Shown in pieces: positions 1 to 64,000 of a stretch of DNA of 64,000 nucleotides. The notes under the pieces are model-generated. The model saw nothing but the letters and a program-made list of their open reading frames with translations. It searched no databases and had not been told where the DNA came from. Origin of the DNA: Lepidurus packardi (taxonomy: Eukaryota > Arthropoda > Branchiopoda > Notostraca > Triopsidae); NCBI GenBank assembly GCA_023053545.1, contig JAKZAN010000077.1, positions 88,925 through 152,924 of the forward strand. The letters are read 5' to 3'. Made by a program: the position numbers and the translations under genes. The number at the start of each line of letters is the position of its first letter. Position 1 is the first letter of the stretch.

Positions 1-480
1 CCGTAAGGAATTAATTCAGTCCGTAAGGAATTAATTCAGTCAGTAAGGAATTAATTCAGTCCGTAAGGAATTAATTCAGTCCGTAAGGAATTAATTCAGT
101 CCGTAAGGATTTAATTCAGTCCGTAAGGTATTAATTCAGTCAGTAAGGAATTAATTCAGTCCGTAAGGAATTAATTCAGTCCGTATGAAATTAATTCAGT
201 CCGTAAGGAATTAATTAAGGAATTAATTCAGTCCATAAGGAATTAATTCAGTCCGTAAGGAATAACTTCAGTACGTAAGGAAATAATTCAGTCCGTAATG
301 GATTAATTAAGTCCGTAATGAATTAATTCAGTCCGTAAGGAATTAATAAAATCCGTACGGAATTAATTCAGACCGTAAGGAATTAATTAAGTACGTAAGG
401 AATTAATTAAGTCCGTAAGGAATTAATTCAGTCCGTAAGGAATTAATTCAGTCCGTAAGGAATTAATTCAGTCCGTAAGG
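1..480 (+). repeat. Left copy of a 1,728-bp-offset duplication
   Basis: Bases 1-480 match about 1,729-2,209. Landmarks shared at the same distance are CAGTCAGTAAGG (141 and 1,869), the truncated unit (211 and 1,939), and the following GGAATAACTT, CCGTAATGGATT and CCGTACGG variants. After about 480 the left copy reads GGAATAAATT while the right reads GGAATTATTTAAG, so the match ends. The left end of this copy is cut by the window edge. Confidence 0.8.
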
Positions 481-490
481 AATAAATTCA

Positions 491-1104
491 GTCCGTAAGG
501 AATTAATTCAGTCCGTAAGGAATTAATTTAGTCCGTAAGGAATTAATTCAGTCCGTAAGGAATTAATTCAGTCCGTAATCGATTAATTAAGTCCGTAATG
601 AATTAATTCAGTCCGTATGAAATTAATTCAGTCCGTAAGGAATTAATTAAGGAATTAATTCAGTCCGTAAGGAATTAATTCAGTCCGTAAGGAATTATTT
701 CAGTATGTAAGGAAATAATTCAGTCCGTAAGTAATTAATTCAGTCCGTAAGGAATAACTTCAGTACGTAAAGAAATAATTCAGTCCGAAATGGATTAATT
801 AAGTCCGTAATGAATTAATTCAGTCCTTTAGGAATTAATAAAATCCGTACGGAATTAATTCAGACCGTAAGGAATTAATTAAGTACGTAAGGAATTAACT
901 AAGTCCGAAAGGAATTAATTCAGTCCGTAAGGAATTAATTCAGTCCGTAAGGAATTAATTAAGTCCGTAAGGAATTAATTCAGTCCGTAAGGAATTAATT
1001 TAGTCCGTAAGGAATTAATTCAGTCCGTAAGGAATTATTTAAGTCAGTAAGGAATTAATTCAGTCCGTAAGGAATTAATTCAGTCCGTAAGGAATTAATT
1101 CAGT
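491..1104 (+). repeat. Segment repeated at offset 2,289
   Basis: This matches about 2,780-3,393: CCGTAATCG (572 and 2,861), the truncated unit (643 and 2,932) and GGAATTATTTCAGTATG (691 and 2,980) keep one offset. A few substitutions separate the copies, for example CCTTTAGG near 826 and AAGTCAG context near 1,031. The same segment type appears again starting near 6,540 and 10,652. Confidence 0.75.
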
Positions 1105-1728
1105 CCGTAAGGAATTAATTCAGTCCGTAAGGAATTAATTCAGTCCGTAAGGAATTAATTCAGTCCGTAAGGATTTAATTCAGTCCGTAAGGTATTAATT
1201 CAGTCCGTAAGGAATTAATTCAGTCCGTAAGGAATTAATTCAGTCCGTATGAAATTAATTCAGTCCGTAAGGAATTAATTAAGGAATTAATTCAGTCCGT
1301 AAGGAATTAATTCAGTCCGTAAGGAATTAATTCAGTCCGTAAGGAATTAATTCAGTCAGTAAGGAATTAATTCAGTCCGTAAGGAATTAATTCAGTCCGT
1401 AAGGAATTAATTCAGTCCGTAAGGATTTAATTCAGTCCGTAAGGTATTAATTCAGTCCGTAAGGAATTAATTCAGTCCGTAAGGAATTAATTCAGTCCGT
1501 ATGAAATTAATTCAGTCCGTAAGGAATTAATTAAGGAATTAATTCAGTCCGTAATTAATTAATTCAGTCCGTAAGGAATAACTTCAGTACGTAAGGAAAT
1601 AATTCAGTCCGTAATGGATTAATTAAGTCCGTAATGAATTAATTCAGTCCGTAAGGAATTAATAAAATCCGTACGGAATTAATTCAGGCCGTAAGGAATT
1701 AATTCAGTCCGTAAGGAATTAATTCAGT

Positions 1729-2209
1729 CCGTAAGGAATTAATTCAGTCCGTAAGGAATTAATTCAGTCAGTAAGGAATTAATTCAGTCCGTAAGGAATT
1801 AATTCAGTCCGTAAGGAATTAATTCAGTCCGTAAGGATTTAATTCAGTCCGTAAGGTATTAATTCAGTCAGTAAGGAATTAATTCAGTCCGTAAGGAATT
1901 AATTCAGTCCGTATGAAATTAATTCAGTCCGTAAGGAATTAATTAAGGAATTAATTCAGTCCATAAGGAATTAATTCAGTCCGTAAGGAATAACTTCAGT
2001 ACGTAAGGAAATAATTCAGTCCGTAATGGATTAATTAAGTCCGTAATGAATTAATTCAGTCCGTAAGGAATTAATAAAAATCCGTACGGAATTAATTCAG
2101 ACCGTAAGGAATTAATTAAGTACGTAAGGAATTAATTAAGTCCGTAAGGAATTAATTCAGTCCGTAAGGAATTAATTCAGTCCGTAAGGAATTAATTCAG
2201 TCCGTAAGG
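1729..2209 (+). repeat. Right copy of the 1,728-bp-offset duplication, with 1-bp insertion
   Basis: This copy matches 1-480. At 2,076-2,080 it has five A in the AATAAAATCC variant where other copies have four, which moves every later landmark by one base (offset 1,729 from there on). It is the only single-base length change I found in family A. Confidence 0.8.
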
Positions 2210-3191
2210 AATTATTTAAGTATGTAAGGAAATAATTCAGTCCGTAAGTAATTAATTCAGTCCGTAAGGAATAACTTCAGTACGTAAAGAAATAATTCAG
2301 TCCGAAATGGATTAATTAAGTCCGTAATGAATTAATTCAGTCCGTAAGGAATTAATAAAATCCGTACGGAATTAATTCAGTCAGTAAGGAATTAATTCAG
2401 TCCGTAAGGAATTAATTCAGTCCGTAAGGAATTAATTCAGTCCGTAAGGATTTAATTCAGTCCGTAAGGTATTAATTCAGTAGGTAAGGAATTAATTCAG
2501 TCCGTAAGGAATTAATTCAGTCTGTAATGGATTAATTAAGTCCGTAATGAATAAATTCAGTCCGTAAGGAATTAATAAAATCCGTACGGAATTAATTCAG
2601 TCCGTAAGGAATTAATAAAATCCGTAAGGAATTAATTCAGTCCGTAAGGAATTAATTCAGTCTGTAATGGATTAATTAAGTCCGTAATCGATTAATTAAG
2701 TCCGTAATGTATTAATTCAGTCCGTATGAAATTAATTCAGACCGTAAGGAATTAATTAAGTACGTAAGGAATTAATTAAGTCCGTAAGGAATTAATTCAG
2801 TCCGTAAGGAATTAATTTAGTCCGTAAGGAATTAATTCAGTCCGTAAGGAATTAATTCAGTCCGTAATCGATTAATTAAGTCCGTAATGAATTAATTCAG
2901 TCCGTATGAAATTAATTCAGTCCGTAAGGAATTAATTAAGGAATTAATTCAGTCCGTAAGGAATTAATTCAGTCCGTAAGGAATTATTTCAGTATGTAAG
3001 GAAATAATTCAGTCCGTAAGTAATTAATTCAGTCCGTAAGGAATAACTTCAGTACGTAAAGAAATAATTCAGTCCGTAATGGATTAACTAAGTCCGTAAT
3101 GAATTAATTCAGTCCGTAAGGAATTAATAAAATCCGTACGGAATTAATTCAGACCGTAAGGAATTAATTAAGTACGTAAGGAATTAACTAA

Positions 3192-6100
3192 GTCCGAAAG
3201 GAATTAATTCAGTCCGTAAGGAATTAATTCAGTCCGTAAGGAATTAATTAAGTCCGTAAGGAATTAATTCAGTCCGTAAGGAATTAATTTAGTCCGTAAG
3301 GAATTAATTCAGTCCGTAAGGAATTAATTAAGTCAGTAAGGAATTAATTCAGTCCGTAAGGAATTAATTCAGTCCGTAAGGAATTAATTCAGTCCGTAAG
3401 GATTTAATTCAGTCCGTAAGGTATTAATTCAGTCCGTAAGGAATTAATTCAGTCCGTAAGGAATTAATTCAGTCCGTAAGGAATTAATTCAGTCCGTAAG
3501 GATTTAATTCAGTCCGTAAGGTATTAATTCAGTCCGTAAGGAATTAATTCAGTCCGTAATGAATTAATTCAGTCCGTATGAAATTAATTCAGTCCGTAAG
3601 GAATTAATTAAGGAATTAATTCAGTCCGTAAGGAATTAATTCAGTCCGTAAGGAATAACTTCAGTACGTAAGGAAATAATTCAGTCCGTAATGGATTAAT
3701 TAAGTCCGTAATGAATTAATTCAGTCCGTAAGGAATTAATAAAATCCGTACGGAATAAATTCAGGCCGTAAGGAATTAATTCAGTCCGTAAGGAATTAAT
3801 TCAGTCCGTAAGGAATTAATTCAGTCCGTAAGGAATTAATTCAGTCAGTAAGGAATTAATTCAGTCCGTAAGGAATTATTTCAGTCCGTAAGGAATTAAT
3901 TCAGTCCGTAAGGATTTAATTCAGTCCGTAAGGTATTAATTCAGTCCGTAAGGAATTAATTCAGTCCGTAAGGAATTAATTCAGTCCGTATGAAATTAAT
4001 TCAGTCCGTAAGGAATTAATTAAGGAATTAATTCAGTCCATAAGGAATTAATTCAGTCCGTAAGGTATTAATTCAGTCCGTAAGGAATTAATTCAGTCCG
4101 TAAGGAATTAATTCAGTCCGTATGAAATTAATTCAGTCCGTAAGGAATTAATTAAGGAATTAATTCAGTCCATAAGGAATTAATTCAGTCCGTAAGGAAT
4201 AACTTCAGTACGTAAGGAAATAATTCAGTCCGTAATGGATTAATTAAGTCCGTAATGAATTAATTCAGTCCGTAAGGAATTAATAAAATCCGTACGGAAT
4301 TTATTCAGACCGTAAGGAATTAATTAAGTCCGTAAGGAATTAATTCAGTCCGTAAGGAATTAATTCAGTCCGTAAGGAATTAATTCAGTCCGTAAGGAAT
4401 TATTTCAGTATGTAAGGAAATAATTCAGTCCGTAAGTAATTAATTCAGTCCGTAAGGAATAACTTCAGTACGTAAAGAAATAATTCAGTCCGAAATGGAT
4501 TAATTAAGTCCGTAATGAATTAATTCAGTCCGTAAGGAATTAATAAAATCCGTACGGAATTAATTCAGACCGTAAGGAATTAATTAAGTACGTAAAGAAT
4601 TAACTAAGTCCGAAAGGAATTAATTCAGTCCGTTAGGAATTAATTCAGTCCGTAAGGATTTAATTAAGTCAGTAAGGAATTAATTCAGTCCGTAAGGAAT
4701 TAATTCAGTCCGTAAGGAATTAATTCAGTCCGTAAGGATTTAATTCAGTCCGTAAGGTATTAATTCAGTCCGTAAGGAATTAATTCAGTCCGTAAGGAAT
4801 TAATTCAGTCCGTAAGGAATTAATTCAGTCCGTAAGGATTTAATTCAGTCCGTAAGGTATTAATTCAGTCCGTAAGGAATTAATTCAGTCCGTAAGGAAT
4901 TAATTCAGTCCGTATGAAATTAATTCAGTCCGTACGGAATTAATTAAGGAATTAATTCAGTCCGTAAGGAATTAATTCAGTCCGTAAGGAATAACTTCAG
5001 TACGTAAGGAAATAATTCAGTCCGTAATGGATTAATTAAGTCCGTAATGAATTAATTCAGTCCGTAAGGAATTAATAAAATCCGTACGGAATAAATTCAG
5101 GCCGTAAGGAATTAATTCAGTCCGTAAGGAATTAATTCAGTCCGTAAGGAATTAATTCAGTCCGTAAGGAATTAATTCAGTCAGTAAGGAATTAATTCAG
5201 TCCGTAAGGAATTATTTCAGTCCGTAAGGAATTAATTCAGTCCGTAAGGATTTAATTCAGTCCGTAAGGTATTAATTCAGTCCGTAAGGAATTAATTCAG
5301 TCCGTAAGGAATTAATTCAGTCCGTATGAAATTAATTCAGTCCGTAAGGAATTAATTAAGGAATTAATTCAGTCCATAAGGAATTAATTCAGTCCGTAAG
5401 GAATAACTTCAGTACGTAAGGAAATAATTCAGTCCGTAATGGATTAATTAAGTCCGTAATGAATTAATTCAATCCGTAAGGAATTAATAAAATCCGTACG
5501 GAATTTATTCAGACCGTAAGGAATTAATTAAGTCCGTAAGGAATTAATTCAGTCCGTAAGGAATTAATTCAGTCCGTAAGGAATTAATTCAGTCCGTAAG
5601 GAATTATTTCAGTATGTAAGGAAATAATTCAGTCCGTAAGTAATTAATTCAGTCCGTAAGGAATAACTTCAGTACGTAAAGAAATAATTCAGTCCGAAAT
5701 GGATTAATTAAGTCCGTAATGAATTAATTCAGTCCGTAAGGAATTAATAAAATCCGTACGGAATTAATTCAGACCGTAAGGAATTAATTAAGTACGTAAA
5801 GAATTAACTAAGTCCGAAAGGAATTAATTCAGTCCGTAAGGAATTAATTCAGTCCGTAAGGATTTAATTCAGTCAGTAAGGAATTAATTCAGTCCGTAAG
5901 GAATTAATTCAGTCCGTAAGGAATTAATTCAGTCCGTAAGGATTTAATTCAGTCCGTAAGGAATTAATTCAGTCCGTAAGGAATTAATTCAGTCCGTAAG
6001 GAATTAATTCAATCTGTAATGGATTAATTAAGTCCGTAATGAATAAATTCAGTCCGTAAGGAATTAATAAAATCCGTACGGAATTAATTCAGTTCGTAAG

Positions 6101-6539
6101 GAATTTATTCAGTCCGTAAGGAATTAATAAAATCCGTACGGAATTAATTCAGTCCGTAAGGAATTAATAAAATCCGTACGGAATTAATTCAGACCGTAAG
6201 GAATTAATTCAGTCCGTAAGGAATTAATTTAGTCCGTAAGGAATTAATTCAGTCCGTAAGGAATTAATTCAGTCAGTAAGGAATTAATTCAGTCCGTAAG
6301 GAATTAATTCAGTCCGTAAGGAATTAATTTAGTCCGTAAGGATTTAATTCAGTCCGTAAGGTATTAATTCAGTCCGTAAGGAATTTATTCAGTCCGTAAG
6401 GAATTAATAAAATCCGTACGGAATTAATTCAGTACTTAAGGAATTAATAAAATCCGTAAGGAATTAATTCAGTCCGTAAGGAATTAATTTAGTCCGTAAG
6501 GAATTAATTCAGTCCGTAAGGAATTAATTCAGTCCGTAA
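3192..6539 (+). repeat. 4,112-bp-offset duplication, copy 1
   Basis: This stretch aligns to 7,304-10,651 without a length change. Truncated units at 3604, 4016, 4148, 4940 and 5352 correspond to 7716, 8128, 8260, 9052 and 9464, and the rare CAGTACTTAAGG variant at 6,433 corresponds to 10,545. Few differences are visible (for example CCGTAATGAATT near 3,555 against CCGTAAGGAATT in copy 2). Copy 1 is itself built from older internal duplications, with offset 1,336 (3604 to 4940) and 1,204 (4148 to 5352). Confidence 0.88.
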
Positions 6540-7303
6540 GGAATTATTTCAGTATGTAAGGAAATAATTCAGTCCGTAAGTAATTAATTCAGTCCGTAAG
6601 GAATAACTTCAGTACGTAAAGAAATAATTCAGTCCGTAATGGATTAACTAAGTCCGTAATGAATTAATTCAGTCCGTAAGGAATTAATAAAATCCGTACG
6701 GAATTAATTCAGACCGTAAGGAATTAATTAAGTACGTAAGGAATTAACTAAGTCCGAAAGGAATTAATTCAGTCCGTAAGGAATTAATTCAGTCCGTAAG
6801 GAATTAATTCAGTCCGTAAGGAATTAATTTAGTCCGTAAGGAATTAATTCAGTCCGTAAGGAATTAATTAAGTCAGTAAGGAATTAATTCAGTCCGTAAG
6901 GAATTAATTCAGTCCGTAAGGAATTAATTCAGTCCGTAAGGATTTAATTCAGTCCGTAAGGTATTAATTCAGTCCGTAAGGAATTAATTCAGTCCGTAAG
7001 GAATTAATTCAGTCCGTAAGGAATTAATTCAGTCCGTAAGGATTTAATTCAGTCCGTAAGGTATTAATTCAGTCCGTAAGGAATTAATTCAGTCCGTAAG
7101 GAATTAATTCAGTCCGTATGAAATTAATTCAGTCCGTAAGGAATTAATTAAGGAATTAATTCAGTCCGTAAGGAATTAATTCAGTCCGTAAGGAATAACT
7201 TCAGTACGTAAGGAAATAATTCAGTCCGTAATGGATTAATTAAGTCCGTAATGAATTAATTCAGTCCGTAAGGAATTAATAAAATCCGTACGGAATTAAT
7301 TCA
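6540..7303 (+). repeat. Segment linking the two 4.1-kb copies
   Basis: From GAATTATTTCAGTATG at 6,541 this copies the sequence starting at 2,981 (offset 3,560, changing to 3,540 before 6,961 after loss of one monomer), through the truncated unit at 7144 (equivalent to 3604). It ends at a hybrid monomer, CAGACCGAAAGG, near 7,303. The left half of that hybrid matches the usual CAGACCG variant and the right half the AAGTCCGAAAGG variant. This is the signature of an exchange between non-equivalent monomers. Confidence 0.75.
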
Positions 7304-10300
7304 GACCGAAAGGAATTAATTCAGTCCGTAAGGAATTAATTCAGTCCGTAAGGAATTAATTAAGTCCGTAAGGAATTAATTCAGTCCGTAAGGAATTAAT
7401 TTAGTCCGTAAGGAATTAATTCAGTCCGTAAGGAATTAATTAAGTCAGTAAGGAATTAATTCAGTCCGTAAGGAATTAATTCAGTCCGTAAGGAATTAAT
7501 TCAGTCCGTAAGGATTTAATTCAGTCCGTAAGGTATTAATTCAGTCCGTAAGGAATTAATTCAGTCCGTAAGGAATTAATTCAGTCCGTAAGGAATTAAT
7601 TCAGTCCGTAAGGATTTAATTCAGTCCGTAAGGTATTAATTCAGTCCGTAAGGAATTAATTCAGTCCGTAAGGAATTAATTCAGTCCGTATGAAATTAAT
7701 TCAGTCCGTAAGGAATTAATTAAGGAATTAATTCAGTCCGTAAGGAATTAATTCAGTCCGTAAGGAATAACTTCAGTACGTAAGGAAATAATTCAGTCCG
7801 TAATGGATTAATTAAGTCCGTAATGAATTAATTCAGTCCGTAAGGAATTAATAAAATCCGTACGGAATAAATTCAGGCCGTAAGGAATTAATTCAGTCCG
7901 TAAGGAATTAATTCAGTCCGTAAGGAATTAATTCAGTCCGTAAGGAATTAATTCAGTCAGTAAGGAATTAATTCAGTCCGTAAGGAATTATTTCAGTCCG
8001 TAAGGAATTAATTCAGTCCGTAAGGATTTAATTCAGTCCGTAAGGTATTAATTCAGTCCGTAAGGAATTAATTCAGTCCGTAAGGAATTAATTCAGTCCG
8101 TATGAAATTAATTCAGTCCGTAAGGAATTAATTAAGGAATTAATTCAGTCCATAAGGAATTAATTCAGTCCGTAAGGTATTAATTCAGTCCGTAAGGAAT
8201 TAATTCAGTCCGTAAGGAATTAATTCAGTCCGTATGAAATTAATTCAGTCCGTAAGGAATTAATTAAGGAATTAATTCAGTCCATAAGGAATTAATTCAG
8301 TCCGTAAGGAATAACTTCAGTACGTAAGGAAATAATTCAGTCCGTAATGGATTAATTAAGTCCGTAATGAATTAATTCAGTCCGTAAGGAATTAATAAAA
8401 TCCGTACGGAATTTATTCAGACCGTAAGGAATTAATTAAGTCCGTAAGGAATTAATTCAGTCCGTAAGGAATTAATTCAGTCCGTAAGGAATTAATTCAG
8501 TCCGTAAGGAATTATTTCAGTATGTAAGGAAATAATTCAGTCCGTAAGTAATTAATTCAGTCCGTAAGGAATAACTTCAGTACGTAAAGAAATAATTCAG
8601 TCCGAAATGGATTAATTAAGTCCGTAATGAATTAATTCAGTCCGTAAGGAATTAATAAAATCCGTACGGAATTAATTCAGACCGTAAGGAATTAATTAAG
8701 TACGTAAAGAATTAACTAAGTCCGAAAGGAATTAATTCAGTCCGTAAGGAATTAATTCAGTCCGTAAGGATTTAATTAAGTCAGTAAGGAATTAATTCAG
8801 TCCGTAAGGAATTAATTCAGTCCGTAAGGAATTAATTCAGTCCGTAAGGATTTAATTCAGTCCGTAAGGTATTAATTCAGTCCGTAAGGAATTAATTCAA
8901 TCCGTAAGGAATTAATTCAGTCCGTAAGGAATTAATTCAGTCCGTAAGGATTTAATTCAGTCCGTAAGGTATTAATTCAGTCCGTAAGGAATTAATTCAG
9001 TCCGTAAGGAATTAATTCAGTCCGTGTGAAATTAATTCAGTCCGTAAGGAATTAATTAAGGAATTAATTCAGTCCGTAAGGAATTAATTCAGTCCGTAAG
9101 GAATAACTTCAGTACGTAAGGAAATAATTCAGTCCGTAATGGATTAATTAAGTCCGTAATGAATTAATTCAGTCCGTAAGGAATTAATAAAATCCGTACG
9201 GAATAAATTCAGGCCGTAAGGAATTAATTCAGTCCGTAAGGAATTAATTCAGTCCGTAAGGAATTAATTCAGTCCGTAAGGAATTAATTCAGTCAGTAAG
9301 GAATTAATTCAGTCCGTAAGGAATTATTTCAGTCCGTAAGGAATTAATTCAGTCCGTAAGGATTTAATTCAGTCCGTAAGGTATTAATTCAGTCCGTAAG
9401 GAATTAATTCAGTCCGTAAGGAATTAATTCAGTCCGTATGAAATTAATTCAGTCCGTAAGGAATTAATTAAGGAATTAATTCAGTCCATAAGGAATTAAT
9501 TCAGTCCGTAAGGAATAACTTCAGTACGTAATAAAATAATTCAGTCCGTAATGGATTAATTAAGTCCGTAATGAATTAATTCAGTCCGTAAGGAATTAAT
9601 AAAATCCGTACGGAATTTATTCAGACCGTAAGGAATTAATTAAGTCCGTAAGGAATTAATTCAGTCCGTAAGGAATTAATTCAGTCCGTAAGGAATTAAT
9701 TCAGTCCGTAAGGAATTATTTCAGTATGTAAGGAAATAATTCAGTCCGTAAGTAATTAATTCAGTCCGTAAGGAATAACTTCAGTACGTAAAGAAATAAT
9801 TCAGTCCGAAATGGATTAATTAAGTCCGTAATGAATTAATTCAGTCCGTAAGGAATTAATAAAATCCGTACGGAATTAATTCAGACCGTAAGGAATTAAT
9901 TAAGTACGTAAAGAATTAACTAAGTCCGAAAGGAATTAATTCAGTCCGTAAGGAATTAATTCAGTCCGTAAGGATTTAATTCAGTCAGTAAGGAATTAAT
10001 TCAGTCCGTAAGGAATTAATTCAGTCCGTAAGGAATTAATTCAGTCCGTAAGGATTTAATTCAGTCCGTAAGGAATTAATTCAGTCCGTAAGGAATTAAT
10101 TCAGTCCGTAAGGAATTAATTCAATCTGTAATGGATTAATTAAGTCCGTAATGAATAAATTCAGTCCGTAAGGAATTAATAAAATCCGTACGGAATTAAT
10201 TCAGTTCGTAAGGAATTTATTCAGTCCGTAAGGAATTAATAAAATCCGTACGGAATTAATTCAGTCCGTAAGGAATTAATAAAATCCGTACGGAATTAAT

Positions 10301-10651
10301 TCAGACCGTAAGGAATTAATTCAGTCCGTAAGGAATTAATTTAGTCCGTAAGGAATTAATTCAGTCCGTAAGGAATTAATTCAGTCAGTAAGGAATTAAT
10401 TCAGTCCGTAAGGAATTAATTCAGTCCGTAAGGAATTAATTTAGTCCGTAAGGATTTAATTCAGTCCGTAAGGTATTAATTCAGTCCGTAAGGAATTTAT
10501 TCAGTCCGTAAGGAATTAATAAAATCCGTACGGAATTAATTCAGTACTTAAGGAATTAATAAAATCCGTAAGGAATTAATTCAGTCCGTAAGGAATTAAT
10601 TTAGTCCGTAAGGAATTAATTCAGTCCGTAAGGAATTAATTCAGTCCGTAA
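7304..10651 (+). repeat. 4,112-bp-offset duplication, copy 2
   Basis: This is the partner of 3,192-6,539. Changes private to this copy include CCGTGTGAAATT near 9,021 (CCGTATGAAATT in copy 1 at about 4,909) and CGTAATAAAATAATT near 9,528. At 10,652 it switches to CCGTAATCG, which resembles sequence from 2,861 (offset about 7,784), so a third copy of the 2.9-kb region begins here. Confidence 0.88.
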
Positions 10652-11051
10652 TCGATTAATTAAGTCCGTAATGAATTAATTCAGTCCGTATGAAATTAAT
10701 TCAGTCCGTAAGGAATTAATTAAGGAATTAATTCAGTCCGTAAGGAATTAATTCAGTCCGTAAGGAATTATTTCAGTATGTAAGGAAATAATTCAGTCCG
10801 TAAGTAATTAATTCAGTCCGTAAGGAATAACTTCAGTACGTAAAGAAATAATTCAGTCCGTAATGGATTAACTAAGTCCGTAATGAATTAATTCAGTCCG
10901 TAAGGAATTAATAAAATCCGTACGGAATTAATTCAGACCGTAAGGAATTAATTAAGTACGTAAGGAATTAACTAAGTCCGAAAGGAATTAATTCAGTCCG
11001 TAAGGAATTAATTCAGTCCGTAAGGAATTAATTAAGTCCGTAAGGAATTAA

Positions 11052-12415
11052 TTCAGTCCGTAAGGAATTAATTTAGTCCGTAAGGAATTAATTCAGTCCG
11101 TAAGGAATTAATTAAGTCAGTAAGGAATTAATTCAGTCCGTAAGGAATTAATTCAGTCCGTAAGGAATTAATTCAGTCCGTAAGGATTTAATTCAGTCCG
11201 TAAGGTATTAATTCAGTCCGTAAGGAATTAATTCAGTCCGTAAGGAATTAATTCAGTCCGTAAGGAATTAATTCAGTCCGTAAGGATTTAATTCAGTCCG
11301 TAAGGTATTAATTCAGTCCGTAAGGAATTAATTCAGTCCGTAAGGAATTAATTCAGTCCCTATGAAATTAATTCAGTCCGTAAGGAATTAATTAAGGAAT
11401 TAATTCAGTCCGTAAGGAATTAATTCAGTCCGTAAGGAATAACTTCAGTACGTAAGGAAATAATTCAGTCCGTAATGGATTAATTAAGTCCGTAATGAAT
11501 TAATTCAGTCCGTAAGGAATTAATAAAATCCGTACGGAATTAATTCAGGCCGTAAGGAATTAATTCAGTCCGTAAGGAATTAATTCAGTCCGTAAGGAAT
11601 TAATTCAGTCCGTAAGGAATTAATTCAGTCCGTAAGGTATTAATTCAGTCCGTAAGGAATTAATTCAGTCCGTAAGGAATTAATTCAGTCCGTATGAAAT
11701 TAATTCAGTCCGTAAGGAATTAATTAAGGAATTAATTCAGTCCATAAGGAATTAATTCAGTCCGTAAGGAATAACTTCAGTACGTAAGGAAATAATTCAG
11801 TCCGTAATGGATTAATTAAGTCCGTAATGAATTAATTCAGTCCGTAAGGAATTAATAAAATCCGTACGGAATTAATTCAGACCGTAAGGAATTAATTAAG
11901 TCCGTAAGGAATTAATTCAGTCCGTAAGGAATTAATTCAGTCCGTAAGGAATTAATTCAGTCCGTAAGGAATTATTTCAGTATGTAAGGAAATAATTCAG
12001 TCCGTAAGTAATTAATTCAGTCCGTAAGGAATAACTTCAGTACGTAAAGAAATAATTCAGTCCAAAATGGATTAATTAAGTCCGTAATGAATTAATTCAG
12101 TCCGTAAGGAATTAATAAAATCCGTACGGAATTAATTCAGCCCGTAAGGAATTAATTAAGTACGTAAGGAATTAACTAAGTCCGAAAGGAATTAATTCAG
12201 TCCGTAAGGAATTAATTCAGTCCGTAAGGAATTAATTAAGTCCGTAAGGAATTAATTCAGTCCGTAAGGAATTAATTTAGTCCGTAAGGAATTAATTCAG
12301 TCCGTAAGGATTTAATTCAGTCCGTAAGGTATTAATTCAGTCCGTAAGGAATTAATTCAGTCCGTAAGGAATTAATTCAGTCTGTAATGGATTAATTAAG
12401 TCCGTAATGAATTAA
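11052..12415 (+). repeat. 1,364-bp direct tandem duplication, unit 1
   Basis: This matches the directly following unit 12,416-13,779 base for base at the landmarks tested. These are the truncated units (11388/12752 and 11720/13084) and three rare private variants: CCCTATGAAATT near 11,360/12,724, TCCAAAATGG at 12,061/13,425, and CAGCCCG at 12,141/13,505. The two units abut, so this is a simple tandem duplication of 67 monomers plus two 12-bp units. Confidence 0.9.
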
Positions 12416-13779
12416 TTCAGTCCGTAAGGAATTAATTTAGTCCGTAAGGAATTAATTCAGTCCGTAAGGAATTAATTAAGTCAGTAAGGAATTAATTCAG
12501 TCCGTAAGGAATTAATTCAGTCCGTAAGGAATTAATTCAGTCCGTAAGGATTTAATTCAGTCCGTAAGGTATTAATTCAGTCCGTAAGGAATTAATTCAG
12601 TCCGTAAGGAATTAATTCAGTCCGTAAGGAATTAATTCAGTCCGTAAGGATTTAATTCAGTCCGTAAGGTATTAATTCAGTCCGTAAGGAATTAATTCAG
12701 TCCGTAAGGAATTAATTCAGTCCCTATGAAATTAATTCAGTCCGTAAGGAATTAATTAAGGAATTAATTCAGTCCGTAAGGAATTAATTCAGTCCGTAAG
12801 GAATAACTTCAGTACGTAAGGAAATAATTCAGTCCGTAATGGATTAATTAAGTCCGTAATGAATTAATTCAGTCCGTAAGGAATTAATAAAATCCGTACG
12901 GAATTAATTCAGGCCGTAAGGAATTAATTCAGTCCGTAAGGAATTAATTCAGTCCGTAAGGAATTAATTCAGTCCGTAAGGAATTAATTCAGTCCGTAAG
13001 GTATTAATTCAGTCCGTAAGGAATTAATTCAGTCCGTAAGGAATTAATTCAGTCCGTATGAAATTAATTCAGTCCGTAAGGAATTAATTAAGGAATTAAT
13101 TCAGTCCATAAGGAATTAATTCAGTCCGTAAGGAATAACTTCAGTACGTAAGGAAATAATTCAGTCCGTAATGGATTAATTAAGTCCGTAATGAATTAAT
13201 TCAGTCCGTAAGGAATTAATAAAATCCGTACGGAATTAATTCAGACCGTAAGGAATTAATTAAGTCCGTAAGGAATTAATTCAGTCCGTAAGGAATTAAT
13301 TCAGTCCGTAAGGAATTAATTCAGTCCGTAAGGAATTATTTCAGTATGTAAGGAAATAATTCAGTCCGTAAGTAATTAATTCAGTCCGTAAGGAATAACT
13401 TCAGTACGTAAAGAAATAATTCAGTCCAAAATGGATTAATTAAGTCCGTAATGAATTAATTCAGTCCGTAAGGAATTAATAAAATCCGTACGGAATTAAT
13501 TCAGCCCGTAAGGAATTAATTAAGTACGTAAGGAATTAACTAAGTCCGAAAGGAATTAATTCAGTCCGTAAGGAATTAATTCAGTCCGTAAGGAATTAAT
13601 TAAGTCCGTAAGGAATTAATTCAGTCCGTAAGGAATTAATTTAGTCCGTAAGGAATTAATTCAGTCCGTAAGGATTTAATTCAGTCCGTAAGGTATTAAT
13701 TCAGTCCGTAAGGAATTAATTCAGTCCGTAAGGAATTAATTCAGTCTGTAATGGATTAATTAAGTCCGTAATGAATAAA
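12416..13779 (+). repeat. 1,364-bp direct tandem duplication, unit 2
   Basis: This is the second unit of the pair starting at 11,052. The match ends where unit 1 reads CCGTAATGAATT and unit 2 reads CCGTAATGAATAAATT (near 13,770), after which the AATAAAATCC variants begin. Confidence 0.9.
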
Positions 13780-16700
13780 TTCAGTCCGTAAGGAATTAAT
13801 AAAATCCGTACGGAATTAATTCAGTTCGTAAGGAATTTATTCAGTCCGTAAGGAATTAATAAAATCCGTACGGAATTAATTCAGTCCGTAAGGAATTAAT
13901 AAAATCCGTACGGAATTAATTCAGACCGTAAGGAATTAATTAAGTACGTAAGGAATTAATTAAGTCCGTAAGGAATTAATTCAGTCCGTAAGGAATTAAT
14001 TTAGTCCGTAAGGAATTAATTCAGTCCGTAAGGAATTAATTCAGTCAGTAAGGAATTCATTCAGTCCGTAAGGAATTAATTCAGTCCGTAAGGAATTAAT
14101 TCAGTCCGTAAGGATTTAATTCAGTCCGTAAGGTATTAATTCAGTCCGTAAGGAATTTATTCAGTCCGTAAAGAATTAATAAAATCCGTACGGAATTAAT
14201 TCAGTACGTAAGGAATTAATAAAATCCGTACGGAATTAATTCAGACCGTAAGGAATTAATTAAGTACGTAAGGAATTAATAAAATCCGTACGGAATTAAT
14301 TCAGACCGTAAGGAATTAATTAAGTACGTTAGGAATTAAATTAGTTTGTAATGGATTAATTAAGTCCGTAATCGATTAATTAAGTCCGTAATGAATTAAT
14401 TCAGTCCGTATGAAATTAATTCAGTCCGTAAGGAATTAATTAAGGAATTAATTCAGTCCATAAGGAATTAATTCAGTCCGTAAGGAATTATTTCAGTATG
14501 TAAGGAAATAATTCAGTCCGTAAGTAATTAATTCAGTCCGTAAGGAATAACTTCAGTACGTAAAGAAATAATTCAGTCCGAAATGGATTAATTAAGTCCG
14601 TAATGAATTAATTCAGTCCGTAAGGAATTAATAAAATCCGTACGGAATTAATTCAGACCGTAAGGAATTAATTAAGTACGTAAAGAATTAACTAAGTCCG
14701 AAAGGAATTAATTCAGTCCGTAAGGAATTAATTCAGTCCGTAAGGATTTAATTCAGTCAGTAAGGAATTAATTCAGTCCGTAAGGAATTAATTCAGTCCG
14801 TAAGGAATTAATTCAGTCCGTAAGGATTTAATTCAGTCCGTAAGGAATTAATTCAGTCCGTAAGGAATTAATTCAGTCCGTAAGGAATTAATTCAGTCTG
14901 TAATGGATTAATTAAGTCCGTAATGAATAAATTCAGTCCGTAAGGAATTAATAAAATCCGTACGGAATTAATTCAGTTCGTAAGGAATTTATTCAGTCCG
15001 TAAGGAATTAATAAAATCCGTACGGAATTAATTCAGTCCGTAAGGAATTAATAAAATCCGTACGGAATTAATTCAGACCGTAAGGAATTAATTCCGTCCG
15101 TAAGGAATTAATTTAGTCCGTAAGGAATTAATTCAGTCCGTAAGGAATTAATTCAGTCAGTAAGGAATTAATTCAGTCCGTAAGGAATTAATTCAGTCCG
15201 TAAGGAATTAATTCAGTCCGTAAGGATTTAATTCAGTCCGTAAGGTATTAATTCAGTCCGTAAGGAATTTATTCAGTCCGTAAGGAATTAATAAAATCCG
15301 TACGGAATTAATTCAGTACTTAAGGAATTAATAAAATCCGTACGGAATTAATTCAGACCGTAAGGAATTAATTAAGTACGTAAGGAATTAATTAAGTCCG
15401 TAAGGAATTAATTCAGTCCGTAAGGAATTAATTTAGTCCGTAAGGAATTAATTCAGTCCGTAAGGAATTAATTCAGTCCGTAATAGATTAATTAAGTCCG
15501 TAATGAATAAATTAAGGAATTAATTCAGTCCGTAAGGAATTAATTAAGTCCGTAATGAATTAATTCAGTCCGTAAGGAATTAATAAAATCCGTACGGAAT
15601 TAATTCAGACCGTAAGGAATTAATTAAGTACGTAAGGAATTAATTCAGTCCGTAAGGATTTAATTCAGTCAGTAAGGAATTAATTCAGTCCGTAAGGAAT
15701 TAATTCAGTCCGTAAGGATTTAATTCAGTCCGTAAGGTATTAATTCAGTCAGTAAGGAATTAATTCAGTCCGTAAGGAATTAATTCAGTCCGTAAGGAAT
15801 TAATTCAGTCCGTAAGGATTTAATTCAGTCCGTAAGGTATTAATTCAGTCCGTAAGGAATTTATTCAGTGCGTAAGGAATTAATAAAATCCGTACGGAAT
15901 TAATTCAGTACGTAAGGAATGAATAAAATCCGTACGGAATTAATTCAGACCGTAAGGAATTAATTAAGTACGTAAGGAATTAATTCAGTCCGTAAGGAAT
16001 TAATTCAGTCCGTAAGGAATTAATTCAGTCCGTAAGGAATTAATTCAGTATGTAATGGATTAATTAAGTCCGTAATGAATAAATTCAGTCCGTAAGGAAT
16101 TAATAAAATCCGTACGGAATTAATTCAGTTCGTAAGGAATTAATTCAGTCCGTAAGGAATTAATAAAATCCGTACGGAATTAATTCAGACCGTAAGGAAT
16201 TAATTCAGTCCGTAAGGAATTAATTTAGTCCGTAAGGAATTAATTCAGTCCGTAAGGAATTAATTCAGTCAGTAAGGAATTAATTCAGTCCGTAAGGAAT
16301 TAATTCAGTCCGTAAGGAATTAATTCAGTCCGTAAGGATTTAATTCAGTCCGTAAGGTATTAATTCAGTCCGTAAGGAATTTATTCAGTCCGTAAGGAAT
16401 TAATAAAATCCGTACGGAATTAATTCAGTACGTAAGGAATTAATAAAATCCGTACGGAATTAATTCAGACCGTAAGGAATTAATTTAGTACGTAAGGAAT
16501 TAATTAAGTCCGTAAGGAATTAATTCAGTCCGTAAGGAATTAATTTAGTCCGTAAGGAATTAATTCAGTCCGTAAGGAATTAATTCAGTCCGTAATCGAT
16601 CAATTAAGTCCGTAATGAATTAATTAAGGAATTAATTCAGTCCGTAAGGAATTAATTAAGCCCGTAATGAATTAATTCAGTCCGTAAGGAATTAATAAAA

Positions 16701-17719
16701 TCCGTACGGAATTAATTCAGACCGTAAGGAATTAATTAAGTACGTAAGGAATTAATTAAGTCCGTAAGGAATTAATTCAGTCCGTAAGGAATTAATTTAG
16801 TCCGTAAGGAATTAATTCAGTCCGTAAGGAATTAATTCAGTCCGTAATCGATTAATTAAGTCCGTAATGAATTAATTAAGGAATTAATTCAGTCCGTAAG
16901 GAATTAATTAAGTCCGAAATGAATTAATTCAGTCCGTAAGGAATTAATAAAATCCGTACGGAATTAATTCAGACCGTAAGGAATTAATTTAGTACGTAAG
17001 GAATTAATTAAGTCCGTAAGGAATTAATTCAGTCCGTAAGGAATTAATTTAGTCCGTAAGGAATTAATTCAGTCCGTAAGGAATTAATTCAGTCCGTAAT
17101 CGATCAATTAAGTCCGTAATGAATTAATTAAGGAATTAATTCAGTCCGTAAGGAATTAATTAAGTCCGTAATGAATTAATTCAGTCCGTAAGGAATTAAT
17201 AAAATCCGTACGGAATTAATTCAGACCGTAAGGAATTAATTAAGTCCGTAATGAATTAATTCAGTCCGTAAGGAATTAATAAAATCCGTACGGAATTAAT
17301 TCAGACCGTAAGGAATTAATTAAGTACGTAAGGAATTAATTAAGTCCGTAAGGAATTAATTCAGTCCGTAAGGAATTAATTTAGTCCGTAAGGAATTAAT
17401 TCAGTCCGTAAGGAATTAATTTAGTCCGTAAGGAATTAATTCAGTCCGTAAGGAATTAATTCAGTACGTAATCGATTAATTAAGTCCGTAATGAATTAAT
17501 TAAGGAATTAATTCAGTCCGTAAGGAATTAATTAAGTCCGAAATGAATTAATTCAGTCCGTAAGGAATTAATAAAATCCGTACGGAATTAATTCAGACCG
17601 TAAGGAATTAATTCAGTCCGTAAGGAATTAATTTAGTCCGTAAGGAATTAATTCAGTCCGTAAGGAATTAATTCAGTCAGTAAGGAATTAATTCAGTCCG
17701 TAAGGAATTAATTCAGTCC

Positions 17720-18171
17720 GTAAGGAATTAATTCAGTCCGTAAGGATTTAATTCAGTCCGTAAGGTATTAATTCAGTCCGTAAGGAATTTATTCAGTCCG
17801 TAAGGAATTAATAAAATCCGTACGGAATTAATTCAGTACGTAAGGAATTAATAAAATCCGTACGGAATTAATTCAGACCGTAAGGAATTAATTAAGTACG
17901 TAAGGAATTAATTAAGTCCGTAAGGAATTAATTCAGTCCGTAAGGAATTAATTTAGTCCGTAGGGAATTAATTCAGTCCGTAAGGAATTAATTCAGTCCG
18001 TAATCGATTAATTAAGTCCGTAATGAATTAATTAAGGAATTAATTCAGTCCGTAAGGAATTAATTAAGTCCGTAATGAATTAATTCAGTCCGTAAGGAAT
18101 TAATAAAATCCGTACGGAATTAATTCAGACCGTAAGGAATTAATTAAGTACGTAAGGAATTAATTAAGTCC
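17720..18171 (+). repeat. 452-bp tandem duplication, unit 1
   Basis: This unit is followed directly by a partial second unit at 18,172-18,537. The rare CCGTAGGGAATT variant (TAGGGA at 17,961 and 18,413) and the truncated units 18028 and 18480 are both 452 bp apart. Confidence 0.82.
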
Positions 18172-18537
18172 GTAAGGAATTAATTCAGTCCGTAAGGATT
18201 TAATTCAGTCCGTAAGGTATTAATTCAGTCCGTAAGGAATTTATTCAGTCCGTAAGGAATTAATAAAATCCGTACGGAATTAATTCAGTACGTAAGGAAT
18301 TAATAAAATCCGTACGGAATTAATTCAGACCGTAAGGAATTAATTAAGTACGTAAGGAATTAATTAAGTCCGTAAGGAATTAATTCAGTCCGTAAGGAAT
18401 TAATTTAGTCCGTAGGGAATTAATTCAGTCCGTAAGGAATTAATTCAGTCCGTAATCGATTAATTAAGTCCGTAATGAATTAATTAAGGAATTAATTCAG
18501 TCCGTAAGGAATTAATTAAGTCCGTAATGAATTAATT
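18172..18537 (+). repeat. 452-bp tandem duplication, partial unit 2
   Basis: This matches 17,720-18,085, then diverges where one copy has CAG and the other AAG at about 18,537. Confidence 0.8.
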
Positions 18538-20771
18538 AAGTCCGTAATGAATTAATTCAGTCCGTAAGGAATTAATAAAATCCGTACGGAATTAATTCAG
18601 ACCGTAAGGAATTAATTAAGTACGTAAGGAATTAATTAAGTCCGTAAGGAATTAATTCAGTCCGTAAGGAATTAATTTAGTCCGTAAGGAATTAATTCAG
18701 TCCGTAAGGAATTAATTTAGTCCGTAAGGAATTAATTCAGTCCGTAAGGAATTAATTCAGTCCGTAATCGATTAATTAAGTCCGTAATGAATTAATTAAG
18801 GAATTAATTCAGTCCGTAAGGAATTAATTAAGTCCGAAATGAATTAATTCAGTCCGTAAGGAATTAATAAAATCCGTACGGAATTAATTCAGACCGTAAG
18901 GAATTAATTAAGTACGTAAGGAATTAACTAAGTCCGAAAGAAATTAATTCAGTCCGTAAGGAATTAATTCAGTCCGTAAGGATTTAATTCAGTCAGCAAG
19001 GAATTAATTCAGTCCGTAAGGAATTAATTCAGTCCGTAAGGATTTAATTCAGTCCGTAAGGTATTAATTCAGTCCGTAAGGAATTAATTCAGTCCGTAAG
19101 GAATTAATTCAGTCTGTAATGGATTAATTAAGTCCGTAATGAATAAATTCAGTCCGTAAGGAATTAATAAAATCCGTACGGAATTAATTCAGTTCGTAAG
19201 GAATTTATTCAGTCCGTAAGGAATTAATAAAATCCGTACGGAATTAATTCAGTCCGTAAGGAATTAATAAAATCCGTACGGAATTAATTCAGACCGTAAG
19301 GAATTAATTCAGTCCGTAAGGAATTTATTTAGTCCGTAAGGAATTAATTCAGTCCGTAAGGAATTAATTCAGTCAGTAAGGAATTAATTCAGTCCGTAAG
19401 GAATTAATTCAGTCCGTAAGGAATTAATTCAGTCCGTAAGGATTTAATTCAGTCCGTAAGGTATTAATTCAGTCCGTAATGAATTTATTCAGTCCGTAAG
19501 GAATTAATAAAATCCGTACGGAATTAATTCATTACGTAAGGAATTATTAAAATCCGTACGGAATTAATTCAGACCGTAAGGAATTAATTAAGTACGTAAG
19601 GAATTAATTAAGTCCGTAAGGAATTAATTCAGTCCGTAAGGAATTAATTTAGTCCGTAAGGAATTAATTCAGTCCGTAAGGAATTAATTCAGTCCGTAAT
19701 CGATTAATTAAGTCCGTAATGAATTAATTAAGGAATTAATTCAGTCTGTAATGGATTAATTAAGTCTGTAATGAATAAATTCAGTCCGTAAAGAATTAAT
19801 AAAATCCGTACGGAATTAATTCAGTTCGTAAGGAATTTATTCAGTCCGTAAGGAATTAATAAAATCCGTACGGAATTAATTCAGTCCATAAGGAATTAAT
19901 AAAATCCGTACGGAATTAATTCAGACCGTAAGGAATTAATTAAGTACGTAAGGAATTAATTAAGTCCGTAAGGAATTAATTCAGTCCGTAAGGAATTAAT
20001 TTAGTCCGTAAGGAATTAATTCAGTCCGTAAGGAATTAATTCAGTCCGTAAGGATTTAATTCAGTCCGTAAGGTATTAATTCAGTCCGTAAGGAATTAAT
20101 TCAGTCCGTAAGGAATTAATTCAGTCCGTAAGGAATTAATTCAGTCTGTAAGGATTTAATTCAGTCCGTAAGGTATTAATTCAGTCCGTAAGGAATTAAT
20201 TCAGTCCGTAAGGAATTAATTCAGTCCGTATGAAATTAATTCAGTCCGTATGAAATTAATTCAGTCCGTAAGGAATTAATTATGGAATTAATTCAGTCCG
20301 TAAGGAATTAATTCAGTCCGTAAGGAATAACTTCAGTACGTAAGGAAATAATTCATTCCGTAATGGATTAACTAAGTCCGTAATGAATTAATTCAGTCCG
20401 TAAGGAATTAATAAAATCCGTACGGAATTAATTCAGGCCGTAAGGAATTAATTCAGTCCGTAAGGAATTAATTCAGTCCGTAAGGAATTAATTCAGTCCG
20501 TAAGAAATTAATTCAGTCAGTAAGGAATTAATTCAGTCCGTAAGGAATTAATTCAGTCCGTAAGGAATTAATTCAGTCCGTAAGGATTTAATTCAGTCCG
20601 TAAGGTCTTAATTCAGTCCGTAAGGAATTAATTCAGTCCGTAAGGAATTAATTCAGTCCGTAAGGATTTAATTCAGTCCGTCAGGTATTAATTCAGTCCG
20701 TAAGGAATTAATTCAGTCGGTAAGGAATTAATTCAGTCCGTAAGGAATTAATTCAGTCCGTAAGGAATAAG

Positions 20772-21088
20772 TTCAGTACGTAAGGAATTAATTCAGTCCG
20801 TAATCGATTAATTAAGTCCGTAATGAATTAATTCAGTCCGTATGAAATTAATTCAGTCCGTAAGGAATTTATTAAGGAATTAATTCAGTCCGTAAGGAAT
20901 TAATTCAGTCCTTAAGGAATTATTTCAGTACGTAGGGAAATAATTCAGTCCGTAAGTAATTAATTCAGTCCGTAAGGAATAACTTCAGTACGTAAAGAAA
21001 TAATTGAGTCCGTAATGGATTAATTAAGTCCGTAATGAATAAATTCAGTCCGTAAGGAATTAATAAAATCCGTACGGAATTAATTCAG
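20772..21088 (+). repeat. 532-bp-offset duplication, copy 1
   Basis: This matches 21,304-21,620. The pair shares the otherwise rare CCTTAAGGAATTATTT variant (20,909 and 21,441), ACGTAGGGAAATAATT, and a truncated unit in the form TTTATTAAGG (20,868 and 21,400). Confidence 0.85.
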
Positions 21089-21303
21089 TCCGTAAGGAAT
21101 TAATTTAGTCCGTAAGGAATTAATTCAGTCCGTAAGGAATTAATTCAGTCAGTAAGGAATTAATTCAGTCCGTAAGGAATTAATTCAGTCCGTAAGGAAT
21201 TAATTCAGTCCGTAAGGATTTAATTCAGTCCGTAAGGTATTAATTCAGTCCGTAAGGAATTTATTCAGTCCGTAAGGAATTAATTTAGTCCGTAAGGAAT
21301 TAA

Positions 21304-21620
21304 TTCAGTACGTAAGGAATTAATTCAGTCCGTAATCGATTAATTAAGTCCGTAATGAATTAATTCAGTCCGTATGAAATTAATTCAGTCCGTAAGGAAT
21401 TTATTAAGGAATTAATTCAGTCCGTAAGGAATTAATTCAGTCCTTAAGGAATTATTTCAGTACGTAGGGAAATAATTCAGTCCGTAAGTAATTAATTCAG
21501 TCCGTAAGGAATAACTTCAGTACGTAAAGAAATAATTCAGTCCGTAATGGATTAATTAAGTCCGTAATGAATAAATTCAGTCCGTAAGGAATTAATAAAA
21601 TCCGTACGGAATTAATTCAG
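21304..21620 (+). repeat. 532-bp-offset duplication, copy 2
   Basis: Partner of 20,772-21,088; the match ends where copy 1 reads CAGTCCG and copy 2 reads CAGACCG. Confidence 0.85.
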
Positions 21621-24600
21621 ACCGTAAGGAATTTATTCAGTCCGTAAGGAATTAATAAAATCCGTAAGGAATTAATTCAGTCCGTAAGGAATTAATAAAA
21701 TCCGTACGGAATTAATTCAGACCGTAAGGAATTAATTAAGTACGTAAGGAATTAATTAAGTCCGTAAGGAATTAATTCAGTCCGTAAGGAATTAATTCAG
21801 TCCGTAAGGAATTAATTCAGTCAGTAAGGAATTAATTCAGTCCGTAAGGAATTAATTCAGTCCGTAAGGAATTAATTCAGTCCGTAAGGATTTAATTCAG
21901 TCCGTAAGGTATTAATTCAGTCCGTAAGGAATTTATTCAGTCCGAAAGGAATTAATAAAATCCGTACGGAATTAATTCAGTACGTAAGGAATTAATAAAA
22001 TCCGTACGGAATTAATTCAGACCGTAAGGAATTAATTCAGTCCTTAAGGAATTAATTTAGTCCGTAAGGAATTAATTCAGTCCGTAAGGAATTAATTCAG
22101 TCCGTAATCGATTAATTAAGTCCGTAATGAATTAATTCAGTCCGTATGAAATTAATTCAGTCCGTAAGGAATTAATTAAGGAATTAATTCAGTCCGTAAG
22201 GAATTAATTCAGTCCGTAAGGAATTATTTCAGTATGTAAGGAAATAATTCAGTCCGTAAGTAATTAATTCAGTCCGTAAGGAATAACTTCAGTACGTAAA
22301 GAAATAATTCAGTCCGTAATGGATTAATTAAGTCCGTAATGAATTAATTCAGTCCGTAAGGAATTAATAAAATCCGTACGGAATTAACTAAGTCCGAAAG
22401 GAATTAATTCAGTCCGTAAGGAACTAATTCAGTCCGTAAGGATTTAATTCAGTCAGTAAGGAATTAATTCAGTCCGTAAGGAATTAATTCAGTCCGTAAG
22501 GAATTAATTCAGTCCGTAAGGATTTAATTCAGTCCGTAAGGTATTAATTCAGTCCGTAAGGAATTAATTCAGTCCGTAAGGAATTAATTCAGTCTGTAAT
22601 GGATTAATTAAGTCCGTAATGAATAAATTCAGTCCGTAAGGAATTAATAAAATCCGTACGGAATTAATTCAGTTCGTAAGGAATTTATTCAGTCCGTAAG
22701 GAATTAATAAAATCCGTACGGAATTAATTCAGTCCGTAAGGAATTAATAAAATCCGTACGGAATTAATTCAGACCGTAAGGAATTAATTAAGTACGTAAG
22801 GAATTAATTAAGTCCGTAAGGAATTAATTCAGTCCGTAAGGAATTAATTCAGTCCGTAAGGAATTAATTCAGTCCGTAAGGAATTAATTCAGTCAGTAAG
22901 GAATTAATTCAGTCCGTAAGGAATTAATTCAGTCCGTAAGGAATTAATTCAGTCCGTAAGGATTTAATTCAGTCCGTAAGGTATTAATTCAGTCCGTAAG
23001 GAATTTATTCAGTCCGTAAGGAATTAATAAAATCCGTACGGAAATAATTCAGTACGTAAGGAATTAATAAAATCCGTACGGAATTAATTCAGACCGTAAG
23101 GAATTAATTCAGTCCGTAAGGAATTAATTTAGTCCGTAAGGAATTAATTCAGTCCGTAAGGAATTAATTCAGTCCGTAATCGATTAATTAAGTCCGTAAT
23201 GAATTAATTCAGTCCGTATGAAATTAATTCAGTCCGTAAGGAATTAATTAAGGAATTAATTCAGTCCGTAAGGAATTAATTCAGTCCGTAAGGAATTATT
23301 TCAGTATGTAAGGAAATAATTCAGTCCGTAAGTAATTAATTCAGTCCGTAAGGAATAACTTCAGTACGTAAAGAAATAATTCAGTCCGTAATGGATTAAT
23401 TAAGTCCGTAATGAATTAATTCAGTCCGTAAGGAATTAATAAAATCCGTACGGAATTAATTCAGACCGTAAGGAATTAATTAAGTACGTAAGGAATTAAC
23501 TAAGTCCGAAAGGAATTAATTCAGTCCGTAAGGAATTAATTCAGTCCGTAAGGATTTAATTCAGTCAGTAAGGAATTAATTCAGTCCGTAAGGAATTAAT
23601 TCAGTCCGTAAGGAATTAATTCAGTCCGTAAGGATTTAATTCAGTCCGTAAGGTATTAATTCAGTCCGTAAGGATTTAATTCAGTCCGTAAGGAATTAAT
23701 TCAGTCTGTAATGGATTAATTAAGTCCGTAATGAATAAATTCAGTCCGTAAGGAATTAATAAAATCCGTACGGAATTAATTCAGTTCGTAAGGAATTTAT
23801 TCAGTCCGTAAGGAATTAATAAAATCCGTAAGGAATTAATTCAGTCCGTAAGGAATTAATAAAATCCGTACGGAATTAATTCAGACCGTAAGGAATTAAT
23901 TAGGTACGTAAGGAATTAATTAAGTCCGTAAGGAATTAATTCAGTCCGTAAGGAATTAATTTAGTCCGTAAGGAATTAATTCAGTCAGTAAGGAATTAAT
24001 TCAGTCCGTAAGGAATTAATTAAGTCCGAAATGAATTAATTCAGTCCGTAAGGAATTAATAAAATCCGTACGGAATTAATTCAGACCGTAAGGAATTAAT
24101 TAAGTACTTAAGGAATTAATTTAGGAATTAATTCAGTCCGTAAGGAATTATTTCAGTATGTAAGGAAATAATTCAGTCCGTAAGTAATTAATTCAGTCCG
24201 TAAGGAATAACTTCAGTACGTAAAGAAATAATTCAGTCCGTAATGGATTAATTAAGTCCGTAATGAATTAATTCAGTCCGTAAGGAATTAATAAAATCCG
24301 TACGGAATTAATTCAGACCGTAAGGAATTAATTAAGTACGTAAGGAATTAACTAAGTCCGAAAGGAATTAATTCAGTCCGTAAGGAATTAATTCAGTCCG
24401 TAAGGATTTAATTCAGTCAGTAAGGAATTAATTCAGTCCGTAAGGAATTAATTCAGTCCGTAAGGAATTAATTCAGTCCGTAAGGATTTAATTCAGTCCG
24501 TAAGGTATTAATTCAGTCCGTAAGGAATTAATTCAGTCCGTAAGGAATTAATTCAGTCTGTAATGGATTAATTAAGTCCGTAATGAATAAATTCAGTCCG

Positions 24601-25611
24601 TAAGGAATTAATAAAATCCGTACGGAATTAATTCAGTTCGTAAGGAATTTATTCAGTCCGTAAGGAATTAATAATATCCGTACGGAATTAATTCAGTCCA
24701 TAAGGAATTAATAAAATCCGTACGGAATTAATTCAGACCGTAAGGAATTAATTCAGTCCGTATGAAATTAATTCAGTCCGTAAGGAATTAATTAAGGAAT
24801 TAATTCAGTCCGTAAGGAATTAATTCAGTCCGTAAGGAATTATTTCAGTATGTAAGGAAATAATTCAGTCCGTAAGTAATTAATTCAGTCCGTAAGGAAT
24901 AACTTCAGTACGTAAAGAAATAATTCAGTCCGAAATGGATTAATTAAGTCCGTAATGAATTAATTCAGTCCGTAAGGAATTAATAAAATCCGTACGGAAT
25001 TAATTCAGACCGTAAGGAATTAATTAAGTACGTAAGGAATTAACTGAGTCCGAAAGGAATTAATTCAGTCCGTAAGGAATTAATTCAGTCCGTAAGGATT
25101 TAATTCAGTCAGTAAGGAATTAATTCAGTCCGTAAGGAATTAATTCAGTCCGTAAGGAATTAATTCAGTCCGTAAGGATTTAATTCAGTCCGTAAGGTAT
25201 TAATTCAGTCCGTAAGGAATTAATTCAGTCCGTAAGGAATTAATTCAGTCTGTAATGGATTAATTAAGTCCGTAATGAATAAATTCAGTCCGTAAGGAAT
25301 TAATAAAATCCGTACGGAATTAATTCAGTTCGTAAGGAATTTATTCAGTCCGTAAGGAATTAATAAAATCCGTACGGAATTAATTCAGTCCGTAAGGAAT
25401 TAATAAAATCCGTACGGAATTAATTCAGACCGTAAGGAATTAATTAAGTACGTAAGGAATTAATTAAGTCCGTAAGGAATTAATTCAGTCCGTAAGGAAT
25501 TAATTTAGTCCGTAAGGAATTAATTCAGTCCGTAAGGAATTAATTCAGTCAGTAAGGAATTAATTCAGTCCGTATGAAATTAATTCAGTCCGTAAGGAAT
25601 TAATTAAGGAA

Positions 25612-26202
25612 TTAATTCAGTCCGTAAGGAATTAATTCAGTCCGTAAGGAATTATTTAAGTATGTAAGGAAATAATTCAGTCCGTAAGTAATTAATTCAG
25701 TCCGTAAGGAATAACTTCAGTACGTAAAGAAATAATTCAGTCCGAAATGGATTAATTAAGTCCGAAATGAATTAATTCAGTCCGTAAGGAATTAATAAAA
25801 TCCGTACGGAATTAATTCAGAAGGTAAGGAATTAATTAAGTACGTAAGGAATTAACTAAGTCCGAAAGGAATTAATTCAGTCCGTAAGGAATTAATTCAG
25901 TCCGTAAGGATTTAATTCAGTCAGTAAGGAATTAATTCAGTCCGTAAGGAATTAATTCAGTCCGTAAGGAATTAGTTCAGTCCGTAAGGATTTAATTCAG
26001 TCCGTAAGGTATTAATTCAGTCCGTAAGGAATTAATTCAGTCCGTAAGGAATTAATTCAGTCTGTAATGGATTAATTAAGTCCGTAATGAATAAATTCAG
26101 TCCGTAAGGAATTAATAAAATCCGTACGGAATTAATTCAGTCCGTAAGGAATTAATAAAATCCGTAAGGAATTAATTCAGTCCGTAAGGAATTAATTCAG
26201 TC
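25612..26202 (+). repeat. 872-bp-offset duplication, copy 1
   Basis: This matches 26,484-27,074. Shared rare marks are GGAATTATTTAAGTATG (25,651/26,523), CCGAAATGGATT followed by CCGAAATGAATT (25,741/26,613), and GGAATTAGTTCAG (25,971/26,843). A private change in this copy is CAGAAGGTAAGG near 25,820. Confidence 0.82.
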
Positions 26203-26483
26203 CGTAAGGAATTAATTCAGTCCGTATGAAATTAATTCAGTCCGTAAGGAATTAATTAAGGAATTAATTCAGTCCATAAGGAATTAATTCAGTCCGTAAG
26301 GAATAACTTCAGTACGTAAGGAAATAATTCAGTCCGTAATGGATTAATTAAGTCCGTAATGAATTAATTCAGTCCGTAAGGAATTAATAAAATCCGTACG
26401 GAATTAATTCAGACCGTAAGGAATTAATTAAGTACGTAAGGAATTAATTCAGTCCGTAAGGAATTAATTCAGTCCGTAAGGAA

Positions 26484-27074
26484 TTAATTCAGTCCGTAAG
26501 GAATTAATTCAGTCCGTAAGGAATTATTTAAGTATGTAAGGAAATAATTCAGTCCGTAAGTAATTAATTCAGTCCGTAATGAATAACTTCAGTACGTAAA
26601 GAAATAATTCAGTCCGAAATGGATTAATTAAGTCCGAAATGAATTAATTCAGTCCGTAAGGAATTAATAAAATCCATACGGAATTAATTCAGACCGTAAG
26701 GAATTAATTAAGTACGTAAGGAATTAACTAAGTCCGAAAGGAATTAATTCAGTCCGTAAGGAATTAATTCAGTCCGTAAGGATTTAATTCAGTCAGTAAG
26801 GAATTAATTCAGTCCGTAAGGAATTAATTCAGTCCGTAAGGAATTAGTTCAGTCCGTAAGGATTTAATTCAGTCCGTAAGGTATTAATTCAGTCCGTAAG
26901 GAATTAATTCAGTCCGTAAGGAATTAATTCAGTCTGTAATGGATTAATTAAGTCCGTAATGAATAAATTCAGTCCGTAAGGAATTAATAAAATCCGTACG
27001 GAATTAATTCAGTCCGTAAGGAATTAATAAAATCCGTAAGGAATTAATTCAGTCCGTAAGGAATTAATTCAGTC
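26484..27074 (+). repeat. 872-bp-offset duplication, copy 2
   Basis: Partner of 25,612-26,202. Private changes here include CCGTAATGAATAACTT near 26,577 and CCATACGG near 26,674 in the AATAAAATCC variant. Confidence 0.82.
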
Positions 27075-28460
27075 TGTAATGGATTAATTAAGTCCGTAAT
27101 CGATTAATTAAGTCCGTAATGAATTAATTCAGTCCGTATGAAATTAATTCAGACCGTAAGGAATTAATTAAGTACGTAAGGAATTAATTAAGTCCGTAAG
27201 GAATTAATTCAGTCCGTAAGGAATTAATTCAGTCCGTAATCGATTAATTAAGTCCGTAATGAATTAATTCAGTCCGTATGAAATTAATTCAGTCCGTAAG
27301 GAATTAATTAAGGAATTAATTCAGTCCGTAAGGAATTAATTCAGTCCGTAAGGAATTATTTCAGTATGTAAGGAAATAATTCAGTCCGTAAGTAATTAAT
27401 TCAGTCCGTAAGGAATAACTTCAGTACGTAAAAAAATAATTCAGTCCGTAATGGATTAACTAAGTCCGTAATGAATTAATTCAGTCCGTAAGGAATTAAT
27501 AAAATCCGTACGGAATTAATTCAGACCGTAAGGAATTAATTAAGTACGTAAGGAATTAACTAAGTCCGAAAGGAATTAATTCAGTCCGTAAGGAATTAAT
27601 TCAGTCCGTAAGGAATTAATTAAGTCCGTAAGGAATTAATTCAGTCCGTAAGGAATTAATTTAGTCCGTAAGGAATTAATTCAGTCCGTAAGGAATTAAT
27701 TAAGTCAGTAAGGAATTAATTCAGTCCGTAAGGAATTAATTCAGTCCGTAAGGAATTAATTCAGTCCGTAAGGATTTAATTCAGTCCGTAAGGTATTAAT
27801 TCAGTCCGTAAGGAATTAATTCAGTCCGTAAGGAATTAATTCAGTCCGTAAGGAATTAATTCAGTCCGTAAGGATTTAATTCAGTCCGTAAGGAATTAAT
27901 TCAGTCCGTAAGGAATTAATTCAGTCCGTATGAAATTAATTCAGTCCGTAAGGAATTAATTAAGGAATTAATTCAGTCCGTAAGGAATTAATTCAGTCCG
28001 TAACGAATAACTTCAGTACGTAAGGAAATAATTCAGTCCGTAATGGATTAATTAAGTCCGTAATGAATTAATTCAGTCCGTAAGGAATTAATAAAATCCG
28101 TACGGAATTAGTTCAGGCCGTAAGGAATTAATTCAGTCCGTAAGGAATTAATTCAGTCCGTAAGGAATTAATTCAGTCCGTAAGGAATTAATTCAGTCAG
28201 TAAGGAATTAATTCAGTCCGTAAGGAATTAATTCAGTCCGTAAGGAATTAATTCAGTCCGTAAGGATTTAATTCAGTCCGTAAGGTATTAATTCAGTCCG
28301 TAAGGAATTAATTCAGTCCGTAAGGAATTAATTCAGTCCGTATGAAATTAATTCAGTCCGTAAGGAATTAATTAAGGAATTAATTCAGTCCATAAGGAAT
28401 TAATTCAGTCCGTAAGGAATAACTTCAGTACGTAAGGAAATAATTCAGTCCGTAATGGAT
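26945..28460 (+). repeat. 1,516-bp direct tandem duplication, unit 1
   Basis: Unit 2 follows directly at 28,461. Truncated units pair at 27304/28820, 27956/29472 and 28368/29884. Private marks pair at ACGTAAAAAAATAATT (27,425/28,941) and CCGTAACGAATAAC (28,001/29,517). The length is 74 monomers plus three 12-bp units. Confidence 0.9.
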
Positions 28461-29950
28461 TAATTAAGTCCGTAATGAATTAATTCAGTCCGTAAGGAAT
28501 TAATAAAATCCGTACGGAATTAATTCAGTCCGTAAGGAATTAATAAAATCCGTAAGGAATTAATTCAGTCCGTAAGGAATTAATTCAGTCTGTAATGGAT
28601 TAATTAAGTCCGTAATCGATTAATTAAGTCCGTAATGAATTAATTCAGTCCGTATGAAATTAATTCAGACCGTAAGGAATTAATTAAGTACGTAAGGAAT
28701 TAATTAAGTCCGTAAGGAATTAATTCAGTCCGTAAGGAATTAATTCAGTCCGTAATCGATTAATTAAGTCCGTAATGAATTAATTCAGTCCGTATGAAAT
28801 TAATTCAGTCCGTAAGGAATTAATTAAGGAATTAATTCAGTCCGTAAGGAATTAATTCAGTCCGTAAGGAATTATTTCAGTATGTAAGGAAATAATTCAG
28901 TCCGTAAGTAATTAATTCAGTCCGTAAGGAATAACTTCAGTACGTAAAAAAATAATTCAGTCCGTAATGGATTAACTAAGTCCGTAATGAATTAATTCAG
29001 TCCGTAAGGAATTAATAAAATCCGTACGGAATTAATTCAGACCGTAAGGAATTAATTAAGTACGTAAGGAATTAACTAAGTCCGAAAGGAATTAATTCAG
29101 TCCGTAAGGAATTAATTCAGTCCGTAAGGAATTAATTAAGTCCGTAAGGAATTAATTCAGTCCGTAAGGAATTAATTTAGTCCGTAAGGAATTAATTCAG
29201 TCCGTAAGGAATTAATTAAGTCAGTAAGGAATTAATTCAGTCCGTAAGGAATTAATTCAGTCCGTAAGGAATTAATTCAGTCCGTAAGGATTTAATTCAG
29301 TCCGTAAGGTATTAATTCAGTCCGTAAGGAATTAATTCAGTCCGTAAGGAATTAATTCAGTCCGTAAGGAATTAATTCAGTCCGTAAGGATTTAATTCAG
29401 TCCGTAAGGAATTAATTCAGTCCGTAAGGAATTAATTCAGTCCGTATGAAATTAATTCAGTCCGTAAGGAATTAATTAAGGAATTAATTCAGTCCGTAAG
29501 GAATTAATTCAGTCCGTAACGAATAACTTCAGTACGTAAGGAAATAATTCAGTCCGTAATGGATTAATTAAGTCCGTAATGAATTAATTCAGTCCGTAAG
29601 GAATTAATAAAATCCGTACGGAATTAGTTCAGGCCGTAAGGAATTAATTCAGTCCGTAAGGAATTAATTCAGTCCGTAAGGAATTAATTCAGTCCGTAAG
29701 GAATTAATTCAGTCAGTAAGGAATTAATTCAGTCCGTAAGGAATTAATTCAGTCCGTAAGGAATTAATTCAGTCCGTAAGGATTTAATTCAGTCCGTAAG
29801 GTATTAATTCAGTCCGTAAGGAATTAATTCAGTCCGTAAGGAATTAATTCAGTCCGTATGAAATTAATTCAGTCCGTAAGGAATTAATTAAGGAATTAAT
29901 TCAGTCCATAAGGAATTAATTCAGTCCGTAAGGAATAACTTCAGTACGTA
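28461..29950 (+). repeat. 1,516-bp direct tandem duplication, unit 2
   Basis: This matches unit 1 until about 29,950, where ACGTAAAGAAATAATT replaces ACGTAAGGAAATAATT and a different segment (shared with 32,801) begins. Confidence 0.88.
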
Positions 29951-31045
29951 AAGAAATAATTCAGTCCGAAATGGATTAATTAAGTCCGTAATGAATTAAT
30001 TCAGTCCGTAAGGAATTAATTCAGTCCGTAAGGATTTAATTCAGTCAGTAAGGAATTAATTCAGTCCGTAAAGAATTAATTCAGTCCGTAAGGAATTAAT
30101 TCAGTCCGTAAGGATTTAATTCAGTCCGTAAGGTATTAATTCAGTCCGTAAGGAAATAATTCAGTCCGTAAGGAATTAATTCAGTCTGTAATGGATTAAT
30201 TAAGTCCGTAATGAATAAATTCAGTCCGTAAGGAATTAATAAAATCCGTAAGGAATTAATTCAGTCCGTAAGGAATTAATTCAGTCTGTAATGGATTAAT
30301 TAAGTCCGTAATGAATTAATTCAGTCCGTATGAAATAAATTCAGTCCGTAAGGAATTAATAAAATCCGTACGGAATTAATTCAGTTCGTAAGGAATTTAT
30401 TCAGTCCGTAAGGAATTAATAAAATCCGTACGGAATTAATTCAGTCCGTAAGGAATTAATAAAATCCGTACGGAATTAATTCAGACCGTAAGGAATTAAT
30501 TAAGTACGTAAGGAATTAATTAAGTCCGTAAGGAATTAATTCAGTCCGTAAGGAATTAATTTAGTCCGTAAGGAATTAATTCAGTCCGTAAGGAATTAAT
30601 TCAGTCAGTAAGGAATTCATTCAGTCCGTAAGGAATTAATTCAGTCCGTAAGGAATTAATTCAGTCCGTAAGGATTTAATTCAGTCCGTAAGGTATTAAT
30701 TCAGTCCGTAAGGAATTTATTCAGTCCGTAAAGAATTAATAAAATCCGTACGGAATTAATTCAGTACGTAAGGAATTAATAAAATCCGTACGGAATTAAT
30801 TCAGACCGTAAGGAATTAATTAAGTACGTAAGGAATTAATTAAGTCCGTAAGGAATTAATTCAGTCCGTAAGGAATTAATTTAGTCCGTAAGGAATTAAT
30901 TCAGTCCGTAAGGAATTAACTCAGTCCGTAATCGATTAATTAAGTCCGTAATGAATTAATTCAGTCCGTATGAAATTAATTCAGTCCGTAAGGAATTAAT
31001 TAAGGAATTAATTCAGTCCGTAAGGAATTAATTAAGGAATTAATT
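29921..31045 (+). repeat. 2,860-bp-offset duplication, copy 1
   Basis: This matches 32,781-33,905. Shared marks are CCGTAAAGAATT (30,061/32,921), CAGTCAGTAAGGAATTCATT (30,601/33,461) and the unusual pair of truncated units only 32 bp apart (30996 and 31028; 33856 and 33888). Private change: GGAATTAACTCAG near 30,911. Confidence 0.87.
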
Positions 31046-32780
31046 CAGTCCGTAAGGAATTAATTCAGTCCGTAAGGAATTATTTCAGTATGTAAGGAAA
31101 TAATTCAGTCCGTAAGTAATTAATTCAGTCCGTAAGGAATAACTTCAGTACGTAAAGAAATAATTCAGTCCGTAATGGATTAACTAAGTCCGTAATGAAT
31201 TAATTCAGTCCGTAAGGAATTAATAAAATCCGTACGGAATTAATTCAGACCGTAAGGAATTAATTAAGTACGTAAGGAATTAACTAAGTCCGAAAGGAAT
31301 TAATTCAGTCCGTAAGGAATTAATTCAGTCCGTAAGGAATTAATTAAGTCCGTAAGGAATTAATTCAGTCCGTAAGGAATTAATTTAGTCCGTAAGGAAT
31401 TAATTCAGTCCGTAAGGAATTAATTAAGTCAGTAAGGAATTAATTCAGTCCGTAAGGAATTAATTCAGTCCGTAAGGATTTAATTCAGTCCGTAAGGTAT
31501 TAATTCAGTCCGTAAGGAATTAATTCAGTCCGTAAGGAAATAATTCAGTCCGTAAGGAATTAATTCAGTCCGTAAGGATTTAATTCAGTCCGTAAGGAAT
31601 TAATTCAGTCCGTAAGGAATTAATTCAATCCGTATGAAATTAATTCAGTCCGTAAGGAATTAATTAAGGAATTAATTCAGTCCGTAAGGAATTAATTCAG
31701 TCCGTAAGGAATAACTTCAGTACGTAAGGAAATAATTCAGTCCGTAATGGATTAATTAAGTCCGTAATGAATTAATTCAGTCCGTAAGGAATTAATAAAA
31801 TCCGTACGGAATTAATTCAGGCCGTAAGGAATTAATTCAGTCCGTAAGGAATTAATTCAGTCCGTAAGGAATTAATTCAGTCCGTAAGGATTTAATTCAG
31901 TCCGTAAGGTATTAATTCAGTCCGTAAGGAATTAATTCAGTCCGTAAGGAATTAATTCAGTCCGTAAGGAATTAATTCAGTCCGTAAGGATTTAATTCAG
32001 TCCGTAAGGAATTAATTCAGTCCGTAAGGAATTAATTCAGTCCGTATGAAATTAATTCAGTCCGTAAGGAATTAATTAAGGAATTAATTCAGTCCGTAAG
32101 GAATTAATTCAGTCCGTAAGGAATAACTTCAGTACGTAAGGAAATAATTCAGTCCGTAATGGATTAATTAAGTCCGTAATGAATTAATTCAGTCCGTAAG
32201 GAATTAATAAAATCCGTACGGAATTAGTTCAGGCCGTAAGGAATTAATTCAGTCCGTAAGGAATTAATTCAGTCCGTAAGGAATTAATTCAGTCCGTAAG
32301 GAATTAATTCAGTCAGTAAGGAATTAATTCAGTCCGTAAGGAATTAATTCAGTCCGTAAGGAATTAATTCAGTCCGTAAGGATTTAATTCAGTCCGTAAG
32401 GTATTAATTCAGTCCGTAAGGAATTAATTCAGTCCGTAAGGAATTAATTCAGTCCGTATGAAATTAATTCAGTCCGTAAGGAATTAATTAAGGAATTAAT
32501 TCAGTCCATAAGGAATTAATTCAGTCCGTAAGGAATAACTTCAGTACGTAAGGAAATAATTCAGTCCGTAATGGATTAATTAAGTCCGTAATGAATTAAT
32601 TCAGTCCGTAAGGAATTAATAAAATCCGTACGGAATTAATTCAGACCGTAAGGAATTAATTAAGTCCGTAAGGAATTAATTCAGTCCGTAAGGAATTAAT
32701 TCAGTCCGTAAGGAATTAATTCAGTCCGTAAGGAATTATTTCAGTATGTAAGGAAATAATTCAGTCCGTAAGTAATTAAT

Positions 32781-33905
32781 TCAGTCCGTAAGGAATAACT
32801 TCAGTACGTAAAGAAATAATTCAGTCCGAAATGGATTAATTAAGTCCGTAATGAATTAATTCAGTCCGTAAGGAATTAATTCAGTCCGTAAGGATTTAAT
32901 TCAGTCAGTAAGGAATTAATTCAGTCCGTAAAGAATTAATTCAGTCCGTAAGGAATTAATTCAGTCCGTAAGGATTTAATTCAGTCCGTAAGGTATTAAT
33001 TCAGTCCGTAAGGAAATAATTCAGTCCGTAAGGAATTAATTCAGTCTGTAATGGATTAATTAAGTCCGTAATGAATAAATTCAGTCCGTAAGGAATTAAT
33101 AAAATCCGTAAGGAATTAATTCAGTCCGTAAGGAATTAATTCAGTCTGTAATGGATTAATTAAGTCCGTAATGAATTAATTCAGTCCGTATGAAATAAAT
33201 TCAGTCCGTAAGGAATTAATAAAATCCGTACGGAATTAATTCAGTTCGTAAGGAATTTATTCAGTCCGTAAGGAAATAATAAAATCCGTACGGAATTAAT
33301 TCAGTCCGTAAGGAATTAATAAAATCCGTACGGAATTAATTCAGACCGTAAGGAATTAATTAAGTACGTAAGGAATTAATTAAGTCCGTAAGGAATTAAT
33401 TCAGTCCGTAAGGAATTAATTTAGTCCGTAAGGAATTAATTCAGTCCGTAAGGAATTAATTCAGTCAGTAAGGAATTCATTCAGTCCGTAAGGAATTAAT
33501 TCAGTCCGTAAGGAATTAATTCAGTCCGTAAGGATTTAATTCAGTCCGTAAGGTATTAATTCAGTCCGTAAGGAATTTATTCAGTCCGTAAAGAATTAAT
33601 AAAATCCGTACGGAATTAATTCAGTACGTAAGGAATTAATAAAATCCGTACGGAATTAATTCAGACCGTAAGGAATTAATTAAGTACGTAAGGAATTAAT
33701 TAAGTCCGTAAGGAATTAATTCAGTCCGTAAGGAATTAATTTAGTCCGTAAGGAATTAATTCAGTCCGTAAGGAATTAATTCAGTCCGTAATCGATTAAT
33801 TAAGTCCGTAATGAATTAATTCAGTCCGTATGAAATTAATTCAGTCCGTAAGGAATTAATTAAGGAATTAATTCAGTCCGTAAGGAATTAATTAAGGAAT
33901 TAATT
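32781..33905 (+). repeat. 2,860-bp-offset duplication, copy 2
   Basis: Partner of 29,921-31,045, with the same double truncated unit at 33856/33888. A private GGAAATAATAAAATCC change lies near 33,271. After about 33,905 the copy continues as TTTAGTCCG rather than CAGTCCG. Confidence 0.87.
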
Positions 33906-36091
33906 TAGTCCGTAAGGAATTAATTCAGTCCGTAAGGAATTAATTCAGTCAGTAAGGAATTCATTCAGTCCGTAAGGAATTAATTCAGTCCGTATGAAAT
34001 TAATTCAGTCCGTAAGGAATTAATTAAGGAATTAATTCAGTCCGTAAGGAATTAATTCAGTCCGTAAGGAATAACTTCAGTACGTAAGGAAATAATTCAG
34101 TCCGTAATGGATTAATTAAGTCCGTAATGAATTAATTCAGTCCGTAAGGAATTAATAAAATCCGTACGGAATTAATTCAGGCCGTAAGGAATTAATTCAG
34201 TCCGTAAGGAATTAATTCAGTCCGTAAGGAATTAATTCAGTCAGTAAGGAATTAATTCAGTCCGTAAGGAATTATTTCAGTCCGTAAGGAATTAATTCAG
34301 TCCGTAAGGATTTAATTCAGTCCGTAAGGTATTAATTCAGTCCGTAAGGAATTAATTCAGTCCGTAAGGAATTAATTCAGTCCGTATGAAATTAATTCAG
34401 TCCGTAAGGAATTAATTAAGGAATTAATTCAGTCCATAAGGAATTAATTCAGTCCGTAAGGAATAACTTCAGTACGTAAGGAAATAATTCAGTCCGTAAT
34501 GGATTAATTAAGTCCGTAATGAATTAATTCAGTCCGTAAGGAATTAATAAAATCCGTACGGAATTAATTCAGTCCGTAAGGATTTAATTCAGTCCGTAAG
34601 GAATTAATTCAGTCCGTAAGGAATTAATTCAGTCCGTAAGGAATTAATTCAGTCTGTAATGGATTAATTAAGTCCGTAATGAATAAATTCAGTCCGTAAG
34701 GAATTAATAAAATCCGTACGGAATTAATTCAGTTCGTAAGGAATTTATTCAGTCCGTAAGGAATTAATAAAATCCGTACGGAATTAATTCAGTCCGTAAG
34801 GAATTAATAAAATCCGTACGGAATTAATTCAGACCGTAAGGAATTAATTCAGTCCGTAAGGAATTAATTTAGTCCGTAAGGAATTAATTCAGTCCGTAAG
34901 GAATTAATTCAGTCAGTAAGGAATTAATTCAGTCCGTAAGGAATTAATTCAGTCCGTAAGGAATTAATTCAGTCCGTAAGGATTTAATTCAGTCCGTAAG
35001 GTATTAATTCAGTCCGTAAGGAATTTATTCAGTCCGTAAGGAATTAATTCAGTCCGTAAGGAATTAATTCAGTCCGTAAGGATTTAATTCAGTCCGTAAG
35101 GAATTAATTCAGTCCGTAAGGAATTAATTCAGTCCGTATGAAATTAATTCAGTCCGTAAGGAATTAATTAAGGAATTAATTCAGTCCGTAAGGAATTAAT
35201 TCAGTCCGTAAGGAATAACTTCAGTACGTAAGGAAATAATTCAGTCCGTAATGGATTAATTAAGTCCGTAATGAATTAATTCAGTCCGTAAGGAATTAAT
35301 AAAATCCGTACGGAATTAATTCAGGCCGTAAGGAATTAATTCAGTCCGTAAGGAATTAATTCAGTCCGTAAGGAATTAATTCAGTCCGTAAGGAATTAAT
35401 TCAGTCCGTAAGGAATTAATTCAGTCCGTAAGGATTTAATTCAGTCCGTAAGGTATTAATTCAGTCCGTAAGGAATTAATTCAGTCCGTAAGGAATTAAT
35501 TCAGTCCGTATGAAATTAATTCAGTCCGTAAGGAATTAATTAAGGAATTAATTCAGTCCATAAGGAATTAATTCAGTCCGTAAGGAATAACTTCAGTACG
35601 TAAGGAAATAATTCAGTCCGTAATGGATTAATTAAGTCCGTAATGAATTAATTCAGTCCGTAAGGAATTAATAAAATCCGTACGGAATTAATTCAGACCG
35701 TAAGGAATTAATTAAGTCCGTAAGGAATTAATTCAGTCCGTAAGGAATTAATTCAGACCGTAAGGAATTAATTCAGTCCGTAAGGAATTATTTCAGTATG
35801 TAAGGAAATAATTCAGTCCGTAAGTAATTAATTCAGTCCGTAAGGAATAACTTCAGTACGTAAAGAAATAATTCAGTCCGAAATGGATTAATTAAGTCCG
35901 TAATGAATTAATTCAGTCCGTAAGGAATTAATAAAATCCGTACGGAATTAATTCAGACCGTAAGGAATTAATTAAGTACGTAAGGAATTAACTAAGTCCG
36001 AAAGGAATTAATTCAGTCCGTAAGGAATTAATTCAGTCCGTAAGGATTTAATTCAGTCAGTAAGGAATTAATTCAGTCCGTAAAGAATTAA

Positions 36092-36548
36092 TTCAGTCCG
36101 TAAGGTATTAATTCAGTCCGTAAGGAAATAATTCAGTCCGTAAGGAATTAATTCAGTCTGTAACGGATTAATTAAGTCCGTAATGAATAAATTCAGTCCG
36201 TAAGGAATTAATAAAATCCGTAAGGAATTAATTCAGTCCGTAAGGAATTAATTCAGTCTGTAATGGATTAATTAAGTCCGTAATGAATTAATTCAGTCCG
36301 TATGAAATTAATTCAGTCCGTAAGGAATTAATTAAGGAATTAATTCAGTCCGTAAGGAATTAATTCAGTCCGTAAGGAATTATTTCAGTATGTAAGGAAA
36401 TAATTCAGTCCGTAAGTAATTAATTCAGTACGTAAGGAATAACTTCAGTACGTAAAGAAATAATTCAGTCCAAAATGGATTAATTAAGTCCGTAATGAAT
36501 TAATTCAGTCCGTAAGGAATTAATAAAATCCGTACGGAATTAATTCAG
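36092..36548 (+). repeat. 752-bp-offset duplication, copy 1
   Basis: This matches 36,844-37,300. Shared rare marks are CTGTAACGGATT (TGTAACGG at 36,159/36,911), CAGTACGTAAGGAATAAC (36,429/37,181) and TCCAAAATGG (36,469/37,221). The sequence between the copies (about 36,549-36,843) instead matches 37,621 onward at offset 1,072, so this locus is a two-source mosaic. Confidence 0.83.
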
Positions 36549-36843
36549 TTCGTAAGGAATTTATTCAGTCCGTAAGGAATTAATAAAATCCGTACGGAAT
36601 TAATTCAGTCCGTAAGGAATTAATAAAATCCGTACGGAATTAATTCAGACCGTAAGGAATTAATTAAGTACGTAAGGAATTAATTAAGTCCGTAAGGAAT
36701 TAATTCAGTCCGTAAGGAATTAATTTAGTCCGTAAGGAATTAATTCAGTCCGTAAGGAATTAATTCAGTCAGTAAGGAATTCATTCAGTCCGTAAGGAAT
36801 TAATTCAGTCCGTAAGGAATTAATTCAGTCCGTAAGGATTTAA

Positions 36844-37300
36844 TTCAGTCCGTAAGGTATTAATTCAGTCCGTAAGGAAATAATTCAGTCCGTAAGGAAT
36901 TAATTCAGTCTGTAACGGATTAATTAAGTCCGTAATGAATAAATTCAGTCCGTAAGGAATTAATAAAATCCGTAAGGAATTAATTCAGTCCGTAAGGAAT
37001 TAATTCAGTCTGTAATGGATTAATTAAGTCCGTAATGAATTAATTCAGTCCGTATGAAATTAATTCAGTCCGTAAGGAATTAATTAAGGAATTAATTCAG
37101 TCCGTAAGGAATTAATTCAGTCCGTAAGGAATTATTTCAGTATGTAAGGAAATAATTCAGTCCGTAAGTAATTAATTCAGTACGTAAGGAATAACTTCAG
37201 TACGTAAAGAAATAATTCAGTCCAAAATGGATTAATTAAGTCCGTAATGAATTAATTCAGTCCGTAAGGAATTAATAAAATCCGTACGGAATTAATTCAG
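36844..37300 (+). repeat. 752-bp-offset duplication, copy 2
   Basis: Partner of 36,092-36,548; the match ends where copy 1 reads CAGTTCG and copy 2 reads CAGCCCG. Confidence 0.83.
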
Positions 37301-38160
37301 CCCGTAAGGAATTAATTAAGTACGTAAGGAATTAACTAAGTCCGAAAGGAATTAATTCAGTCCGTAAGGAATTAATTCAGTCCGTAAGGATTTAATTCAG
37401 TCAGTAAGGAATTAATTCAGTCCGTAAGGAATTAATTCAGTCCGTAAGGAATTAATTCAGTCCGTAAGGATTTAATTCAGTCCGTAAGGTATTAATTCAG
37501 TCCGTAAGGAATTAATTCAGTCCGTAAGGAATTAATTCAGTCTGTAATGGATTAATTAAGTCCGTAATGAATAAATTCAGTCCGTAAGGAATTAATAAAA
37601 TCCGTACGGAATTAATTCAGTTCGTAAGGAATTTATTCAGTCCGTAAGGAATTAATAAAATCCGTACGGAATTAATTCAGTCCGTAAGGAATTAATAAAA
37701 TCCGTACGGAATTAATTCAGACCGTAAGGAATTAATTAAGTACGTAAGGAATTAATTAAGTCCGTAAGGAATTAATTCAGTCCGTAAGGAATTAATTTAG
37801 TCCGTAAGGAATTAATTCAGTCCGTAAGGAATTAATTCAGTCAGTAAGGAATTCATTCAGTCCGTAAGGAATTAATTCAGTCCGTAAGGAATTAATTCAG
37901 TCCGTAAGGACTTAGTTCAGTCCGTAAGGTATTAATTCAGTCCGTAAGGAATTTATTCAGTCCGTAAAGAATTAATAAAATCCGTACGGAATTAATTCAG
38001 TACGTAAGGAATTAATAAAATCCGTACGGAATTAATTCAGACCGTAAGGAATTAATTAAGTACGTAAGGAATCAATTAAGTCCGTAAGGAATTAATTCAG
38101 TCCGTAAGGAATTAATTTAGTCCGTAAGGAATTAATTCAGTCCGTAAGGAATTAATTAAG

Positions 38161-41100
38161 GAATTAATTCAGTCCGTAAGGAATTAATTCAGTCCGTAAG
38201 GAATTATTTCAGTATGTAAGGAAATAATTCAGTCCGTAAGTAATTAATTCAGTCCGTAAGGAATAACTTCAGTACGTAAAGAAATAATTCAGTCCGTAAT
38301 GGATTAATTAAGTCCGTAATGAATTAATTCAGTCCGTAAGGAATTAATAAAATCCGTACGGAATTAATTCAGACCGTAAGGAATTAATTAAGTACGTAAG
38401 GAATTAACTAAGTCCGAAAGGAATTAATTCAGTCCGTAAGGAATTAATTCAGTCCGTAAGGAATTAATTAAGTCCGTAAGGAATTAATTCAGTCCGTAAG
38501 GAATTAATTTAGTCCGTAAGGAATTAATTCAGTCCGTAAGGAATTAATTAAGTCAGTAAGGAATTAATTCAGTCCGTAAGGAATTAATTCAGTCTGTAAG
38601 GAATTAATTCAATCCGTAAGGATTTAATTCAGTCCGTAAGGTATTAATTCAGTCCGTAAGGAATTAATTCAGTCCGTAAGGAATTAATTCAGTCCGTAAG
38701 GAATTAATTCAGTCCGTAAAGATTTAATTCAGTCCGTAAGGTATTAATTCAGTCCGTAAGGAATTAATTCAGTCCGTAAGGAATTAATTCAGTCCGTATG
38801 AAATTAATTCAGTCCGTAAGGAATTAATTAAGGAATTAATTCAGTCCGTAAGGAATTAATTCAGTCCGTAAGGAATAACTTCAGTACGTAAGGAAACAAT
38901 TCAGTCCGTAATGGATTAATTAAGTCCGTAATGAATTAATTCAGTCCGTAAGGAATTAATAAAATCCGTACGGAATTAATTCAGGCCGTAAGGAATTAAT
39001 TCAGTCCGTAAGGAATTAATTCAGTCCGTAAGGAATTAATTCAGTCCGTAAGGAATTAATTAAGTACGTAAGGAATTAATTAAGTCCGTAAGGAATTAAT
39101 TCAGTCCGTAAGGAATTAATTCAGTCCGTAAGGAATTTATTCAGTCCGTAAGGAATTATTTAAGTATGTAAGGAAATAATTCAGTCCGTAAGTAATTAAT
39201 TCAGTCCGTAAGGAATAACTTCAGTACGTAAAGAAATAATTCAGTCCGAAATGGATTAATTAAGTCCGTAATGAATTAATTCAGTCCGTAAGGAATTAAT
39301 AAAATCCGTACGGAATTAATTCAGACCGTAAGGAATTAATTAAGTACGTAAGGAATTAACTAAGTCCGAAAGGAATTAATTCAGTCCGTAAGGAATTAAT
39401 TCAGTCCGTAAGGATTTAATTCAGTCAGTAAGGAATTAATTCAGTCCGTAAGGAATTAATTCAGTCCGTAAGGAATTAATTCAGTCCGTAAGGATTTAAT
39501 TCAGTCCGTAAGGTATTAATTCAGTAGGTAAGGAATTAATTCAGTCCGTAAGGAATTAATTCAGTCTGTAATGGATTAATTAAGTCCGTAATGAATAAAT
39601 TCAGTCCGTAAGGAATTAATAAAATCCGTACGGAATTAATTCAGTCCGTAAGGAATTAATAAAATCCGTAAGGAATTAATTCAGTCCGTATAGAATTAAT
39701 TCAGTCTGTAATGGATTAATTAAGTCCGTAATCGATTAATTAAGTCCGTAATGAATTAATTCAGTCCGTATGAAATTAATTCAGACCGTAAGGAATTAAT
39801 TAAGTACGTAAGGAATTAATTAAGTCCGTAAGGAATTAATTCAGTACGTAAGGAATTAATTTAGTCCGTAAGGAATTAATTCAGTCCGTAAGGAATTAAT
39901 TCAGTCCGTAATCGATTAATTAAGTCCGTAATGAATTAATTCAGTCCGTATGAAATTAATTCAGTCCGTAAGGAATTAATTAAGGAATTAATTCAGTCCG
40001 TAAGGAATTATTTCAGTATGTAAGGAAATAATTCAGTCCGTAAGTAATTAATTCAGTCCGTAAGGAATAACTTCAGAACGTAAAGAAATAATTCAGTCCG
40101 TAATGGATTAATTAAGTCCGTAATGAATTAATTCAGTCCGTAAGGAATTAATAAAATCCGTACGGAATTAATTCAGACCGTAAGGAATTAATTAAGTACG
40201 TAAGGAATTAACTAAGTCCGAAAGGAATTAATTCAGTCCGTAAGGAATTAATTCAGTCCGTAAGGAATTAATTAAGTCCGTAAGGAATTAATTCAGTCCG
40301 TAAGGAATTAATTTAGTCCGTAAGGAATTAATTCAGTCCGTAAGGAATTAATTAAGTCAGTAAGGAATTAATTCAGTCCGTAAGGAATTAATTCAGTCTG
40401 TAAGGAATTAATTCAATCCGTAAGGATTTAATTCAGTCCGTAAGGTATTAATTCAGTCCGTAAGGAATTAATTCAGTCCGTAAGGAATTAATTCAGTCCG
40501 TAAGGAATTAATTCAGTCCGTAAAGATTTAATTCAGTCCGTAAGGTATTAATTCAGTCCGTAAGGAATTAATTCAGTCCGTAAGGAATTAATTCAGTCCG
40601 TATGAAATTAATTCAGTCCGTAAGGAATTAATTAAGGAATTAATTCAGTCCGTAAGGAATTAATTCAGTCCGTAAGGAATAACTTCAGTACGTAAGGAAA
40701 CAATTCAGTCCGTAATGGATTAATTAAGTCCGTAATGAATTAATTCAGTCCGTAAGGAATTAATAAAATCCGTACGGAATTAATTCAGGCCGTAAGGAAT
40801 TAATTCAGTCCGTAAGGAATTAATTCAGTCCGTAAGGAATTAATTCAGTCCGTAAGGAATTAATTAAGTACGTAAGGAATTAATTAAGTCCGTAAGGAAT
40901 TAATTCAGTCCGTAAGGAATTAATTCAGTCCGTAAGGAATTTATTCAGTCCGTAAGGAATTATTTAAGTATGTAAGGAAATAATTCAGTCCGTAAGTAAT
41001 TAATTCAGTCCGTAAGGAATAACTTCAGTACGTAAAGAAATAATTCAGTCCGAAATGGATTAATTAAGTCCGTAATGAATTAATTCAGTCCGTAAGGAAT

Positions 41101-42669
41101 TAATAAAATCCGTACGGAATTAATTCAGACCGTAAGGAATTAATTAAGTACGTAAGGAATTAACTAAGTCCGAAAGGAATTAATTCAGTCCGTAAGGAAT
41201 TAATTCAGTCCGTAAGGATTTAATTCAGTCAGTAAGGAATTAATTCAGTCCGTAAGGAATTAATTCAGTCCGTAAGGAATTAATTCAGTCCGTAAGGATT
41301 TAATTCAGTCCGTAAGGTATTAATTCAGTAGGTAAGGAATTAATTCAGTCCGTAAGGAATTAATTCAGTCTGTAATGGATTAATTAAGTCCGTAATGAAT
41401 AAATTCAGTCCGTAAGGAATTAATAAAATCCGTACGGAATTAATTCAGTCCGTAAGGAATTAATAAAATCCGTAAGGAATTAATTCAGTCCGTATAGAAT
41501 TAATTCAGTCTGTAATGGATTAATTAAGTCCGTAATCGATTAATTAAGTCCGTAATGAATTAATTCAGTCCGTATGAAATTAATTCAGACCGTAAGGAAT
41601 TAATTAAGTACGTAAGGAATTAATTAAGTCCGTAAGGAATTAATTCAGTCCGTAAGGAATTAATTTAGTCCGTAAGGAATTAATTCAGTCCGTAAGGAAT
41701 TAATTCAGTCCGTAATCGATTAATTAAGTCCGTAATGAATTAATTCAGTCCGTATGAAATTAATTCAGTCCGTAAGGAATTAATTAAGGAATTAATTCAG
41801 TCCGTAAGGAATTATTTCAGTATGTAAGGAAATAATTCAGTCCGTAAGTAATTAATTCAGTCCGTAAGGAATAACTTCAGAACGTAAAGAAATAATTCAG
41901 TCCGTAATGGATTAATTAAGTCCGTAATGAATTAATTCAGTCCGTAAGGAATTAATAAAATCCGTACGGAATTAATTCAGACCGTAAGGAAATAATTAAG
42001 TACGTAAGGAATTAACTAAGTCCGAAAGGAATTAATTCAGTCCGTAAGGAATTAATTCAGTCCGTAAGGAATTAATTAAGTCCGTAAGGAATTAATTCAG
42101 TCCGTAAGGAATTAATTTAGTCCGTAAGGAATTAATTCAGTCCGTAAGGAATTAATTAAGTCAGTAAGGAATTAATTCAGTCCGTAAGGAATTAATTCAG
42201 TCCGTAAGGAATTAATTCAGTCCGTAAGGATTTAATTCAGTCCGTAAGGTATTAATTCAGTCCGTAAGGAATTAATTCAGTCCGTAAGGAATTAATTCAG
42301 TCCGTAAGGAATTAATTCAGTCCGTAAGGATTTAATTCAGTCCGTAAGGTATTAATTCAGTCCGTAAGGAATTAATTCAGTCCGTAAGGAATTAATTCAG
42401 TCCGTATGAAATTAATTCAGTCCGTAAGGAATTAATTAAGGAATTAATTCAGTCCGTAAGGAATTAATTCAGTCCGTAAGGAATAACTTCAGTACGTAAG
42501 GAAACAATTCAGTCCGTAATGGATTAATTAAGTCCGTAATGAATTAATTCAGTCCGTAAGGAATTAATAAAATCCGTACGGAATTAATTCAGGCCGTAAG
42601 GAATTAATTCAGTCCGTAAGGAATTAATTCAGTCCGTAAGGAATTAATTCAGTCCGTAAGGAATTAATT
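38161..42669 (+). repeat. 1,804-bp HOR, about 2.5 copies in direct tandem
   Basis: Unit starts are near 38,161, 39,965 and 41,769; the third is partial and stops near 42,669. Markers repeat at exactly 1,804 bp: truncated units 38824/40628/42432 and 39976/41780, GGAAACAATT (38,894/40,698/42,502), CAGAACGTAAAG (40,077/41,881) and CCGTATAGAATT (39,689/41,493). The length is 89 monomers plus two 12-bp units. Visible differences between copies are single substitutions, such as CAGTACG near 39,845 against CAGTCCG in the next copy and GGAAATAATTAAG near 41,990. This is the most regular long-period HOR in the window. Confidence 0.92.
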
Positions 42670-43740
42670 CAGTCAGTAAGGAATTAATTCAGTCCGTAAG
42701 GAATTAATTCAGTCCGTAAGGAATTAATTCAGTCCGTAAGGATTTAATTCAGTCCGTAAGGTATTAATTCAGTCCGTAAGGAATTAATTCAGTCCGTAAG
42801 GAATTAATTCAGTCCGTATGAAATTAATTCAGTCCGTAAGGAATTAATTCAGTCCATAAGGAATTAATTCAGTCCGTAAGGAATAACTTCAGTACGTAAG
42901 GAAATAATTCAGTCCGTAATGGATTAATTAAGTCCGTAATGAATTAATTCAGTCCGTAAGGAATTAATAAAATCCGTACGGAATTAATTCAGGCCGTAAG
43001 GAATTAATTCAGTCCGTAAGGAATTAATTCAGTCCGTAAGGAATTAATTCAGTCCGTAAGGAAATAATTCAGTCAGTAAGGAATTAATTCAGTCCGTAAG
43101 GAATTAATTCAGTCAGTAAGGAATTAATTCAGTCCGTAAGGAATTAATTCAGTCCGTATGAAATTAATTCAGTCCGTAAGGAATTAATTAAGGAATTAAT
43201 TCAGTCCATTAGGAATTAATTCAGTCCGTAAGGAATAACTTCAGTACGTAAGGAAATAATTCAGTCCGTAATGGATTAATTAAGTCCGTAATGAATTAAT
43301 TCAGTCCGTAAGGAATTAATTCAGTCCGTAAGGAATTAATAAAATCCGTACGGAATTAATTCAGACCGTAAGGAATTAATTAAGTACGTAAGGAATTAAT
43401 TAAGTCCGTAAGGAATTAATTCAGTCCGTAAGGAATTAATTCAGTCCGTAAGGAATTTATTCAGTCCGTAAGGAATTATTTAAGTATGTAAGGAAATAAT
43501 TCAGTCCGTAAGTAATTAATTCAGTCCGTAAGGAATAACTTCAGTACGTAAAGAAATAATTCAGTCCGAAATGGATTAATTAAGTCCGTAATGAATTAAT
43601 TCAGTCCGTAAGGAATTAATAAAATCCGTACGGAATTAATTCAGACCGTAAGGAATTAATTAAGTACGTAAGGAATTAACTAAGTCCGAAAGGAATTAAT
43701 TCAGTCCGTAAGGAATTAATTCAGTCCGTAAGGATTTAAT

Positions 43741-43840
43741 TCAGTCAGTAAGGAATTAATTCAGTCCGTAAGGATATAATTCAGTCCGTAATGAATTAAT
43801 TCAGTCCGTATGAAATTAACTCAGTCCGTAAGGAATTAAT
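43741..43840. other. Junction between HOR families A and B
   Basis: Up to about 43,770 the sequence follows the family A word (CAGTCAGTAAGGAATT after GGATTTAATT). From about 43,771 it reads GGATATAATT, CCGTAATGAATT, CCGTATGAAATTAACTCAG and a truncated unit. The same order is seen inside family B at about 46,621-46,690 and 54,230-54,305. The change happens within one or two monomers with no unique sequence and no loss of the 20-bp register. I infer a recombination junction between two diverged arrays or two local amplification fronts. Confidence 0.75.
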
Positions 43841-45419
43841 TAAGGAATTAATTCAGTCCGTAAGGAATTAATTCAATCCGTAATTAATTAATTCATTCCT
43901 TACGGAATTAATTAAGTCCATAAGGAATTAATTCAGTCTGTAAGGATTTGATTAAGTCCGTAATGAATTAATTCAGTCCGTAAGGAATTAATTCAGTCCG
44001 TAAGGAATTAATTTAGTCCGTAAGGAATTAATTCAGTCCGTAAGGAATTAATTAAGTCCGTAATGAATTAATTCAGTCCGTATGAAATTAATTCAGTCCG
44101 TAAAGAATTCATTCAGTCCGTAAGGAATTAATTCAGTCCGTAAGGAATTAATTCAGTCCGTAAGGAATTAATTCAGTCCGTAAGGAATTAATTCAGTCCG
44201 TAAGGATTTTATTCATTCCGTAAGGTATTAATTCAGTCCCTAAGGAATTAATTCAGTCCGTAAGGAATTAATTCAGTCCGTAAGGAATTAATTCAGTCCG
44301 TAAGGACTTAATTCTGTCCGTGAGGATGTAATACAGTCCGTAAGGTATTAATTCATTCCGTAAGGAATTAATTCAGTCCGTAAGGAATTAATTCAGTCCG
44401 TAAGGAATTAATTCAGTCCGTAAGAAATTAATTCAGTCCGTAAGGAATTCATTCAGTCCGTAAGGAATTCATTCAGTCCGTAAGGAATTAATTCAGTAAG
44501 AAAGGAATTCAATCAATCCTAAAGAATTAATTCAGTCCGTTAGGAAATATTTCAGTCCGTAAGGAATTAATTCAGTCCGTAAGGAATTAATTCAGTCCGT
44601 AAGGAATAAGTTCAGTACGTAAGGAATTAATTCAGTCCGTAATGAATTAATTCAGTCCGTAATGAATTAATTCAGTCCGTAAGGAATTAATTCAGTCCGT
44701 AAGAAATTAATTCAGTCAGTAAGGAATTAATTCAGTCCGTATGAAATTAATTCAGTCCGTAAGGAATTCATTCAGTCCGTAAGGAATTCATTCAGTCCGT
44801 AAGGAATTATTCAGTGAGAAAGGAATTCAATCAATCTTAAAGAATTAATTCAGTCCGTAAGGAACTAATTCAGTCCGTAAGGAATTAATTCAGTCCGTAA
44901 GGAATTAATTCAGTCCGTAAGGAATTAATTAAGTCCGTAAGGAATTAATTCAGTCCGTAAGGATTTAATTCATTCCGTAAGGTATTAATTCAGTCCGTAA
45001 GGAATTAATTCAGTCCGTAAGGAATTAATTCAGTCCGTAAGGAATTAATTCAGTCCGTAAGGAATTAATTCTTTCCGTGAGGATGTAATTCAGTCCGTAA
45101 GGTATTAATTCAGTCCGTAAGGAATTAATTCAGTCCGTAAGGAATTAATTCAGTCCGTAAGGAATTATTTCAGTCCGTAATTAATTAATTCATTCCTTAC
45201 GGAATTAAATAAGTCTATAAGGAATTAATTCAGTCTGTAAGGATTTAATTAAGTCCGTAAGGAATTAATTAAGTCCGTAAGGAATTAATTCAGTCCGTAA
45301 GGAATTAATTCAGTCCGTAAGGAATTAATTCAGTCAGTAAGGAATTAATTTAGTCCGTAAGGAATTAATTCAGTCCGTAAGGATTTAATTCAGTCCGTAA
45401 GGTATTAATTCAGTCCGTA

Positions 45420-48400
45420 AGGAATTAATTCAGTCCGTAAGGAATTAATTCAGTCCGTAAGGATTTTATTCATTCCGTAAGGTATTAATTCAGTCCGTAA
45501 GGAATTAATTCAGTCCGTATAGAATTACTTCAGTCCGTAAGGAATTAATTCAGTCCGTAAGGAATTAATTCTGTCCGTGAGGATGTAATTCAGTCCGTAA
45601 GGTATTAATTCATTCCGTAAGGAATTAATTCAGTCCGTAAGGAATTAATTCAGTCCGTAAGGAATTAATTCAGTCCGTAAGAAATTAATTCAGTCCGTAA
45701 GGAATTAATTCAGTCCGTAAGGAATTAATTCAGTCCGTAAGGAATTAATTCAGTCCGTAAGGAATTAATTCAGTCCGTAAGGAATTAATTCAGTCCGTAA
45801 GGATTTTATTCATTCCGTAAGGTATTAATTCAGTCCGTAAGGAATTATTTCAGTCCGTATAGAATTAATTCAGTCCGTAAGGAATTAATTCAGTCCGTAA
45901 GGAATTAATTCTGTCCGTGAGGATGTAATTCAGTCCGTAAGGTATTAATTCATTCCGTAAGGAATTAATTCAGTCCGTAAGGAATTAATTCAGTCCGTAA
46001 GGAATTAATTCAGTCCGTAAGAAATTAATTCAGTCCGTAAGGAATTCATTCAGTCCGTAAGGAATTCATTCAGTCCGTAAGGAATTAATTCAGTCCGTAA
46101 GGAATTAATTCAGTCCGTAAGGAATTAATTCAGTCCGTAAGGATTTAATTCATTCCGTAAGGTATTAATTCAGTCCGTAAGGAATTAATTCAGTCCGTAA
46201 GGAATTAATTCAGTCCGTAAGGAATTAATTCAGTCCGTAAGGAATTAATTCTGTCCGTGAGGATGTAATTCAGTCCGTAAGGAATTAATTCAGTCCGTAA
46301 GGAATTATTTCAGTCCGTAATTAATTAATTCATTCCTTACGGAATTAAATAAGTCCATAAAGAATTATGTCAGTCTGTAAGGATTTAATTAAGTCCGTAA
46401 GGAATTAATTAAGTCCGTAAGGAATTAATTCAGTCCGTAAGGAATTAATTCAGTCCGTAAGGAATTAATTCAGTCAGTAAGGAATTAATTTAGTCCGTAA
46501 GGAATTAATTCAGTCCGTAAGGATTTAATTCAGTCCGTAAGGATTTAATTCAGTCCGTAAGGTATTAATTCAGTCCGTAAGGAATTAATTCAGTCCGTAA
46601 GCAATTAATTCAGTCCGTAAGGATATAATTCAGTCCGTAATGAATTAATTCAGTCCGTATGAAATTAACTCAGTCCGTAAGGAATTAATTAAGGAATTAA
46701 TTCAGTCCGTAAGGAATTAATTCAATCCGTAATTAATTAATTCATTCCTTACGGAATAAATTAAGTCCATAAGGAATTAATTCAGTCTGTAAGGATTTGA
46801 TTAAGTCCGTAATGAATTAATTCAGTCCGTAAGGAATTAGTTCAGTCCGTAAGGAATTAATTTAGTCCGTTAGGAATTAATTCAGTCCGTAAGGAATTAA
46901 TTAAGTCCGTAATGAATTAATTCAGTCCGTATGAAATTAATTCAGTCCGTAAGGAATTCATTCAGTCCGTAAGGAATTAATTCAGTCCGTAAGGAATTAA
47001 TTCAGTCCGTAAGGAATTAATTCAGTCCGTAAGGAATTAATTCAGTCCGTAAGGATTTTATTCATTCCGTAAGGTATTAATTCAGTCCCTAAGGAATTAA
47101 TTCAGTCCGTAAGGAATTAATTCAGTCCGTAAGGAATTAATTCAGTCCGTAAGGAATTAATTCTGTCCGTGAGGATGTAATTCAGTCCGTAAGGTATTAA
47201 TTCATTCCGTAAGGAATTAATTCAGTCCGTAAGGAATTAATTCAGTCCGTAAGGAATTAATTCAGTCCGTAAGAAATTAATTCAGTCCGTAAGGAATTCA
47301 TTCAGTCCGTAAGGAATTCATTCAGTCCGTAAGGAATTAATTCAGTAAGAAAGGAATTCAATCAATCCTAAAGAATTAATTCAGTCCGTAATGAATTAAT
47401 TCAGTCCGTAAGGAATTAATTCAGTCCGTAAGAAATTAATTCAGTCAGTAAGGAATTAATTCAGTCCGTATGAAATTAATTCAGTCCGTAAGGAATTCAT
47501 TCAGTCCGTAAGGAATTCATTCAGTCCGTAAGGAATTATTCAGTGAGAAAGGAATTCAATCAATCTTAAAGAATTAATTCAGTCCGTAAGGAACTAATTC
47601 AGTCCGTAAGGAATTAATTCAGTCCGTAAGGAATTAATTAAGTCCGTAAGGAATTAATTAAGTCCGTAAGGAATTAATTCAGTCCGTAAGGATTTAATTC
47701 ATTCCGTAAGGTATTAATTCAGTCCGCAAGGAATTAATTCAGTCCGTAAGGAATTAATTCAGTCCGTAAGGAATTAATTCAGTCCGTAAGGAATTAATTC
47801 TTTCCGCGAGGATGTAATTCAGTCCGAAAGGTATTAATTCAGTCCGTAAGGAATTAATTCAGTCCATAAGGAATTAATTCAGTCCGTAAGGAATTATTTC
47901 AGTCCGTAATTAATTAATTCATTCCTTACGGAATTAAATAAGTCTATAAGGAATTAATTCAGTCTGTAAGGATTTAATTAAGTCCGTAAGGAATTAATTA
48001 AGTCCGTAAGGAATTAATTCAGTCCGTAAGGAATTAATTCAGTCCGTAAGGAATTAATTCAGTCAGTAAGGAATTAATTTAGTCCGTAAGGAATTAATTC
48101 AGTCCGTAAGGATTTAATTCAGTCCGTAAGGATTTAATTCATTCCGTAAGGTATTAATTCAGTCCGTAAGGAATTAATTCAGTCCGTAAGGAATTAATTC
48201 AGTCCGTATGAAATTAATTCAGTCCGTAAGGAATTCATTCAGTCCGTAAGGAATTAATTCAGTCCGTAAGGAATTAATTCAGTCCGTAAGGAATTAATTC
48301 AGTCCGTAAGGAATTAATTCAGTCCGTAAGGATTTTATTCATTCCGTAAGGTATTAATTCAGTCCCTAAGGAATTAATTCAGTCCGTAAGGAATTAATTC

Positions 48401-49285
48401 AGTCCGTAAGGTATTAATTCAGTCCGTAAGGAATTAATTCTGTCCGTGAGGATGTAATTCAGTCCGTAAGGTATTAATTCATTCCGTAAGGAATTAATTC
48501 AGTCCGTAAGGAATTAATTCAGTCCGTAAGGAATTAATTCAGTCCGTAAGAAATTAATTCAGTCCGTAAGGAATTCATTCAGTCCGTAAGGAATTCATTC
48601 AGTCCGTAAGGAATTAATTCAGTAAGAAAGGAATTCAATCAATCCTAAAGAATTAATTCAGTCCGTTAGGAAATATTTCAGTCCGTAAGGAATTAATTCA
48701 GTCCGTAAGGAATTAATTCAGTCCGAAAGGAATAAGTTCAGTACGTAAGGAATTAATTCAGTCCGTAATGAATTAATTCAGTCCGTAATGAATTAATTCA
48801 GTCCGTAAGGAATTAATTCAGTCCGTAAGAAATTAATTCAGTCAGTAAGGAATTAATTCAGTCCGTATGAAATTAATTCAGTCCGTAAGGAATTCATTCA
48901 GTCCGTAAGGAATTCATTCAGTCCGTAAGGAATTATTCAGTGAGAAAGGAATTCAATCAATCTTAAAGAATTAATTCAGTCCGTAAGGAACTAATTCAGT
49001 CCGTAAGGAATTAATTCAGTCCGTAAGGAATTAATTAAGTCCGTAAGGAATTAATTAAGTCCGTAAGGAATTAATTCAGTCCGTAAGGTATTAATTCAGT
49101 CCGTAATGAATTAATTCAGTCCGTATGAAATTAATTCAGTCCGTAAGGAATTCATTCAGTCCGTAAGGAATTCATTCAGTCCGTATGGAATTCATTCAGT
49201 CCGTAAGGAATTAATTCAGCGAGAAAGGAATTCAATCAATCTTAAAGAATTAATTCAATCCGTAAGGAACTAATTCAGTCCGTAA
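45420..49285 (+). repeat. Family B 3.9-kb segment, copy 1
   Basis: This aligns with 54,887-58,692. The offset is 9,467 on the left (46333/55800, 46745/56212) and 9,407 on the right (47347/56754, 47545/56952, 48624/58031, 48942/58349, 49221/58628), because copy 2 lacks three monomers near 56,530. The two copies are not adjacent: 5.6 kb of other family B sequence lies between them. Confidence 0.87.
45440..46275 (+). repeat. 340-bp sub-HOR of family B
   Basis: CTGTCCGTGAGGATG recurs at 45,571, 45,911 and 46,251, which is 340 bp or 17 monomers each. The order between is GGTATTAATTCATT, CCGTAAGAAATT, usually GGAATTCATT, GGATTTTATTCATT and, in most units, CCGTATAGAATT. The same sub-HOR is seen at 54,778, 55,038, 55,378 and 55,718 (260, 340, 340) and, with 260-bp spacing, at 53,267/53,527 and 60,931/61,191. 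Confidence 0.8.
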
Positions 49286-49370
49286 CGAATTAATTCAGTC
49301 CGTAAGGAAATAATTAAGTCCGTAAGGAATTAATTAAGTCCGTAAGGAATTAATTCAGTCCGTAAGGATA

Positions 49371-49530
49371 TAATTCAGTCCGGAAGGAATAAGTTCAGTA
49401 CGTAAGGAATTAATTCAGTCCGTAAGGAATTAATTCAGTCCGTAAGGATATAATTCAGTCCGGAAGGAATAAGTTCAGTACGTAAGGAATTAATTCAGTC
49501 CGTAAGGAATTAATTCAGTCCGTAAGGAAT
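49371..49530 (+). repeat. 80-bp tandem duplication with private CCGGAAGG
   Basis: GGATATAATTCAG followed by CCGGAAGGAATAAGTT occurs twice, 80 bp apart (from about 49,361 and 49,441). CCGGAAGG was not noticed elsewhere, so this is a recent four-monomer duplication. Confidence 0.8.
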
Positions 49531-52500
49531 TAATTCAGTCCGTAATTAATTAATTCATTCCTTACGGAATTAATTAAGTCCATAAGGAATTAATTCAGTC
49601 TGTAAGGATTTAATTAAGTCCGTAATGAATTAATTCAGACCGTAAGGAATTAATTCAGTCCGTAAGGAATTAATTCAGTCCGTAAGGAATTAATTCAGTC
49701 CGTAAGGATTTAATTCAGTCCGTAAGGTATTAATTCAGTCCGTAAGGAATTAATTCAGTCCGTAAGGAACTAATTCAGTCCGTAAGGAATTAATTCAATC
49801 CGTAAGGAATTAATTCTGTCCGTGAGGATGTAATTCAGTCCGTAAGGTATTAATTCAGTCCGTAAGGAATTAATTCAGTCCGTAAGGAATTAATTCAGTC
49901 CGTAAGGATATAATTCAGTCCGTAAGGAATAAGTTCAGTACGTAAGGAATTAATTCAGTCCGTAATCGATTAATTAAGTCCGTAATGAATTAATTCAGTC
50001 CGTATGAAATTAACTCAGTCCAAAGGAATTAATTAAGGAATTAATTCAGTCCGTAAGGAATTAATTCAGTCCGTAATTAATTAATTCATTCCTTACGGAA
50101 TTAATTAAGTCCATAAGGAATTAATTCAGTCTGTAAGGATTTAATTAAGTCCGTAATGAATTAATTCAGTCCGTAATGAATTAATTCAGTCCGTAAGGAT
50201 TTAATTCAGTCCGTAAGGTATTAATTCAGTCCGTAAGGAATTAATTAAGTCCGTAATGAAATAATTCAGTCCGTATGAAATTAATTCAGTCCGTAAGGAA
50301 TTAATTCAGTCCGTAAGGAATTAATTCAGTCCGTAAGGAATTAATTCAGTCCGTAAGGAATTAATTCAGTCCGTAAGGAATTAATTCAGTCCGTAAGGAT
50401 TTTATTCATTCCGTAAGGTATTAATTCTGTCCGTGAGGATGTAATTCAGTCCGTAAGGTATTAATTCAGTCCGTAAGGAATTAATTCAGTCCGTAAGGAA
50501 TTAATTCAGTCCGTAAGGATATAATTCAGTCCGTAAGGAATAAGTTCAGTACGTAAGGAATTAATTCAGTCCGTAATCGATTAATTAAGTCCGTAATGAA
50601 TTAATTCAGTCCGTATGAAATTAACTCAGTCCGTAAGGAATTAATTAAGGAATTAATTCAGTCCGTAAGGAATTAATTCAGTCCGTAAGGAATTAATTCA
50701 GTCCGTAAGGAATTAATTCAGTCCGTAATTAATTAATTCATTCCTTACGGAATTAATTAAGTCCATAAGGAATTAATTCAGTCTGTAAGGATTTAATTAA
50801 GTCCGTAATGAATTAATTCAGACCGTAAGGAATTAATTCAGTCCGTAAGGAATTAATTCAGTCCGTAAGGAATTAATTCAGTCCGTAAGGAACTAATTCA
50901 GTCCGTAAGGAATTAATTCAATCCGTAAGGAATTAATTCTGTCCGTGAGGATGTAATTCAGTCCGTAAGGTATTAATTCAGTCCGTAAGGAATTAATTCA
51001 GTCCGTAAGGAATTAATTCAGTCCGTAAGGATATAATTCAGTCCGTAAGGAATAAGTTCAGTACGTAAGGAATTAATTCAGTCCGTAATCGATTAATTAA
51101 GTCCGTAATGAATTAATTCAGTCCGTATGAAATTAACTCAGTCCGTAAGGAATTAATTAAGGAATTAATTCAGTCCGTAAGGAATTAATTCAGTCCGTAA
51201 GGAATTAATTCAGTCCGTAATTAATTAATTCATTCCTTACGGAATTAATTAAGTCCATAAGGAATTAATTCAGTCTGTAAGGATTTAATTAAGTCCGTAA
51301 TGAATTATTTCAGACCGTAAGGAATTAATTCAGTCCGTAAGGAATTAATTCAGTCCGTAAGGAATTAATTCAGTCCGTAAGGAACTAATTCAGTCCGTAA
51401 GGAATTAATTCAATCCGTAAGGAATTAATTCTGTCCGTGAGGATGTAATTCAGTCCGTAAGGTATTAATTCAGTCCGTAAGGAATTAATTCAGTCCGTAA
51501 GGAATTAATTCAGTCCGTAAGGATATAATTCAGTCCGTAAGGAATAAGTTCAGTACGTAAGGAATTAATTCAGTCCGTAATCGATTAATTAAGTCCGTAA
51601 TGAATTAATTCAGTCCGTATGAAATTAACTCAGTCCAAAGGAATTAATTAAGGAATTAATTCAGTCCGTAAGGAATTAATTCAGTCCGTAATTAATTAAT
51701 TCATTCCTTACGGAATTAATTAAGTCCATAAGGAATTAATTCAGTCTGTAAGGATTTAATTAAGTCCGTAATGAATTAATTCAGTCCGTAATGAATTAAT
51801 TCAGTCCGTAAGGATTTAATTCAGTCCGTAAGGTATTAATTCAGTCCGTAAGGAATTAATTAAGTCCGTAATGAAATAATTCAGTCCGTATGAAATTAAT
51901 TCAGTCCGTAAGGAATTAATTCAGTCCGTAAGGAATTAATTCAGTCCGTAGAGAATTAATTCAGTCCGTAAGGAATTAATTCAGTCCGTAAGGAATTAAT
52001 TCAGTCCGTAAGGATTTTATTCATTCCGTAAGGTATTAATTCTGTCCGTGAGGATGTAATTCAGTCCGTAAGGTATTAATTCAGTCCGTAAGGAATTAAT
52101 TCAGTCCGTAAGGAATTAATTCAGTCCGTAAGGATATAATTCAGTCCGTAAGGAATAAGTTCAGTACGTAAGGAATTAATTCAGTCCGTAATCGATTAAT
52201 TAAGTCCGTAATGAATTAATTCAGTCCGTATGAAATTAACTCAGTCCGTAAGGAATTAATTAAGGAATTAATTCAGTCCGTAAGGAATTAATTCAGTCCG
52301 TAAGGAATTAATTCAGTCCGTAATTAATTAATTCATTCCTTACGGAATTAATTAAGTCCATAAGGAATTAATTCAGTCTGTAAGGATTTAATTAAGTCCG
52401 TAATGAATTAATTCAGACCGTAAGGAATTAATTCAGTCCGTAAGGAATTAATTCAGTCCGTAAGGAATTAATTCAGTCCGTAAGGATTTAATTCAGTCCG

Positions 52501-53100
52501 TAAGGTATTAATTCAGTCCGTAAGGAATTAATTCAGTCCGTAAGGAACTAATTCAGTCCGTAAGGAATTAATTCAATCCGTAAGGAATTAATTCTGTCCG
52601 TGAGGATGTAATTCAGTCCGTAAGGTATTAATTCAGTCCGTAAGGAATTAATTCAGTCCGTAAGGAATTAATTCAGTCCGTAAGGATATAATTCAGTCCG
52701 TAAGGAATAAGTTCAGTACGTAAGGAATTAATTCAGTCCGTAATCGATTAATTAAGTCCGTAATGAATTAATTCAGTCCGTATGAAATTAACTCAGTCCG
52801 TAAGGAATTAATTAAGGAATTAATTCAGTCCGTAAGGAATTAATTCAGTCCGTAATTAATTAATTCATTCCTTACGGAATTAATTAAGTCCATAAGGAAT
52901 TAATTCAGTCTGTAAGGATTTAATTAAGTCCGTAATGAATTAATTCAGTCCGTAATGAATTAATTCAGTCCGTAAGGATTTAATTCAGTCCGTAAGGTAT
53001 TAATTCAGTCCGTAAGGAATTAATTAAGTCCGTAATGAAATAATTCAGTCCGTATGAAATTAATTCAGTCCGTAAGGAATTAATTCAGTCCGTAAGGAAT
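49530..53100 (+). repeat. Alternating P/Q HOR block, copy 1
   Basis: Seven CCTTACGG modules define units of two kinds. P units continue CCGTAATGAATT then CAGACCG (49558, 50741, 51233, 52336). Q units continue with two CCGTAATGAATT monomers and later CCGTAATGAAATAATT (50089, 51704, 52868). The order is P Q P P Q P Q with steps of 531, 652, 492, 471, 632 and 532 bp. A 1-bp-short monomer, CAGTCCAAAGG, ends units at about 50,020 and 51,635, explaining the odd steps 531 and 471. Confidence 0.82.
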
Positions 53101-54886
53101 TAATTCAGTCCGTAAGGAATTAATTCAGTCCGTAAGGAATTAATTCAGTCCGTAAGGATTTTATTCATTCCGTAAGGTATTAATTCAGTCCGTAAGGAAT
53201 TAATTCAGTCCGTATAGAATTAATTCAGTCCGTAAGGAATTAATTCAGTCCGTAAGGAATTAATTCTGTCCGTGAGGATGTAATTCAGTCCGTAAGGTAT
53301 TAATTCATTCCGTAAGGAATTAATTCAGTCCGTAAGGAATTAATTCAGTCCGTAAGGAATTAATTCAGTCCGTAAGAAATTAATTCAGTCCGTAAGGAAT
53401 TCATTCAGTCCGTAAGGAATTCATTCAGTCCGTAAGGAATTAATTCAGTCCGTAAGGAATTAATTCAGTCCGTATAGAATTAATTCAGTCCGTAAGGAAT
53501 TAATTCAGTCCGTAAGGAATTAATTCTGTCCGTGAGGATGTAATTCAGTCCGTAAGGTATTAATTCATTCCGTAAGGAATTAATTCAGTCCGTAAGGAAT
53601 TAATTCAGTCCGTAAGGAATTAATTCAGTCCGTAAGAAATTAATTCAGTCCGTAAGGAATTCATTCAGTCCGTAAGGAATTCATTCAGTCCGTAAGGAAT
53701 TAATTAAGTCCGTAAGGAATTAATTCAGTCCGTAAGGATTTAATTCATTCCGTAAGGTATTAATTCAGTCCGTAAGGAATTAATTCAGTCCGTAAGGAAT
53801 TAATTCAGTCCGTAAGGAATTAATTCAGTCCGTAAGGAATTAATTCTTTCCGTGAGGATGTAATTCAGTCCGTAAGGTATTAATTCAGTCCGTAAGGAAT
53901 TAATTCAGTCCGTAAGGAATTAATTCAGTCCGTAAGGAATTATTTCAGTCCGTAATTAATTAATTCATTCCTTACGGAATTAAATAAGTCTATAAGGAAT
54001 TAATTCAGTCTGTAAGGATTTAATTAAGTCCGTAAGGAATTAATTAAGTCCGTAAGGAATTAATTCAGTCCGTAAGGAATTAATTCAGTCCGTAAGGAAT
54101 TAATTCAGTCAGTAAGGAATTAATTTAGTCCGTAAGGAATTAATTCAGTCCGTAAGGATTTAATTCAGTCCGTAAGGTATTAATTCAGTCCGTAAGGAAT
54201 TAATTCAGTCCGTAAGGAATTAATTCAGTCCGTAAGGATATAATTCAGTCCGTAATGAATTAATTCAGTCCGTATGAAATTAACTCAGTCCGTAAGGAAT
54301 TAATTAAGGAATTAATTCAGTCCGTAAGGAATTAATTCAATCCGTAATTAATTAATTCATTCCTTACGGAATTAATTAAGTCCATAAGGAATTAATTCAG
54401 TCTGTAAGGATTTGATTAAGTCCGTAATGAATTAATTCAGTCCGTAAGGAATTAATTCAGTCCGTAAGGAATTAATTTAGTCCGTAAGGAATTAATTCAG
54501 TCCGTAAGGAATTAATTAAGTCCGTAATGAAATAATTCAGTCCGTATGAAATTAATTCAGTCCGTAAGGAATTCATTCAGTCCGTAAAGAATTAATTCAG
54601 TCCGTAAGGAATTAATTCAGTCCGTAAGGAATTAATTCAGTCCGTAAGGAATTAATTCAGTCCGTAAGGATTTTATTCATTCCGTAAGGTATTAATTCAG
54701 TCCGTAAGGAATTAATTCAGTCCGTATAGAATTAATTCAGTCCGTAAGGAATTAATTCAGTCCGTAAGGAATTAATTCTGTCCGTGAGGATGTAATTCAG
54801 TCCGTAAGGTATTAATTCATTCCGTAAGGAATTAATTCAGTCCGTAAGGAATTAATTCAGTCCGTAAGGAATTAATTCAGTCCGTA

Positions 54887-57800
54887 AGGAATTAATTCAG
54901 TCCGTAAGGAATTAATTCAGTCCGTAAGGATTTTATTCATTCCGTAAGGTATTAATTCAGTCCGTAAGGAATTAATTCAGTCCGTATAGAATTAATTCAG
55001 TCCGTAAGGAATTAATTCAGTCCGTAAGGAATTAATTCTGTCCGTGAGGATGTAATTCAGTCCGTAAGGTATTAATTCATTCCGTAAGGAATTAATTCAG
55101 TCCGTAAGGAATTAATTCAGTCCGTAAGGAATTAATTCAGTCCGTAAGAAATTAATTCAGTCCGTAAGGAATTCATTCAGTCCGTAAGGAATTAATTCAG
55201 TCCGTAAGGAATTAATTCAGTCCGTAAGGAATTAATTCAGTCCGTAAGGAATTAATTCAGTCCGTAAGGATTTTATTCATTCCGTAAGGTATTAATTCAG
55301 TCCGTAAGGAATTAATTCAGTCCGTATAGAATTAATTCAGTCCGTAAGGAATTAATTCAGTCCGTAAGGAATTAATTCTGTCCGTGAGGATGTAATTCAG
55401 TCCGTAAGGTATTAATTCATTCCGTAAGGAATTAATTCAGTCCGTAAGGAATTAATTCAGTCCGTAAGGAATTAATTCAGTCCGTAAGAAATTAATTCAG
55501 TCCGTAAGGAATTCATTCAGTCCGTAAGGAATTCATTCAGTCCGTAAGGAATTAATTCAGTCCGTAAGGAATTAATTCAGTCCGTAAGGAATTAATTCAG
55601 TCCGTAAGGATTTAATTCATTCCGTAAGGTATTAATTCAGTCCGTAAGGAATTAATTCAGTCCGTAAGGAATTAATTCAGTCCGTAAGGAATTAATTCAG
55701 TCCGTAAGGAATTAATTCTGTCCGTGAGGATGTAATTCAGTCCGTAAGGAATTAATTCAGTCCGTAAGGAATTATTTCAGTCCGTAATTAATTAATTCAT
55801 TCCTTACGGAATTAAATAAGTCCATAAAGAATTATGTCAGTCTGTAAGGATTTAATTAAGTCCGTAAGGAATTAATTAAGTCCGTAAGGAATTAATTCAG
55901 TCCGTAAGGAATTAATTCAGTCCGTAAGGAATTAATTCAGTCAGTAAGGAATTAATTTAGTCCGTAAGGAATTAATTCAGTCCGTAAGGATTTAATTCAG
56001 TCCGTAAGGATTTAATTCAGTCCGTAAGGTATTAATTCAGTCCGTAAGGAATTAATTCAGTCCGTAAGCAATTAATTCAGTCCGTAAGGATATAATTCAG
56101 TCCGTAATGAATTAATTCAGTCCGTATGAAATTAACTCAGTCCGTAAGGAATTAATTAAGGAATTAATTCAGTCCGTAAGGAATTAATTCAATCCGTAAT
56201 TAATTAATTCATTCCTTACGGAATTAATTAAGTCCATAAGGAATTAATTCAGTCTGTAAGGATTTGATTAAGTCCGTAATGAATTAATTCAGTCCGTAAG
56301 GAATTAGTTCAGTCCGTAAGGAATTAATTTAGTCCGTAAGGAATTAATTCAGTCCGTAAGGAATTAATTAAGTCCGTAATGAATTAATTCAGTCCGTATG
56401 AAATTAATTCAGTCCGTAAGGAATTCATTCAGTCCGTAAGGAATTAATTCAGTCCGTAAGGAATTAATTCAGTCCGTAAGGAATTAATTCAGTCCGTAAG
56501 GAATTAATTCAGTCCGTAAGGAATTAATTCAGTCCTTAAGGAATTAATTCAGTCCGTAAGGAATTAATTCTGTCCGTGAGGATGTAATTCAGTCCGTAAG
56601 GTATTAATTCCTTCCGTAAGGAATTAATTCAGTCCGTAAGGAATTAATTCAGTCCGTAAGGAATTAATTCAGTCCGTAAGAAATTAATTCAGTCCGTAAG
56701 GAATTCATTCAGTCCGTAAGGAATTCATTCAGTCCGTAAGGAATTAATTCAGTAAGAAAGGAATTCAATCAATCCTAAAGAATTAATTCAGTCCGTAATG
56801 AATTAATTCAGTCCGTAAGGAATTAATTCAGTCCGTAAGAAATTAATTCAGTCAGTAAGGAATTAATTCAGTCCGTATGAAATTAATTCAGTCCGTAAGG
56901 AATTCATTCAGTCCGTAAGGAATTCATTCAGTCCGTAAGGAATTATTCAGTGAGAAAGGAATTCAATCAATCTTAAAGAATTAATTCAGTCCGTAAGGAA
57001 CTAATTCAGTCCGTAAGGAATTAATTCAGTCCGTAAGGAATTAATTAAGTCCGTAAGGAATTAATTAAGTCCGTAAGGAATTAATTCAGTCCGTAAGGAT
57101 TTAATTCATTCCGTAAGGTATTAATTCAGTCCGCAAGGAATTAATTCAGTCCGTAAGGAATTAATTCAGTCCGTAAGGAATTAATTCAGTCCGTAAGGAA
57201 TTAATTCTTTCCGCGAGGATGTAATTCAGTCCGAAAGGTATTAATTCAGTCCGTAAGGAATTAATTCAGTCCGTAAGGAATTAATTCAGTCCGTAAGGAA
57301 TTATTTCAGTCCGTAATTAATTAATTCATTCCTTACGGAATTAAATAAGTCTATAAGGAATTAATTCAGTCTGTAAGGATTTAATTAAGTCCGTAAGGAA
57401 TTAATTAAGTCCGTAAGGAATTAATTCAGTCCGTAAGGAATTAATTCAGTCCGTAAGGAATTAATTCAGTCAGTAAGGAATTAATTTAGTCCGTAAGGAA
57501 TTAATTCAGTCCGTAAGGATTTAATTCAGTCCGTAAGGATTTAATTCAGTCCGTAAGGTATTAATTCAGTCCGTAAGGAATTAATTCAGTCCGTAAGGAA
57601 TTAATTCAGTCCGTATGAAATTAATTCAGTCCGTAAGGAATTCATTCAGTCCGTTAGGAATTAATTCAGTCCGTAAGGAATTAATTCAGTCCGTAAGGAA
57701 TTAATTCAGTCCGTAAGGAATTAATTCAGTCCGTAAGGATTTTATTCATTCCGTAAGGTATTAATTCAGTCCCTAAGGAATTAATTCAGTCCGTAAGGAA

Positions 57801-58692
57801 TTAATTCAGTCCGTAAGGTATTAATTCAGTCCGTAAGGAATTAATTCTGTCCGTGAGGATGTAATTCAGTCCGTAAGATATTAATTCATTCCGTAAGGAA
57901 TTAATTCAGTCCGTAAGGAATTAATTCAGTCCGTAAGGAATTAATTCAGTCCGTAAGAAATTAATTCAGTCCGTAAGGAATTCATTCAGTCCGTAAGGAA
58001 TTCATTCAGTCCGTAAGGAATTAATTCAGTAAGAAAGGAATTCAATCAATCCTAAAGAATTAATTCAGTCCGTTAGGAAATATTTCAGTCCGTAAGGAAT
58101 TAATTCAGTCCGTAAGGAATTAATTCAGTCCGAAAGGAATTAGTTCAGTACGTAAGGAATTAATTCAGTCCGTAATGAATTAATTCAGTCCGTAATGAAT
58201 TAATTCAGTCCGTAAGGAATTAATTCAGTCCGTAAGAAATTAATTCAGTCAGTAAGGAATTAATTCAGTCCGTATGAAATTAATTCAGTCCGTAAGGAAT
58301 TCATTCAGTCCGTAAGGAATTCATTCAGTCCGTAAGGAATTATTCAGTGAGAAAGGAATTCAATCAATCTTAAAGAATTAATTCAGTCCGTAAGGAACTA
58401 ATTCAGTCCGTAAGGAATTAATTCAGTCCGTAAGGAATTAATTAAGTCCGTAAGGAATTAATTAAGTCCGTAAGGAATTAATTCAGTCCGTAAGGTATTA
58501 ATTCAGTCCGTAATGAATTAATTCAGTCCGTATGAAATTAATTCAGTCCGTAAGGAATTCATTCAGTCCGTAAGGAATTCATTCAGTCCGTAAGGAATTC
58601 ATTCAGTCCGTAAGGAATTAATTCAGCGAGAAAGGAATTCAATCAATCTTAAAGAATTAATTCAATCCGTAAGGAACTAATTCAGTCCGTAA
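54887..58692 (+). repeat. Family B 3.9-kb segment, copy 2
   Basis: Partner of 45,420-49,285, shorter by 60 bp near 56,530, where CCTTAAGG replaces the CCGTAAGGATTTT and CATTCCGTAAGG stretch seen at about 47,041-47,100. Divergence at the right end begins where copy 1 reads CCGTAACGAATT and copy 2 CCGTAATGAATT. Confidence 0.87.
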
Positions 58693-58737
58693 TGAATTAA
58701 TTCAGTCCGTATGAAATTAACTCAGTCCGTAAGGAAT

Positions 58738-60800
58738 TAATTAAGGAATTAATTCAGTCCGTAAGGAATTAATTCAGTCCGTAAGGAATTAATTCAGTCC
58801 GTAATTAATTAATTCATTCCTTACGGAATTAATTAAGTCCATAAGGAATTAATTCAGTCTGTAAGGATTTAATTAAGTCCGTAATGAATTAATTCAGACC
58901 GTAAGGAATTAATTCAGTCCGTAAGGAATTAATTCAGTCCGTAAGGAATTAATTCAGTCCGTAAGGATTTAATTCAGTCCGTAAGGTATTAATTCAGTCC
59001 GTAAGGAATTAATTCAGTCCGTAAGGAACTAATTCAGTCCGTAAGGAATTAATTCAATCCGTAAGGAATTAATTCTGTCCGTGAGGATGTAATTCAGTCC
59101 GTAAGGTATTAATTCAGTCCGTAAGGAATTAATTCAGTCCGTAAGGAATTAATTCAGTCCGTAAGGATATAATTCAGTCCGTAAGGAATAAGTTCAGTAC
59201 GTAAGGAATTAATTCAGTCCGTAATCGATTAATTAAGTCCGTAATGAATTAATTCAGTCCGTATGAAATTAACTCAGTCCGTAAGGAATTAATTAAGGAA
59301 TTAATTCAGTCCGTAAGGAATTAATTCAGTCCGTAATTAATTAATTCATTCCTTACGGAATTAATTAAGTCCATAAGGAATTAATTCAGTCTGTAAGGAT
59401 TTAATTAAGTCCGTAATGAATTAATTCAGTCCGTAATGAATTAATTCAGTCCGTAAGGATTTAATTCAGTCCGTAAGGTATTAATTCAGTCCGTAAGGAA
59501 TTAATTAAGTCCGTAATGAAATAATTCAGTCCGTATGAAATTAATTCAGTCCGTAAGGAATTAATTCAGTCCGTAAGGAATTAATTCAGTCCGTAAGGAA
59601 TTAATTCAGTCCGTAAGGAATTAATTCAGTCCGTAAGGAATTAATTCAGTCCGTAAGGATTTTATTCATTCCGTAAGGTATTAATTCTGTCCGTGAGGAT
59701 GTAATTCAGTCCGTAAGGTATTAATTCAGTCCGTAAGGAATTAATTCAGTCCGTAAGGAATTAATTCAGTCCGTAAGGATATAATTCAGTCCGTAAGGAA
59801 TAAGTTCAGTACGTAAGGAATTAATTCAGTCCGTAATCGATTAATTAAGTCCGTAATGAATTAATTCAGTCCGTATGAAATTAACTCAGTCCGTAAGGAA
59901 TTAATTAAGGAATTAATTCAGTCCGTAAGGAATTAATTCAGTCCGTAAGGAATTAATTCAGTCCGTAATTAATTAATTCATTCCTTACGGAATTAATTAA
60001 GTCCATAAGGAATTAATTCAGTCTGTAAGGATTTAATTAAGTCCGTAATGAATTAATTCAGACCGTAAGGAATTAATTCAGTCCGTAAGGAATTAATTCA
60101 GTCCGTAAGGAATTAATTCAGTCCGTAAGGATTTAATTCAGTCCGTAAGGTATTAATTCAGTCCGTAAGGAATTAATTCAGTCCGTAAGGAACTAATTCA
60201 GTCCGTAAGGAATTAATTCAATCCGTAAGGAATTAATTCTGTCCGTGAGGATGTAATTCAGTCCGTAAGGTATTAATTCAGTCCGTAAGGAATTAATTCA
60301 GTCCGTAAGGAATTAATTCAGTCCGTAAGGATATAATTCAGTCCGTAAGGAATAAGTTCAGTACGTAAGGAATTAATTCAGTCCGTAATCGATTAATTAA
60401 GTCCGTAATGAATTAATTCAGTCCGTATGAAATTAACTCAGTCCGTAAGGAATTAATTAAGGAATTAATTCAGTCCGTAAGGAATTAATTCAGTCCGTAA
60501 TTAATTAATTCATTCCTTACGGAATTAATTAAGTCCATAAGGAATTAATTCAGTCTGTAAGGATTTAATTAAGTCCGTAATGAATTAATTCAGTCCGTAA
60601 TGAATTAATTCAGTCCGTAAGGATTTAATTCAGTCCGTAAGGTATTAATTCAGTCCGTAAGGAATTAATTAAGTCCGTAATGAAATAATTCAGTCCGTAT
60701 GAAATTAATTCAGTCCGTAAGGAATTAATTCAGTCCGTAAGGAATTAATTCAGTCCGTAAGGAATTAATTCAGTCCGTAAGGAATTAATTCAGTCCGTAA
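58738..60800 (+). repeat. Alternating P/Q HOR block, copy 2
   Basis: Units at 58817 (P), 59349 (Q), 59981 (P) and 60513 (Q) are spaced 532, 632 and 532 bp. From 51704 to 53968 and from 59349 to 61613 the module spacing is identical (632, 532, 1,100), giving an offset of 7,645. Small compensating one-monomer changes occur near 53,460/61,130. Confidence 0.82.
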
Positions 60801-62329
60801 GGAATTAATTCAGTCCGTAAGGATTTTATTCATTCCGTAAGGTATTAATTCAGTCCGTAAGGAATTAATTCAGTCCGTATAGAATTAATTCAGTCCGTAA
60901 GGAATTAATTCAGTCCGTAAGGAATTAATTCTGTCCGTGAGGATGTAATTCAGTCCGTAAGGTATTAATTCATTCCGTAAGGAATTAATTCAGTCCGTAA
61001 GGAATTAATTCAGTCCGTAAGGAATTAATTCAGTCCGTAAGAAATTAATTCAGTCCGTAAGGAATTCATTCAGTCCGTAAGGAATTAATTCAGTCCGTAA
61101 GGAATTAATTCAGTCCGTAAGGAATTAATTCAGTCCGTATAGAATTAATTCAGTCCGTAAGGAATTAATTCAGTCCGTAAGGAATTAATTCTGTCCGTGA
61201 GGATGTAATTCAGTCCGTAAGGTATTAATTCATTCCGTAAGGAATTAATTCAGTCCGTAAGGAATTAATTCAGTCCGTAAGGAATTAATTCAGTCCGTAA
61301 GAAATTAATTCAGTCCGTAAGGAATTCATTCAGTCCGTAAGGAATTCATTCAGTCCGTAAGGAATTAATTCAGTCCGTAAGGAATTAATTCAGTCCGTAA
61401 GGAATTAATTCAGTCCGTAAGGATTTAATTCATTCCGTAAGGTATTAATTCAGTCCGTAAGGAATTAATTCAGTCCGTAAGGAATTAATTCAGTCCGTAA
61501 GGAATTAATTCAGTCCGTAAGGAATTAATTCTGTCCGTGAGGATGTAATTCAGTACGTAAGGAATTAATTCAGTCCGTAAGGAATTATTTCAGTCCGTAA
61601 TTAATTAATTCATTCCTTACGGAATTAAATAAGTCCATAAAGAATTAATTCAGTCTGTAAGGATTTAATTAAGTCCGTAAGGAATTAATTAAGTCCGTAA
61701 GGAATTAATTCAGTCCGTAAGGAATTAATTCAGTCAGTAAGGAATTAATTTAGTCCGTAAGGAATTAATTCAGTCCGTAAGGATTTAATTCAGTCCGTAA
61801 GGATTTAATTCAGTCCGTAAGGTATTAATTCAGTCCGTAAGGAATTAATTCAGTCCGTAAGGAATTAATTCAGTCCGTAAGAAATTAATTCAGTCAGTAA
61901 GGAATTATTTCAGTCCGTATGAAATTAATTCAGTCCGTAAGGAATTCATTCCGTCCGTAAGGAATTCATTCAGTCCGTAAGGAATTATTCAGTGAGAAAG
62001 GAATTCAATCAATCTTAAAGAATTAATTCAGTCCGTAAGGAACTAATTCAGTCCGTAAGGAATGAATTCAGTCCGTAAGGAATTAATTAAGTCCGTAAGG
62101 AATTAATTAAGTCCGTAAGGAATTAATTCAGTCCGTAAGGATTTAATTCATTCCGTAAGGTATTAATTCAGTCCGCAAGGAATTAATTCAGTCCGTAAGG
62201 AATTAATTCAGTCCGTAAGGAATTAATTCAGTCCGTAAGGAATTAATTCTTTCCGCGAGGATGTAATTCAGTCCGTAAGGTATTAATTCAGTCCGTAAGG
62301 AATTAATTCAGTCCGTAAGGAATTAATTC

Positions 62330-62940
62330 AGTCCGTAAGGAATTATTTCAGTCCGTAATTAATTAATTCATTCCTTACGGAATTAAATAAGTCTATAAGG
62401 AATTAATTCAGTCTGTAAGGATTTAATTAAGTCCGTAAGGAATTAATTAAGTCCGTAAGGAATTAATTCAGTCCGTAAGGAATTAATTCAGTCCGTAAGG
62501 AATTAATTCAGTCAGTAAGGAATTAATTTAGTCCGTAAGGAATTAATTCAGTCCGTAAGGAATTAATTCAGTCCGTAAGGAATTAATTCAGTCCGTAAGG
62601 AATTATTTCAGTCCGTAATTAATTAATTCATTCCTTACGGAATTAAATAAGTCTATAAGGAATTAATTCAGTCTGTAAGGATTTAATTAAGTCCGTAAGG
62701 AATTAATTAAGTCCGTAAGGAATTAATTCAGTCCGTAAGGAATTAATTCAGTCCGTAAGGAATTAATTCAGTCCGTAAGGAATTAATTCAGTCCGTAAGG
62801 AATTATTTCAGTCCGTAATTAATTAATTCATTCCTTACGGAATTAAATAAGTCTATAAGGAATTAATTCAGTCTGTAAGGATTTAATTAAGTCCGTAAGG
62901 AATTAATTAAGTCCGTAAGGAATTAATTCAGTCCGTAAGG
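62330..62940 (+). repeat. Local amplification of the CCTTACGG module
   Basis: Three successive modules at 62371, 62631 and 62831 lie only 260 and 200 bp apart, against 400-1,600 bp elsewhere. Each repeats GGAATTATTTCAG, CCGTAATTAATT, CCTTACGG, CTATAAGG and CTGTAAGGATTT in order. The 60-bp difference is three monomers including the CAGTCAGTAAGG and TTTAGTCCG variants. Confidence 0.85.
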
Positions 62941-64000
62941 AATTAATTCAGTCCGTAAGGATTTAATTCAGTCCGTAAGGTATTAATTCAGTCCGTAAGG
63001 AATTGATTCAGTCCGTAAGGAATTAATTCAGTCCGTATGAAATTAATTCAGTCCGTAAGGAATTCATTCAGTCCGTAAGGAATTAATTCAGTCCGTAAGG
63101 AATTAATTCAGTCCGTAAGGAATTAATTCAGTCCGTAAGGAATTAATTCAGTCCGTAAGGATTTTATTCATTCCGTAAGGTATTAATTCAGTCCCTAAGG
63201 AATTAATTCAGTCCGTAAGGAATTAATTCAGTCCGTAAGGAATTAATTCAGTCCGTAAGGAATTAATTCTGTCCGTGAGGATGTAATTCAGTCCGTAAGG
63301 TATTAATTCATTCCGTAAGGAATTAATTCAGTCCGTAAGGAATTAATTCAGTCCGTAAGGAATTAATTCAGTCCGTAAGAAATTAATTCAGTCCGTAAGG
63401 AATTCATTCAATCCGTAAGGAATTCATTCAGTCCGTAAGGAATTAATTCAGTAAGAAAGGAATTCAATCAATCCTAAAGAATTAATTCAGTCCGTTAGGA
63501 AATATTTCAGTCCGTAAGGAATTAATTCAGTCCGTAAGGAATTAATTCAGTCCGAAAGGAATAAGTTCAGTACGTAAGGAATTAATTCAGTCCGTAATGA
63601 ATTAATTCAGTCCGTAATGAATTAATTCAGTCCTTAAGGAATTAATTCAGTCCGTAAGAAATTAATTCAGTCAGTAAGGAATTCATTCAGTCCGTAAGGA
63701 ATTCATTCAGTCCGTAAGGAATTATTCAGTGAGAAAGGAATTCAATCAATCTTAAAGAATTAATTCAGTCCGTAAGGAACTAATTCAGTCCGTAAGGAAT
63801 TAATTCAGTCCGTAAGGAATTAATTAAGTCCGTAAGGAATTAATTAAGTCCGTAAGGAATTAATTCAGTCCGTAAGGATTTAATTCATTCCGTAAGGTAT
63901 TAATTCAGTCCGCAAGGAATTAATTCAGTCCGTAAGGAATTAATTCAGTCCGTAAGGAATTAATTCAGTCCGTAAGGAATTAATTCTTTCCGTGAGGATG

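Follow-up and report, generated by a model that had tools for sequence, protein, structure and literature searches.

Longer repeat units built on short monomers have precedents in human HSat2/3 and in centromeric satellites of 20-28 bp. HSat2 and HSat3 derive from a 5-bp repeat (CATTC), include a 1.77-kb unit on chromosome 1, and are heterochromatic with chromosome-distinct subfamilies, some perhaps with short or inconsistent units (PMC4022460). In Drosophila miranda, location and reduced H3K9me3 led to the proposal that a 21-bp repeat, which also occurs as an 84-bp variant of four monomers, is centromeric (PMC6117089). The 20-bp satellite of Astragalus sinicus and the 23/28-bp satellite of Chionographis japonica are both associated with CENH3 (PMC10264360; Tek 2011, via PMC5844345), and the centromeric satellite of C. 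japonica also has a higher-order cluster (PMC10264360).

The sequence considered here, a stretch of 64,000 nucleotides from Lepidurus packardi (the window), consists of a 20-bp satellite. As in HSat2,3, a very short ancestral unit has given kilobase units (PMC4022460); however, HSat2,3 are vertebrate satellites in far larger arrays, while the unit here is 20 bp and no long unit is dominant. The D. miranda monomer is about equally long and adjoins an unrelated AT-rich satellite in pericentromeres, but its higher-order unit is far shorter. Astragalus sinicus and C. japonica also have short monomers in tandem arrays; unlike their CENH3-associated satellites, the array here is known from sequence alone. 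A preliminary description of the window regarded multi-kilobase higher-order repeats (HORs) of a short monomer as unusual, which is weakened by the precedents of HSat2/3, D. miranda, and Chionographis. The monomer as text, in 6 of its 40 rotations and strands, had no match in the papers searched.

Composition and extent of the array

TRF over the window gave a single row (1-63,998, period 20, 3,233.4 copies, 86% matches, 2% indels), while cyclic alignment of the 64,000 bases to the + strand consensus yielded 3,234 units, of which 931 are identical to the consensus. The pure, uninterrupted array of one monomer in about 3,200 copies that had been described beforehand is thus borne out. The unit length of 20 bp holds exactly for 3,048 of the 3,234 units; the others differ, 79 being 32 bp long and 65 of these 79 having an exact internal 12-bp duplication.

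1..64000, + strand: 20-bp satellite array of about 3,230 units, + strand consensus monomer CCGTAAGGAATTAATTCAGT, part of the array on contig C66
201..232, + strand: first of the 32-bp units; 65 of the 79 have the exact internal 12-bp duplication (TAAGGAATTAAT)

The satellite fills the window throughout, but 64 kb is the size of the window and not of the array. On contig C66 (152,924 bp) the whole array measures about 151.6 kb, and the window makes up its right-hand part; the extent of the array was sampled in part, with 19.9-78 kb covered by three 2-kb stretches only. The array continues up to the contig end and is cut there. Assembly fails inside arrays, as contig ends within arrays show. The single orientation described for the window holds there and in the sampled parts of C66, but not in the genome (108.6 Mb), where the satellite is estimated at 4.7-6.8 Mb in both orientations. 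Exact 40-mer dimers number 30,467 genome-wide and the reversed pattern 0. TTAGG repeats in this genome make an arthropod source probable, and four tandem copies of the nematode motif TTAGGC or three of a tardigrade-type motif gave 0 exact matches. Satellite DNA is defined by a long head-to-tail array of one unit, seen here as the one TRF row, and by high copy number with concerted evolution within arrays, seen here as the dimer count and domain-wise homogenisation.

The window has no ORF of at least 40 aa, no Rfam match at the gathering threshold, and no tRNA, and nothing was found that would suggest a coding or RNA function. Inverted-repeat pairs in the window (78, of which the longest 25 are 71-75% complementary) are attributed in this analysis to a palindromic core within the monomer, GAATTAATTC. 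This core was also considered as a frequent point of orientation switching. In a genome-wide search restricted to exact 20-mers, one type of strand-switch junction through the core occurs at four sites, of which C30 has three and C47 has one, and the other type at none; the proposal was rejected.

Higher-order blocks and homogenisation domains

The higher-order structure is real but local. An ungapped diagonal scan, which misses copies differing by insertions or deletions, found 315 segment pairs of at least 600 bp and at least 97% identity covering 60,453 of 64,000 bases (94%), against 0 pairs after one monomer-order shuffle; another such shuffle had no repeats of at least 8 units. Chance is therefore rejected as the source of the ordered blocks. 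Exact unit-by-unit repeats reach 1,572 bp, and the longest copies differ by about 1-3%. Among 172 tandem blocks, 51 have periods of at least 200 bp (200-4,112 bp) in 2.0-3.8 copies, and the remaining 121 have periods of 40-180 bp in 2.25-11 copies. Examples of the longer blocks are as follows.

2056..10828, + strand: local block of higher-order repeats with a 4,112-bp period (about 2.1 copies); best 3,530 bp at 98.8% identity
10681..14179, + strand: local block of higher-order repeats with a 1,364-bp period (about 2.6 copies)
16369..17321, + strand: local block of higher-order repeats with a 252-bp period (about 3.8 copies)
26751..30381, + strand: local block of higher-order repeats with a 1,516-bp period (about 2.4 copies)
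31267..32841, + strand: local block of higher-order repeats with a 412-bp period (about 3.8 copies); the same period occurs in eight further left-domain blocks
37599..43231, + strand: local block of higher-order repeats with a 1,804-bp period (about 3.1 copies); contains the longest exact repeat (1,572 bp)
45212..46360, + strand: local block of higher-order repeats with a 340-bp period (about 3.4 copies)
54,681-55,834, + strand: second block of period 340 bp, as at 45212..46360
58587..61128, + strand: local block of higher-order repeats with a 1,164-bp period (about 2.2 copies)

The HOR units of 200 bp to over 4 kb reported earlier are recovered as these local tandem blocks, while the "deep" structure then proposed survives as blocks covering 94% of the window and not as an array-wide regular HOR. 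A regular HOR of the alpha-satellite type, with one multi-monomer unit in many tandem copies at 95% identity or more, is not what the window contains, because the blocks of at least 200 bp stop at 2.0-3.8 copies and no lag is dominant. At the best lag among 1-699 units, 15.7% of units match (10.1% expected; maximum of 50 shuffles 11.9%), and an array-wide higher-order period is rejected.

The array is divided at about 43.6 kb, with 265 segment pairs inside the left part, 50 inside the right, and 0 across, and the AT and GC skews shift near 44 kb.

1..43590, + strand: left homogenisation domain, from segment pairs and the skew change
43590..64000, + strand: right homogenisation domain, from segment pairs and the skew change

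The two domains also have different relatives. In a comparison of 19 loci by 300-bp segments of at least 97% identity, the left domain shares segments mainly with C66:78-87.9 kb (526 diagonals vs 9 for the right domain) and also with contig C105 (78 and 75 vs 3 and 6). For the right domain, the relatives by such segments are C66:1-19.9 kb, with 35 and 16 diagonals vs 0 for the left, and the end of contig C235 (20 vs 0).

It is very unlikely that the block structure is in part an assembly artefact, with repeats expanded, collapsed, or misjoined. C66 does end within the array, exact repeats are as long as 1,572 bp, N runs of 5,000 and 4,574 bases adjoin repeats, and several contigs have round sizes such as 25,000, presumably a sign of Hi-C scaffold splitting; however, the 1-3% divergence of the longest copies is unlike plain artefactual duplication, and the satellite is found on many contigs in both orientations.

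A neutral model of duplication, deletion, and mutation was compared with the window on six statistics, using 32 settings with 12 seeds each and the 3,048 units of 20 nt (107 of 3,155 were left out). In two of the 32 settings, five of the six observed statistics fall within the spread of the seeds, namely 0.305 for the most common variant, 0.157 for the best lag match, 0.066 for divergence, 0.936 for coverage, and 326 pairs. Both miss the number of distinct variants, with 169 observed vs medians of 104.5 and 71, and none of the 32 settings matches all six. The 60,453 bases in long near-identical copies, their irregular spacing, and the lack of any pair across about 43.6 kb are counted in favour of random duplication and deletion.

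The preferred reading, with a probability of roughly 0.7, is an abundant short satellite with blocks from random duplication and deletion, forming heterochromatin at some chromosome ends; both the origin and the chromatin state are what we infer. Growth and homogenisation of the array would come from stretches of about 1-2 kb being duplicated in tandem or deleted at random, probably through unequal sister-chromatid exchange, with replication slippage perhaps accounting for the smallest steps. Local higher-order blocks would arise from such events without any function. The satellite would form constitutive heterochromatin at or beside some chromosome ends, near rDNA on one, and its role, if any, would be structural only.

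Chromosome ends, probable heterochromatin, and a possible centromere

Three of the six chromosome-sized scaffolds, C1, C2, and C4, have the satellite at one end, and it is absent from the few stretches read of C3, C5, and C6; related arrays are present on many other contigs in both orientations. On C1, the one scaffold of the six with a complete list of dimers, these all fall in the last 91 kb, past an rDNA stretch and a 4.6-kb gap; the rRNA was identified by Rfam in the stretches examined. On C2, both stretches read within the first 20.5 kb have the satellite, as do all eight read within the first 480.5 kb of C4. Orientation switches are present on C1 and C4. Past its 20-bp block, C4 has a second satellite, AT-rich and with 45/123-bp units, and C3 and C6 start with this second satellite. 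Scaffold ends may mark breaks in the assembly rather than real chromosome termini.

This placement fits chromosome-end or pericentromeric heterochromatin. The preliminary description proposed a functional heterochromatic domain, possibly a centromere; of this, heterochromatin is plausible because the satellite is abundant, the window is gene-free, and blocks lie at the scaffold ends of C1, C2, and C4. The context includes the block beyond the rDNA on C1 and the nearby AT-rich satellite on C4.

A subtelomeric satellite spread by exchange among non-homologous chromosome ends is somewhat unlikely. It would account for arrays extending to the ends of C1, C2, and C4, for the orientation switches on C1 and C4, and for the related arrays on many further contigs. 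However, when 2-10 kb was read at each of the 12 large-scaffold ends, C3 right was the only one to finish in TTAGG, and the repeat alongside is one of 18 bp, found also at C5 left, and not the 20-bp satellite. TTAGG is absent from the sequence read at the array ends of C1, C2, and C4. The portions sampled from the C1 and C2 arrays (8.4 and 9.9 kb) have no 300-bp segment of at least 97% identity in common with the window, their best matches being 94.3% and 92.7%, which speaks against recent exchange with them.

That the array is a functional centromere, or part of one, with putative CenH3 nucleosomes on the 20-bp repeat of acrocentric chromosomes, is unlikely. Such an arrangement would agree with the one-ended placement of the blocks on C1, C2, and C4, with TTAGG-like repeats at the opposite end of C4, and with the AT-rich satellite past the C4 block and at the start of C3 and C6; centromeric satellites of short monomer also exist (PMC10264360; PMC6117089). 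The stretches read of C3, C5, and C6, where the 20-bp satellite was not found, argue against it. So does the monomer itself: a phased A/T repeat, with the 10-bp phasing proposed for other short centromeric repeats, was rejected, as the period-10 power of the consensus is equalled or exceeded in 31% of 20,000 letter shuffles when any A/T dinucleotide is counted and in 67% when AA/TT/AT are. Also against it, the most divergent H3-like match found (45% identity) is in a frame with four stops. The CENP-C Pfam family had no match, in a weak test (8 of 14 control genomes matched, all named prokaryotes and all below the cut-off). The fuller proposal, that the satellite is the centromere of an acrocentric arthropod, with irregular blocks and a short unphased repeat without a regular HOR unit, is more doubtful still. 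If it were true, centromeres could be built on a short unphased repeat without a regular higher-order unit, and the few known centromeres with short monomers would gain an arthropod example.

As it stands, the array is a useful mapping target and is not surprising. Under the preferred reading of random duplication and deletion, it would be a clean case of kilobase blocks built by chance from a very short repeat, with a sharp boundary between two homogenisation domains in one array.

Unit composition and block structure of the array

The preliminary description of one 20-bp monomer in about 3,200 copies is borne out. TRF places positions 1-63,998 of the window in a single array row with period 20 and 3,233.4 copies, and cyclic alignment cuts the window into 3,234 units (copies of the monomer), of which 3,048 are 20 nt long and 187 are distinct. 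The consensus monomer, CCGTAAGGAATTAATTCAGT, is matched exactly by 931 of the 3,234 units in this alignment and has as its core GAATTAATTC, a 10-bp palindrome; over all 20-nt units, 6.6% of sites differ from the modal unit. Joining of split units reduces the count to 3,155, including 79 units of 32 bp, and 65 of these 79 carry an exact internal 12-bp duplication. The window contains no ORF of at least 40 aa and no Rfam match at the gathering threshold, and no tRNA was found in it.

The order of the units is far from random. The longest exact repeat is 78 units or 1,572 bp long, with copies at positions 38,274 and 40,078 of the window, while one shuffled unit order has no repeat of at least 8 units. 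An ungapped scan of the window found 315 segment pairs of at least 600 bp and at least 97% identity, together covering 60,453 of 64,000 bases, and one shuffled control gave 0 such pairs. There are 172 tandem blocks at 95% identity or more: 121 have periods of 40-180 bp and 2.25-11 copies, and 51 have periods of 200-4,112 bp (412 bp in nine of these) and only 2.0-3.8 copies. A period common to the whole array is absent; the best lag, 379 units, has 15.7% of units matching, compared with 10.1% expected and a maximum of 11.9% in 50 shuffles. The unit sizes proposed earlier for higher-order repeats, from 200 bp to more than 4 kb, are therefore correct, but with so few copies per long-period block and no array-wide period the term overstates the regularity. 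With these corrections the observation as a whole is confirmed.

Probable local homogenisation and a neutral model

Two domains meet at about 43.6 kb of the window, with 265 long similar pairs to the left, 50 to the right and 0 across, and base skews shift near 44 kb. In a comparison of 300-bp segments at 97% identity or more across 19 loci, the left domain matched mainly positions 78-87.9 kb of the same contig, C66 (best identity 100%), and contig C105 (best 99.3%); the right domain accounted for only 9 of 535 diagonals with the former and 3 or 6 of 81 with the latter. The right domain matched the end of contig C235 (99.3%) and C66:1-19.9 kb (98.0-98.7%). The best identity to the window was 97.0% for the starts of C4 and C35, 94.3% for the array sample from the end of C1 and 92.7% for that from the start of C2. 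From these domain-wise matches we infer that the arrays are homogenised locally.

A neutral model combined tandem duplication and deletion of exponentially distributed tracts with point mutation in an array held near 3,200 units, and was compared with the 20-nt units only (3,048), first in 18 runs and then in 32 settings of 12 seeds each. Five of six statistics fell within the range spanned by the seeds in two settings, which had mean tracts of 40 and 100 units and shared 0.4 mutations per event and 12,000 events; in both, the model yielded too few distinct variants. None of the 32 settings matched all six statistics and several matched none. Given the fit in these two settings, random unequal exchange can explain the block pattern in broad terms, with no function required. 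The blocks of the array would then arise through such exchange, which we infer to be the actual process.

Distribution of the satellite in the genome

The assembly comprises 108.56 Mb in 344 contigs. The exact 40-mer dimer (two monomers in tandem) occurs 13,196 + 17,271 times genome-wide, and the reversed pattern, used as a control, 0 times. The satellite total is about 4.7 Mb when scaled from the 412 dimers in the window and about 6.8 Mb from ten other loci that together hold 313 dimers in 69,973 bases; both estimates are rough, because dimer density is uneven, between 6 in 8.4 kb and 63 in 6 kb.

On C66 (152,924 bp), of which the window is the final 64 kb (88,925-152,924), the satellite starts at about base 1,260-1,308 and is present in all stretches read: to 19.9 kb, 78-88.9 kb, the window, and 2-kb samples at 30, 45 and 60 kb, the only parts read between 19.9 and 78 kb. 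If the stretches between these samples are alike, the array is about 151.6 kb long; the contig ends inside it. Upstream are four ORFs of at least 60 aa, two of them on the minus strand; these two, one of 241 aa that is incomplete at the contig edge and one of 110 aa, have no Pfam match at the cut-off.

On the chromosome-sized scaffold C1 (14.05 Mb), the only one for which the dimer list is complete, all 99 dimers lie within the last 91 kb, from 13,957,496 onwards, 4 of them on the opposite strand. A 28S rRNA match and a run of 4,574 N lie before this array, and at 13.90 Mb the sampled sequence has 95% of its 12-mers in common with rDNA-bearing stretches. By eye, the 28S gene at C1:13.950 Mb is apparently interrupted (about 2,110-2,400 of the stretch) by an ORF whose beginning resembles a zinc finger, in the manner of an R2-type rDNA retroelement. 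Contig C30 begins with 45S rDNA, and it matches the satellite at about 342-361 kb and again within the final 2 kb. On C2 the satellite is found at the start and at 20 kb; samples at 50 kb and at five further places to 1 Mb lack it. On C4 it is found at the start and at 20, 50, 100, 200, 300, 400 and 480 kb, switches strand along the way, and is followed by two other repeats and, at 800 kb, by other sequence. None of the compared repeats was found in samples at 100 and 400 kb of C3 and C6 or at 12.4 Mb of C5. The other satellites are as follows.

Other satellites on the scaffolds
C3 start, C6 start and C4:520 kb: AT-rich satellite, 45/123-bp
C20 start: 92-bp satellite
C4 right end: 153/334-bp satellite with TTAGG-like parts
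C35 end: diverged family with 20-bp period, TAATTAATTAAGCCCCTAAT, 14% of 12-mers common to the window
C4:600 kb: diverged family with 20-bp period, GTAATTCATGAATTAAGTCA, 6% of 12-mers common to the window

C3 terminates in TTAGG repeats preceded by an 18-bp repeat, the same 18-bp repeat follows 5 kb of N at the start of C5, and contig C86 has about 340 bp of TTAGG with one break. TTAGG is given as the arthropod motif in PMC8977481, and its presence at the C3 end and on C86 points to an arthropod. With six large scaffolds, the chromosomes or arms appear to number six. By eye, non-repeat sequence at the left end of C5 resembles that at the right end of C6 read in the other direction, as would be expected of shared subtelomeres. 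Contig C344 (83,344 bp, GC 0.61; first 6 kb read) is probably a contaminant; it has an open 1,835-aa frame, which we take to resemble a phage tape-measure protein, and a megablast search of the phage collection gave no match.

Chromatin state and relation to known satellites

The satellite is most likely heterochromatic. A centromeric role is possible and is suggested only by the location of the array; 10-bp phasing is missing from the monomer, and the satellite is lacking in the parts read of three scaffolds, both of which argue against it. Searching with H3 produced 52 matches. The one that diverges most (45% identity, C283:36627-36932) has four in-frame stops and its own N-terminal stretch within C283:36200-37200. 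For the part that follows its last stop, H3 and centromeric H3 chains fit about equally well among the best 60 of 169 PDB matches. This divergent sequence is possibly a broken copy of centromeric H3; it can be taken neither as proof of a working CenH3 gene nor as proof against one, because introns could hide one. Histone genes H3, H4, H2A and H2B, recognised by eye from ORFs on C9, adjoin a 5S rRNA gene, and this contig has 17 full H3 matches about 4-27 kb apart.

Short monomers with longer units are described in several sources. Human HSat2,3 is CATTC-derived with a 1.77-kb unit (PMC4022460), a 21-bp repeat has an 84-bp variant (PMC6117089), and CENH3-enriched repeats of 23/28 bp have a higher-order cluster (PMC10264360). 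The last source also cites a 20-bp centromeric repeat of Astragalus sinicus, which PMC5844345 discusses together with 10-bp phasing, and Vicia faba has centromeric satellites of 44-50 bp (PMC5895790). One satellite survey left out monomers of less than 50 bp (PMC4053949). A text search of papers for 6 of the 40 forms of the monomer found no occurrence. The satellite thus belongs to a well-known kind, of which this monomer is a new example.
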